From NCBI RefSeq assembly GCF_026210795.1, contig NC_089445.1:2170001-2234000 (forward strand): 64,000 nt of DNA, in the 5' to 3' direction. The position numbers were made by a program, and so were the translations under genes. The notes under the pieces are model-generated. The model was not told the origin of the DNA. It ran no database searches and was given only the letters and a program-made list of their open reading frames with translations. Each line of letters opens with the position of its first letter. Positions within the stretch are counted from its first letter, which is position 1. Positions 1 through 64,000 of the stretch are shown in pieces. The stretch is from Rhizophagus irregularis (taxonomy: Eukaryota > Glomeromycota > Glomeromycetes > Glomerales > Glomeraceae).

Positions 1-88
1 TTTGACTTCTGTCGTCAGTAATGTCTATAACTGATTGATCACTAATATCACTAATAGCTGTATCATCAAAAGTATATTCACTAGACAT
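1..88 (-). CDS. 5' end of an unidentified minus-strand gene (partial)
   Basis: An ATG (reverse complement of 86-88) opens a frame that stays open to the window edge for 29 codons. The predicted N-terminus is acidic and rich in Ser, Asp, Ile and Thr (starts MSSEYTFDD). A purine-rich A-tract lies just upstream, as expected for an AT-rich fungal leader. No domain can be recognised in so short a piece, so no function is proposed. The frame could be chance, but codon use is ordinary and no stop interrupts it in an otherwise stop-rich region. Confidence 0.45.
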   Translation of the reverse strand, partial: MSSEYTFDDTAISDISDQSVIDITDDRSQ

Positions 89-542
89 TTTGCAATTTTC
101 AAAAAAAAGGGGGTCAGGAAGAATGAAAATCAGAAAGTAGAAATTTAATTATTATTAACTCCTTAATCAACGTGCTTTATATAGTTACATTGTAATTAAA
201 AAAGTAAAATTTAAAGATTCTCTAATTAAAAACTTACAAAATTCAAAGAATCCATCAGAAAGTTGGAAAAAAATAGGAAAGAAAGATTTATTATAAAGCT
301 TCAAACTGACCTAAAATTTTTTGTATAAAAAAAACGCCAAAATATTTTTTTATTAAAAAAATGGTTCGGAGTTTTGCTTTATTCAACTATGATAAAAAGG
401 AATTTGATTATTATTATTTTTTTTAAAAAATAATTACAAGGAAGACGACGTAATTAATTTATTGATTCTACAATATTATGGACTTTGCGATCACGTAATA
501 TATATATTGTGATCCACTCCTACAAGAAATTATTCCTTAAAA
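89..542. other. AT-rich non-coding stretch
   Basis: Homopolymer-rich sequence upstream of the partial minus-strand gene. I see no ORF, RNA gene or clear repeat in it; it may contain that gene's promoter. Confidence 0.5.
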
Positions 543-945
543 GGTTCTATTTTGAAATCTACAAAAAAAGTGATTGGTAAACATACTTATATAAAAGAAA
601 AACAAATCCTGCTCCCTCACCCCTTTAGAACACTTACTTATCTTCAAGTTCAAAATTAAAAGTTAAAGAACATTAATAAATGTTCTTACATAGCAAATAC
701 TATTCTCTCTCCCTACCTATCCGTCTCCAATTTCAAGTTCCAGTCCAAAATCTACATAAAAAAGTCAAAGAACGTTAGTAAACGTTCTTATATATATAAA
801 AAGAAACTCCTGTTGGCTGTTCCTCTTCCTACCTACTCTTCTCCAATTCCAAGTTTTAGCCTGGATTCTGAAATCTACAAAAAAGAGAAGAAAATTACTA
901 AAACATTCTTCATAAAAAAAATTTAAATATTTTGAAGTTCGTACA
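543..945. repeat. Imperfect tandem repeat, about 4 units of 95-120 bp
   Basis: The phrase AAATCTACAAAAAA followed by a short dyad and a C/T-rich stretch recurs near 557, 651, 747 and 870. Two units contain near-perfect 18-bp palindromes (GAACATTAATAAATGTTC near 668 and GAACGTTAGTAAACGTTC near 771). Units are diverged in sequence and spacing. The minus-strand ORF over this block is low-complexity and is not considered a gene. Confidence 0.5.
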
Positions 946-2030
946 TACAAAAATAAAAAAAAACGATTTTTTTAAATAATAAAAAAGATTAAATAATAGA
1001 AAGAACGATGTAATAAGAAATAAAAGTTTTGGCAATAAAACTGAAAATAACTATTTTTTTTTTAAAAAAAAAATTAGATTATTAATTTATCATCTCAATG
1101 AAACAATTGGTAAATCAGTCACATGTTTTATGTTTGATGCCGAAACTCTGATCAAAAGCTAATTCAGCTTGAACTATAGTTTGAACCACAAGTTGAGCTG
1201 CAGTTTAAACCAGTAAATCAAACCGCGGTTTGAAATGTTTAAACTGCCTCATATCAGTTCTATTTCAAACTGCGGCTAAACTGGTTTCACTTAAACCGAT
1301 ACCATCCCTATATAGTACCAAGGGGGATATTTTACAATTATCTCGTGATTCAGTAATCAGATTTAAGCCATCATTTTTTTATTTGATAACTCTCATTGAG
1401 CTTTTCAAAATAAAAAAATAATCGTTCAAATTGGACCAGTAGATCATGAGATATTCGCAAAAAACAGAATATTTAGATTTTATTTAATACCTGGGGGTAC
1501 AGGATCAAATCCCCGATTTTTGCAAGATACCCAGGGTACTGTGGCCCGCTATATATGGTAGTATTGTAAGCATGTGTATGCTATTTTTTGTGCTGTTTGC
1601 ACTACTATCCTAAAACCCTTTGCTACATAAATTCAAGTTTTAGTTATTGTATTATTTTGAATATTTTTCAGGTATTTTCTTCATTTTTCATGTTGTTCCT
1701 TGCTCTTTTTTGCTGCATAATTTAACATTGCTTTGTAACAATGCCATGTAAGTGTAATTATTTAACTGCAAAGATAACATTTAGCCTAAATGAGATCATT
1801 CATATTCTTTGCTGCATTAATAAGCCATTTATACAGGAATTTCATAAAAAAGTTAAAATTTATGAAGATATTGCAATTATTAAATCATTACAAGAGTTTT
1901 ATATGTTTTATATGTAATAGAAACTTCATCAATTTTATTTTTTATTTTATTTTTCTGATACTGAGGTCAAATTACATATAGGACTCATTTACATAATATT
2001 ATATTTAAACATCCAAACTGCAAAATCAAC
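946..2030. other. AT-rich repeat debris
   Basis: Non-coding. 1130-1310 holds several short repeats of the type AAACYGCGGTTTGAA in both orientations, probably a decayed inverted-repeat element. 1490-1560 is a small G+C-richer patch with a box-B-like word (GGATCAAATCC) that may be a fragment of a tRNA-derived retroposon. The rest shows nothing recognisable. Confidence 0.35.
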
Positions 2031-2154
2031 CCAACCTCTTGAAAGAAGCTTGAAGGGGTCGCTCGGCCTTGAGTTCTCAGTCAAAAAAAAGTAAAAAATT
2101 CCTGCCTAATTACTAGTAATTATTTGGCTACTACAAACTAAACTAAATTCTATA

Positions 2155-3480
2155 ATAAAGCTAAAATTTCTGCTTAAAACCTTTTTGTTCCTTTTGCTTC
2201 TTATTAGACTTCGAATTCTGAGGTTTGGGATTTTTCAATGAGTTTTTTATAGAAGTGGCTTGATTATTCACATTGGATGAGGATTTACGACCCTTCTTCT
2301 TAAAGTTGACATTACCTGACTATTGTCCAGTTACAGTTTATTTGATACTTTCTTCAAGTTAAGCATAGAGTGTTGATACCATTTCAACTTCTTTCCAGTG
2401 GTCAAAAAAACTTGCTTCTTCTTTCCTTTTCTTGTTTAAATTATTTTAAACACGCTAGCATTGCATATTGTTAAAAATAGTGTTAATTTGCGTTTACCTA
2501 TAAGGCAGCCATTGTCATTTCTTCTGGAATATCATAAATAATGGCTTGGAATTTCTCTCATTGTTTTCTTTTTCAGAGAGTTCAACTTGCAGGAAACAAT
2601 CTCACAGGTATAGCTCCCAGGTCAGTCATCCAGAACTTTTCAAACTAGGGAAGGGTAAATGAGTTCAAAACTATTTTAATCATTAATTCAGTGTGCAAAA
2701 CGGCCAATGGCCAACCCCAGCCAAATTTTGGCCAAATAACAAAATACTAATACTTTATTAAGGCTGTATTGGCATTTGGCCGCGGCCAAAGATTTTTTTG
2801 GTCAGTTTGGCCGGTCAAACTGGCCAAACAGCCAAATGGCTAACCCCGGCCAAACGGCCAAGTGCCAACACTGCATTAATGTCTGATATTTGTGTTATTG
2901 TTTAACTGACAACTTAATAGTTTTTTTCCAAAGCATTAATTCTCCTAAAATTTTCTCAATGTTCCAGGTATATGGAATATCGTATACAGTAATATCTCTG
3001 ACTTGCTCTTGCTCATCTTTGACTTCTCTGTATCCAGTCAGTATGAAAATAACTTCAAGTACAGATAATTTCATCCCCTTTTATTGAAGTTTTTTGGTCG
3101 ATATTTGTGCATCAGGTTTTGCTAGTTCTTGACTTGTTTTTCGTCTATAACACATGCCTTTTGTTTATCTTTTTTCTGGAAAGTTTTGAATGTAACAGTT
3201 TGATTAATAAGGATCATTTCAGCGTATAGACATTCCAATTCTAAGTCATCCATATCACCATATTGGCTTAGATACAGGTAGCAAAATTATTTCACAACCT
3301 GGAAGAAGCATAAAGAGCTATAGAAAATAATAGTGAAAGGAGTGAAGTATTCAGGTTGACAGACTCGCCAAACATAGTTACTAGAAGTGTTGTTTTATCT
3401 AAATAAATCTTGTGAATTCTTATTAAATAATCTTTAAAAAAAACCATTCTCAACAAATTGTCAAAGCTAAAAAGTAACAT
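2155..3480 (-). pseudogene. Decayed gag-like retroelement ORF, copy 1 (minus strand)
   Basis: On the minus strand, segments match the plus-strand gag-like element at 4685-6194 in the same order: the N-terminal part ending LLFSIALYASSRL (3295-3480), a middle part with DITVYDIPYTW (about 2940-3030), and the lysine/asparagine-rich C-terminal part with its 3' region (about 2160-2400). Many stops and frameshifts break it. A hAT-type MITE is inserted at 2689-2873. It keeps a sense codon where copy 3 has a stop before the VYDIPYTW motif, which supports the two regions having been one protein. Confidence 0.65.
2689..2873. mobile_element. hAT-like MITE, 185 bp, with 8-bp TSD
   Basis: Terminal inverted repeats start CAGTGTGCAAAACGGCC and, on the other strand, CAGTGTTGGCACTTGGCC. 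The flanks are CATTAATT (2681-2688) and CATTAATG (2874-2881), an 8-bp duplication with one mismatch, as hAT transposases make. The interior repeats the word GGCCAA many times in both orientations. No coding capacity. Confidence 0.75.
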
Positions 3481-3734
3481 TTTCTAAAAATGATTTCCCA
3501 TTGTTTGAAATAAACTGTAAAAAGTCTTCTTCAAACATTGTTCCAACTGAGTCTTCCATATTTGACATTTTTATTTTATGTAAAAATTTTAAATAAAATA
3601 AAAAAATTTAAAAAAAAATTTTGCAGAAATTTTTGTAAAAATGAAAAGGAGAAAGAGTTTTTTTTTCAGAAGCTTAAATACAACAATTGCAATAACAATT
3701 ATTATTGCTCAATTATGTGATAAATTTTCCTCCT

Positions 3735-4140
3735 ACTTTCAAGTATTACTAGCAAAGAAGGAGGAAACTTGTAGCCTATTTTGAGAATTGGGAGATCACA
3801 CTTAAGACCTTAGATACACCACAGGTTTTCTAAGGAGTTGAAATAGTATCAGCACTCTCTTCCTAACTTAAAGAAAGCATAATTAAAACTGAAGGCTAAA
3901 AATACTCCAAACAAGAAGTCTAGTGTTATTAAACAAGTTTCAAGTTTCGGATAGTAATAAGCTTAAGAAGAAGGATAAGAAATATTCCTAGATCAAAGCC
4001 AATAAAAATGATAACTAGTTGATGACCCTGATTACTCAGAAGAAGGTAAAGAATTTCTTGAAAGGTATAGGTGGTGGTAATAACGCTAACAAAGAGGTTT
4101 TAACAGAAATTTTAACATTATTGAAAAATTAGCTAATTAG
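3735..4140 (+). pseudogene. 5'-truncated gag-like element, copy 2
   Basis: Aligns by eye with 5797-6194 of the full copy: the GRRKLVAYFENWE-like stretch is recognisable near 3760-3800, followed by the lysine-rich tail and a similar end near 4135. It is broken by stops and small indels. The 5' part is absent, as expected for 5'-truncated target-primed retrotransposition. Confidence 0.6.
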
Positions 4141-4583
4141 TTTATCTTTAGTTAGATTTATTAAATAATTTAGATTGTTTTTATGATTCTTTATTTTTAC
4201 CTAATATGTTTAGATTATCTTAAGCAATGTAGTTTCACCTAGATGTAGCCATCCCTTTTTATCAAAGGGTGAGGTCCTGTAGCATAGGAAAAATCCTAGT
4301 TTTTTGTACTCACGTACTAATTAGCTTTTATTTATAATAGACTAGGGTTACTTCTCTTCTTGAAATAAAATAAATCAAGTATTACCATATTTCTTTGAAA
4401 ATAAGTAACATATTTTTGTTATAATGTTACTTATTTTCAGATAGTTCAATTTTTTTAAAAATGTATAGTCAAAAGTTTGAATTTTGTATTAATAAAAATT
4501 AAATAAATTAATTTAACATAATTCATGTAATTGCTGATCATTTAACATGACTCCTGTGATCGCTAATCATTTAACATGAAGAT

Positions 4584-6513
4584 GAAAAACTCTTTCCCAA
4601 ATACATTTTTTACGAAAATTTCTGCGTAATAATTTTTTTTAAAAAATAATCCCCTTTATTAAATTTTATTACATAAATATAAAAATGTCTATGGATAAGA
4701 GTCAAACACCAAACGAAGCAGCTTTAAACTTCGTTTTCAAGTTTAACAAAATTTATTTTCAGACTTTTACACACCACTTAAGTTCTTTTGTACAGGACGG
4801 TTTCCTCAAGGACTTATTTGAAAAAAACCCATCAGTACCTAAGGATAAAGCCCAGTTACTGATACAGAAGTTTGGCGAAACAGCCAACCCTGCGAACTTC
4901 TCTTCACAAGCTCAAGCTACGAATATACAACCCACCACCCTTTCGCTAATATTTTCTATAGCGTTATATGCTGCGTCCAGGTCTTAAGATAATTTTTCCG
5001 CCCAATTCCTTTGCGAATTTGGCGATATGGGTGATGATGATGACAACGACAATGATGGATCTCAGAATACTGATGATTATCTGATAGATGAGTCATATCC
5101 GCTTGAGCCTGATGAAGATGATCTTATACGTCAAGGATTTCAAATACCACCAAATCCAGTACCTATCAAGCTTCCATCAATGCCTGATTTAGTAATGACC
5201 CCTGTTGATCAAACTGTAATACCCGAAAACTTCTGGAAGAATGATAAACAAAAGGCGCGTATTACAGAAGATAAACAAATCAAGAACCAATCAACGAAGG
5301 TAAAACCTGATGTGAAAACATCAGCCAAATATTCCCATAAGGGAAAGAAATCATCCGCGCCAGAAGCCACACAGATACTAACAGAATACAAAGCTGTCGG
5401 AGAGGAGCAAGAGCGAATCTGAGACATTATAGTTTACGATATCCCGTATACCTGGGACCTGCAGAAAATTATAGCAGAGTTAAAATTTTGGGGAAACACT
5501 ATTAAATGTTCTGTTAAATGGCAACATAAGTATCAAACTCTTTGAGTTAAAATAGCACTTTCCTCATTTGCCCTTTCCCAGTTTAACAAATATTGGACGA
5601 CAGACCTGGGAGGTATATATACCCGTTAGATGGTTCCCTGCAAGTTGAACTTTATGAGAAAGAAAACAACGTGAAAAGTTCCAAGCCGTTATTCATGACA
5701 TTCCGGAGGATATGACGATGGCTACCTTGTGGATGGACCGTAAACTATGTGAATTTTTAATGAAGTGCGGTGCTAGCTCATTTAAAATTATTCAAACAAG
5801 TAAAGGAAGGAGGAAACTTGTGGCCTATTTCGAGAATTGGGAGACCACACTAAGGGCCTTAGATACGTCACAGTTTTTCGTACCTGATGGTAAGGAGTTG
5901 AAATAGTGTCGACACTCCATTTCTACCTTGAAGAAAGCACAAAGCAAACCGAAGGCTAAAAATACACCGAATACGAAAAAGTCAGGTAAGTTTGACAAGA
6001 ATTTAGACAGTAATCAGCCTAAGAAGAAGGATAAACCTTCATCCCCAAAAAAAGTCTCTAAAAATAATAACCAGGAGGAGAAACATCCGAATACTCAGAA
6101 GAAGGCAAAGAATTCCTCGAAGAAAAAGGGTAATAATAAAAATAATAAGGCGGTTTTAGCAGAAATTTTAACTTTATTACAGAAACTAGTTTAGCCTACG
6201 CTTTTATTAGCGGTTTTACAAATTTCAGAATTGTATTATTTTTAGAATAGAATCTAGTTATGTGTAGTATCACAATTTCTTGAAAAGGGGACTTGTCCTC
6301 TCCACTTTTTTTTTAAATTTTTTTCCAGTGTGTTTGCCTGAACCTTTATCGGATGTGGTAGTGATACAGGTCTTTTTTTTTTAGGAAGTTAGGATCAGTT
6401 TCCAGCTCCTCTGGTTGTCGATGGTAGGCTTTGTTAAGGTCGTATTACTTAGTAATCTATCCCCTTTTGTATCCCCCACCTGCTTCACATAAAATAAATA
6501 AATAAATAAATAA
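4584..6513 (+). mobile_element. gag-only retroelement, full copy with 15-bp TSD and (AAAT)n tail
   Basis: Flanked by a perfect 15-bp direct repeat, atttaacatgaagat, at 4569-4583 and 6514-6528, and ends in a run of AAAT units at 6491-6513. These are the marks of target-primed reverse transcription as used by non-LTR elements. It carries only the gag-like ORF (4685-6194) and an untranslated 3' region; no endonuclease or reverse transcriptase motif is seen. It sits inside the pogo-like derivative at 4385-7105. It may be a non-autonomous family mobilised in trans or a LINE that lost its second ORF. Confidence 0.8.
4685..6194 (+). pseudogene. gag-like protein of the retroelement, broken by stops and one frameshift
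   Basis: Three blocks share one frame from 4685: an N-terminal 100 residues ending FSIALYAASRS before a TAA; an acidic then proline-rich 131 residues (5027-5422, DDDDNDND near its start) before a TGA; and a block with VYDIPYTWDLQKII. After a frameshift near 5650 come AVIHDIPEDM and GRRKLVAYFENWE (5712-5906), a TAG, and a lysine/asparagine-rich tail (5928-6194). The two xxxDIPxxx...YF blocks look like a pair of RRM-type folds and the tail suits nucleic-acid binding; that reading is inference. Length is about 500 residues if the breaks are ignored. Confidence 0.65.
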
Positions 6514-6533
6514 ATTTAACATGAAGATAATTA

Positions 6534-6843
6534 TAGCTGATTGCAAAATTGTAAGACCACCCTATGATTTTTTAATTTGAAAATTTAATATTTTAAATTT
6601 TTCAAAAACCAGTAAAAAATCAAGTTAAAAACCTATTTATTCAACTCCTTAAATAAAAATAGAAATATATTATATGATTCAATATAAATAGATTACTTTA
6701 AAATCTTTATTAATTTTAAGAAGTTGAAATTATTACCAAAATAGGTATTTAAACTTGCTTTTTTACTAATTTTTGAAAAATTTAAAATATCAAATTTTCA
6801 AATTGAAAATCATAGAGTGGTCTTACAATTTTGCAATCAGCTG
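6534..6843. mobile_element. Mariner-like foldback MITE, 310 bp, TA target site
   Basis: Inverted repeats of about 100 bp: left begins TAGCTGATTGCAAAATTGTA, right (other strand) CAGCTGATTGCAAAATTGTA. TA is duplicated at 6532-6533 and 6844-6845. The empty site is visible in the related pogo-like element near 60505, where the flanks are contiguous. A partial relative of the same terminus lies near 7410-7465. No ORF. Confidence 0.75.
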
Positions 6844-7105
6844 TAATTGTTTAATTTGGTTATAGTTAACATTTTTACATTTACCATAATGTATATATTA
6901 TGATAGTAACATGACTGACACAAGCAATTGTTTGACATAATTCATTAATAAAAATATGTTTTCTGTGGTTATTTGAATATATATTTATTATTTAAAATCT
7001 TTTTATTACATTATATTAAGTTTTAACGCAAAACTAGTTAATATTCAAGATTATTTTTTAGGAGTTGCTTATTTTTAGGGATTGCTTATTTTCAGATAAA
7101 TATAG

Positions 7106-7738
7106 TACTAGCTTGTTTTTTGTTTAGTAAATTCTACAATCCACTTATTTTTTACTTTATATAGGGTTGCATTCAATCATTATTCTTTTTCATCTTCTAT
7201 TACTTTCCATTATTACATTATTGTTTCATTTTTTTATTAGCATCTTTTTCCTTGATCATTGTAATTTACTTATTTTTTTTATTTATTATTATTGTTTTTT
7301 TATTTATATCGCTTCATTAAAAATAAATATGGTGATTTTTTTCTTTAAAATCATAAATGTGTAATTTAAATTTTAATATTTGCAAATAAAAATAAAATTT
7401 CATTACAGCAAATTGCAAAATTGTGCGACAACCCCATAATTTTTTAGTTTGAAAATACATTTTTATTCTTTTTAAACCTTTTGAAACAAAAGAACTTCAC
7501 CCTAATTTTTTCTTTTTACAATCCCAGTTTATTTGGCTTTTACTGGTGGCAAAGTTTCATTTAGTGGAAAGTTATACTTTTTTTTGAAACATTTAATCTG
7601 GATTTACAGACTTATTCTACAGTATATTATGTATACTATCTTTTACTGATATTTTATCTTTTTTTAAATAAAAATAAAAATAAATAAATAAATGTATAAA
7701 AATTTTTGCCATAAGTTTATTTACTTATATATAAAAAG
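7106..7738. other. AT-rich stretch with a MITE end fragment
   Basis: T-rich sequence; the ORF across 7167-7364 is low-complexity Ile/Leu/Phe and is not a gene. 7410-7465 resembles one terminus of the MITE at 6534-6843 (CAAATTGCAAAATTGTGCGA) without a visible partner. Confidence 0.4.
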
Positions 7739-7975
7739 TTGAAATGGTATCAATATTTTCTTCCTAATTTAAAGAAAGTACAATTCAAACTAAAGGCTAA
7801 AAATGCTCTTAGCAAAAAGTCTGGTTCTGCTAGACAAACGTTGAATAGTAATAAACTTAAGAAAAAGAACAAAATTGAAGAATCTAAAAATTTAAAAAAT
7901 TCTCAAAAAGTAAGGATGATAATAAAGCTAACAAGAAGGTTTTAGCAAAGATTTTAACTTTATTTTTTATTACAA
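7739..7975 (+). pseudogene. 5'-truncated gag-like element, copy 4
   Basis: Corresponds to the C-terminal lysine-rich part of the gag-like protein (compare 5894-6180): shared features are the start KLKAKNALSKKSG against the related KPKAKNTPNTKKSG and the same spacing to the end. One frame is still open for 68 codons (7739-7945), but only the tail of the protein is present. A TSD was not found. Confidence 0.55.
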
Positions 7976-8050
7976 CTTCAAATTTCTATAAAGTAAACAA
8001 GCAATAAAATATTTACTGTTAATTTTATTTTTATTATTTATATATTATTT

Positions 8051-8712
8051 TAAGAGAATTACTAAACTTAACCAGAAGGAATTTTCCTCCCTTCTCCTTT
8101 TATTTCAATTTTTAATTAAAATATTGACTTGCATAGTAATTTAAAATGTAAATTTATGAGAAAAAAAGGTTTTATTAAGTTAAAAAAGGTAGTTATTCAG
8201 ATGGTTTTTGAGAAAATTACATAATTTTGATTTTTATAATTAAATTGTATTTTTCATGATAAAAATTTTTTTAAAACTAAGAATTACCAAATTTTTATAC
8301 GATTAATATCCAATTATATTTATTTGGAAATAAAATTTGTGCGCACCCCTCCATTTTTGGTAATTTTTATATAGTAAATTTGTCAATCATCAATTATCAT
8401 GTGACTTTAGTAAAATCCTAATTTTTTTAAATATTCATACCGCAATTCTTACGTACATATTATAGAGCCTTGAAATTTATTTACTATGCATATTTTTGCC
8501 CATTCTACAACTTTACTTAATTAGCTATGAAGGGTTTAGAATGTCATTTTTGACTTTTATATATAATATATCTATGGGAGTGCGCACATACGTAAGTGCG
8601 CACAAAATTTAAACCCTATTTATTTTATATATTTCATAAAAAGTTTATTTTTTTTTAAATTCTTAAGGAGAAAAAATTATCCTTTCAGTTAAAATTAGCA
8701 ATACTCTTATTT
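8051..8712. mobile_element. MITE (AAGAGWATTRCTAA family), interrupted by a second MITE
   Basis: Left end AAGAGAATTACTAAACTTAA and right end, on the other strand, AAGAGTATTGCTAATTTTAA form terminal inverted repeats. The same family lies uninterrupted at 63207-63564 in the opposite orientation, which shows that 8325-8616 is a later insertion. Non-coding. Confidence 0.7.
8325..8616. mobile_element. hAT-like MITE, 292 bp, GTGCGCAC near both ends, 8-bp TSD
   Basis: The 8-bp repeat tatttatt flanks it at 8317-8324 and 8617-8624. Inverted termini contain AAATTTTGTGCGCAC-like sequence, with an extra GTGCGCAC copy near 8580. The empty site is present in the relative at 63207-63564. No ORF. Confidence 0.65.
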
Positions 8713-8769
8713 TAATTTATTTTATATAAACTTATAGAACCCCAGAAAATACTTATATTATATGATCAA

Positions 8770-9395
8770 TACATTGTAAAGTTAAACTAAACATAATATA
8801 CAAGTAGATTAATAATGTTCAATTAATAAAGTTAATAAACAGTAAAAGAAAAATTCAAAATTAATACTATTATAAAAAAATGTAAATTTCTCTATAAGTA
8901 TTATACTTACACCCATAGAAATTAATATGATGGTAGTTTCGACCTTGCTGAACAATTTTCAATTAATTTAGAAAGTCGATTTCATTTGACTAAAGGGGTG
9001 TAATTACGCTCTAAAGTTGTAAATAGAGAAATGAAAAATTCAGAAGTTAGTACTATTATGAAAAATTCACTTTTCTCCATAAGTATTATACTCACACTTA
9101 TGAAAATTAATATATAAGTAGTTTCGACCTTGCTGAACAACTTTCAATTAATTTAGAAAGTCGATTTCATTTGACTGAAGTGGTATAATTACGCTCTGAA
9201 GTTGTAAATAAAAAAGTAAAAAATTTAAAAGTTATTACCGTTTAAAAAATATGCTTTTCTATATAAATATCATACTTGGCCTTATGAAAATTAAAATACA
9301 AGTAGATTTAACTTGCTGAATAACCTTACTTAAGCATAAAAGATAATTTGATATAACCAAAGTGGTGAGTAGTAAAATTATATTTTAAAGTAAAA
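8770..9395 (-). repeat. Satellite block, about 3 units of 184 bp
   Basis: TTTCGACCTTGCTGAACAA recurs at about 8937 and 9121 and, diverged, near 9308; CTCTRAAGTTGTAAAT recurs at 9011 and 9195. Period is 184 bp. The reverse complement shares a run of words, in order, with the 185-bp satellite at 34.34-35.76 kb (AGAGCGTA, TTTAGTCAAA, AAATCGACTT, TTAATTGAAA, TTGTT-AGCA), so the two blocks are homologous and lie in opposite orientation. Confidence 0.7.
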
Positions 9396-10048
9396 CATAT
9401 TTACAGTAATTTTATTTAACAAAATAAACATGTATAATATAATAATTTTATATTAAAAATAATACATTGAGTTTAATAAAATTAAAAAGATACTATTAAA
9501 AGATAATTAATAAAACTGAAAAAAAAAACTGAAATTTCATCAAAAAAAAATTTTTGTTTATGTATTTATATAAAATTGTGAAATGTAGTACAAAATTAAC
9601 ACTCACCGTTAGTGAAAATAAAATAAAAAATTAATTATAAATTCAATATATAATATTTTAAAAAGTTCTATAAATATGAAAAATAAGCAATTAAAAACTC
9701 TTAGTATTTTAAAATAATACCAAAAATATGCAATTTAATTATCTTACATAGTATAAAATTTTCTTAAAATTAAGCATTATAAAATTCTTACATCATAAAA
9801 TTTTTCTATGTTGGCTAAGCACCTTGGTATCTTACATATATAGGCATTTTCTGGGATTCTAACTTATATTATTACCTTTTATATATTTTAAATACCATTA
9901 AAAATATTATAAAAAAAAAGCTAATTTATTCCTTGAGTTATATATATAATCCAGGTTAAATTACTCTCCATAAAAAATAATTTATAAATTTAATATTTTT
10001 AATATTTTAAATTGATTAGCTAATTTTATTTTATGCAAATATAAAAAT
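9396..10048. other. AT-rich non-coding stretch
   Basis: Very A+T-rich, no open frames, no recognisable repeat ends. Confidence 0.5.
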
Positions 10049-10715
10049 GGGTATTTCTAAATATCACCAATAGTGATCATCACCACACTATTTAATTCTG
10101 ACTGAAAATTATAATTTTGGCCAGAATTAAAAAATATATCATAATTTTTTTTTCAAAAATTTTAATTTAAATAATAAATGTGTAAAATATAGTGTTCCAC
10201 ATGAATCAAATTTCTTCTCTGAAATTTGATTCAATTCGACTCGATTCGACTCGATTTAATCTCCAAAAATTATTATCTCAAGATTTAGCAATCCAATTTC
10301 AATCGATCTTTTTTTAATCGATAGGTCTCATCCGCCCCATCAAAATAAAAAAAGATCATCAAAATCGGACTGGTAGATCAAAAATTATTCGCAAAATACA
10401 TTTTTATTATTCAGGAGCAATCAGGGTTACATCATTATGAATTAATTCACTAAAATTTTGAAAATTTAACTAAAAAAAATCTTTTTTAAAACAAAAAATT
10501 GTATTTTGCTTATAAAATCAAACTTTCTCATTTTTCTCAAAAACTATCTAAACAACAGCCTTTATAATCTAAGGCAAACTTGTTCTATCCATAAATTTAT
10601 ATATAATAATAATGTTTATATTATAATTAGAATAATATCTCAGTCAAAAATTTTTGAAAATTTAAAAAATATTTTATGTGGTGATGATCACCACTGGTAA
10701 TATTTAGCAATACCC
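10049..10715. mobile_element. MITE-like element with about 40-bp inverted termini
   Basis: Left end GGGTATTTCTAAATATCACC and right end (other strand) GGGTATTGCTAAATATTACC, both followed by a TGATCATCACCAC box. Interior is AT-rich with short CGACTCGATT repeats near 10235. A target duplication could not be assigned. The sub-terminal CACC/GTGATCATCACC words resemble the small palindrome at 55757-55878. Confidence 0.6.
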
Positions 10716-12460
10716 AAAAAATAACTAATAAATTTTATTTATAAATTAAACTAAAGCTAAAGTTATTATACATTTATAATGTTAAAAAAAAGAAATAAAA
10801 TAAAAAGAAAAAATAAAGGATGAAGGAAAATGATTAAGAACTAAAAATAAGAAAATAGAAAATAAAAGAATATCGAAATGAAAATAAAAAGGTCGAATAA
10901 TATTACAAAAAACCAAAAGAAATACAAGCATAAACCTGAAAAGAAATCCAAAAGACCAAAAAAGAAATCCAAGAAGAAACCTGACCAAAAAAGAAAAAAG
11001 AAAAAGGAAAAAGGACTGGTTAGTTGCTGTAAAGAAAATAGATATCTGAAATTTTGAAAAACTTGAAACTTACTGTTTATTAAGATGTCAAAGAACTTAC
11101 AAAAAAAAAGAAAAAAATGGTTAATTAGTATGAAATAAAATAAATAAATAAAGTTAAGAAAATATATTGATATATAAAATGTTATATATAACCAGGTGAT
11201 TTTATAATTAATAAATTTTTATATAAAATTACCAGGTTAAATTACCTCAATTAAATCACTCTGAGTTAAAATTAGTCTTATATTATAAAAAATATATAAT
11301 ATATAGGTTTTTAATTAAAATTACCTTTTTACTAAAATTTAAAAATTATTTTTTACATATATCTTAACATCTAGTAATCTAATTTAATGATTAATAAAAG
11401 TTATAAAATAAAAAAAAAAATTTCAAAATTGAACTATATACTGTATATATATAAAAAACTATTTTTAAATTATTAAAAAAATAGGTTAATATATTAGAAG
11501 TATAATGTCTAACTTTTTTACTATTATCTTAATTTTCATATGATTATTAAAATACAATTTTGGATATTAATCTTTAATATCTTCTTAGTATTTAGTTTTA
11601 TTTTTAGTTAAATGTAACTCTTTAAATATAATTAAATAAAAATAAAGGCACTAAGTCAAATTTATTTTAAAAGTATATTGTTTTGAAAATATTCAAAGTT
11701 CTCAATATATCAGAATAATTAATTAATAGTTTTTATAATGAATATTTAAATTATATATTCTACTACAATTTGAATATAACTAAAATAAAAAAAAATTATT
11801 TTGTTATTAATGATAAAAAATAAGTATTACTATATTATTTTTTTTAGCATTAATCTTTATATTTAAAAAATATGGAAATAAGAAAAAATAATAACATATT
11901 AATATTTTTTTGCAAGTTAAAAAAAATATTTTTATTATATTATATGAAATTTTTTATTTGAAATTTGCAAACTAGTTCTTTTATTGATATAAAATAATAG
12001 ATAATTTATTTTCCATTATCTTTATAATTTTTTTAATTTGCTTTTTTTATATTAATCTTGATAGTTTAAGAATTTAATATAATGTATTTTTAAGTAAACT
12101 TTATAATTTAAATGATTTTAAGTTTCTTTTTTTACTATATACTAAATCAATTTATATATAAAAAAATAATATTGCTGATTATTTAACATTTACTTTTTAT
12201 ATTATTTTGAGTATTTTTAATTAACTAAAAAAACTGAAAAAAAAAGTTTTGCCAAATAATAAAAAAATAAACATTTATTCTTAAATATTATATAATACTA
12301 TATTTTATAATAAATGAATTCTATTGAAATATTAAAATAAAAAAAATTATAAATTTTAACTAGTAAAAAAAAATTATATATATGTAATACAGCATTGTAC
12401 GAAACCCGTTTTTACTATTGGTTTGTTTTTTCCATAAATATCTTAGATTAATGATTTAAA
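10716..12460. other. AT-rich non-coding stretch with a strand-asymmetric purine block
   Basis: 10780-11130 is almost pure purine on the plus strand (AAAAGAAAAAATAAAGG-type), which creates spurious Phe/Leu-rich minus-strand frames. 11130-12460 is extremely A+T-rich with no features that I can see. Confidence 0.5.
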
Positions 12461-12882
12461 TTCTCTCACATTTATGCCACAATTCCAAATACGTAAATTA
12501 AGTTTGACATTTATAACATATTTTCAGTGCCAAGTAACATCGTGTCGTTTTAGAAATTCCGTCATGCTTTATCGTGCATACACTTGGGAAAATGATAACT
12601 GCATATCTATGCAAACAAATAAAAAAAAAACTGTCAAATCAACAATACGTGCATCGCGACACATGTCAATATTTGTACCATGTCACATGAGAAAATGGTT
12701 AACTTTAAAAACCTTAATTTTTAAAGTTTTTTTTATATGTCAATTAAAACAATTATCACATCTCAATCAACAAATTTAATCCATGAATACTTGTTTTTTC
12801 CCTATTCATATAAATACATTAATGTACTGTACTTAATGAGTGTCTTCTTTCTCTCTCGCCAATTTTGCTGCTGCATATAGGA
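12461..12882 (+). promoter_or_regulatory. Upstream region of the F-box/WD40 gene, possible 5' UTR intron end
   Basis: Base composition rises here from the AT-rich repeat zone. TATAAATACA lies near 12809 and a pyrimidine tract followed by CATATAG directly precedes the start codon (12869-12880), so an intron may end two bases before the ATG. The 101-codon frame at 12474-12779 is poor in codon quality and resembles no family; it is treated as leader/promoter sequence. Confidence 0.35.
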
Positions 12883-14792
12883 ATGTCAAAAGAAGTTGTT
12901 GAAAATGGGCTATTTCGTGTCCAGTCATTAGTTGATAAACTATCCTTAACCGAAAGAAAACAATTATCAATTTACTTGCAGCAACATCTCACCAAAGATA
13001 TAATTTCCTTGCTGCCAATTCCTCTCGCTTCTCACCTACTTGAATTCCTAGATGCCGAAAACTTGTGTAAAATTCGAGAAGGTATATTATTATAAAATGG
13101 GTTCTTTTTAATATTAATTCTTATTTCGTTGCACGAGGCAAAATGGCGTTTATTTATTTGTTTGTTGTTTTATATTGCATTAATAAAAACGACGATCATA
13201 CTTAGTAAATAATAACATATTTATATTAATTTATCTTAAAACTTTTAGTTTCTAAAACTTTGAAGGATCGAGCGACGGATAACGCTCTTTGGAAACGTCA
13301 ATGTATTCTCGCCGGTTTCCCCATCACTCATATTTCGAAATCCTTTAATTACAATAATAATGCCGAAGACTATTTTTTTCAATTATATAAGCATCATGTA
13401 ATTGTCCAGAAAAACTGGGAGAGGCAAAACTTTTCTCAACATCTCATTCGTGCTCACTCTGAAGGTATCACATGTATCGCAGGATCCGAACATGGAGACA
13501 TAATTTATACAGGTTCTTTCGATAAGACTGTAAAAATTTGGGATTTGTTCAATCAGAGCTGTCGTAAATCATTAAAAGATCATTCCGAAGGTGTTCAGTG
13601 TCTGGTTTTGGGGAAATCCATTCTTGCTTCAGGCAGTTGGGACAAAAGTATCATCGTATATGACATTACCAATGATCATTCGATTAAACATAGACTAAAT
13701 GGTCATTTAGCTGGTATTATTTCGTTGACAATGGATCCCAACGAATCTGTTCTCTTTTCAGGTTCTGTAGACAAAACCATTAGAATTTGGAATATACATA
13801 CCGGCGATTGCTTGCAAAGATTGTATGGTCATGATGGTACAGTGGGAACATTGATGCTAATACCTCGAGTTTCCTCTTTGACTATAAACCAGGAACAAGA
13901 ACAATATTGGTTAATTTCCGGATCGAATGACAATTCCATTTTGATATGGGATTTAAATCCTTCTGAAGAACAAGTGTCAAGTTTTCAATCACCCTCATCA
14001 CCTTCATCCATAAAACCTCAAATTTTCCAGAGATTAGAGGGACATACTAGAGCAGTTACTTGCCTTGCTTGGTATAAAGATATCGTGCAGCAGCTCGAAC
14101 AAGATCGGCTTCATGATTCACCGCATTCAATCCACATTGATACTTTAGGTTTTCTTGCCTCGAGATCGTCTTCACCTTGCACAAATATTATCCAAGAAGT
14201 TGAACTTATGGATTTGGACGATCCAGATTCGTTAATTCAGTCTACAAATGTCAATAGCGAATCTATTCAATATCATCGTCAAAGAAACCATCACAATCGT
14301 TTAGATAATTCGCAAATTCCTTCTTCTCCATCAAACACCGTTACCCCTCCACCAAGTCCACCCGAAGACCATAATATGCATACTCGAAATGACTACAGTA
14401 ACAATATGGAATTAAGCGATACAGATATATTTCATAGATCTACTTTTATTTTTTCCGCATCTGCTGATTCTACGATCCGTATGTGGGATCTAACTACGGG
14501 TCAACTATTACATTCCACCAAAGAACATACCGATATCGTCTGGGACCTTCAATGTAACGAATCGCGTCTTGCATCCGTCTCTTCTGACGGATGTATAAAA
14601 TATTATCAATTAAGCGATTCACGCCCTTTAGTAGTGCCAAGAACGAGAAGTTCTTTTAATATTCCATTTCCTGCCGTTACTCTTGCACATATAGATAGCG
14701 GAGTAACATGCTTAAAAATGACACGAGAATGGCTGATCTGTGGAACAGAAGATGGTGTATTGATTGCACTTGAATTCTTTATTCGAGACTAA
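12883..14792 (+). CDS. F-box and seven-WD40-repeat protein (Cdc4/Fbw7-like SCF adaptor)
   Basis: Probable substrate receptor of an SCF ubiquitin ligase. Exons 12883-13081 and 13249-14792 (phase fits: 66 codons + 1 nt, then 2 nt) give 580 residues. Residues about 10-40 look like a helical dimerisation segment. The F-box is at about 40-85 (LLPIPLASHLLEFLDAENL, then KIREVSKTLKD across the intron). Seven WD repeats run from about 135 to 580, with GSFDKTVKIWD, GSWDKSIIVYD, GSVDKTIRIWN and ASADSTIRMWD visible. A Ser/Pro/Asn-rich insert of about 120 residues (345-464, with TPPPSPP) splits the fifth repeat. The first listed ATG was chosen over an upstream in-frame TTG because a splice acceptor lies between. 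Cdc4, Met30 and Fbw7 are the closest architectures; the exact orthologue is not settled by eye. Confidence 0.9.
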
Positions 14793-15348
14793 TCTATGAA
14801 AATATACAACTTTGTAAGTCAATAAGTAATAATCCGTGTTTATAAGCATATCGAAAACTTTCGTTTCCTTTATGATCGATATTTTATTTTATCTAAAAAC
14901 AATACAAAACAAAAGCAAAAGAATCATTTTAAATAATCTAAATTTGTTCGTCGAATTAGGAGAAAGTATGATCGTTAAGAACTAACCTTTAAGAACTATG
15001 TCTTTCATTCACTTATAATACTTTTTTGTTTGGTTGTATAGAGGACGCATAAGAAAAAAAAATAAGAAAAATAAAAGTAATTAACAATTTTTTTTGAGCG
15101 ATGTATGTTTGAATGTAGTAAATTCGCGTTTCGAATATAGTAATATAGTTCGCGTCATCGCAGTTAACACGTGATTTATTAACCGGGGCATGGCACTTTG
15201 CGTGTAACTGTACGACTATTAGAAGGCGAAATTTAATTTATATCTCTGCAACGATGCACAATTGTTGTGGCATAAACATCACAATCTAATCAAAAATTTG
15301 AGCAGAAAGCAAAAAAAAGAAAAAAAAATTTTATTTTAGATCTGAAAG
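14793..15348 (+). promoter_or_regulatory. Intergenic region with a CACGTG E-box upstream of VMA6
   Basis: Contains the 3' end of the F-box gene and the promoter of the V-ATPase gene. A palindromic E-box in the context TTAACACGTGATTTA is at 15168-15173, 176 bp before the VMA6 start. CACGTGA is the known target of Cbf1-type bHLH factors; a Cbf1-like gene is at 52315-53273. Binding is inference. A-rich leader precedes the ATG. Confidence 0.4.
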
Positions 15349-16726
15349 ATGGAAGCTTTATTCTTTAACATAAACGACGGTTATTTAGAGGGTATTGTGA
15401 GAGGTTATAAGAGTGCTGTACTTAATTCCACTCATTATCTTAACTTAACGCAATGCGAAACCCTTGATGGTCAGTATTTGAAGAGTATTATACTCCTAAA
15501 GCGTTATTAACTTAAACATTAATATTGACAAAAATATTATAGATCTAAAACTTCAGTTAAGCGCTACGGATTACGGCAACTTTTTAGCTAACGAACCTTC
15601 TCCAATCTCCACTGCAACTATACATGAAAAAGCGACACAAAAATTGGTTGACGAATTTAAGTATGTTCGTGCTAACGCCGTGGAGCCGCTGTCCAGATTT
15701 CTTGATTATTTAACGTAGGTTACGTTATATTTCATCATATAGCAACTCGTGATTCTTTTTTTTTTGGTAATCTAATCGATTTTATTTTATTTTTTTCTTT
15801 TTTAGTTATGCCTATATGATTGATAATGTAATACTTCTTATAACAGGCACTTTACACGAACGTGATACTCATGAACTGCTTGAACGATGTCATCCACTTG
15901 GAGTATTTGATTCTATGCCAGCATTATGTGTTGCAACCAATGTCGCAGAATTGTATGATACTGTATTAGTGGAAACACCTCTAGCACCATATTTTAAAAA
16001 TTGCGTCACTGCTAATGATCTTGATGAATTAAATATTGAAATTATTCGTAATACGCTTTACAAGGCGTATATTGAAGATTTTTATAGATACTGCAAAAGA
16101 ATTGGTGGTGCAACGGGAGAGATGATGAGTGAAATTTTAGAGGTAATTTTAACTATATTAATTATGTTTAACACTTTTTCTATAATTATATATTTAACTT
16201 TGATGTGATTTGTTTAACAGTTTGAAGCTGACCGTCGTGCTATTAATATTACGATCAATTCTTTTGGCACAGAATTATCAAGAGATGATCGAGCCAAATT
16301 ATTTCCCACTTTAGGAAAATTGTATCCTGACGGACATGCCAAGCTTGCGAGGGCGGACGAAATTGAACATGTTAAGAATGTCGTTGAGGTTTGGGTGGTA
16401 GGTAATAATGATATTGGGTATTATATTTTTCGATATTCTTATGTTAATATATTTTACGAATTTTTTAGGAATACCGTCCCTTTTTTGATAATAGTCTGAC
16501 ATCTTTTGGTGGTACCGCTACAAGCGAAGCAAAGACTCTTGATGATAGATTCTTTGAGCACGAGGTTCACTTGAACAAGCTTACTTTCCAACAACATTTT
16601 CATTATGCAATCTTTTATGCATTTTTGAAGCTTAAAGAACAGGAAATCAGAAACATTGTATGGATTGCCGAATGTATTGGCCAAGGACAAAAAGAAAGAA
16701 TTAATAATTATATACCTATTTTTTAA
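15349..16726 (+). CDS. VMA6: V-type proton ATPase subunit d (Vma6), intact
   Basis: Membrane-sector (V0) subunit d, which couples the central stalk to the c-ring at the cytoplasmic face of vacuolar and endosomal membranes. Five exons: 15349-15469, 15543-15714, 15806-16142, 16221-16388, 16469-16726; all four introns (73-91 nt) are GT-AG and phases agree. The product is 351 residues, the family's usual length (about 345-351). It starts [20 protein letters not shown], has [20 protein letters not shown] in the first third and ends [20 protein letters not shown] before a short tail, all hallmarks of subunit d. No transmembrane helix, as expected. Single intact copy; no anomaly. Confidence 0.97.
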
Positions 16727-17547
16727 TAGATAACCTGAATTTAATTAGAAATAATGGGATATTTAATTATTTAAAGACTCGAAATCATTTTTTATTGTAT
16801 CTTTTAATATGTATTTCTATTTTATAATAAAATCTTTATACTCATTTGAGAGATAAAGAAAAACTACAATTGAGCCATAAATCATAATTCATAATTGTAT
16901 ATATTTGGTAACTTTTATTAATTTGTTTTCGATGTTATAAAGTCATATTTTTCGTATTTTTATTTTTATCACATTTGAATATTTAATCTCTGCAGACTGC
17001 AGTATCTGCATAGTCATAAAGGTACGTCAGGGATACTTGTAAAGTTTAGCTGTTGTAAAAATTCTCTTTGTTCCGCACAGTATTATCACCAATTACTGAT
17101 TTTTTCCAGGCATTTGAGGTTTTACATATAAGTCTAAATGAATGTATTTTACAATAAAACTTTATCGGGTAACTAATCTGCTTTAATTAAAAATTCGTTT
17201 CCGTAGATTCAGTATTATGCATATAATCGTTAGTATCTCATGCTCTTGATGTCCCAATTCGTCAAAGAGAATTATGTGTACATCATCTAATAAATGAATA
17301 GAATGTATAACTACCCACTAACAAACTGCCTTTGAAGGTTGATTAATTAACATAACGTGGGAGATAGATAAGTTTGGATGCGGGTAATGAGAGTTGTAGT
17401 AATGAGAACTTTTTTGTTTGAACTTGATGTTTCCCAAATTAGAAATGGTGAGGAAATTATCACGAGCCAATCATATGCAATAATGCATAAGCCACAATAT
17501 AAAAAATTTAACTTGATTCAGTTTATATTGACAGTTAATTTGGAAAG
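16727..17547. other. Intergenic region between VMA6 and the AP-4 sigma gene
   Basis: AT-rich with patches of more balanced composition (16990-17110, 17200-17480). No frame longer than about 50 codons that looks coding. It should contain the VMA6 terminator region and the AP-4 sigma promoter; no TATA element stands out. Confidence 0.45.
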
Positions 17548-18294
17548 ATGTTGAGATTTTTCCTTTTTATTAATAAACAAGGACAAACTCGTTTTTCTAG
17601 ATATTATAATGTACAGTTACAGCCGGAGGAGAGAGTTCTTATGGAAGCAGATATTTCACGAAAATGTCTAAAGAGAGGTGATTCTCAGGTGTGAATTATT
17701 AACTTTAAATCTTGTATTGCTTGCAAAATTCTTGTTATTCTAATAGTTAACTCGATCTAATCTTTGTCTAATCAAAGTGTTCTATATTTGAATTTAGGGA
17801 GTATAAATTAGGTTAGTAAATTATTTATCTTTGATATTGTTGGGATCTCGTTTTAACACTATACTTGTTATATGTAACAGCCTTTAGGCGATATGCTTCA
17901 TTGTTTTTTGTAATTGGTTTTGATGAGGAAGAGAACCATCTTGCCATCCTTGAACTCGTTCATGCATATGTGGGTAAGCTAAAAAAAAAGTCATTTTGTT
18001 TGATCTATTATCTATTTATCTATCTATTTATTTATTTATTTATTACAAAAAGAAATATTAAATGCATATTTTGATAATGTGGTATGTTGCATTTATTTTA
18101 TTTATTAGTTTCATAATTTTACAATATTCTCATGTTATATATATTGTTAATTATAGTGTGAACTGGATATTATGTTTAATATTGAAAAGGTACATGTGAT
18201 TCTTGAAGAAATGGTTTTAAATGGTAGAATAGTAGAAACTAATAAAAATAATGTGTTAGCTCCTGTATTGGAAATGGATAAAACATCAAAATAA
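17548..18294 (+). CDS. AP4S1: AP-4 adaptor complex sigma subunit, intact, five exons
   Basis: Small (sigma) chain of the AP-4 coat adaptor acting in trans-Golgi/endosome cargo sorting. Exons: 17548-17688, 17778-17811 (34 nt), 17881-17973, 18053-18081 (29 nt), 18157-18294; phases close to give 144 residues, the size of animal AP-4 sigma. Starts [40 protein letters not shown] is in exon 3; exon 4 encodes [10 protein letters not shown]; exon 5 begins [19 protein letters not shown]. The assignment to AP-4 rather than AP-1/2/3 rests on [13 protein letters not shown] and the LAP-L--DK end, which match AP-4 sigma and not the GGEIQETS-type ending of sigma-1 and sigma-2. It converges on POP4, stops 39 bp apart. 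Confidence 0.92.
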
Positions 18295-18333
18295 TGGAGA
18301 ATTTTTATTTTATTAAAAATAATTATTACCTTT

Positions 18334-19243
18334 TCATAAGTCTATCGACGGTTTATTCTTGAATTTTTTTGTTGCTCTAATTGCAGACCTATATCGGAAT
18401 TGGTCACCATACAAAGTGAACATATGATCACGAAGCCGAAATGTAAAAATGCTATGCCCTTTTGGAATACATTTCATATTATTATCTCTTGTAATCAACT
18501 TGAACATGTTCTCTGTTTCTTGAATAGCAATTCCTGTAACTCCAATGTAAGATGCACATTTTGATTTAGAAACTAACATTTTAATAAGAGAAATTAGTGT
18601 TAAATTATTCGGGACTTCAAACTAAACATAATATTAATATTATTACCCGTGAGAATTGCTCCGTGGAAATCAGCTTTCAATAATTTCTGGCCAAAAATAT
18701 TTGGACTTGATTTTCCATAAAGCTCTTCGATATACTGAAGCCAAAGCTCATGTAAAGGAACAAAAAGCTCGTATCTAAAAAAATTTAATTAATAAATATG
18801 AATAATTTTTAAGCGAATATAACGAATTTGCAACTTACTTATGACATTCCTTTGGAATTTCATAAATTCTCGTTTGTCTCTTCTCTTTCGCACTCATCGT
18901 CTTAACTTTCTTTTTTAATATTGTTCTTTTTTTCTTCTCCTCGGAACTCTTTAAAGGATTATCAAGAAGCATTACTTTATCCTTTACTTTCGCCGTATAA
19001 ATCTTTGCAGGATCCTTAGAAGTAGACTCTATAGATCCCATAACAAAATTTGGGACAAATTTTCTTGTGGTTTCAGAAACTGGAGGCGGTCTCTAATAAT
19101 TTTTTTTTATTCCATTTGTAAATATTTCTTTAAATATATTTCCATAAATGTATTTCCAAGATTAAAAGAAATGAATTTACTTCATTTTTTGCTACTTGAG
19201 AGTTTTGTATGTAACGCGGTAGTTGTGAATACAAATTAGACAT
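18334..19243 (-). CDS. POP4: RNase P/MRP protein subunit POP4 (Rpp29), intact
   Basis: Protein subunit of the nuclear ribonucleoproteins RNase P (tRNA 5' maturation) and RNase MRP (rRNA processing). Minus-strand exons: 19243-19181, 19092-18839, 18774-18647, 18572-18334; introns are GT-AG with consistent phases; 227 residues, close to the human 220. The N-terminal third is variable and lysine-rich (KKKRTILKKKVK). The Rpp29 Sm-like barrel follows: LLKADFHGAILTVSKSKC, then YIGVTGIAIQETENMFKLIT, and YGDQFRYRSAIRATKKFK near the end. The first ATG is used; it lies in a 21-codon first exon. TATATAA at about 19345-19351 on this strand, 100 bp upstream, could be its TATA box. Confidence 0.94.
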
Positions 19244-19344
19244 TGAATTTATATTGATTGTATCCTTGCGATTTTGATTTTAAACGGCCATCATCTATGA
19301 TTATTTATCAATCCCATAATTTTTTGAAAATCAAAATAATAGGA

Positions 19345-19516
19345 TTATATAAACTTACTAGCAATTATAATTACGTGTTGATAAGAAAGGAGAGATAGTT
19401 GGCAATCCCCTCGATAAGGACGGAATTGGGGTCTATCCCCTCATCAACACATATAGTGTTAAGGCAGTGTCAATCCCCTTTGGGGTACGACGTCTTGAAC
19501 AGTTTTTTTTTTTTTT
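19345..19516 (+). ncRNA. Candidate small structured RNA (TATA-like start to T-run)
   Basis: A G+C-rich island of about 130 bp (19375-19500) sits between POP4 and HEI10. It contains CCCCTC/GGGG pairs and a GTGTTGAT / ATCAACAC inverted pair (about 19376 and 19433) and ends in a run of 14-15 T on the plus strand (19502-19516), as a Pol III terminator would. TATATAAA near 19345 is upstream on the same strand. No known RNA family was recognised and no box A/B pair is clear. The island could equally be POP4 promoter sequence or a decayed MITE. Confidence 0.25.
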
Positions 19517-19662
19517 GATAATTTGGGATAGAATTTTTAATGCACTATAAATTTTTGAACAAATTAAACCCATGATTTAATGACAATATCACTGATCTGG
19601 TTTATTATTTCAAGCTAATTCATTAATGTTTTAAAGAGAGACAATTTTAACAAATGAATAAT

Positions 19663-21470
19663 TCATCCGATGCCTCTCGTTCTGACACCTTGATTGGATG
19701 CCATTGCAAAAGGAGTTCGTGTTTGCGTAAAAGGTCCTTTAACATGCAATAACGATTGTATTATCAGAAACTTGTCATAGATATTCGATATGACTGAATT
19801 AATTTGTTTGTTAATACCTTTAGATTGGAAAGCATTCATTTCATTCCCATCCATCATCCTTCTTCCAACACCTCCTAATCTTGTATTATAATTATTGTTC
19901 ATTCCAATCGCAAGTGTTTGTTCACGTACGGAGTGATAATCTTGTGTTGAAGAGGGTTGAGCTCGATGAAGCGTATAAGGATCATAATAATCATTTTCTA
20001 TAAATTATTTAGTGAATGAAAACAAAATTATTGCCATTGAAAATATTTTGATGCTTTTTTACCTTGATTATTTGTAGTATTCCACTGTTGTTGATTTGCG
20101 GGTGCACGATTATTAGTCATAATATTTTCATTATATAATCGTGCCATTCCAGATTGCTTGATTTTACAAATAAGTATTAAGTATTTTTTTTTCATCTTAA
20201 GTGCTTTTATATCAATAATGAAATAACTCACATTAGAAACTCCATCCTGTCTCGCACTCATACCACCACTGATTGGATTGCAAGCTCCGACATTAGAAGT
20301 AGTGTTATTTTGGACAGTTTGTTGCATTGCTGGAACCAATGTTCTACGTTTTAATTTATCATACATTATCTATAAGGAAAATAATGATAATTTTTTAATA
20401 GTAGATCACTTTTTTTGATTCCTAAGTATTTTTTACAATTAATATGGTGTAGTATTTTTCAAATTATAAATAATTAATCGCAAAAGACCTGTAACTTCGA
20501 AAATTGCCTGCTCTTTTCTTGTAACTGTTCAGCTAAATCATGCGTTTTTCGTTTTTCGAGTTCCATATCTTTCTGTAATGCTAAAATAAATTAAAAGATT
20601 AAAAATTTCTAGATTTCAACGTAAATACATGTCATGTACTATTTACCTTGAAGTTTGGCTCTCAAAGCTTATTATTAAAATTGAAATAAACGAATCAGAA
20701 GTATATCATTGTAATCTCTAATTATCTAACATTAATATATTATATTCTTACAAGTAATTTCGGATTGGGCATCTCTCATAACTCCTTGTACTTGCTTTTC
20801 TAATTGAGTGTACTTTTCTTCTAAATTCTTGTACAACATTTCTTGAAAACAAGCTTCCTGAGTTGTTTGATATGTCCAAAATGATAACGCTCTTGAACAA
20901 ATTTCTACTACAAGATCTGGCCGAAGACCTGAAAGGACAGACTTTAAGAATATTATTCAAGAGAATTTCTTGTAAATATGAAAATTAATTACGCATAAAA
21001 TTTATCGTATTATACAGATTTATAATCTTCACTTGGATTCAAATCAGTGAATACAATATCGTCACTAATTATAAAAAATTTTATTCAATTAACTCTATAA
21101 TTATAACATTAAAATGTAATAAATAACTCTAACTTTTCCGTTAAACTTGTTTCACATGCCGGACAAACCAAAGCTGAAGAAAAGGAATTATTGGCACAGT
21201 CGACTAAAAAAATTTCCGAATTTTAGTAAGGATCAATCCGAGAAAGAAAGATTATTATATTTGACATTTACCACAAAAAATGTCTATAAAAAAAATAAAT
21301 AAATAAATAAATAAAATAAAATAAAATAAAATAAAAATCAATTATAAGTTTTAACTATAACGCTCTAAAAAAATTAATACTATACGCGAACACGTTGTCA
21401 CACACGCGCGACTCTCAGTATTTAGAATTTTTCGACATTGAACAACATTACATCTCAAATCTGCTTCCAT
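19663..21470 (-). CDS. HEI10: HEI10/CCNB1IP1-type RING E3 ligase of meiotic crossovers
   Basis: Family members mark crossover sites on meiotic chromosomes and act as ubiquitin/SUMO E3 ligases. Ten minus-strand exons: 21470-21386, 21283-21272 (12 nt), 21203-21134, 21064-21016, 20941-20752, 20667-20647 (21 nt), 20580-20489, 20369-20232, 20156-20063, 19997-19663; phases agree throughout, 361 residues. RING ligands C7, C12, C27, H29, C32, C35, C46, C49; then DIVFTDLNPSEDYK and LSGLRPDLVVEICSRALSFW, the family signature, a coiled coil (about 95-185) and an Asn/Gln/Arg-rich tail ending RTRGIG. A possible optional in-frame intron (19817-19737, 81 nt) would give 334 residues. Alternative: a Zip3/RNF212 relative, but the SRALSFWTYQ block favours HEI10. 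Confidence 0.9.
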
Positions 21471-23062
21471 AATGATCAATTTTTTTTTTAGAAAAAAAAA
21501 GAAAAAAAGTTCAAACCGAAAAAACCGTAAGAACAAATTACCTATTTATATAAGCTTCTGTTAAACTTCATGATATCACATATTAAGCTATCCTACACTC
21601 TGACCAGAATTATGACGACTTATGATAACTTTGGGTAACATTACAAATGTTTATTTCAGAAGAAATGTACAGTGGGTGTACGATATTAACGTCGTTAACG
21701 ATATCACGTGCAAGTGCATAACTCCTTAAACTAAGAAGCACCCCTATTCAGAATTATGAAGATCTTGGGCAAAATACGGTACTTTTGGATTCCACCTATC
21801 AAAAATAATTCTAAATTTCCTCCATGAAGATTCAGCTTTTAAAATACGAATGCTAAACAATATTAATTAAGAGACTTTCGAACAATATACTTTTATACGA
21901 ATCAGCAATAATTCTAAAATTACCGAAATATTTTCGAACCGATACATATAATTATAAAAAGATGTATTGATGTGGATTGAAAAGTCATTCACTGATTTGA
22001 CGGATTAACGCGAAGATTTTGAAAGTGAAAGATTTCGCAAAAAAAAAATTTTTTGAGATTAAAATAGAAAATTTTAGTCTATAAATACGTTATATAATAC
22101 ATAAATTTTTTTTCTTTGTAAATATAATTAAATCTTTGTTTAGAATCTTAATATTCTTTGTTTAGAATCTTAAACTGTAATAATAATAAAGTTATTCAAT
22201 ATTAAAATTATTGACGAATAAAAGTTAAAACAAGATTTAATTAAATTTTGACTTTTTAATATATACTGTATGACTACATAAAAAAGATGAAAGAAAAAAA
22301 ATATTCAAAATTACCAAATCAGGCAACTTGTATATATCTTAGTTCTGATAAAACTAAAAATATTAAAATTTTTTTGCTATAAATATTATAGTTTTTTTAT
22401 TGTTTACAAATATATTAACAAAGGGCAACATACAATCAATCATACATATTTTGTTTCATTTTTTTTTCCCCGTGCAACATCCCAAATTAAATTGAAACCG
22501 TGAGGCACAAGTTCTCATTTATGTATATTTACTTATTATAAATTTATAATACTATTATTATTTTTTTTCTCGATCTTTTTTTTCACGAGAAAATTTCTTT
22601 TAGTAATTAAACCTAATTGGTATGTATCTTGCATGGAAGTGAATTTTCCGATTATGATATGATTTTTATTATTATTTTCAAAAAAAGGAATTTTTTGATT
22701 CAACTGGGTAATAAACAGGTTGGAGGAGTAAACTTATCTAAAAATAACTTCACTTCCTTCATTTGATAGAAAAATATCATGCGATATAAATCAAAATTTT
22801 TTTTTTTTTTTAGCTCATAAAAACAAATGATTTATTTGCATAAAGATTTATTTTCGGAGTTAAAACTCAATTTCTTTCCAAACCGGAATTTATTCCGGTA
22901 AATCTTCGTAAAATCATACATATTCCTTTTTTGGTTTGGTGGAATATTAATTTCTGCATTGAAACAAAATAAACTTTTTATACGCTTCATCCGTATGTGT
23001 ATGGTCCTAATTAATCTATAAAGTACTGTATGTATTTATTTATAATCTAAATTGTCTGAAGG
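21471..23062. other. Intergenic region between HEI10 and the glyoxal oxidase gene
   Basis: Divergent promoter region of about 1.7 kb. Near HEI10 it holds a G+C-richer patch with TATCACGTGCAAG. From 22000 it is AT-rich with T-tracts and no coding frame. Nothing repeat-like stands out. Confidence 0.45.
21705..21710. promoter_or_regulatory. CACGTG E-box upstream of HEI10
   Basis: Palindromic E-box in the context GATATCACGTGCAAG, 235 bp upstream of the HEI10 start codon. TCACGTG is the preferred core of Cbf1-type factors. One of two such boxes noted in promoters of the gene island; function is inference. Confidence 0.3.
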
Positions 23063-23070
23063 TATAAATA
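23063..23070 (+). promoter_or_regulatory. TATA box of the glyoxal oxidase gene
   Basis: TATAAATA lies 110 bp before the ATG, followed by a leader with T-rich tracts ending in CTCATTAAAATG. Position and sequence fit a fungal core promoter. Confidence 0.5.
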
Positions 23071-23179
23071 TGAGTAATGCGTTTGCCAAAAAAAAAACTT
23101 TTTCTGAAAAAAATTTCACATTCCTTTTTTTTTCTCTTTTTATTACTTTCATTCATTATTATATTAAACCCTCATTAAA

Positions 23180-24934
23180 ATGAGAGTAATAAATTTTTTA
23201 TCAATTTTGACTTTAGGCATTAGCCTTGTGTCAGCCTCACCCCTTCATCCTAGACAAGCCAAACAACCACCATTAATGGGCAAATGGGATATAGTCGGAG
23301 ACTCAAAGATTGCTACTATGCACATATTTCGTGCTAACAATAAAGAAATATACATGATTGATAAACTTGAAGTAAATAAGATTAAGCAAGCGAATGGAAA
23401 CCCTGCTATTAGTGGTGTATATAACATTGAAACAAATGAAGTCAGAGCTCTCAACCTTGCTACGGACACATTTTGTTCAGCGGGTTCATTTTTTGCAAAT
23501 GGAACTCTCATACACGCTGGCGGTGCAGAAGCAGGTCTTGGATATAATGTAGGGTTTCAGTCCGTAAGATTTATAACACCATCAGATCCTAATCCAGACT
23601 GGTCTGAAATACCGGATGGTTTGTCCACAGCTAGATGGTATCCAGCCATGGCTTCACTTCCAAGTGGTAATGTTCTTATATTGGGAGGTTCTGCGAAAGG
23701 GACGGGAAAAAACAATGCTGCTATTAATAACCCAACTTATGAAATTTGGACTGTTGGAGGAGCTCCACGACCACAACCTGTGGATTTTCCCTTTTTGGTA
23801 GAAACAATGCCATATAATCTTTATCCATTTTTACATGTTCTTCCAAATTTTGAGAATAAACAATTAGCGTTCGTGTTTGCAAATACTAAAGGCATTGTTT
23901 ACGATTTGGATACTGCTACCGTCGTTTCAAAAGTACCAGATTTAACTGGCGGTATTAGATCATATCCATTAACTGGTAATTCACTTTTATTACCTCTTAG
24001 ACCATCTCAAAATTATAAACCGGTTGTTATGATTTGCGGTGGTAATACGGCAATGGAAATTAAAAATCCTGCCTTGGCATCATGTGGTAGAATTGATCCA
24101 ACTGAAACTAATCCTCAATGGGAAATGGATAATTTCGGTGGTACTGGACGTGTTATGCCAGACTCTGTTATCTTACCAACAGGAAAAGTCTTATATTTAA
24201 ACGGTGCCCAAGTCGGTTTCGCTGGATATCATCAAGGTCCAAAGACCAACCCACTTTATGTATCTGATAATCCAGCTTTTACACCATTTATTTACGATCC
24301 TGAAACCAAAGGATGGACGACTAACCTTGCCCCATCAACTATTGCAAGATTGTATCACTCTGTTGCGACTTTGACATCAGACGGAAGAGTTTTCGTATCA
24401 GGTAGCAATCCACAAGGAGCCGTAGAACTTAATTCTAAGTATCCTACCGAGTAAGTATTTTTTTTTTTTCTTTTAATTAGTTTTAATTTTTTATAATTTT
24501 ACTAATTTACTCTTCTTTTCATATATAGATATCGCGTTGAAATGTTCACACCACCATACTTGCAGACAGGATTGGTACGTCCAGTAATCACGAGCGTTGC
24601 AGGAACAACAAAACAACTAGAAGATACAAGATTTCCAGCGACATATAAACAGGCGCTCGAAGTCAAAGTTACAAAAGGACAAGAAAAATCATTCCTAACT
24701 GCGGCAATAATTCATTCCGGATTTATTACACATTCACAGAGCTTTTCTCAAAGATATGCTATGTGCAAAGTAATATCTGCGGAATATGATCCTAATAATC
24801 CAAATGATGTCACATTGAATATTGAGATGCCACCAAATCCAACAATAATTCCTCCTGGTCCAAGTTATCTCTACATTCTTGATAATGGTGTTCCTGCTAC
24901 GTTTTCTGCTCAAATTTTATTATCGTCAGCTTAA
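23180..24934 (+). CDS. Secreted glyoxal/galactose-oxidase-like copper radical oxidase, intact
   Basis: Oxidises aldehydes or alcohols with O2, releasing H2O2 outside the cell (AA5-type family). Exons 23180-24450 and 24529-24934 give 558 residues. An N-terminal signal peptide (about 1-19, hydrophobic core FLSILTLGISLVSA) is followed by the Glyoxal_oxid_N seven-bladed propeller and a C-terminal DUF1929 Ig-like domain. The Cys-Tyr cofactor and copper ligands of the family are all present: C99 (DTFCSAGSF), Y154 (ARWYPAM), Y392-H393 (ARLYHS) and H492 (FITHSQ). No WSC or other extra domains. Substrate cannot be told from sequence. Length and motifs indicate a functional enzyme. Confidence 0.93.
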
Positions 24935-26590
24935 AAATAATAATAATAACAGCAACAATAATAATAATAATAATAAAATTTAAAAAGTAGATAATAGAAT
25001 CGGAACGAACGGACATTAATTTATTATTTTTAATTACCTATAGATTATTAAACGAATTATTATTTAGCATATAATCATTTTACGGTATTTTTTTTTTTTT
25101 TAATAAACCAATTTGATATTCGGTACCATCAGTTCATAAAAAGTCAATAAAAAAAGCAATTTATTTTGTATTACATTCAATCTATAAAGAGTTATATGTA
25201 CTGTAACCTTTTTAGAAATGAAACGCGTTTCATTTATTAGATGTTACCATGGAAAAAACGTTGTGTATAAATTGTTCCTTTTTTAGTATATATAAAAAAA
25301 TATGACAAAGGATACCATCAAATATTATTTGATAAACTTTTTTATATAGAATTCCTTTTTATTGATTTAAGATTTATTTTATGCACGCATGATTTCACGA
25401 AACAAGATTTATTTATGCACTCATGATTTCACGAAATGTTATGCATATGCGATTATCGGTAGCGCCTTGCATTAATCTAATTCCAGAATATTTGGAACGG
25501 CAAATTTTTTATTAAGGAAAAAATTTTATAAATTTTCTATATCAGAAACTAAGATATCGATTTCTAGAATTTATTTGAAACAAAAAAGAAATTGAAAATT
25601 TTTTTATTGGTAAAAAATTTTAAAGTAATTTGTACAAATTAAATTTAAGAAATAACAAATTACAAATTTAATTTAACGAACGATCACTTGTTTATTAAAA
25701 AACAGAAAACAAATTAACAAATAAGAAAAATTTTTTTAAAGCCGAGAATCATACGATAATTATATATATACAAATTTCTATATTTATAAATAAAGTAATT
25801 AAAAGTTATTATTATTTATTTATTTATAAAGTACTTTTATTAGATTTATATATAAATATAAACACATTAAATGCTGTAACCCTAAATAGCACCTCTGATG
25901 TCCCATTCCCATTGAACAAGTAAACTTCTGTATTCTCAAGAAAAAGAGAAAGAGCAAATAAAGTGAACCTTCCTTCAGCCCAAAACCGTATGTGGCGTTA
26001 GTCTGGGAGTACAAATCCCATGCAATGGATATATTTATCCGCCATCCCGTGATTTTTTCCGGATTTATAATGACAATATCCTTTTTGTTAGAAATTTCCA
26101 TTTTATATTTCATTATAATTAATCTTGTTTACACTTTAAATGATTACATTTTAGCAGATAGATTATAACCAAAAACTATTGCTTTAACTTTTTATTTTCA
26201 GCATCTAATATTAAACCTTTTAGTTTTTTTAAGCAAAAGAGAAATTTAATAAGGTAATTAATTTCATATTTTTTATACAATCATACAAGATATTTTCCAA
26301 TTTTCTATTAATTTATATCTTTTAAGGATTTAATTTTTGCATTAGTAAAAATAAAATTTTTAAAATATATTTTACTAGAATTTAATAAATACAAATTCTA
26401 ATTAAATCAAAATTTTAATAATTATAAAATCCTAAGGTTTAAAATCTTGGCAGCCAAAATTCTAATTGAAATTCAATTAAATAAATATTAGATTGGTTGA
26501 TTTTTAATGCAATTATTTAATTATTTTTAATCTTAGATATATTTCAGCTTATTTTACATTGGATTTTATAATTTATTACATATGCAATAT
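24935..26590. other. Non-coding stretch downstream of the oxidase gene
   Basis: Starts with an AAT-microsatellite in the 3' UTR (24940-24975). 25380-25440 contains a 34-bp-spaced direct repeat (ATGCAYKCATGATTTCACG). The 97-codon minus-strand frame at 25820-26113 lies in a G+C-richer patch but matches no family that I know and ends in low-complexity residues; it may be a gene fragment. Confidence 0.4.
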
Positions 26591-28972
26591 ATAGCACCCT
26601 TTTTTGTCACCTGTGTCACACTTCCACCCTTTTTATTTTATTATATATATTCTGGAAACTTAAAATTTTTTCAGTTGTAAAAAATCTATTTTTCACAACT
26701 CAGTTAAATGTTACATATTTAATTTTGCCTGGCAATCATATGTAATTTTATCCAGAATGTTCAGGGTGCAATATATTACAGGTATAATAAAAAACAAAAC
26801 CTTTTTACATTATAATATTTATTTATTACTTTGCATTTTACTTTAAAACTATATTAATTAGAGTAATATTGTAAATTCATTACAGGTAAAATTCATCTGA
26901 AATAATAATTAAATTTTGTTTTTAAAAAAAAACCAAAAAAAAAATTAAAAATTTTCCAATTTTTAATATAAATTGTATAATTATAAATATAATAAAAATA
27001 CAATATAAATAAATAAAAGTATGTAGAATTTTCTTTTTTTTCTAATAAATATTTTATTTTATTTTATTTTTTTTTTCACAGCGCATTTGCAGTTTTATTA
27101 AAGTAAAAAAAATAAAGAAAATATATATAAAGTAAAATTCCCTAATAACTACTCTAATATAATTAAACTACAAACCACTCGTCATACCGGTAGTACCCTA
27201 CGTGTGCACTGTTAAGTGATCGTTTGACTCTGTAGGTAAACTTCATTTAGTAATGGGTCATCTTAGCTATAAAGGCCCTATCTTCAATGTCTAGTGATCA
27301 CGAGACCTAAAATATTTTATTATAATTAATAAGTAAAAAATAATTAAATTTAATAAGTTATAAAAAAAATGTTACAGGTCTAATAATAATAAATTGGTAA
27401 CTAATAAAATGCCAATAGCCTTTTTTATTGACTCTGATAGGATGCCAATTGGAAAATATTAGAGTATTTTTAATTTATGAATGCTAATTATATCCAATTA
27501 ATAGTATAAATCAAGATAAAACTGATTCCAATTGGAATGCAATATTAGCATTAAATAAATAGACTATTGGAACTAATTTATGTATTAATTACACAAATAA
27601 ATTAGTATTAGAATTTACTGAGAACTCTGAATAATGCTAATACAACTCATAAATAAACTTTAAATACTAAAATAAATATATATTTTATGACATAACTTTG
27701 TCAATATTGAAGTTAAAAATGCGATTTTACTATTATTAAAATCCTTTTATCAAGATGAATCTAATAATATAAATTTTATTAAAATTGAATTACTAGATGT
27801 ATTATTACAAAAATCTTCTAACTATTTCATAAATATTACATACTTCTATTTTTAACTCCTGTATATATGACTATACATTTGAAAAGTGGTTTTTAGATTG
27901 TTTAAATGACCTGTTTAATATATGATTGCTATTTGTGTCTACAAGTTTTCTGAACTTTATCATGATATTTAAGCTATTTAGAAAAAATTACATACCTGAC
28001 ATTAATAAACTCTGATTTAGAATTCATTTTTAATCAATATGTGAAAGGTTTATATAATTTTTTTTGATAAATTTTTACAAATCTGTTTCTATTACTATAA
28101 AAAAGTAAAGCAATTCTTTAGAATCAATTAGTATTTCTGCAAGATTAGCCTGATGTATTACATTTAAAATTTATATAATAACTCATGAATGTTTTAATAA
28201 CTTTTCCTTTAAAGGTTCTTGTAGAAGTTGTAGTACTTTTTATCTTTTAAAATTTGTATTAGCACTTTAAAAAGATTGTAATACTTGTAGTAATTCTCTA
28301 AGAATGGTATATTGCAATAAATTAAAAATGATTTTGGCCTTTAAATCAAAATGATAAAACTTTATTACAGAACTTGTAAAAAATATATTATATACAGTAA
28401 AAAAAAAAAATGAATTATTATTGAAGTTAAAAATACTAACAAATTGCATCAATATAGTATCATATAAAAACTTATTATCAAATTTTTTTGTGAAACAAAA
28501 ATATTGATCTTTAATTATGTAATAATTGAATAATATTTTAATATTTTTCCTAAAAAAGCTAAAGAATTCTTATTAGTAGATTCAATTAAAAATAAAGATT
28601 TAGTTTATATTATTATTGTAAATTATTAAATTTGAATCTTTTAATAAGAAAAATAATACTTATAAAAGCTTTGAGAAAGATAGCTATATGCTTTTCCTAT
28701 AAAAAATTTTTATCTGAATATTTCCATTATTTCTCCATATCTTCTGTAAAAATTCTGTGAAAATAATACATTCACAGATATCCATGTTAGCAAGATGAAA
28801 ATTTCCATGATTTAAGGCTATAAATTCCATGAAAATGATACATTCACAGAAAAAACATGGAAAGATAAAACACAAATCAGATTTTTTACAGGATTTTTGT
28901 TGCAAATATAATGAAAATGCCTTTCCTTTATTTGGTTTTTTTAGATATTACAAATTGAAATAAGATTTCTTA
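26591..28972. other. AT-rich repeat debris
   Basis: 26592-26775 is bounded by TAGCACCC and GGGTGCA with tgcaatata on both sides, perhaps a small MITE. 27170-27310 is a G+C-richer unassigned island. 28740-28860 carries two copies of a CATGAAAATGATACATTCAC-like word. No credible gene. Confidence 0.35.
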
Positions 28973-28980
28973 CTCGAGAT

Positions 28981-29225
28981 TAAGGTTGCCTGCCTAAACC
29001 TTTCCAAAATTCTACGATTAGTTTCTCCAAAATTTTACTATAGTTTTATTATAATTTCGGCAAGATTTTAGCAGTTTCAGCATTTATAATAAGTTTCGTC
29101 AGGTTTCGCTTTTCTTTAGAGTTTCACTAACTTTTTAATATGACTTTCATATAGTTTCAGCAAAGTTTCGCTATTTCAGCATTTCGCCAACTTGCCAAAA
29201 CCCTCTAGTTTCTCCAGCAACCTTA
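28981..29225 (-). mobile_element. hAT-like MITE, 245 bp, 8-bp TSD (copy A)
   Basis: Termini TAAGGTTGC ... GCAACCTTA, flanked by the perfect 8-bp repeat ctcgagat (28973-28980 and 29226-29233). The interior is full of TTTCGGCAA/TTTCAGC words. Same family as 31696-31939 but in the opposite orientation. Non-coding. Confidence 0.85.
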
Positions 29226-29447
29226 CTCGAGATATATTTTTCTTAAGTAATTTTTGTATGAATTCTTATTATTAATAAATGCTTCTTCATTAATAGATAA
29301 TACTTCTTTATCAAAAAATACCTTTTTATTAATAAAATATACATCTTTTCTAATAGATAATACTTTTTCATTAGTTTTCTAATATTTATTATCAAGATAT
29401 ACTTTATTTGCTTTTTTTAAATGGAACTAACATTTGTATAATTTACA

Positions 29448-30541
29448 TATACGAGACTCTATTTACTTATAAGATAAGTTAAAGATGTGATCTGAATGAA
29501 ATTTTATAATCTATGATTTATCTGGATCAATTTAGATAATTATAGAATTAAATTTGCTATTTTAATAACTAGTAATTGTAGAAAAATGATCCAAAGTTCA
29601 TTAGATTCATTTTGATGCAATGATTTAAATAAGCTATTGTGCATCTTTGTACAATCACTACATTATTTACCATAAACCAAAAATTTAAAATTAATTCAGA
29701 TTATTCTATATTTAGTAAAAAGTTAAAAATTAGCATTTTTATTTACAATACTATACCATTTTACAATACTACACCATTTTATGTTTTGATAAATAACTTG
29801 CCATCCAGTAATTGTACAGAGATGTACAATAGCTTATTGGAATTATTACATAAATCTAATGAGTATTAGACTATCTTTTTATGATTATTAATTGCCAAGA
29901 TATTCATCAAATTATAAAACAGCATAATATTATTTGTATATATATAAAATATTAATTTTTCATGTTTTGACAAATATCTTAGCAACTAGTAATTGTAGAA
30001 GAATAATCTATCTAATGCTTATTAGATTTATTTCGATATAACAATTCAAATAAGCTATTGTGTATCTTTATATGGCAATTACTGAATATTGAATTATTTG
30101 TCAAAATGTAAAATATCGCAATATTATAAAATGAAAATACTGATTTTTAATAAAAAAATAATTTAAAGCTCATTAGATTTATTTTAATGTAACGATTCAA
30201 ATGGACTATTATATATCTCTGTACAATCACTACATATTTAAATAGATTAAACAAAATCCATTCAGATGATTTATTATCTATTTGATTTAGATGGATTGAT
30301 GAATGATCTGAATTTTCAGATTTCAGATTACATTTCTAAGATAGGTTACCTCCAGATCTAAGGTAAAAATCATATATAAAATTCTTTGCAAATCCTACTA
30401 TAAAAAAAATTTTATATTACATTATTATAATGTTTTTTCTTTTTAGCTAATTAACCAATAGAATTTAAGAAAAAAGTAAAGTAAAAATTATTAGTAAAGG
30501 GCCAATTTTCTATGATGACTTTTAGTATAAGGGGCGTGCCA
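29448..30541. mobile_element. MITE of the ACTTACTTATAAGATAAG family, interrupted
   Basis: Left piece (TTACTTATAAGATAAG near 29456) and right piece (30334-30541, with AACCAATAGAATTTAAGAAA and GGGCCAATTTTCTA) together match the intact copy at 57618-57843. The middle is a separate insertion. Outer ends are diverged, so the limits are approximate. Confidence 0.5.
29478..30333. mobile_element. Inserted element carrying about four dyad modules
   Basis: Both ends carry diverged inverted sequence (GATGTGATCTGAATG left, AATGTAATCTGAAATC on the other strand right). Inside, the block CTAGTAATTGTAGAA ... TTCATTAGATTCATTTTGAT ... ATAAGCTATTGTGCATCTTT ... TGTACAATCACT recurs about four times near 29570-29660, 29780-29870, 29985-30080 and 30165-30235. 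It shares order and words with modules elsewhere in the window. The frame at 29639-29869 runs through it and is not taken as coding. Confidence 0.5.
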
Positions 30542-31170
30542 GAAATCAGCTGATTTCTCTCAATTAGTAGCCTCAGTTAACTCCTACCCCCACCTGATTG
30601 AAATCTGATTGGCTAAAAAAAATTATTACTATTAACTAGAGCTCCGAAAATGACTTGCATAAACTCACATTTTTGACTCATATAATTGTAAATTTTCGTT
30701 TAATTATATTCTAACTTAATAAAAAGTACTTTAAAATTAAGGTTTTTGACTTGTGACTCGACTCAACTCGACTCATTAGGAGCTCTACTATTAACTGAAA
30801 TATTAAATATTATATATAATAATTAGTATTATATAATGAATTATATTTAAAAACAAAAAATACTTAAACTAATATTGGAAGGACTTTGGTATATTGAATA
30901 TACAAAAGTCATAGAAGAAAAAAGACCTTTAATATAGCGAAGAGATATTTATTTTTAAATATATAGAAGTTTATTGGAGTCTATTTGGCTGGAATGAATA
31001 GATCTAATAGAATGGACAACATTAATATAAAATTTCATACAATGCTACATTTATATCGAACATTAGAGTACAGAATAACAATAATAATAACAAAGTTAGT
31101 TTAGAAAATATTGATAGTTTTTTACTTAATCAACGTATTAGATATGAGGAATAACAACAAATAGACTTAG
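30542..31170. other. AT-rich stretch, possibly 5' end of the LINE
   Basis: 30640-30790 has short CGACTCGACTCA words. From about 30840 the sequence may be the decayed 5' region of the LINE that follows (YIEYTKVIEEKRPL-like residues can be read near 30890), but no continuous frame supports it. Confidence 0.3.
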
Positions 31171-32170
31171 ACGCGTTATACCTTACGCTTCATGTTAGAA
31201 CTCACAACATTAATGAATTGGCAGGGAATAATACAAAACTATATAGAATATTAAATTGGATGCAGAAAAATTAAGTGGACATTATGGCTTTAAACGAAAC
31301 CAATTTAGACCAGAGAAACGGTTTTTTCAAAATACCTAATAGGTTTAAAGAACAGTTTCATATTTATTGGTTAAGTAAACAACATGACAAAAATAATAGA
31401 TCAGGAGTCACGTTAATATATTCAAGGAAATAGAACAAATATTATCAAGGACATAAAATCCATTCACCATATCTACTTTCAGTATACCTTTTATTTAGAA
31501 ATGTTTTGTTTTGTATCTGAATTGTTTACGCAGCATCACAAAAAAAACTAACAATCCTTTACAATACCCTTAAACAACTTGAAAAAGAAATGTGTGATAA
31601 AATTATAAGGAAAAAATCAAATAATATAGTACACATATTAATGGAAGACTTTAATTTGATTACAAACGGTCATATAGATCGAACTCCATTACAACTAAGG
31701 TTGCTTGCCGAAACCTAGGGGTTTAGGCAAGATAGCGTTTCGCCGAAAAGCGAAATTCTGCCGAAACTATATTAAAGTTATATTAAAAAACTGGCGAAAC
31801 TTTGGAGAAAGGCGAAACTGCCGAAACTTATTATAAATGCCGAAACTGCTGAAACTCTGCCGAAACTATAATAAATTTATAGTAAAATTTTGATGAAACC
31901 AATCGTAGGATTTTGAAGAGGCTTAGACAAGCAACCTTAATTACAACATATCTCAAGACCCAAATTTTTTAACGATCTTGAGACACTAGGTTTTATAAAT
32001 TCATATAGGAAACTTAATAAAGAGAAACTAGGGAACACTTGTCACAAAGAAGGTGTTAGCATGAGAATAGACCAAATTTAGGTATCAGAAACCACAGTAA
32101 TAAACTGTTAAATTTTTCAATTACTTCTTCAACGTTCATCATAAGCAGTGACTACGATATTATTACATTA
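31171..32170 (+). pseudogene. LINE endonuclease domain, decayed
   Basis: Residues such as THNINELAGNN and DIMALNETNL (31205-31305), HILMEDFN (about 31635-31658) and MRIDQI (about 32060) give the ordered motifs of an exonuclease-endonuclease-phosphatase domain, which nicks target DNA to prime reverse transcription. Several stops (for example near 31267 and 31430) and the hAT-like MITE at 31696-31939 inactivate it. Confidence 0.75.
31696..31939 (+). mobile_element. hAT-like MITE, 244 bp, 8-bp TSD (copy B)
   Basis: Termini TAAGGTTGC ... GCAACCTTA with the perfect 8-bp repeat attacaac at 31688-31695 and 31940-31947. The interior is rich in GCCGAAACT words, the complement of those in copy A (28981-29225). 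It interrupts the LINE endonuclease after the DFN motif. Confidence 0.88.
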
Positions 32171-32173
32171 ACT

Positions 32174-33090
32174 ATGGACACCTCAGTCTTCATACGGAAT
32201 AACAGGAAAAATATGATATATGATAAATTACCTACTGATAATGCCTACACCAGAGTCATATATAATTGTGTTAACATCAAAATAGAAACGTGGGATAACT
32301 TCTGGCTTAATATAAAAAATCAACTAAACAATCTTGATCAAAATTTTCTCAAAGATAATGTCAACTTAGCGGAGTATTTCCAGGAAGATATAGATAGATA
32401 TTGGGAAAAACTTAACGGCATTATAATAAATGCAGCAGATATAGAACTCTCTAGGAAAGTTCTCAGGCTCCATAATACCTTTAAATGGTTTAACAAAAAG
32501 AAATTGAGACCAGAATGACATATAAATAAATTGCTTCAATTATTACATAACTATTACTATGACAGCCAACGAATGCTCACAAATGAGGATGCCAAATCCA
32601 AATGGACAATTAAAATTGCCAAATATAATCAAAACTATGTTACATCAACTGACAATAACAAGTGTAACATAGACACACATGATATATTTTCAGAAAAATG
32701 GTTTGACACTCTTAAAACAAAAGTGAATTATCACTTAAGAGCAGATTACAAAAAATATAAATTAGCAGAAACGAAGTCCATTAAAGACAAAATAGATAAA
32801 TGAGTAGAAATTACATGAGAAGATCAAACAACATGGCTGTCAAACTTATTAGATAGAAACACTCACATTAATATAATTATAGATAATGTGCTAGTAAACG
32901 AGGAACCAGGAATTTTAACTAAAAGACTGGCTACAGAACTGGGTGAAGTTAAGAAAGCAGTGGACAATAATTTCGTGAGAATGTTTAGAAAAAGAAACAC
33001 ACTACTGGAAACAATGACACCGCTTTGGCAACAAATTTACGAATTCACAAGTAAATTCAAAGAGACGATGACCTATCAATATGTATAAGA
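32174..33090 (+). pseudogene. LINE linker between endonuclease and reverse transcriptase
   Basis: Three consecutive frames of 114, 90 and 66 codons (32174-32518, 32531-32803, 32888-33088), separated by single nonsense changes. Content (SDYDIITLTMDTSVF just before, then WDNFWLNIKNQL, LSNLLDRNTHINIII) fits the helical region between endonuclease and fingers domain in LINE proteins. They look like separate small ORFs but are one decayed protein. Confidence 0.65.
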
Positions 33091-33935
33091 TCACTAAAGA
33101 AGAATAGAACAAGACAGTTAGAGAATTAAATAAAAAGTCAGCTGCAGGGTTATCTGGTATTAATTATAAAATTATTACACAATTACCTGAGGAATTAATC
33201 CTCCTTTTAGTCAAATTCGGAAACTTGATGCTACAAATTGGACTTGTACCCATGGCATGGAAATCATCAGTCATTCTCCCCATACCTAAGCCCATCAACT
33301 TTGAATATAACATTCTGAATACTCGACCTATTGCTTTGTTGGATTGTTTTTGAAAAACTTTTACAAAGATGATCACGAACAGGTTGAGCTCTGTATTGAA
33401 ATGATATAATATACTTCAAGGCTACAACTGTTGTGGTTTACTAGGAAAATGCACAAATGAACCAATACACCTAGTCAACAATTTTATTGAGGACGCTAGG
33501 GAAAATAAAAAGAAACTATGGGTCCTCACACAGGACATGAAAAAAGTGTTTGATTCAGTTGGGTTGGATGTTTTAAAACCATGCTTTGCTTTGTATAGAC
33601 ATTCCAGCGTTGTTGCCCTATAAAAAATATGTATACGGTTTTTATACTGTATATATGTATTTTTGATACAGTTTGCATTTTTACATACGGCATATCAGTA
33701 TAATGTATACTGTTCGCAAAATGTGCTTAGTAAAAAATACAATAAAGTATACGGTAAACATACTGTGTGATACGGTATATTAAATTCATACGTCTATAAT
33801 GTATATCATTTCTACTGTATATCAGTATTTTGTATACGGTTCACAAAAATATTGTAAATAAAGGATACAGTATACATATTATTCTACAGTATATTAAAAT
33901 TTATATGTTTATAACGTATTTTCTACAATATACAC

Positions 33936-36057
33936 AGGTCAAATAAATAAAAATCAGATTTTTGCCCTTTTTAATATGGCTGTCTGATTTTTTGGCAATT
34001 TTAATATAATATTTCCGATTTTAATAAATATTTCTGATTTTAATATAATATTTCTGATTTTTAACATGAAATTGCCGATTTTTGGTTATTTGTAATAGGA
34101 TTTTTTGATTTTAATATATAACATGTGATTATGTATTACGGTTTAATATTTATTTATTAACTTAGATTTTTTTTTTATTTCAGTTATAATTATTTTTTTG
34201 CCTTAAAAACTTTACTAAAATACTTTTTAAATACTTTATAAAATAGAATTAAAATATTTTTTTTCTTAAATATAAATACATTTAAATTAAATAACTCATA
34301 ATTTAAAATATAAACAAATATTATATTTTTTTTACATATATTTCAAAGTATGGTTTGAGCATTTTGGTTGAAGTAAATCTTATTCTTTTAATTAAAAGTA
34401 GTTTAGTAAGTTTAAAACTGTTAAGATCATAAAAGTACAGTTAATATTTTTGGAATTATTTACATTTTTTATATTATACAGTAGTATTAAGTTACAAATT
34501 TTTTTACCTTCAGAGCGTATTTTGAGATCTTTAGCCAAAGTAAATCAACTTCTTATATTAATTGTAAGTTGTTCGGCAGGTTAAAATCTACTTGGATATT
34601 AATTTTCACGAAGGTACAGTTAATACTTGATGAGATATTTACAATTTTCACAACAGTACTCATTCATGACTTTTATTTTTTTCATTTTGTCACTTCAGAG
34701 CGTATTTTGAGCACTTTATCCAAAGTAAACCAACTTCTTATATTAATTGAAAGTTGTTTAGCATGTCAAATTCTACTTGAATATTAATTTTCACGAAGGT
34801 ACAGTTAATACTTGATGAGTTATTCACGATTTTCACAATGGTACTCATTACGAATTTTATTTTTTTCCGTTTTGTCACTTCAGAGCGTATTTTGAGCACT
34901 TTAGTCAAAGTAAATCGACTTCTTTTATTAATTGAAAGTTGTTTAGCATGTCAAAATCTACTTGAATATTAATTTTCACGAAGGTACAGTTAATACTTGA
35001 TGAGATATTTACAATTTTCACAACAGTACTCATTCACGACTTTTATTTTTTTCATTTTGTCACTTCAGAGCGTATTATGAGCACTTTATCCAAAGTAAAC
35101 CAACTTCTTATATTAATTGAAAGTTGTTTAGCATGTCAAATTCTACTTGAATATTAATTTTCACGAAGGTACAGTTAATACTTGATGAGTTATTCACGAT
35201 TTTCACAATGGTACTCATTTACGAATTTTATTTTTTTTCATTTTGTCACTTCAGAGCGTATTTTGAGCACTTTAGTCAAAGTAAATCGACTTCATTTATT
35301 AATTGAAAGTTGTTTAGCATGTCAAAATCTACTTGAATATTAATTTTCACGAAGGTACAGTTAATACTTGATGAGTTATTCACGATTTTCACAATGGTAC
35401 TCATTTACGAATTTTATTTTTTTCCGTTTTGTCACTTCAGAGCGTATTTTGAGCACTTTAGTCAAAGTAAATCGACTTCTTTTATTAATTGAAAGTTGTT
35501 TAGCATGTCAAAATCTACTTGGATATTAATTTTTACGAAGGTACAGTTAATACTTGATGAGTTATTCACGATTTTCACAACGGTACTCATTTACGAATTT
35601 TATTTTTTCCATTTTGTTACTTCAGAGCGTATTTTAAGCACTTTAGCCAAAGTAAATCGACTTCTTTTATTAATTAAAAATTGTTCAGCAGCTTAGAATC
35701 TACTTGAATATTTATTTTAATGAAGGCACAGTTAATATTTGTGGAGTTATTAATTTTTTATAATTGTGCGTATTACATTAAATTACAAGTAAATTTATAT
35801 TCTTAATGTATTTTGTTTAAAATTTAATTATTTAAGATTAGTTTTTTATTTAATATTGCTTAATAAAATATTTTTTAAATTTTAATTCAATATTACAATA
35901 TAATTTTTTATAAAAATATATATTTCATAATGTATATACAATTTTTTTGTATAATGAAAAAACTGAAAAATGTGGTTAAGAATTGGTAATACGGCTGTAA
36001 AAAGTCACAAATCGGACAAATATAGCTAAAATCAGCCAATTTTTATTTATTTGACGT
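33936..36057. mobile_element. Nested element with CAGGTCAAATAAATAAAAAT termini, holding a satellite
   Basis: Inverted ends: CAGGTCAAATAAATAAAAAT left, CACGTCAAATAAATAAAAAT on the other strand right. Sub-terminal CCGATTTT/CTGATTTT words repeat about eight times on the left (33950-34130) and recur at the right. Its centre is the 185-bp tandem array at 34340-35760. No ORF of note. A target duplication was not resolved. Confidence 0.65.
34340..35760 (+). repeat. Satellite, 7 well-conserved units of 185-186 bp plus one decayed unit
   Basis: CAGAGCGTATT occurs at 34511, 34696, 34881, 35066, 35252, 35438 and 35623, spacings 185, 185, 185, 186, 186, 185. Units also share ATTAATTTTCACGAAGGTAC and ATGAGTTATTCACGATTTTC. 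A diverged unit precedes (about 34340-34510). Frames at 34569-34787 and 35496-35696 are the same repeat read through and are not genes. Related by sequence order to the 184-bp block at 8.77-9.40 kb. Confidence 0.88.
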
Positions 36058-36235
36058 GTGATAGAGTAAGTTTTTCTACACTTTAAAGCATCAAACAATA
36101 CTAGTATCTGCTAATATGTACTACCCAAAAACTCACCGATGTAAAATCACAATTATTAAAAAATTCACAAGAATTTTTGTTAATACTGTTTAATTTTTAA
36201 GTTCAAAGTCCGATTGATAATACTAAATTCAAAAC

Positions 36236-36510
36236 TCAATTATAAATCATTTTTATAAATTATAATTTAAAAATTAAGCAGTATTAAGGAAAATTCTCAT
36301 GAATTTTTCTTAATACTACTTAATTCTAATTTAACTAATTTAGTATTAAGGTTTTAATTTAAAAATTAAGCAGTATCAAGGAAAATTCTTGCAAATTTTT
36401 CTTAATACTGCTTAATTCTAATTTAACTAATTTAGTATTAAGGCTTTAATTTAAAAATTAAGCAGTATCAAGGAAAATTCTTGCGAATTTTTCTTAATAC
36501 TGCTTATATC
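36236..36510. repeat. Tandem palindromic repeats of about 90 bp
   Basis: Unit: AATTAAGCAGTATCAAGG, a short loop around TTCTTGCGAA, CTTAATACTGCTTAATT, then a spacer TAACTAATTTAGTATTAAGG. Three units here; each arm pair can fold into a hairpin. Confidence 0.75.
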
Positions 36511-37127
36511 TGCCAATTCGTGAAATTAGCCAAACATAAAGATTTGCACATTTTAACAAGAATTATATTTCACAAGCTTAAATTGTATGTGTTACATAAT
36601 CAGATGATCTAAATCTATCAAAAAATAAAAAAAAATTTTTTAACGTTTATTCAAAAATAACAATGGCAACTACTTTCTTTTTCAATCACTTTTCAATTAC
36701 TTTTCAATCAGATTTTTGTTAGGTGACTTAGAAAAGTTTATAAGCATATATAGCAGGTTTTTTTTAATCAGTAAGTAAGAAAACAAATATTAATAATTTT
36801 TATTAATAAGAAAAATCTTTTTTAATTTATTTTTAACCTTATTTCCTTCTTTTTTTTAGTAAAAATATATACAAAATAAAAATGTGAGTTATGATTTAGA
36901 GTTTTTGAGATGTTTTTTTTTGTTTTTTACTATACTAATTTTATTCTACTTGTTAATTACTTTTTAAAATTGATTTTATTAATTTATTCAATTTAAAACA
37001 GAAATGGCAAATAAAAACTTGTTAAGTAAAGTAAAAAGAGCCCAATAATACCTGTAAAGATCATCTTTTGGTAAGAATTATAATTTTAAAAATTTTTGTG
37101 TCAGAGTTTTATTCGATTAACAAAATC

Positions 37128-37408
37128 GTTAATATCTCGGCGTACATGTATGCTAAACACATATATTTATATTCATATGAAAGCCCAGAATCTACTCTAC
37201 CTGAACGAAAAAAGATTATTCAAATTGAATTACTAGATGTGAAGATATTAACGATCAAAGTCAAAGGTTAAAAATAAATATATTGAACGTAATTATTCAG
37301 CAACTTGTGATCCAATTCACGTGATATTTGGTTTATGGATAGCTCTTGATTACCTCTTTCTAATGAATATAAATTCATTCGTCTAGTACACATACACGTT
37401 AAGTTATT
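37128..37408. repeat. Two dyad modules inside the 5.5-kb element
   Basis: Module 1 (37128-37252) begins GTTAATATCTCGGC and ends, in inverted form, GAAGATATTAAC, with TACTAGATGTG and ATATTCATATGAAAGCC inside. Module 2 (about 37285-37408) begins AACGTAATTATTCAGC and includes TTGTGATCCAATTCACGTGA, ATAGCTCTT and ATGAATATAAATTCATTCG. Frames at 37068-37271 (+) and 37268-37489 (-) run through them; in-frame stops in sister modules argue against coding. Confidence 0.65.
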
Positions 37409-37599
37409 CAATATTTTGTCATGACAATTATATTTAAATTTTTTAATTTTAATGTTATTATTAAAAAAATCAAAAAATAATATAATCAAATCAATTTTAT
37501 TTATATCAGCGGTGTGAATCTATCATTTTCATGTAAATTGTATTAGCATTTTCTTAATAAAGTTAGTTTTTTGAATATAAAAACTTAATTCCATAAATC

Positions 37600-37870
37600 A
37601 GTCCATATGTTAATTCTAATTTAACTAATTTAAGTAGTATTAAGGCTTTAATTTAAAAATTAAGCAGTATCAAGGAAAATTCTTGCGAATTTTTCTTAAT
37701 ACTGCTTAATTCTAATTTAACTAATTTAATATTAAAGCTTTAATTTAAAAATTAAGCAGTATCAAAGAAAATTCTCCCAAATTTTTCTTAATTCTAATTT
37801 AGCTAATTTAGTATTAAAGCTTTAATTTAAAAATTAAGCAGTATTAAGAAAAATTTTTACAAATTTTCTT
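37600..37870. repeat. Second block of the palindromic 90-bp repeat
   Basis: Same AAGCAGTATCAAGG / CTTAATACTGCTT unit as 36236-36510, about three copies. The dyad modules lie in the 1.1 kb between the two blocks. Confidence 0.72.
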
Positions 37871-38760
37871 ATTAAAAAAAAGAACTTTTAAATTACTAAT
37901 TAAACTTTAAAAACAATCTGTATGATTTAAATTTTTAAAAAAATACTTCTGCTTTTTAATTTTTGCATTTCTACATTTAACCAATTAAAATTCAGCTGAT
38001 CGCTGATCACATGCATTAATAACACGTTATTGTTTATTTTTTTATTTATTTTTTCAAAAATATTCTTTTCTCTTCTTTTTTTTAGAAAAAAAAAGACAAT
38101 AAAAATGAATACCAAAATTATTTTAACATATAATAATAAAAATTAAATAAAAAACTTATTTTGATAATATATAATATATATATTTGTACCAAACTACTAA
38201 TTATACAAAAAGTGATATGCACGTATATCAATTAACAATTACTTTCACTAATATCTCTCTGGAATTGTAATGGTGAATTTTAACAATATTAATTAAACAA
38301 CTATATGTACACCGTTTTATGTTTTTATTTTTATATTAATATTATATATTAACATATATTAATTATATTTTTTTTTTTACTTTTATGTATTTTATTTGAT
38401 TTTTTTAATATATTACTAACATTACTACTATCGTTTTATTACTTTTTTATATCTAACTAATATATTAATAATATTACTAACTTTTTATTATTTCTTTTTT
38501 ATATTTAAAATAATGATAATATTACTAATTAAATTTCTTTTTTTTACTAACCTTTTATTATTCCTTTTTTATATTTAAAATAATGATAATATTACTAATT
38601 AAATTTCTTTTTTTTTGTTTATATTTTGCTAATATTATTTTTTTTACAAATAGTATATTATTTTATACTAGATTTTTATTTATATTATTTATAAAAAAAT
38701 ATTTGTATATTTAATATTATTTAATAAAAATTTTATTGATTATAAATGCATTTTAAATTC
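37871..38760. other. AT-rich interior of the 5.5-kb element
   Basis: Non-coding. A unit of about 65 bp ending ATAATGATAATATTACTAAT is duplicated near 38485 and 38550. Beyond 38760 the TATACGGT/ACTGTATA sub-terminal array starts. Confidence 0.5.
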
Positions 38761-39276
38761 TGTTTGCAAATATAAAATATACGATTTAATTGAATAATAT
38801 ATACTATTTATCAGTACAAAATATGCAGTTTAAACTGGAAAAAAGTACTGTTTATCAGTATAAAATATACGGTTTATCCTGGAAAAGTATACTGTTCGCA
38901 ATATAAAATATAAAACAATATACTGTTTATTGGTATAAAACATACGGTTTTTCTACTGTTTACAAGTATAAAACATACGGATGAAACTGGAAAAATATAC
39001 TGTATGCAAACCGTATATATGATACGGTGTGCAGAATACCGAATATATACAGTATGTGAAAATACTGTAATTATATGGTAATAATACTATAAATATACTG
39101 TTCGCAAAATACGAAAATACAGTATACTAACCGTATATATATTTTTTATAGGGTTAGTTAAATGGATTATAGCTCTTTTCAAACACAGGTCCTTTAGAGT
39201 AGCCACTGCATATGGTTTAAGTGATGGATTCACCAGAAATGACGGAATTGATCAGAGCAATGCACTCTCTCCACTA

Positions 39277-40384
39277 CACTCCCCTACAATAAATTACCGA
39301 ATTTGACAAAATTTACATAGCAATTTTCACGTTGCATATAAATTTACGAATTTTTAATAAAATTCAGCCAGAATTTTTTTATTTGAAAGTTGATCGTAGA
39401 TAGTTTTTATGTATCAAAATAAATAAATATGATTAATTATAAATATAAAAAAGTTTTCTCATTGCAAAATAATATAAAAAATTATGAAATTCTCACTTTT
39501 TTTCAGCAATGGGTCAACTTTTTAAAATTTTAGAAGGACCCCGGATATCTCCAAAACAGGTCATAAGTCACACTTTCGGCAGATTGGCCCATTTTTCAGG
39601 GGCTCAAAAAATCGTTTTTTGTAAATATCTCGGCATCCAGTGGTCCAATTTTGATGAACTTTTTTTAAATTGTAGAGCTAAATGAGGGCTACAAAATAAA
39701 AAAAAGTTCATTAAAATTGAATAACTGGATGCTGAGATATTTACAAAAAAACGATTTTTTGAGTTTCAGCAAAAAGGGGTGTTTTTGGCCAAAAGTCCAT
39801 TATGACCTTTATATTAGATATCCGGGGTCCTATTTTAGAAAATTTTCTTTATTTTTTAATACATGAAAGCTACAATTGATTGGCTTTCAAATAAAAAAAA
39901 TTTGACTGAATTTTATTGAGAATTCATAAAGTTTCATATAGCCCAAAAATCAACAATTTTACTAGTAAATCTTATAAAAATTTGTAATTACATAGTAAAA
40001 TTAACAATAATTGACAAATTTTAGTCTATATGAAACTTAACGAATTCTCTACAAAATTCAGTCAAAATTTTTTTATTTGAAAGCCAATCAATTGTAGCTT
40101 TCATGTATTAAAAAATAAAGAAAATTTTCTAAAATTTTAAAAAGTTGACCCATTGCTGAAAAAACTGAGAATTTCATAATTTTTTATATTATTTTGCAAT
40201 GAGAAAACTTTTTTATATTTATAATTAATCATATTTATTTATTTTGATACATAAAAACTATCTACGATCAACTTTCAAATAAAAAAATTCTGGCTGAATT
40301 TTATTAAAAATTCGTAAACTTATATGCAACGTGAAAATTGCTATGCAAATTTTGTCAAATCCGGTAATTTATTGTAAGGCAGTG
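39277..40384. mobile_element. Foldback element with hairpins within hairpins, TA target site
   Basis: Ends CACTCCCCTACAATAAATTA and, on the other strand, CACTGCCTTACAATAAATTA, flanked by TA (39275-39276; 40385-40386). The arms pair over about 250 bp (CAGCAATGGGTCAAC near 39510 with its complement near 40150). A second inverted pair (about 39840-39960 with 40015-40130) and a third complete palindrome (39603-39763, a dyad module) lie inside. No transposase. It splits the LINE reverse transcriptase. Confidence 0.8.
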
Positions 40385-40690
40385 TACTATAGCGAATTTT
40401 CTATGATCCGCTTTTAGTAAGAATACAACAAACTAAAGATAGCAGCTATGAAATGAAAGTTAACTGGCTGAATGATATTAATGATCCTAAAACATGGACG
40501 CAATATAGGCTTTAGGTTCCCATATGTATATATATGGATGATACGGTATTTCTAGAATTCTCAAAGGTTAGGATGCAAAAGATAGTAGATATAGCAAATG
40601 AATTCTATTCGATTAATGATATTGACATCAATACTAAGAAGTCAGAAATGATAATCATCAACCTGACAGTAGAATGACAAGAATAAACTA

Positions 40691-41961
40691 TTGAATTAGG
40701 TTGAGATCGTTCCATAGTTTAAGTCATAGATGATGAAATAAGATATCTTAGGGTCTGGTTTTCCAACAAACCAAATAGGAGAAGATAGATGCAACACCTA
40801 TCCACGATAATAAAAAATTTTTGCGACACAGTCTATAGGAAGTTTGTTCCAGCTGGTCAATATATTTACCTAATCAATAGAGTATTAATACCTAGACTGA
40901 TATATATAGCTTAAATCATAACATTGACAGAGCAAGATTGGAATCACGTATTCGCTCCATTAATGAAGTTGGTTAAAAACTGGATGAAATTACCTAAGAA
41001 CACACCTTCGTCACTAATATTTTATAAGGGGTATCTCAGTATGGACCATCTATAGAAAATATTTTGTATCAATACTATATGATAACAGAATTAACAATTA
41101 GACTGAATAGTGATTCACATGTAGCGATATCTACACATATCAGACTCAGAGATGCGCAGCTTAAATCACTGATTATAGATCCAATTTTTGACTGTGATCT
41201 TCACATAATGCCTTAAATAAAAATTCAAACTAGGAAAAACGTCTCATTTAATGCATTAGTAATAACTAAAGCTCTCGATATATCAATGGCAACGAACCTG
41301 ATTGATAGATCAACCTGGAGTGTTTCAGGAGAAAAAAAGCTGTTATTAAAATTCTTTAAACAGTATCAGCTTACAAAATATATTTTCTGGATTAACCAAA
41401 GCTCACATTACCTGATATTCTATATTGATCAATTGTTTATTAAAGGTATATATCTTATGACATAGAAGCAATACTGTAGATTAGCATTACTCCCAATACA
41501 AAAAAGGGTAGCTAGATAGTATCGTGATGTGGCTCATTTGTGCACATCCAGAATAGATAATATGACAATAATTGATGATATGGAAATTGCTGAAGTTGAT
41601 CATTGAGCCTTTTTACTGGATATCATACTGGACGTGCATCGCAAACAAATTATTTTTATTCGAAACTTTCAATGACTCAGATGTATAGTCATTAGGCAAA
41701 ATTAATAAGATACGCTATTATGAACAGGGGATTATAGTGAATTATCATCTGGAATATAATGATAATGAAACAATTGGCTGGCAGGATATGGGACGATCCA
41801 TACCAGCTCATTGCTGTAAAGTGGCAATATTAGATAAAAAATCTAACATGTGCGGCTGGAGTTTTTCTAATGAATAGCTATCATCAACCTATCAATTTAA
41901 CGTTATAATACCTGATGACAAGTTACCAACATCAGCTTTAAATCCCATAATTAGCCTACTA
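40691..41961 (+). pseudogene. LINE connection region between reverse transcriptase and RNase H
   Basis: Fragments in all three frames read as LINE thumb/connection sequence, for example VWFSNKPNRR (about 40752), YLINRVLIPRL (about 40868) and WNHVFAPLMKLVKNWMKLPKN (split here for length; about 40939-41000). Heavily broken; no activity expected. Confidence 0.5.
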
Positions 41962-42507
41962 ATGGTCCAAGACATATGGATTCACAGATGGATAGATGAT
42001 GATAACCTGAAAATGCAACTAATGGATATTAGAAATATACTGGCAGAGAGAACAATGGTAGAATATTATATAGATGATTCTCTCAGGCCAAACACTTTTA
42101 CAACAATGGGTAAACAAGATCCTAATTTAGTGTACACAGACATGGGTGCAGCGTTTTGTATTAATAATGAACCTGCATTGTCAGCCCAAGTAAATGTATC
42201 ATTATGGCCTTCATCTACACATTCAGAATTAGTGTCTATATTTCTAGCATTATTCACAGGTCCTATAAATGCAAAAATCAAGATTTACACAAACAGTCAA
42301 AGCACCATATACATGATAAACAATCAACATAATAAATCAGGCAGAAAATTATTGAAGCAATCTAATTCTTTAATATTACTTAAGATAGATATTCTTTTAC
42401 AAAAAAAAAAATAGATCTAGTATTAGTGAAAGTTAAGAGACACAGTGGAGATGTTATGAATGAAATGGTAGATGATTTAGCTAAGAATACAAGTAACAGC
42501 AGATGAT
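41962..42507 (+). pseudogene. LINE RNase H domain, frameshifted
   Basis: A 150-codon frame holds YIDDSL (position of the usual Thr-Asp-Gly-Ser first catalytic Asp), WPSSTHSELVSIFLAL with the catalytic Glu, and KIYTNSQSTIYM, where the usual Asp is Asn. The end, LVKVKRHSGDVMNEMVDDLAK with the last His/Asp region, is in another frame after a run of ten A at 42401-42410. Changed catalytic residues plus the frameshift mean it is inactive. It would degrade the RNA strand of the RNA-DNA hybrid in an active LINE. Confidence 0.8.
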
Positions 42508-42882
42508 ACTTTAACAACAGGTTTAACTATAGCAATAGGACAGTTAGATTTTTTCTAATTTTTAAACAGATTCCAATTGAATACAACTTAAAAAAATTTA
42601 TCAAAACTCTAATGAATACCAGAGTAGCAGCAGAATAGTCAATGCTAAAAACCAATGGACATGAAATACCAATTGCCTGGAACATAATTTGGAACTTAAT
42701 TCATAGATATAAAGGGTTTAATTGTATTTCAATTAAAAAACATTGGCATTTAATATTTATTATTAAACTATTCATTAAACTTCTCCCTATAGGTACCACT
42801 CTTATACAATGAAAACTAAATATATACAAAGATTTTGTTTGTCCCAGGTGTAATGATAATAAAGAAGAAGACATATATCATT

Positions 42883-44081
42883 AAAGCTCCTAACGGTTCG
42901 AGCTAAACTGAAGAACTGATCTAAAACCGGCTCAAAATTCAGTTTAGTTCAGTTCGGGTATTAGAACCAAAAAACCAGCGGTTCAGTTTGGTTTAATCTG
43001 ATTTTTTATAAAAATGTGAAAAATCAAATAGCCGCCCATCTAGTGATCGTACAAAGTTGAGCCATATATTATTGGATTCGTCTTGACGAGACGCGTCGAA
43101 TGGTGGTAAAATCATATCTCTAGCATTGATAGATCACATGTTAACCCACACTAAATGATTTATCAATAATTGGAATTATCAAGCTATCTATCAATGCTAG
43201 AGATATGATCTTAGCGTCATTCAACGCGTCTCAGTGAGATGAATATAATGAATATAAATTCGTCTGTGTACGACTACTGAATGGCGAATAATGTCAAGTT
43301 TCGCATTTTTTTAAAATTTTCAAGCGTTAAAAATTAAAAATTCTGATACATGAATTTATTTGTCATCCAATGGTTGTACAAATATGAATTAAAACTCATT
43401 GGATTCGTCTCGATGAAACGAGTCGAATGGTGGTAAGATCACATCTCTAGTATCGATAGATAGCTTGTTAATGCCAATTTTTTATAAATCATTTAGCGTG
43501 AATTAACTTACGATCTATTGATGCTAGAGATATGATCTCACACCATTCGACTTGTCTTATCGAGACGAATCTAATGAGTTCTAATTCATATTTGTATGAC
43601 CATTGAATGACGAATAAATTCATGTATCGGAATTTTTAATTTTTAACGTTCAAAAATTTTAAAAAAATGCGAAACTTGACATTATTCGCCATCTAGTGGT
43701 CGTATGCAGACGAATTTATATTTATTAGATTCGTCTCACTGAGACGCGTCGAATGACGCTAAGATCATATCTCTAGTATTGATAGATAGCTTAATAATTC
43801 CAATTATTGATAAATCATTTAGTGTAGTTTAACGTATGCTCTATCGGGGATGCTAGAGATATGATCTTACCACCATTCGACGCGTCTCATCGAGACGAAT
43901 CCAATGATATATGGCTTGACTTTGTACGATCACTAGATGGGCGGCTATTTGATTTTTCACATTTTTATAAAAATCAGATTAAACTGAACTGAACTGCCAG
44001 TTTTTTGGTTCGGTTCTTACGGATTTTGACTCTAATCCAAACCGTCTATAATCCGGACCAAACTGACCTGTTCAGAGCTTT
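42883..44081. mobile_element. Foldback element of 1.2 kb with 10-bp TSD, four dyad cores
   Basis: Flanked by the perfect 10-bp repeat atatatcatt (42873-42882 and 44082-44091). Ends are AAAGCTCCTAACGG and, on the other strand, AAAGCTCTGAACAGG. Each half is several hundred bp of near-complementary arm, and GAGACGCGTCGAATGGTGG-like cores occur four times (about 43085, 43215, 43400 and 43550) with further copies near 43740 and 43880. A 9-10 bp duplication fits Mutator-like mobilisation. It splits the C-x2-C from the H-x4-C half of the LINE's zinc knuckle. Confidence 0.82.
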
Positions 44082-44091
44082 ATATATCATT

Positions 44092-45046
44092 TTATTAAAT
44101 GTAATGCCAATAAAGATTTATAATCTATAATTAAAAACATAATGTGATTCATATAATCCAAAAATGAAGTAATATGGAAAAAAATACACCTAAATAAAGC
44201 CATAAGGAAAAAATTAAAACAGATACTAGGATCACAATATGACAACAACAAATTTATTACTTTTGCTCACTATAGCCCTGGAAGCCAAAGTTAACATTAA
44301 TCTTTCCAAAGTATCAAAACAGTTATTTGGATTTTCAGAGTCAAAGAATATTTTATTTCTGGCCTCACTTCTGAATTCTTTTATTATTCACTTCAAAGAA
44401 CTAATCTGGCTGCCAAGATGTATTAAATGCTACTATTGCGTGCATGGGAAAAGGATAGAAATATTGAAAGAAAAGACAAATTAAATAAATCTGAATATAT
44501 AGACCGTTATTTAAAATCTTGTCACTAGCAAGGAAAACAGTCAAGACAGGATAAACATTCTTCAAAAAAAAATGATTTACCAATTTCACAGAAAGATCAA
44601 ACTGTAGTACTGGATGATATTATATTTGAGTTGAATACAGTACAATTTGAAAACTCAATAAATGAAAATTTTATTTTATCAAAGTATTATAGAATGGGAA
44701 AAAAAGCTCATGATCAGATATGCTTACTGATTAGTAACAACTGGTAGTATAGTTGGACTTATAAGAAGACAAAAAATATTATTGACAATGTTATAGCAGA
44801 TCTAATAACAATATGACTAACATTATTATGAATTTAAATTCATCAATTCTGAAAGGAAAAGGAATGGAAAAAAAAAAAAAAATTTTATAGATAAATATAG
44901 TATCAATAATTTTTATTTACTTTTATTTTTATTTGTATTGGTATTTTGATGATTGCATCCTTCTGGATGGATATAGCTCATAATAATTTGTTTGTATGGT
45001 ATATAAACTTAATATCAATAAAGCATATATAAATCATTAAAAAAAA
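44092..45046 (+). pseudogene. 3' end of the LINE
   Basis: Resumes with the His-Cys half of the zinc knuckle directly after the foldback element (CPRCNDNKEEDIYH ends before it, IKCNANKDL follows). The rest is broken C-terminal and 3' untranslated sequence. The 81-codon frame at 44239-44484 is part of this decayed C-terminus. A(15) near 44865-44880 and A(8) at 45039-45046 are candidate ends; the latter follows the TATATAAACTTAATATC-type tail. Confidence 0.55.
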
Positions 45047-45054
45047 CATAAAGT

Positions 45055-45425
45055 ATGACCGGACTTTTAAAATTGAAGTAAGAGAGGGTCAGGATGGAGC
45101 TTTTGTCAATTTTTTTTAATAAGTTTATTTTTAATAGTTATTTTTTTTTAGAGTTATCAAACGAAAAATATGACCAGACTTTTGAAATTAAGATGATGGA
45201 AGCTGGAAGGTTTTTATTATCTTTTTTTATTTATTTTTTTCTTTATAATTTTATAGAGTTTCCATGAAATTAAGGTAAAGAAGGATTGAAGAAATTTTTT
45301 TATTTTTTTTTTTAATAAATTTAATAATTTATTTTTTTCTTTTCGTAAAACTTTCAGAAGAAATGACTAGAATTTTGAAATTGAAGTAAAGTAAACCAAA
45401 GGAAAAGATGCAGTGAGACTTATTT
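45055..45425 (+). repeat. Imperfect tandem repeat, about 110 bp x 4
   Basis: ATGACCGGACTTTTAAAATT, ATGACCAGACTTTTGAAATT and ATGACTAGAATTTTGAAATT recur at about 45055, 45170 and 45363, with a weaker copy near 45260, each followed by a GGAWG...T-tract. Non-coding. Confidence 0.5.
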
Positions 45426-46135
45426 TAAAAAAATAGATAAAATTATCCACTTTCTAAGAAATGGTACAATCATACCAATTTCATCAGTTTGTATTTAAGA
45501 TAAACTTTGTACTAGCTAGTATTGTAATAAATAAATTTTATTAAAATAATTTTAAAAGATACTGAAAAATGGTTTACTTTTTATTTATTATTTAAAATCG
45601 TCAACCAATAAAAATTGCAAAATTGTGAGTTACTATCTGAATCTGATCTAAATCCAATTTAAATTTGATTTGACCTGAAATTAGATTTGAATCAGATTAA
45701 ACAAATCAGATTCAGATTTTAAATTTGGATCTGCAAATCGGATTCAGATTTCAAATATAAATCTGAATCTAATCTGAACTGATTCATGCAGAACCCTAGC
45801 TACCTGATATATTAGTTTTTGATCAGTGGAAATAACAGGGATGTTAAGGTTTAAATTATAATTTACGTAATTGTAAAAGTAAGATTCTTAGTAAAAGAAA
45901 TTAATATTGTATTTAGATAATTATTAGAATTTTAGTTCAATTATAATTTATTAATAAAAAATAAAATTTACTGTAATACTGCGATTATTGCGATATGATC
46001 ATGTGATTTATTTATACTAGTAAAATCAGAAATTTTTATATTTAAATTGTTAAAATTATTTTTACTATTTCAGTAATAACTTTTTTATTTTGGCAAATAA
46101 TTTGAGTTTAATAATAAAATATATTATTTATACAT
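45426..46135. other. AT-rich stretch with AATCAGATTCAGAT words
   Basis: 45630-45790 repeats AAATCAGATTCAGATTT in many overlapping forms on both strands, a simple-sequence island. The rest shows nothing recognisable. Confidence 0.4.
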
Positions 46136-46926
46136 GAAACCGAAATTGGTTAATTTTGACCTCCGAAATGGTCGAAATGGTCGAAATGATTTCGACTTGA
46201 GCCCCTCCAAAAGTCGAAATGGTCGAAATTACGTCATAGTCATATGATTTTATAGTAAACAATAATATTAAAATTCAAAGTTAACGAACTCCGCATCCAG
46301 TGATTCGATTTTTATGATCTTTACACGGTTGGATTCAGCTCATCGAGAGGATTCCAATGATATATATTTCATATTTGTAGCATCAATATTGACGGAGTTA
46401 TTCACGTTTAAAATTTGGTATTAAATAGTCTTATAATTATTATAGTAAATAATAATTTTAAAATTCAAAGTTAACGAACTCCGCATCCAGTGATTCGACT
46501 TTTATGATCTTTACACGGTTGGATTCAGCTCATCGAGAGGATTCCGATGATATGTATTTCATATTTGTAGCATTAATATTGACGGAGTTATTCACGTTTA
46601 AAATTTGGTATTAAATAGTCTTATAATTTTTATAGTAAACAATAATTTTAAAATTCAAAGTTAACGAACTCCGCATCCAGTGATTCGATTTTTATGATCT
46701 TTATACGGTTGGATTCAGCTCATCGAGAGGATTCCAATGATATGTATATCATATCTGTACCATCAATATTGACGGAGTTATTCACGTTTAAAATTTTATA
46801 TTAAATTATAATTATAAAAATCATATGACTATGATGTAATTTCGACCATTTCGACTTTAATTTCGACTTTTGACCTTCCCAAGTCGAAATATTTCTACTT
46901 TTGGGCTTTAATTTCGACTTCATATA
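46136..46926. mobile_element. Inverted-repeat element with GTCGAAAT termini
   Basis: The left 130 bp and, on the other strand, the right 130 bp share ATGAARYCGAAATT, repeated AAGTCGAAATGGTCGAAAT, and CATAGTCATATGATTTT. Between them lies a 3-unit tandem array of the dyad module (46262-46800). No ORF. Target duplication not resolved. Confidence 0.7.
46262..46800 (+). repeat. Three tandem dyad modules, 190-bp period
   Basis: CCGCATCCAGTGATTCGA occurs at 46291, 46481 and 46671 (spacing 190). Each unit reads GTTAACGAACTCCGCATCC, then ATGATCTTTAYACGG, TTGGATTCAGCTCATCGAGA, GGATTCCAATGATAT and ATTGACGGAGTTATTCACG. The units are nearly identical. Both ends of each unit are inverted versions of a TAACxxxCTCCG-like word. 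Confidence 0.88.
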
Positions 46927-46965
46927 TAATATTATTCAGTTATAAAATACAAGTTTATTTCATTT

Positions 46966-48042
46966 GGGGTTGATCACTTGTTCGTTATTGGTTAGTCAGT
47001 GATCGCGTGAAGCTGAGTATAGTGAGGTCACAGGTTCGATTCTGCCGATCACGGAAATTAAAAGAATTTTACTGCGGACACTACTACCAATAGTGTGAAG
47101 GTACAGGGATTAGTGTAGGCTGGACTGCATCATGGTGAATTAGTATGTACCGGTCGGCGGCATATTTCAACAAAGGGTTATAATGTCCTCCTAATGTTCC
47201 CTATGAGACCATTGGGAAGCCTATTGTTCTGTCTGGATGGTCACTGCTTGCATACCATCTGGGTGAGCTCTTGTCTTGGTGGTCACTCTACGATACCACT
47301 AAGGGTGTGATAAACTTTACTGTGGAAGTTTACTACGCTAGATGGTCCTCATAGATGGTAAAGTCTCAAGTGCAATGTCTTAGCAGTAGTTTACCTTCTA
47401 ATAGGTTTAGGCTGATTGGAGACGTTCATAGGCTCGCAGGTATATAAGGTTCTAAGGTAAGGTTCGATTCTCAGTGAATTTGACGTATGGCAAAGGATTT
47501 GATCCCTAATCGGCTTGGTTATTTATAATAAAAGTGATGCATCCCCAAAGATTCCCTTAGCAAGCTTACTTATCCTGGTAGTCACTACTATTACTACTGG
47601 GGATTTACAACTATGGTGGGCTGGTATGGTAATCGCGGCCTGTAGTGGGCTTTGAGTGAGGCCATATTAGTAGTCTTAGTATCGCAGTACCTCTAAGTTA
47701 ACCATCATGGAAGGACTTCTAGATGTTTGCTCCGTTATATCTGCTGTACGTGGGTAGTTGCTCACTTCTGACGGGCGCTAGTGGGTAGTATAACTGTGTC
47801 AGAAACTCTGCTACACTACGATCCATCCTTGTGTGGGTATAAACTTGGGTCGTCTTCGGTATGATATATAGGAGGTAGGGGGGATGTACGTTCGGTTACT
47901 TCTTAATAATTAGAGTAGGTGCTTGGTTAACTGTCGCTCAACGGTAGGAGTGCATTTCCGCAACTTTAAGTTGTAGTGCTCCCTCCATGTAGCTCTAGTG
48001 AACCGGCTATGCTGATGTCTCCTAAAACATAAAAAAAAAAAA
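46966..48042 (+). mobile_element. 1.08-kb non-coding retroposon with 17-bp TSD and poly(A)
   Basis: Perfect direct repeat acaagtttatttcattt at 46949-46965 and 48043-48059; a run of A (48031-48042) closes the element. G+C content is clearly higher than the surroundings and there is no long frame. The first 80 bp look tRNA-derived: ATTGGTTAGTCAGTGATCGC (box-A-like, about 46995) and GGTTCGATTC (perfect box B, about 47034), about 40 bp apart. A second GGTTCGATTC is near 47461 and a D-arm-like GCTCAACGGTAGGAGTGC near 47936. It behaves like a SINE but is several times the usual length; it could also be a retroposed long non-coding RNA. Confidence 0.75.
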
Positions 48043-48059
48043 ACAAGTTTATTTCATTT

Positions 48060-48443
48060 TAATTCTCATTAAATTTAAATATATATTTTAATTTATAATT
48101 TTTATATTTTTTTTTTATAAATCCTTTTTATTTTCAACTTTTAAACTTAAAATTTCTTTTTTATAAATCAGTTTATTTTGATTTTTAAACTTAAAATTTT
48201 TTATTTTATAGGTTTTTTTTATTTTAACTTTCAGATTTAAACTTAAAATTTATTAAATTTGAAATTTTTTTTTATAAATTATTTTCATTTTTAAATTTAA
48301 ATTAAAATTTTTTTTTTATAAATTTTATAAAATTTTTTAAAAAAAATAATATTAAAATTATTATGAATTATAATATCTCAAATATCTTGTAAATTTTAAA
48401 AGTTTAATTTTGTATTTTTCTTATTATATAAATTTTTAGAGTA
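48060..48443. other. AT-rich spacer
   Basis: Repeated TTTAAACTTAAAATTT and TTTATAAAT words, no coding potential. It is the continuation of the insertion site of the retroposon. Confidence 0.5.
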
Positions 48444-48525
48444 CAGTTAACTCCCTCTATAGTCACTCTCGTTATAATCACATTCTACTATATAGTCACA
48501 CCAGTTGAATATTCAAAATACTTTA

Positions 48526-48692
48526 GGGCAATGACAGATATTACCTAATATCAGTTTATTATAAGACCTTACCCCCCCTCCCCCAGGTAAGATATATTAT
48601 ATATGTAATTTTCTTATATAGTATATATGTAACCTAAGATTTTCAATTACCCCCCCTCCCCCTAGAATATTAGGTAATATCTGTCACTGCCC
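48526..48692. mobile_element. Tourist/Harbinger-like MITE, 167 bp, TTA TSD, with C-tracts
   Basis: Ends GGGCAATGACAGATATTACC and, on the other strand, GGGCAGTGACAGATATTACC; TTA on both sides (48523-48525; 48693-48695). Contains two C-rich tracts of C7-T-C5 form (48572-48584 and 48650-48662) in direct, not inverted, orientation. Non-coding. Confidence 0.8.
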
Positions 48693-48814
48693 TTATTATT
48701 AAAATCTATCCTATATAGTCACAATCTATCTATAGTCACTATTACACATATTCTCAAAACTCTTATATTAAAAAGAACCGTTTATAATCATAGTTATATA
48801 AAGAATATATTAAA

Positions 48815-49420
48815 TAACTTGGCATCTAATAATTGTACAAAGATGTATTATAGCTTGTTAGAATTATCTCACTGAGACAAATCGAATGGTGGTAGTTTTA
48901 TCCTTTTACGATCACTGGCTGACGAGTTATTCAACAAAATGTTAAAAATCAGCATTATAATATTTCTTAATTTACGTTTACTGCACCATTTAACATTTTG
49001 CTAGATTTCTCAGTACTTAGTGATTGTAAAAAGACGATTTATAGCTCGTTGGAATCGCCTCATCAAGACAAATCGAATGGTAATAAGATCATCTCTCTGT
49101 GATCAATATTGACGGAGTTATTACTTAAAAACCATTTAATATTTTTTAATTTTAGAAATTGATCTAATGATTGGATTTCGATGTATCTTATACCATTAGA
49201 TTTGTCACATCAAGACGAATCGAATGGTAGTAAGATCATTTTTCTAGGATCAATATTGGCAGAGTTATTTCACAAAAACCATTAATATTTTTTAATTTCG
49301 GAAATTAATATAGTGGTTGGATTTTGATATATTTTATACCATTAGAACTGTCTCATCAAGTCGAATTGAATGGCGGTAAGATCATCTCTCTACGATTAAT
49401 ATTGGAGAAGTTACGATACA
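48815..49420 (+). repeat. Four tandem or near-tandem dyad modules
   Basis: Cores CTCACTGAGACAAATCGAATG, CTCATCAAGACAAATCGAATG, CACATCAAGACGAATCGAATG and CTCATCAAGTCGAATTGAATG (split variants of one word; near 48868, 49048, 49205 and 49350) each follow a CATCTAATAATTGTACAAAG-like or decayed half and precede GTAAGATCATCTCTCT. Two are followed by GATCAATATTGACGGAGTTA or a near copy. Confidence 0.7.
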
Positions 49421-49771
49421 ATAAAGTTTTAAGTATAATTCTGGCTAAAATTATGTTAATTTTTGGCCAGAATTATGATATACAAATATAAGAAATTTTT
49501 TATATAGTCACATCTCTTTATAATCACCAAATATGGACTGTCCCAAATGTGTGATTATAAAGAGAGTTGACTGTATTTAAAACTTATAAAATAATTAAAA
49601 TATTATTATATGATGTTATATTTAAGATATTTATTGGATTATTTAAATAATAAAATTAATAGAAAATGTAGAAATATATTATATATAGAGAAGTAGTACT
49701 ATAGTCTGTAATATATAGTATAATAAAAAAGAATAATGAAAAGATTATATGATAAAAATATATTATTATTA

Positions 49772-49939
49772 CAGTCAAACTTTGATATAGCGAATCCTTG
49801 ATATAGTGAATTTTCAGACAACTATAATAAATTTTCCTTTACTATAATGAATTCAATCAAATCTCTTAAAATCTTCACTATAGCCTTATAGCGAAGTTGA
49901 GGTCTAGAACCTAGGGTTCATTATAACAAGAGTTGACTG
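49772..49939. mobile_element. CAGTCAAA MITE, 168 bp, TA target site
   Basis: Ends CAGTCAAACTTTGATATAGC and, on the other strand, CAGTCAACTCTTGTTATAAT; TA at 49770-49771 and 49940-49941. Same family as 57501-57906 and 62607-62781 (shared GACAACTATAATAAATTT and GTCTAGAACCTAGGGTTC). Confidence 0.85.
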
Positions 49940-49941
49940 TA

Positions 49942-50460
49942 GAAAATTTTGGTTTGTAATATTTATATTTTTAACTTATTTAAATTTTTTGTTTATTTAT
50001 AAAATTAAATTAAATAATATAAAATTTGAATTAATAGTTAATAAGTTAATTATAAAAGAACTAAACTTCCTAAAAGAAAAAATTGTATATATTTTTTTAA
50101 ATTTTTAATTAATACTATAGATGTGACTTCTATTAGTATAATTATCTGAAATCCTATATTAATATTATGAAATTTATATAAACTTGAGTTTAATTTAAAA
50201 AAAAAGTATGTTATAAACTTATTCTTAAATTTTAATTGTAATATAATAAACAATTTTTTCTATAATAATATTATTACTGATTTATATAAATAATATATTT
50301 AATACTGTAATTACTAAAATAATATCTTAATAATTTTGGATCTAAAGAGGGGGTTTTTTAACAAGTTTATTTAGTAACTTGGGCCAAGATAAGACTATAT
50401 CTGAGGTAACTATTAAGGGAGTTGACTGTAAATCTAAAAATACTTTCATGTTTTTTTTAG
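49942..50460. other. AT-rich spacer with a solo MITE end
   Basis: No credible ORF (the 67-codon minus frame at 50050-50253 is Ile/Leu/Phe low-complexity). 50405-50430 reads AAGGGAGTTGACTGTA, one terminus of the CAGTCAACTC family without an assigned partner. Confidence 0.45.
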
Positions 50461-52314
50461 TTCTATTTATGTCTGATAGTTTAACACAACATTACAGATT
50501 TGAGTGATTTATCACCCTTTTGACAATTACTATTTCAGACTACTTCTTTAAGAATTTTAATGGCTACATAAATAAACCAATCAGCCAAATATTTTTTGAT
50601 AATATGAAAATAACACTTTATTGATCTTTAAATATTAATCCCAGACCTAACATTTACAAATAGTTAAGTTCAAGAGAATGTCAATCTATCTTATGAAAGG
50701 AGACGGTTTATCCTGGTTTATCTAATTGAATATATATTGTATATACTTATTCACTAAATGCTATTGCCTATATAAACATCAAAGTATGTCATAGACTGAA
50801 CATTTCAATAATTGCTCCAACTCCGGATTGTCTAAATAAAAGTTGCTATGCAAATATAATTCCTTGTAGCTTTTTAATTGTTTTTATAATATTAGTTCGT
50901 ATTAAAGAAGTTAAAATATTATTACCTAATAGTCTAACACCATCCACGATCTCACATTATTTTCAAGAAACCCATATAAACGAACTTTGATGATGATATA
51001 ATGAGGTCAATTATCATATTTATTAAAGTCCGAGTAATCTTTAGCATGATTAAATTAATTCATAATAACGGTCTGATATTGGAAAACTTACAAATACTAT
51101 AAAAACCAAATAACCAAGAAAGAAAATAAGGATCATACTTCTCAATATCTGTAACATCATTATCATCACTAACCATTAACTTTCTACTTAAAGATTGATC
51201 CCTTTTACAAAATCATCCGTGCTCGTACTAATTACAAGCTCAGAAATCTTCAACTACGCTATTTTAAAACTAATTTCATTTAGAAATTTCACGTGAATAT
51301 CAGTTAAATCAGAACCTTTTTAACCTTCAAAAACCTGAAAACGAAACGGCTTTCTTGCTATAACTTTCCTTATTTAGGTACCTAAATAAAATAACTATAA
51401 ACTATTTTATAAAAAAAAAAAATACTCAATGTAGTATCAACTAAGGGAGAAATTTCTCTGTCGAATAAGGCACAAAAGGGAAAGAAGCAGTTCTATAAAG
51501 CCAGTAACTTTTCCCACATATTTGTGCGCTGAAGTTATCGGACAAAAACTAAAAGAAAGTAAATTAAGTGGAAAATGAAAACTTGAGGGAAAAATACGAA
51601 CTGACAATATTTCAGCACTGAAAATTTAACAAAAGGAGTTTCAATAAAAAAAAACCTATTCAACGTGGTTTTTTCAACAAAACAATAGATAGAAACAAAA
51701 ATTCAAGTAAAAAAAAAAAAAATTTATTGCTCTCGTGTCATGCATTTATGGAGGTGATAGTCGTATGTGTCAATATTTAATATTAATAACATGCCAAAAA
51801 CATTTAACAATGTTAACCAAATTAAAAATCGGTTTGAATCTTAAAAAATTTATTATTTTAGCAATATTGAAATTATTTTTAATATACTTTTGGATATCAG
51901 AAAGGGAATTTGTAATACTTTTATTGTGTTAAGAATTTGATAAAAGTCCCAAGAATTGCCCTCTAAGAAATTTACAAAACACACTGGTTTACTAAATGCA
52001 ACTCGTAAAAAGCTTTTAAGACCATCAGTTAGCTCTAGATGGGTGTTAGTATAACTGTAACTGTAATTCCAGGAAACATTCATACTATATATTATCATAT
52101 CATATATCATATAAAAAAAAAAGGAAAAAAAACAAAACTATGTGATATCAAAAATTTTTTTAAAATAACATGGGAAGCAAACGTCCACCAACAAAAAAAG
52201 CTTCAAGTACTGCAAAAGAAAATTATATTCAATTCCAAAGATAATGAGCCAGCTTCCAAATTTTCTAATCTAACAATATGACCAACGCTTAAAATTTAAT
52301 ATAAATGTTATTAA
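50461..52314 (-). other. Mixed-composition region downstream of CBF1, possible gene remnant
   Basis: Composition is more balanced than in the flanking repeats. On the minus strand a stretch reading KELYLHSNFYLDNPELEQLL, then KCSVYDIL and a stop (about 50770-50855), looks like the C-terminus of a real protein; MVSDDNDVTDIEKYDPYF (about 51120-51175, followed by GTAAGT) looks like an upstream exon. I could not join them without stops, so no gene is called. 51420-52310 holds the 3' flank of CBF1 and nothing else that I recognise. Confidence 0.25.
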
Positions 52315-53273
52315 TCAATCAGTTCTCTGCTTCTTTTTTGATGGACCCTGTAGTTCTTCTAATTCTACCCTAAGTCTTCCATTCTCAGTTTTGAGCATCT
52401 CCACTTGTGTTTGTAATTCCTGAATGGCTTGATCTGTCAACAATTTTTCCAATGTCCACTTCTCGATGTTCGCAGCTTCATTCTCCTTAAGTTGTTGAAT
52501 ATATTGAACTGCTCTATTGAGAATACTTCCTTTATTTTTTTCACAACCAGGTACAATTTTGGCTAATTCATTAATACCGGCGTTGATCGTATCACGGCGT
52601 CGACGCTCAACCTCTTTGTGATTTTCGCGACGCTGTCGATGCCATTCTTCACTACCAACGGGAGGTTTTCCGCTTGGTGTTGTCTGAGGTGTTGTCGTGG
52701 CAGATAATGAATTGGTTCTTAACGGAGTATGTTGCTGAACTTGTTGTGTTTGCTGTTGAACATGTTGAGGAGTAATTGGCGCCGGTTGAATAGGTAAAGG
52801 ATTAGAATGGATCGTTACTGGATCCTGCTTTTGTTGAGGAGTAGAAGGAAGCACTTGAACAACGTTTTGTTGACCACTAGAACTAAATGTAAAAAAAAAA
52901 GGACTTTGGTTTTAAATAAACTAAATAAATATATATAATATTGACACATTTAAAATATTTACCTGGGTGGGATCGAGGCTGTGGTACTTTTTTGCTGAGT
53001 TTGAGTTTGCGTTGGTGTCGGTACTGCTGAAGCTGTTTGAGCTTCATCCTTTGAAACAATTTTTGTTGATTTTGAGGGGCTTTCTTTATAAACATTCTAC
53101 AAGATATTAATTTTGTAATTGTAAAAAAAATAATAATAATAAATAAAGCTTCAACCACAATTTACTCTCGTAGCCATTTGCACCGCTAGAACAATGATCG
53201 CGCGTGCACCTTTTTATGAAAATAAAATAATGAAATAACCTACCATTTTTAAAATGGCTTCTTCAGTAGACAT
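52315..53273 (-). CDS. CBF1: bHLH transcription factor of the Cbf1 type, intact
   Basis: Binds CACGTG E-boxes as a dimer; in yeasts Cbf1 acts at centromeres and at sulphur-metabolism promoters. Minus-strand exons: 53273-53244 (10 codons), 53096-52963, 52882-52315; phases agree, 243 residues. N-terminal 130 residues are Gln/Thr/Pro-rich. The basic region has HKEVERRRRD with H143, E147 and R148-R151, the CACGTG-reading residues; helix-loop-helix follows (INAGINELAKIVP, ILNRAVQYIQQLKE). After it comes ANIEKWTLEKLLTDQ, which closely follows yeast Cbf1, then a short coiled coil (about 190-233) and a basic KKKQR end. USF is the alternative; the post-HLH segment favours Cbf1. Confidence 0.9.
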
Positions 53274-54177
53274 TTCAATATTCAACTAATTTTTAGAAGT
53301 TAACAATAAAAAAAACCACAACGCGCACACTTTTTCAAGTACTGTACGTCTCACGGTTTCAAAGGGTTCAAGTCAGGTGAACTGTAAAAACGGTCACGGT
53401 TTTATTGATGTTCCTTCTTGAGAGAAAAGGGGGGTTCTAAATCTTCTGGGGGGAGGGCAAAGATATGACTGGAAAGCTGGTGATATCTTGTGACCATCTT
53501 GTGACATGTAGATGACGTAATATTGCTGAAAATGGTGATATGCATCATTTTAGTACATTGTCATACATTTACTTCACCACAAACGCAATTCAAACAGTTG
53601 ATTTTCAGGTGACGATGGCTGATGCTGCTTTGATAAAATGCCTGGACTACATACTCATATTGTGGTCTTATTATTGTGATCAGATGATAATCAGATGATT
53701 ATTTTTATTGAATCAAGAAGTTTAGCCTGTTACATCGCATGTGTAAGTAAGAATATGATCGAACATTTTAGAAATTTAAAATCGGTGATACAATATTAAA
53801 AATGTTAATAAATACCTGTTATTTTAATATAACAATATAACGATCAATTATAATTTTAGGTTAAAAAATGTGAAATTCATATATTAGTAAAATTCTTACT
53901 GAAAAAAAAAATTAATTTTTAAAATAAGTAATATAATAAGTTTTATATAATATATATAAATCTATTTAGAAAATATTATTTTAATAAAATAAAATTTATT
54001 TAGAAATATAATTCTCTTATTATCTTACTATTTTAATTTGCAAAAAAGTAATAACTAATAAAATATAATTTTATATTTAATTTATAAAAAACTTTTTCCA
54101 ATTGGTATATAAATTCTAAATCAAAAGTTATATATATAAATAATCATGTATTTTTCCTAAAAAAATTTCCTAATTTT
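53274..54177. promoter_or_regulatory. CBF1 upstream region, then AT-rich sequence
   Basis: 53280-53760 is G+C-richer and probably holds the CBF1 promoter; GATGACGTAAT (53511-53521), a CRE/ATF-like word, lies about 240 bp upstream of the start. From 53800 the sequence is AT-rich with no features. Confidence 0.35.
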
Positions 54178-54931
54178 CACTGGTAAAAAAATGGTCTATC
54201 CTACACATATCCTACACATATCTTACATATATCGGGTACTCAAAATGTAGAAAATCATACACAAATAATACACATATCATACACATATCGGGTACTTATA
54301 TATGTTGTGCCTCAGATCGATTCTTGCCTCAGATTGAAGCTCACGCACCTCAGTTTGAGATTGTCATCTGACGCACCTCAATTGCTAATAAAAATGAGCT
54401 ATAATTAAACATCAAAATTTCCAATTTTAATGTATTTTTAAGTACTAAGTAAACTTATTTATCATTATTTTAAGTATACAATCCTAAAATTTCAGATTAA
54501 TTAGAATCATGCTCATTAAATCTTTTCATTTGAAAAATGACTTAAAATTTAATGATTTTTCAGATAAAATACAAGTATAAACTTCAATATGAATCAGATT
54601 TACATAAAGATTTCAGGAAACATGTAACTCATTATGGCGCACAAGTTTGTTTATGTTACAAAAAGTGGTTTAATTATTGAGAAAAAAAGTTTACTTATAA
54701 CAGACTTTATTGAATGATTCTAAATGAGGTACGCATGACAATCTCAATGTAGTCGTGAGCTAATCGAGGCATGAATCGATCTGAGACGTATATATAGTAT
54801 ACCTATCGTGCATATATGTATGATATATATATAGTGCGATATATAATATGTATTATTTATATATGATTTTCTACATTTTGATACTTGATATGTGTAAGAT
54901 ATGTGTAGGATAAATCATTTTTTTACCAGTG
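54178..54931. mobile_element. Foldback element with CACTGGTAAAAAAATG termini
   Basis: Ends CACTGGTAAAAAAATGGTCT and, on the other strand, CACTGGTAAAAAAATGATTT; TTTT on both sides. The outer arms repeat TACACATATC words for about 110 bp. A second inverted-repeat element is nested at about 54297-54798. The flanking host sequence TTTTTCCTAAAAAAATTT is present on both sides as an older duplication. Confidence 0.75.
54297..54798. mobile_element. Nested foldback of the TATATATGTTGTGC family
   Basis: The left arm (TATATATGTTGTGCCTCAGA, GCACCTCAGTTTGAGATTGT) and right arm (other strand: GTCTCAGATCGATTC, GAGATTGTCATGCGTACCTC) pair over roughly 120 bp with mismatches. The family is the same as 56157-56680, with CCTCA words where that copy has GCGTCA. 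Confidence 0.55.
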
Positions 54932-56156
54932 TTTTAGGAATTCTACACAATTCTAAATATAATCATATATTTTTCCTAAAAAAATTTTCTAATTCAGTAA
55001 AATTATTCCTAAAAATTAGGATTTTTTTTAGGAAAAATACATATATAAGCTAATAAATTATTATTAAATTAACTTTTTTTTATATGTAATTTATATATAT
55101 ATTTTAATAATCACTAGTATTACAATTTTTTATATTTCACATAATTTAAAATTAATTAACACTTTATTGTAAAAAATGTAAAATTTATTATATGATTGTG
55201 ATAATTAGTAAATCATTGTATAATTATATTTAATAGTAATAATCAGATTATATAAAAAATTAAAAATATGCAACTAACAAATATTTTACATTAAACTGAA
55301 CTTTAAACCTTACTTAAATATTATTTATTAAATCTACTATGTCAATTAAGATTTAGTTATTATTTTTTTTATCAATTAACTTAGCTTTATATTGCTTATA
55401 TCCTTTAATATTATGCTTTTTTACAGAAATAACTATAGATTTTAGAAGATAAAAATATATATTGATTATTATTCTCTTTAGTTAATAATTTATATTATTT
55501 TAAAAGATAATTATTTGGCTTGTAATATTTTAAATTTAATATTTTTTTCCATTTTAATTAAAAGTTATTACTAGTGATTGTAAAAAAATTTTTGAATTTT
55601 ATTATTAAAAGTGATATAAAATGAATTTCTTTTATATTTAATCCAATATTAGTATAATAAAATTTTATAATAAATTGTGTAAAAAGTCCAATCAATTCTA
55701 GTATAATATCTTTTACTATAGCAATTTGGATACTTATTTTTATGTTTTTTACTTCAAATCACCGGGGGTGAGTATCACCGTTGGCCAGAATTATCAAATT
55801 TTACTGGCACTCTATTTTTTTAATGCTGGTCGATCGTCATAATTTCAGTCATCAGTGATCATCACCCCCGGTGATAGTTAGAAAAATTCTATTTTTATTA
55901 TTAATATTGTAAAATTAAATTCAATTTTATTAGTTTTCTTTAATATTTAATATATAAATATTTGCAGTTCAAATTTGATTAATAGTATAATATAAAACTT
56001 TAGTGATATAATTTTTATTTTCTTAAGTAATTATAATATAATTAGTTATTTTAGTTAGTATTGATTCATACCAATATAAGAAATAAAACTTATATAAAAA
56101 ATTGCTTTATTAAAAAAAAGAGATATTGATATTAATATGATATTTTTTAATTGATA
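54932..56156. other. AT-rich non-coding stretch
   Basis: Nothing coding. Contains the small palindromic element at 55757-55878. Confidence 0.5.
55757..55878. repeat. Short palindromic element, TCACCGGGGGTGA ends
   Basis: ATCACCGGGGGTGAGTATCAC at the left pairs with the complement of GTGATCATCACCCCCGGTGAT at the right, 120 bp overall. The centre includes GGCCAGAATTAT. The boxes resemble the termini region of the element at 10049-10715. Confidence 0.6.
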
Positions 56157-56680
56157 ATATATATATGTTGTGCGTCAAGTGTCGATTTGCGTCAGATGCA
56201 GCTGACGTGCGTCAGATGTAAATTGATACTTGACGCGCGTCACTTGAATCACACAATAAAGTTCTCCTATGGTAAAAAAATTTTTTTTAATAATAAAATT
56301 ATTTTTTATTACGTAAGTAAATTTGTTTGTTACAATAAATTACACATATTGTGAAATTTTATGGCTATTTAATCTATGTTTAATTAAATATTGTAAATTT
56401 ACTTGAAAAAACTTGTAATTTATTAATATTTTGAATGAAGTATTTTCCATATGAAACTGAGTCTAATCAATTTAATATTACAGGGTTATATATTTTTTAA
56501 CAAGATTAATAAACTTATTTAATAAAGAAATTTAGTTTAAGTTTGAAAATTTTAATTTAATTATAACTTAATTTTGCATATTTTATATTACAAGTGACGC
56601 GCGTCAGGTATCAATCTACATCTGACGCACGTCGGCTCATCTGACGCAAATCGACACTTGACGCACAACATATATATATA
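56157..56680. mobile_element. Foldback element with GCGTCA-rich 100-bp arms
   Basis: Arms TATATATATGTTGTGCGTCA and the identical sequence on the other strand at the right pair almost perfectly for about 100 bp. Each arm has five or six GCGTCA/TGACGC words (for example TTGACGCGCGTCACTTG). The centre is AT-rich. The 67-codon frame across the left arm is not coding. Confidence 0.75.
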
Positions 56681-57500
56681 AATAAAATTGAATTTTTAAA
56701 ATTACTATAAAATACAGTATAATATGCAGTAGATAAATGTTGATGATATTATAATGATATAATAAACCTCTTATATTTCTTAAATTTTTTTACTGTTTAT
56801 ATAGTATTTATATAGTATTTATATTTAATAAAAGATTTTGTAATCTAATTTACTATTTATTATATATACATTCAATTATACCATTAGATTCATTATTAAA
56901 TTCTTAATTAAATTAATATTTTTTAATATACCGTATTTCTTCAAAAATAAGCAACTTATTTTTGTTATAACATTGTTTATTTTCAAATAGTTTAGCTTTT
57001 TTAAAATTCATAGCTAAAAGTTTAAATTTCGTATTAGTAAAAAGATTAAACAATATAACTCCTGTAATTACTGATCATTTAACATGACTTCTGTGATCAT
57101 TAATCATTTAACATACATTATGTAAAAGTTGCAATACCTGTTTTACTATGCCAATTACTACACCAAGTGCAACAAATAAAAAATGCTAAGAAAAGTTGCT
57201 TATTGTAAGGTAAAACAAGTTGTTAAATGTAAAAAAACCTTATATTCTATAAAACAAAAGATAGAGGTTATTAAATATGCAGAGGAATATGAGAATAATA
57301 AAGTAGTAGAACATTTTGATATTCATTATAATATGGTAGGACGTTGGGTAAAAGCAAGTTTGACCTGGAATATTAAAACTAATGGAAAAAGTAAGCAAGT
57401 TAGTTTTGATCAAAAAGCATTTTTTCCCAATATTAAAAAAGACTGTATAATTAAATAATTAAGTAAAAGAAGCAAGGTCTAGTTGTATCATATATAATTA

Positions 57501-57906
57501 CAGTCAAACCTTGATATAGCGAACTCTTGATATTGTGAATTTTTCAGACAACTATAATAAATTTCCCTTTACTATAACGAATTAACCAATCAAATTACTT
57601 AAAATCTTCACTATAGCAGGACCCCACTTACTTATAAGATAAGTCACCTCCAAGCCTAAGGTAAAAATTATATATAAAATTCCTTGCAGATCCTACTATA
57701 AAAGAAAATTTTATGTTACATTGTTATGATTTTTTTCCTTTTTAGCTAATTAACCAATAGAATTTAAGAAAAAAGTAAGGTAAAAACAATTAGTAAAGGG
57801 CCAATTTTCTACAGTGACCTTTATTATAAATAAGTGGGATCCTACTATAGCCCTATAGTGAAGTTAAGGTCTAGAACCTAGGGTTCGTTATAATAAGAGT
57901 TGACTG
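57501..57906. mobile_element. CAGTCAAA MITE inside the pogo-like element, itself interrupted
   Basis: Ends CAGTCAAACCTTGATATAGC and, on the other strand, CAGTCAACTCTTATTATAAC; TA on both sides (57499-57500; 57907-57908). Without the insertion at 57618-57843 it matches 49772-49939. Confidence 0.85.
57618..57843. mobile_element. hAT-like MITE, 226 bp, 8-bp TSD
   Basis: Ends AGGACCCCACTTACTTATAA and, on the other strand, AGGATCCCACTTATTTATAA; perfect 8-bp repeat actatagc at 57610-57617 and 57844-57851. Interior AACCAATAGAATTTAAGAAA is shared with 30334-30541. Third level of nesting (pogo, then CAGTCAAA MITE, then this). Confidence 0.88.
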
Positions 57907-58739
57907 TATATGAAATAAAATATTAAAAATTTTAAGAAAGATGTAAATTCTAAAACTTTATAGAGAACTTACAGAAAATTTTAAAACTTCTTATTATTGG
58001 TTAATAGGATTTTTGAAAAAATACAAATTGGTATTGAAACACTAGAATTTTCTAAAAATTCTATCCTAAGTAAAATTCAAGAACAGTTGAAGAAATTCAA
58101 TTAATTTGTAACTAACTTTAAAATCAAAAAATCCTATGAATTGGAAAATATTTTCAATATGGATGAAACACCCATTTAGTTTGATATAGCTGGCAACTTT
58201 ACTATAAATCCAAACTCCAAAGGGTGAAAAAACAGTTCATATTCATGCAACATGTAATGAAAAAAATCAGTTTACCATCATTTTAACATGTATCATAAGT
58301 ATAATGATTTGCTACTTTAAATCAAATTTATTAAATTGCAATATCATAGATGTGACCAAACTACTATCTTCAAAGAAAATGAATGTTGCGTAATAAACAA
58401 ATTCCTTCTGGTGTTGTAATTTAGTTTCAAGAAAATGGTTGGATGGATTCAAGTTTAATGTTAAAATATATTGATTACTTCAATGATATAAGGTTAAAAA
58501 ATGATACTCAAAGAAATCTAGTAATATTAGCACATAATTCATTTAAAGATCATTTGGAAGGATCCATATGAGCCGATCCTTGGAATCTAATTTTTTTACA
58601 CAAAAATAATTTTATTAAAGCAAATATAAATTATCATTTATATAAGAATAATAAATTTATACTAGATAATGCAAAAAAAACTAATTAATTATATAATTTT
58701 TAATTTTTTTTTAATATAAGATATCATTAAAATTTAAAA

Positions 58740-59420
58740 GATCAAATATAACTCTCATGACAAAATCATTGATAATTCTTCGTAGAAATAAGCTATACAA
58801 ATAAATTTACATTCATTTGAAAGAGAAAATCGAGATCTATCTAATGAATCTAAAATCAAGTAAATTGAATCACTAGTTGTTCAGTAATCACGTTCAGTAT
58901 ATTTATTAAATTTTATCTAAATTTGATTATTAATTACTTCACATGTAGTGATTCAATTTGAATGATCTTTGCTCCCTAAGGTGATGCCAACTTTTATCTT
59001 TAAAATAAATTTAAAATAATTCGTTTAATATATGTAGATGTTTAGGAATCATCAATTATATTATTAATATAAAATTTTATAAATTTGATAAAATCTGATA
59101 TAAAAAAATTTATTAAATACCTGTAGATGCAAGCTACACGAATGAAATTATATTCATTTGAAAGAGAAAATTGAGGTCTATCTAATAAGCCTAAAATCGA
59201 ATGAATTGAATCAATGGATTGTGAATAATTACGTCTAATATATTTATTTTTAATTTTTAAATTTGATTTGACTTTGATCGTTAATTACGCCTCATCCAGT
59301 GATCCAATTTTCTTGATCTTTGATTCTTACGATAGAGCAAATTCTCAGCTTTCAAATGAATGTAAAATGATGACGTTAGCATATCTCCAGGAATAATAAT
59401 GCACGATTTTGTCACCTGCA
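58740..59420 (-). repeat. Array of dyad modules inserted in the transposase
   Basis: At least three diverged modules, mostly on the minus strand. Words: ACTAGTGATTCAATT and TTTCAAATGAATGTAAATTT (58820-58895 region), repeated near 59140-59230, and, on the plus strand, CATCCAGTGATCCAATTTTC, TTGATCTTTGATTCTTACGA and TTTCAAATGAATGTAAAATG (59290-59370). The 61-codon frame at 59281-59466 passes through one module and is not taken as a gene. Confidence 0.6.
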
Positions 59421-60787
59421 TAAAGTCCGATCTGAAAATTTTATTTCTTACCAAAAATGCTTTCATAAGAGAATCCCAAATTCTTTTACTTTATTTAAAA
59501 GATTTTATTTGCCATTTAAGGATTTTAGTAGAATAAATCTAATAAAATAATTTTAAAAGATAAAAAACAAATATATAATTAGTTATTTTGAAAAAAAAAG
59601 AATATCTTATTATTCATTTTACAACTATTTTACATCATAATTATTTTTTATTTGCATGTATTTTTTACAAAAAAAAATCAATAAATTAAAGCTAAAAATA
59701 TGAAAAAATATGTCTTATCTATGTATATAAAATATTAAGTTTTTTCTTTTACTTACCACTTAAAAATAACTGCTATATTTGCTTATAAACTTTTTTGTCA
59801 TATTTAATAAAAGTGAATAGAAAAATGATGGAAAAGTGATGGGCAGTGATGGGGAAAAAGAAGTGGTTATTACCATTATTTTTGAATATTGATTAAAAAA
59901 ATTTTTTTTATTTTTTATTAAATCTGAGTTACGTAAATATATAATACATATTTAATTTAGATTTGTGTAATATTAATCTTACTAAAATATTAAATTTTTA
60001 TAAAAATCTTAATTTAGACTAATTCCAAAAATTGGCACATATGCTATAAAAAAAATAATTTTATAAGAGTGGATTCAATCTGATAGTAATCCCTGTTAGT
60101 TTAACCAGCATTTGCCAACCTCTAGATATCTCAATAAATAAACCATTTAAAGACAACCTTCACAAAGAGTGGCATATCTGAATGGCAAGTGGTGGTACAT
60201 TACTGTGGAAAATTTTCGCTATACTAGATTGAATGATATATACTTGCATTGTGAATAAAATGTGTTTGGAATGCAATCGATGATAAAACAGTCATAGAAT
60301 CTTTCAAGATTTATAAAATTTCAACAGATTTAAATAGATTAAATTTTAAATTGGAAACTATTAGTGATAATGACGATGAAAGTAACGTTTGATGATAATG
60401 ATGATGATGGAAATAACATTGATAATGAAGGTAGTGATAATGGTAATGATAATAATAGTATCTATGATAGTAATGATAGCGAAGATATTAGTGATAGAAT
60501 GAGATAATTAACTGTTTAATTTGGTTATGGTTAATATTTTATATTTACATAATGATAATATGTATATTATAATAATGATACAGGTGTTTCATTTTGACAT
60601 AATTCATTAATAAAAATACATTTTCTGGGACAATTTGAACTTATATTTATTATTAAAAATCTTTTTATTACATTACATTAAGTTTAATACGAAATTAGTT
60701 AATATTCAAAATTGTTGTTTATTTCAGATATTAATTATTTTAGATGTTGCTTATTTTTGAAAATTACTTATTTTTGGAGAAATATGG

Positions 60788-61668
60788 TAATAATGACTAT
60801 TTCATTTAAACTCTTTAAAGTAATAATTAAATAAATGCTAAATAATCTTTTAAAATAAAGTTAATATTTTAAAAATTATATTGTATATTAATAAAAAACC
60901 AATTAATAAATTTAATTCATAATATTTCTTAATTTAATTATATTATACTTTTTATCTAATTCATTTTTAATAATTTTTATTAAATTTTTTAATAAAATTT
61001 TTTAATCTAAATATTTATGTCATTAATAAAATTAACATAACTCATAAGTATTTTATTATATTTTAATTCAAATTAATACTTATTAGTTTAGTAAATCGCA
61101 AAATCAATGATCTAATACTGAAATTAATTAGTTTAGTTTAGTATGATCAAAGTCTTAAATACAATGAATTCTACTAGCTATTTTTATAAATATTTTCTCA
61201 AGCAAAGAAGGAGCTTATCTATTAAAACTATCTAAAATTATCTGAAGATTGCTGGTCTTATAAATGAATTGGATTTTTACTTCTTAAGATATAATGCTGG
61301 ATGAAATCTATTATAATATCTTTATCAAAGTTTATCCTAACGCTATCCAGGTTTAAAATAGAGAATGAAATATATTTTTCTTTTAGTGATCATATCAGCA
61401 AACTAATTGATAATATATTTAGTTAAATTTCAGTTTTCTGAGTATCAGATATTTTGTATATATAAGAAGATAAGTTTGACTATAAGTATTTTGGCTTTGA
61501 AAGCAAATAAAGGTCATAAGATATAGAAGAATTCTGAAAAAATATTGAAATATAACTGGTTAGCTGAAAATCTAAAGATATGTAATTTTTGGAGATCACA
61601 TATTGCTATACATACATTATCCTATAAAAAAAAATTCTATTTAAAATATATTTAAAATAGAAATAATG
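60788..61668. other. AT-rich non-coding stretch
   Basis: No coding frame; 61200-61600 is slightly more complex in composition but shows no motif. Confidence 0.45.
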
Positions 61669-61815
61669 TATTTACCGCATCCTGCATTACAAATTTATAT
61701 ATATTTGTATGTTTATCATTTGCCATTTTAAGGGGGTGCGGTGTATAAACTAAAGATCGACATAAACAATTTACAAAAAAGGAAGGATGCGTTGTAACGC
61801 AGGGTGCAGTAAATA
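61669..61815. mobile_element. MITE with TATTTACYGCAYCCTGC termini, 147 bp
   Basis: Left TATTTACCGCATCCTGCATT and right (other strand) TATTTACTGCACCCTGCGTT are inverted repeats of about 25 bp. Flanking duplication unclear. Non-coding. Confidence 0.65.
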
Positions 61816-61866
61816 AATTCACTCTTTAAAATATATTTAATTTTCTTATTTTATACTTAAAATATA

Positions 61867-62364
61867 CAGTCTAACCTCAATATACTGATATTCAATATAC
61901 TGATATACTATTAAAAACTTGTTATACTGATAAAATTTTATTTTTCACTATATGTAAGGATATATAAATATCGGTATAACTTTGATATAACGATATTTTC
62001 TAAAAATTTCATATATGTTCTGATCAGTGTTCGGCAAATGACTTGAAATGACCAAATGATTCAAATGACAAATGACAAATGACATGTTATTTTAATGTTC
62101 AAATGACACATGATCTTGGTCATTTGAATGTAATTTTGGCCAGCATTATGATTTTTGCCTACACTACATTCATTATTTTTTAATTATAGTCACATGATTA
62201 TTTATGTGATAAATATTAGCCAATCAAAATCAAATGATTGAAATGACCAAATGACAAATAATTATGAATAATGACAAATAATTTCATAAATCATTTAAAT
62301 GGTCAAATGATCAGGTTATTTCTAAACACTGGTTCTGGCATATTGTTATATAAAAGTTTAACTG
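61867..62364. mobile_element. Mariner-like CAGTCTAAC MITE interrupted by a hAT-like MITE
   Basis: Ends CAGTCTAACCTCAATATACT and, on the other strand, CAGTTAAACTTTTATATAAC; TA at 61865-61866 and 62365-62366. ATATACTGATA words repeat on the left. The insertion at 62025-62331 splits it. Confidence 0.65.
62025..62331. mobile_element. hAT-like MITE, 307 bp
   Basis: Ends CAGTGTTCGGCAAATGAC and, on the other strand, CAGTGTTTAGAAATAACC, the typical hAT terminus. Flanks gttctgat (62017-62024) and gttctggc (62332-62339) agree at 6 of 8 positions. The interior is full of CAAATGAC words in both orientations. Confidence 0.72.
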
Positions 62365-62606
62365 TACTAAAAATTGAATTTAAATAAATTTTAAAAAATT
62401 AATAGTAACTAAATATTATATTACTGATTGGTTAATAGTCACATAATGTATTTGTAGAAAGTATACACTATACAGAATTCATAATTGTAAAATATAGAAG
62501 GAATACATTTAGCTTTAAGTCTTAAGCTTAAAATTAAATTGCTATAGAGTATATATAAGAATGTATACTTATAGAGAGGGTATTTATAGAAGTATATATT
62601 ACTATA

Positions 62607-62781
62607 CAGTCAACCTTTGTTATAACGAACTCTAGGATCCAGACCTTAACTTCGCTATAAGACTACTATAGTGAAGATTTTAAGAGATTTGATTGGTTAA
62701 TTTGTTATAGCGAGGGGAAATTTATTATAATTGTCTGAAAAATTCACTATATCAAAGGTTCGCTATATCAAGGTTTGACTG
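62607..62781 (-). mobile_element. CAGTCAAA MITE, 175 bp, reverse orientation
   Basis: Ends CAGTCAACCTTTGTTATAAC and, on the other strand, CAGTCAAACCTTGATATAGC; TA on both sides (62605-62606; 62782-62783). Third copy of the family in the window and uninterrupted. Confidence 0.85.
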
Positions 62782-63206
62782 TAGTCATTTTTAATTAAAT
62801 CATTAGATATATAATTAAACTTTAATATAATAATATATTGGAATCCATATAAAAAATTGGATACTTTAAAATATTAATGATATATATTATTAAAAGATAA
62901 TTTGAAAAAAGTCTTTGTAAATTATTTTAATATTGAGTTGAATAAGATAGGATTCTGTAAATTAGTATATTTATTATGTGTATTTTCCTCTGCTCTGCAG
63001 GTTTACTTAAAACATCAAAGATAGTTTTAAATGTTATTTTTGACTTATTTAACAAAACTTTTTTTCAGGTTTCTTTTATTAATTCACATATCCTTTTTTG
63101 AAATAAAGGCAGGATTTAAACATTACATATGGGGCAAAATCTAAATTTATTAGTAAAATATTTTTGCAAAAAATAACTAAATAGTGAATGGTTATTTAAT
63201 TTAATT
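62782..63206. other. AT-rich spacer
   Basis: Nothing recognisable. Confidence 0.5.
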
Positions 63207-63564
63207 TATGAGTATTGCTAATCTTAACCAGGGGGATAATTCCTCCCCCCCTTAAGAATTTAAAAAAAATAAACTTTTTTTATGAAATATATAAAATAAA
63301 TACAGTATAATTGGATATTAATTGCATAAAAATTTGGCAATTCTTGGTTTTAAAAAAAATTTTTATCATGAAAAATACAATTTAACTATAAAAATCAAAA
63401 TTATGTACTTTTCACAAAAACCATATGAACAACTACCTTTTTTAACTTAATAAAACCTTTTCTTCTCATAAATTTACATATAATCTTATAATATTTTAAT
63501 TAAAAATTGAAATAAAGGGAGAGGGGAGGAAAATTCCCCCAGGTTAAGTTTAGTAATTCTCTTA
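63207..63564 (-). mobile_element. MITE of the AAGAGWATTRCTAA family, uninterrupted
   Basis: Inverted ends: GAGTATTGCTAATCTTAACC with CAGGGGGATAATTCCTCC at the left, and on the other strand GAGAATTACTAAACTTAACC with TGGGGGAATTTTCCTCC at the right. Aligns along its length with the reverse complement of 8051-8712 minus the insertion there. Its right end is about 100 bp beyond the stop of the partial gene at 63667. Confidence 0.75.
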
Positions 63565-63666
63565 ATTTATTATTCTAATTTATTAATTTATATATAAAAT
63601 TTTTACATGTTAAAGGAAAAAATACATATAACTGAAATGATTATTTGATTCTAGTTAAAAATTGGG

Positions 63667-64000
63667 TTAATTTTTATGGACCTTATTAATTACTCCGCAA
63701 TATCTTTTAGTTAATTCATTTATATTCCCAATAATTACCGTATGTGGATCCCATTCAAATCTAATTGGCACAAACAAATTCTTCCGACATTTTATGAAAT
63801 TTTCAACTCCTTTACAAGAAACAGTCCAGCCTTTACCTACTATTAGTTTTCTCAAAGCTACGGGTTGTTTTCTTGTAAGTTCTCTTAGTATATTGTCAAA
63901 ACTTTTCAAGTCTTTATTTGAAGTGAAGGAATTATAGTTGTTGCATTGAAAATGTAATTTCTGAAGACTTTTACAAGAATCTAAAAATATCCATAATGCT
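63667..64000 (-). CDS. C-terminal part of a leucine-rich-repeat-like (F-box/LRR type) protein, partial
   Basis: The minus-strand frame is open from the window edge to a TAA at 63667, at least 111 codons. It reads LDSCKSLQKLHFQCNN near the edge, an RNI-type leucine-rich-repeat strand, then LRELTRKQPVALRKL and FIKCRKNLFVPIRFEWDP and ends NKVHKN. This resembles the C-termini of the large F-box/LRR families of this group of fungi; that family call is inference because no F-box lies in the window. Codon use is ordinary and no stop interrupts it, so it is probably a real gene. Confidence 0.6.
   Translation of the reverse strand, partial: ALWIFLDSCKSLQKLHFQCNNYNSFTSNKDLKSFDNILRELTRKQPVALRKLIVGKGWTVSCKGVENFIKCRKNLFVPIRFEWDPHTVIIGNINELTKRYCGVINKVHKN

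Follow-up and report, generated by a model that had tools for sequence, protein, structure and literature searches.

A near-palindromic cassette inside non-autonomous transposons with different ends and target sites in Rhizophagus irregularis

Modules and host elements in the window

The window, which is the whole 64,000-nucleotide stretch of Rhizophagus irregularis contig NC_089445.1 that was analysed, carries copies of a near-palindromic DNA cassette of about 110 bp (hereafter the module) that is found inside many non-coding transposable elements. The core dyad of the module is TTGGATTCGTCTC / GAGACGAATCGAATG and its outer ends resemble AATAWCTCGG / CCGAGWTATT. A profile built from 46 modules located elsewhere in the genome, with none taken from the window, re-found thirteen modules at 43.0-43.9, 46.3-46.8 and 48.8-49.4 kb, all with E <= 8e-18 (Table 1), while the top score in the control set of 21 sequences of 64 kb was 9.5 bits. 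The 43-kb site is a nest of inverted pairs where the six modules (43038-43938) lie on alternating strands, and the window copy of fam49 holds four modules of which the last three are spaced at about 146 bp. None of the three host elements has an open reading frame of 150 aa or more, which agrees with the non-coding nature proposed in a preliminary description of this DNA.

The same description had placed the module in at least seven elements. Of the seven sites that it listed, three (43, 46 and 49 kb) were found to be firm and a fourth, at 29.6-30.2 kb, is old; the other three are of falling certainty. The 39.6-kb stretch matches the profile with its outer arm alone (10.8 bits) and has a different core. 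Four real arms from modules elsewhere were aligned to these sites and to 20 shuffled windows, where the shuffle maxima were 31-38; they scored 48-58 at 39.6 kb, whereas their scores at 59.3 kb (28-41) and 37 kb (30-35) were at or near these maxima. Residues 58831-58876 form a further weak profile match of 12.8 bits against 9.5 for the best control. The profile finds no module at 37.1-37.4 kb, with a top score nearby of 4.5 bits, and the TTGGATTCGTCTC core was absent at 37, 39.6 and 59.3 kb when up to two mismatches were allowed. The other words described for the module were present, although several of them occur in some copies only.

Table 1. Host elements, modules and related stretches in the window
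Feature	Position	Strand	Remarks
Older module, missed by the preliminary description	27693-27798	-	profile E 2.2e-9
Decayed module	29566-29661	-	profile E 1.5e-9
Decayed module	29803-29902	+	profile E 7.2e-7
Decayed module	29975-30086	-	profile E 3.6e-5
Decayed partial module	30170-30233	-	profile E 2.5e-5
Arm-like stretch, membership doubtful	37125-37260		arm scores only; absent from profile results
Strong hairpin with only the module's outer arms	39604-39762		fold z -18 to -20
fam43 target duplication	42874-42881 and 44083-44090		8 bp, TATATCAT
Host element fam43	42882-44082		termini TAAAGCTCC..GAGCTTTA; six modules as three inverted pairs
Module 43a	43038-43143	+	profile E 1.8e-23
Module 43b	43177-43282	-	profile E 2.2e-18
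Module 43c	43365-43470	+	profile E 4.2e-23
Module 43d	43504-43608	-	profile E 1.8e-19
Module 43e	43691-43790	+	profile E 3.6e-21
Module 43f	43830-43938	-	profile E 9.7e-22
Host element fam46	46129-46928		TIR TATACATGAA; 8-bp target duplication ATATTATT; tandem array of three units of 190 bp
Module 46a	46295-46400	+	profile E 1.7e-20
Module 46b	46485-46590	+	profile E 2.8e-18
Module 46c	46675-46780	+	profile E 2.5e-20
Host element fam49	48693-49575		TA-type right terminus GAGTTGACTGTA; provisional left end in this copy
Module 49-0	48824-48929	+	profile E 8e-18
Module 49a	49017-49120	+	profile E 2.2e-23
Module 49b	49162-49267	+	profile E 2.3e-23
Module 49c	49310-49413	+	profile E 9.5e-19
Weak module-like stretch	59294-59405	+	15.5 bits (best control 9.5); arm CATCCAGTGATCCAATTTTCTTGATCTT, different core

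Genome-wide spread and host families

Across the genome the core dyad gave 594 matches against 0 for the reversed control, and one fam43 module used as query gave at least 223. Profile matches covering at least 95 profile positions numbered 185, in 12 labelled groups, and the profile stayed above chance level. More than one transposon family carries the module: it is present in at least seven with different termini, three of them with 8-bp target duplications, one of TTAA type and three TA-ended. Modules occur as direct arrays with steps of 146-147 bp or 190 bp, as inverted pairs with 31-39 bp between them (fam43, L054 and L089) or singly, and arrays range from one to six units. Three exact and therefore narrow patterns, two for the module and one a generalised form of the arm, had no match in IMG/VR, and the arm pattern had none in prokaryote genomes. 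Words similar to those of the module may occur in animal repeats, and a wider spread is possible. Literature searches covering palindromes, tandem repeats and MITEs of Rhizophagus, as well as repeats carried by MITEs, gave no paper that names the module in its title or in the opening of its abstract.

Target duplications of 8 bp, with up to one mismatch, were compared between true end pairs and cross pairs, and the true elements in this test are 419-1335 bp long. Such a duplication was observed in 9/11 end pairs of fam46 (cross pairs 1/110), in 10/24 candidate end pairs of fam43 (cross 6/552) and in 5/14 of famA (cross 1/182); in our judgement the failing pairs of fam43 and famA join internal or chance ends that do not belong together. 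In famB, TTAA or ATAA was found in 5/5 pairs and also in 12/20 cross pairs, the latter being high because the target site is fixed. TA ends were found in famC, L089, L054 and at the right end of fam49. For the TA-type hosts the duplication counts, 2/14 for fam49 (cross 15/182) and 0/5 for L054, are not independent evidence, since the motif itself contains the TA and the left end of fam49 was wrongly set. Terminal inverted repeats were confirmed for fam46, fam43, famA, famB, famC and L054, and by eye for L089; the left end of the fam49 window copy and the ends of L031, L045 and L053 are provisional.

The hosts thus have the features of MITEs, namely terminal inverted repeats, a target site duplication, small size and, in the three firm window elements, no long ORF. 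Target sites of the 8-bp, TTAA and TA types require different integration chemistry, and we take the transposases of the hosts to be of the hAT, Tc1/mariner and piggyBac classes from the type of target site alone. Both fam43 and the long copies of fam46 exceed the 1-kb MITE limit used in PMC11075540. A search for a piggyBac partner of famB gave 22 transposase matches in the genome, and neither famB ends nor modules were found at the 4/22 loci fetched; one 27-bp match between famB and L098 (E 0.002) was seen in this search.

With the modules masked and one element taken from each of nine families, the cross-family matches were short only: L089 and famC matched at their ends (29 bp, E 0.003), and there were two 14-bp matches (E 0.02-0.04). 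In local alignment the L089-famC ends scored 24 against 26 for shuffles and so do not go beyond them. The preliminary description had stated that the host elements differ in termini and target sites, and this held; descent within one transposon family therefore does not explain the module. A role of the window copies as subterminal transposase sites was ruled out, as they are common to hosts of different target type.

Passage of the module between families

The ends of the hosts are unrelated and their insertion marks are of three types; the module therefore appears to be one internal part passed between elements that are moved by different enzymes. On a modest balance, we consider it probable that the module is an internal cassette of short non-autonomous TIR transposons that passes between families, a judgement which covers both the cassette and the passage and excludes any protein step. 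The module would not move alone and would ride with its host elements, inside which copies would multiply by unequal exchange and snap-back. Blocks may pass between families if an element lands inside another one or if a block acquires new ends.

The famA copy L041 and the fam49 copy L016 are 71% identical over 415 bp, which comprise three modules, their spacers and about 65 bp beyond, and L026 and L024 match at 71% over 346 bp. Similarity of the spacers alone is mixed. For fam49-famA, 1-2 of 100 shuffles scored equally high, and 0/100 did so for famA-fam43, famA-famC, famC-L031 and fam43-L031; the fam43-L054 pair was outside the top 25 of 136 pairs. In the L054 family, of which 25 copies are near full length, the inner TIR modestly matches the free element L089 at its ends, with a score of 29 where 500 shuffles gave 24 at most. 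A module-bearing element seems to be nested in another transposon at L054. Matches were also seen between some regions of different groups; that of L026 with L024 over 491 bp falls outside the famA element.

Foldback and Galileo elements have long inverted repeats with internal repeats, and fam43 resembles them; unlike their repeats, the module is internal and also occurs in elements whose target sites are of other types. Rolling-circle elements make no target duplications, and in contrast to the rolling-circle Helentrons the hosts of the module are TIR elements with target duplications. The module is similar to the non-autonomous Helentrons CgHINE and DINE in that central tandem units are spread by a mobile element (PMC9659126; see also PMC7492417 and PMC4067079). 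Tandem repeats in MITEs are represented by Xstir/Xmix and miDNA4 of Xenopus and by HindIII and BIV160 of the bivalve pearl elements, and like these the module is a repeat unit carried by a non-autonomous DNA element and able to grow into a tandem array (PMC9659126). The units in the table of that paper are each tied to one element type, whereas the module spans 8-bp, TTAA and TA hosts and, unlike the tabulated units, is near-palindromic. Repeats inside one transposon type are already known. The same cassette kept across families inferred to use different transposases raises the question of what transposon interiors do. In addition, two-thirds of the transposable elements of R. irregularis are reported to be unclassified (PMC11075540); a classification based on interiors would lump together, in error, families that one based on ends distinguishes.

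Constraint, insertion and folding of the module

In all seven families tested, columns conserved in other families were the less variable ones (rho -0.25 to -0.50), and outside CpG-like contexts the same direction was seen in 7/7 families (170/6827 against 164/3044), with pairs that are not independent in either comparison. No difference was found for fam49 in the CpG-like and transversion classes. This recurrence of the same columns suggests a predicted protein-binding role. If the cassette matters to all host families, its action must go through the host. We tentatively propose that a host DNA-binding protein may bind the shared constrained positions and help any host element, irrespective of the transposase that moves it; the dyad would fit a dimer of such a putative protein, and we know of no protein that binds it. 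Rather more doubtfully, the module could be a 'public' cis cassette, where a host protein at the dyad would ease mobilisation or hinder silencing and unrelated transposons would have acquired, kept and traded the cassette.

A quite plausible alternative, which differs from the favoured reading only in the functional step, is that the module is functionless MITE filler, inherited and passed on by nesting or by end swaps. Consistent with this, conservation of the module did not significantly exceed that of the flanks inside the host families tested. As an example, it was less conserved than the flank in L054 against L084 (0.777 and 0.864), and also in L085 and L087, while the values for module and flank were 0.783 and 0.813 in famA, 0.731 and 0.684 in famC (p 0.22), and 0.747 and 0.659 (p 0.13) or 0.682 and 0.704 in famB. 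The old copies at 27.7 and 29-30 kb decay freely, and RNA covariation is absent. A functionless module is harder to reconcile with the column pattern and with the retention of at least one module in 9/9 fam46 elements, which carry one to three each and were drawn from 40 flank matches, picked for having no module listed beside them. The module is under partial constraint, and the pattern of columns could stem from uneven mutation.

It is unlikely that the module is an independent mobile unit, that is a small palindromic transposon preferring to insert into other transposons, even though its hosts have unrelated ends, the L089/L054 element is apparently nested and the outer ends are symmetric. 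No clean empty site was found among the famB relatives, the L054 relatives and the nine fam46 elements, all nine of which carry modules, and no target duplication of the module's own was seen in the elements examined. Three relatives of the outer part of L054 (L092-L094) lack the module and have some 70-165 bp of different sequence in its place, so that a simple insertion does not account for the nest. Likewise, the TTAA relatives of famB without a module (L062-L064) consist of a single arm present in either orientation, and famB was rejected as an empty-site system. Furthermore, the arrays and pairs have fixed spacing, and the three-module block shared by famA and fam49 includes the spacers, unlike single insertions.

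The module had also been proposed as a hairpin source of small RNA, that is a sequence transcribed and folded to feed small-RNA silencing, and TE loci of R. irregularis are reported to yield small RNAs (PMC8647823). Pairing in the dyad was 64.4% against 33-44% in slid registers, and some copies fold very strongly, such as L023 (z -21), the third copy of L026 (z -8) and the 39-kb hairpin. However, most copies were found to fold unremarkably against shuffled sequence: among 47 modules the median z was only -1.9 and -2.0 on the two strands, with z < -3 in 12/47 and 11/47. Column shuffles reached all five pairing measures (in 56, 191, 132, 103 and 23 of 500), so covariation is no better than in shuffles, and Rfam at the gathering score gave no match at the module, the only match in the window being U6atac elsewhere. 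We therefore regard this role as quite improbable.

That all hosts derive from one element with diverged ends is highly improbable: the 8-bp duplications common to fam46, famA and fam43, the block common to famA and fam49 and the L089-famC ends would fit it, but the three target-site types need different chemistry and no other masked cross-family match exceeds 14 bp among the nine families.

A modest strand bias was seen in the dyad, where G-U took up 240 and A-C 178 of 2347 cells.

Occurrence of the module

The module, a near-palindromic cassette of about 110 bp in which a core dyad is flanked by outer arms, is real and abundant, and it occurs across transposon families for which a single common transposase is unlikely. 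What the cassette does is something that we infer. The search covered 146.7 Mb in 32 contigs, with the window at G000:C17:2170001-2234000. End-to-end alignment gave 13 module copies at 43, 46 and 48.8-49.4 kb, and a profile built from them located extra modules at 29.6-30.2 and 27.7 kb (best of ten controls, E 1.3). Circularity was avoided with a second profile of 46 modules, all from the genome outside the window. This profile recovered the 13 copies, each with E <= 8e-18, which places the shared words of the preliminary description above chance, together with the copies at 29-30 kb (E 1.5e-9 to 3.6e-5) and 27.7 kb (E 2.2e-9). Weak stretches were observed at 59.3 kb (15.5 bits), 58.8 kb (12.8) and 39.6 kb (10.8), where the top of 21 controls reached 9.5 bits; the 37 kb stretch did not exceed this control. 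When compared with arms of modules elsewhere, the 39.6-kb hairpin scored 48-58, well over the shuffled-window maxima of 31-38, the 59.3-kb stretch scored 28-41, about equal to these maxima, and 37 kb scored 30-35, with no clear match. Recurrence at seven sites had been proposed; by the outside-window profile it holds at 43, 46, 48.8-49.4 and 29.6-30.2 kb but not at 37 kb. By the profile and arm scores, the 39-, 37- and 58-59-kb sites have at most an outer arm in common with the module, and their cores differ.

Across the genome, the core dyad with at most two mismatches gave 594 matches (312 forward and 282 reverse, where symmetric sites may be counted twice, on both strands) against none with the reversed pattern. 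Ten arbitrary 10-kb regions held 2 modules in 100 kb, a density that extrapolates to some 3,000 genome-wide, within a very wide error; the window is module-rich, with about 18. Of these two modules, L104 lies, by eye, in the right half of an element of the 46-kb family (fam46) that is split by another repeat, and L071 is an old copy.

Host elements and probable transfer in blocks

The host survey comprised 34 regions picked for diversity among 100 dyad-match places listed, plus loci from further module or host matches. With modules masked, the flanks of the 34 regions formed five groups and five singletons (L025, L031, L045, L053 and L054), where L025 has by eye the appearance of a truncated famA and L045 has 15 copies. 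The target sites (see table) are of 8-bp, TTAA and TA types, which we take, from target-site type alone, to mark hAT-like, piggyBac-like and Tc1/mariner-like hosts respectively. One masked element from each of nine families gave no cross-family matches beyond two of 14 bp and a 29-bp match (E 0.003) between the ends of L089, a free module element, and famC. The earlier claim that hosts differ in termini and target sites is borne out. None of four piggyBac-like loci checked was linked to famB.

Modules form direct arrays in fam46 (190 bp step, 1-6 units) and in fam49 and famA (146-147 bp step), inverted pairs 31-39 bp apart in fam43, L054 and L089, and pairs in famC, and famB carries a single module. 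The famA element L041 (8-bp type) aligns with the fam49 element L016 (TA type) at 71% over 415 bp, a stretch that takes in three modules together with the spacers and a further 65 bp or so, and L026 and L024 show the same kind of alignment at 71% over 346 bp. From these alignments, the transferred unit would seem to be a block and not a single module. Spacer-only comparison between families showed mixed similarity. In a tree of 47 representative modules, those of fam49 were scattered over several places, and one four-module fam49 group adjoins famA and one fam46 module (support 0.955; many deep nodes are weak).

The route with the best support is passage in blocks, through nesting of elements and replacement of their ends. 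The L054 family, with 25 near-full-length copies, looks like a nested composite: a second inverted repeat lies directly inside the outer ends and resembles the termini of L089, with a score of 29 where the highest among 500 shuffles was 24. Some relatives of the outer element (L092-L094) carry no module, and in them the corresponding place is occupied by about 70-165 bp of different sequence. One element would have nested into another with loss of part of the outer sequence, and the composite would then have multiplied. In famB, 26 copies aligned across the whole query including the module, and there are relatives with TTAA ends that lack it. All nine fam46 elements tested, drawn from 40 flank matches and chosen for having no module listed beside them, bear 1-3 modules. 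A chimeric repeat that starts near ACTAGTTGTAGCCCGTCGCGCTGCGCCGGGG is present in five copies (L057-L061). Each includes the right portion of famB, with no more of its module than the right-of-dyad part, and a common downstream flank; they look like a famB part captured by another element.

Possible sequence constraint, and dyad pairing

In seven families, columns conserved in other families were observed to vary less within each (rho -0.25 to -0.50). When non-CpG-like contexts were pooled, conserved columns gave 170 of 6827 and variable columns 164 of 3044, with the same direction in 7 of 7 families; no such difference was found for the CpG-like and transversion classes in fam49. The whole module was not significantly more conserved than flanks in the same element. 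It was less conserved than flanks in L054 compared with L084, L085 and L087, and L089, whose flanks are largely unrelated, is the only case of the reverse. Partial sequence-level constraint is suggested, which is compatible with a dimeric protein site and also with uneven mutation.

Dyad pairing in register was observed in 64.4% of cells against 33-44% in slid registers. The dyad is real, and selection to keep its pairing, as in the proposed hairpin small-RNA role, has no support because letter shuffling among sequences reached equal pairing in 56, an equal number of double changes in 132 and the covariation score in 23 of 500 trials. Folding energies of 47 representatives had median z values of -1.9 and -2.0 and fell below -3 in 12 and 11 of them, against 2 of 60 control stretches; very strong folding occurs in a few symmetric module copies and the 39-kb hairpin. 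The module at L023:842-959 is almost perfectly palindromic across 113 bp (z -21), as though one arm had been overwritten with a copy of its partner.

Other features of the window

The minor spliceosome is probably present because U6atac was found at 79.9 bits.

Host families and other features, with window positions, sequences and target sites
Feature	Position	Terminus or unit	Target site or remarks
fam46	46 kb	TATACATGAA	8 bp
fam43	43 kb	TAAAGCTCC	8 bp
famA		TATAGTTGTTTCCGAAAT	8 bp
famB		TTCGTGATCCGCCAGTGAACC	TTAA
fam49	48.8-49.4 kb	..GAGTTGACTGTA (right)	End in TA
famC		TACACATGCCGATCAAAATTATCCGG	End in TA
L089		TACAGATGGTGACC	End in TA
L054		TACAGTCGCGTCGG	End in TA
U6atac minor spliceosomal RNA	19375-19511 (+)		Gathering 33 bits
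Tandem array	34508-35751		Period 185 bp; 6.7 copies
Tandem array	8844-9324		Period 185 bp; 2.6 copies
Short tandem arrays	36263-36506 and 37610-37873	AATTAAGCAGTATCAAGG...	Palindromic unit; flank the 37-kb stretch on either side
178-aa open frame	41878-42414 (+)		RNase H-like by eye; Pfam search without match; immediately left of fam43 insertion
59-bp inverted repeat	56200-56637	AGCTGACGTGCGTCAG...	86% complementary; arms 320 bp apart; likely another element
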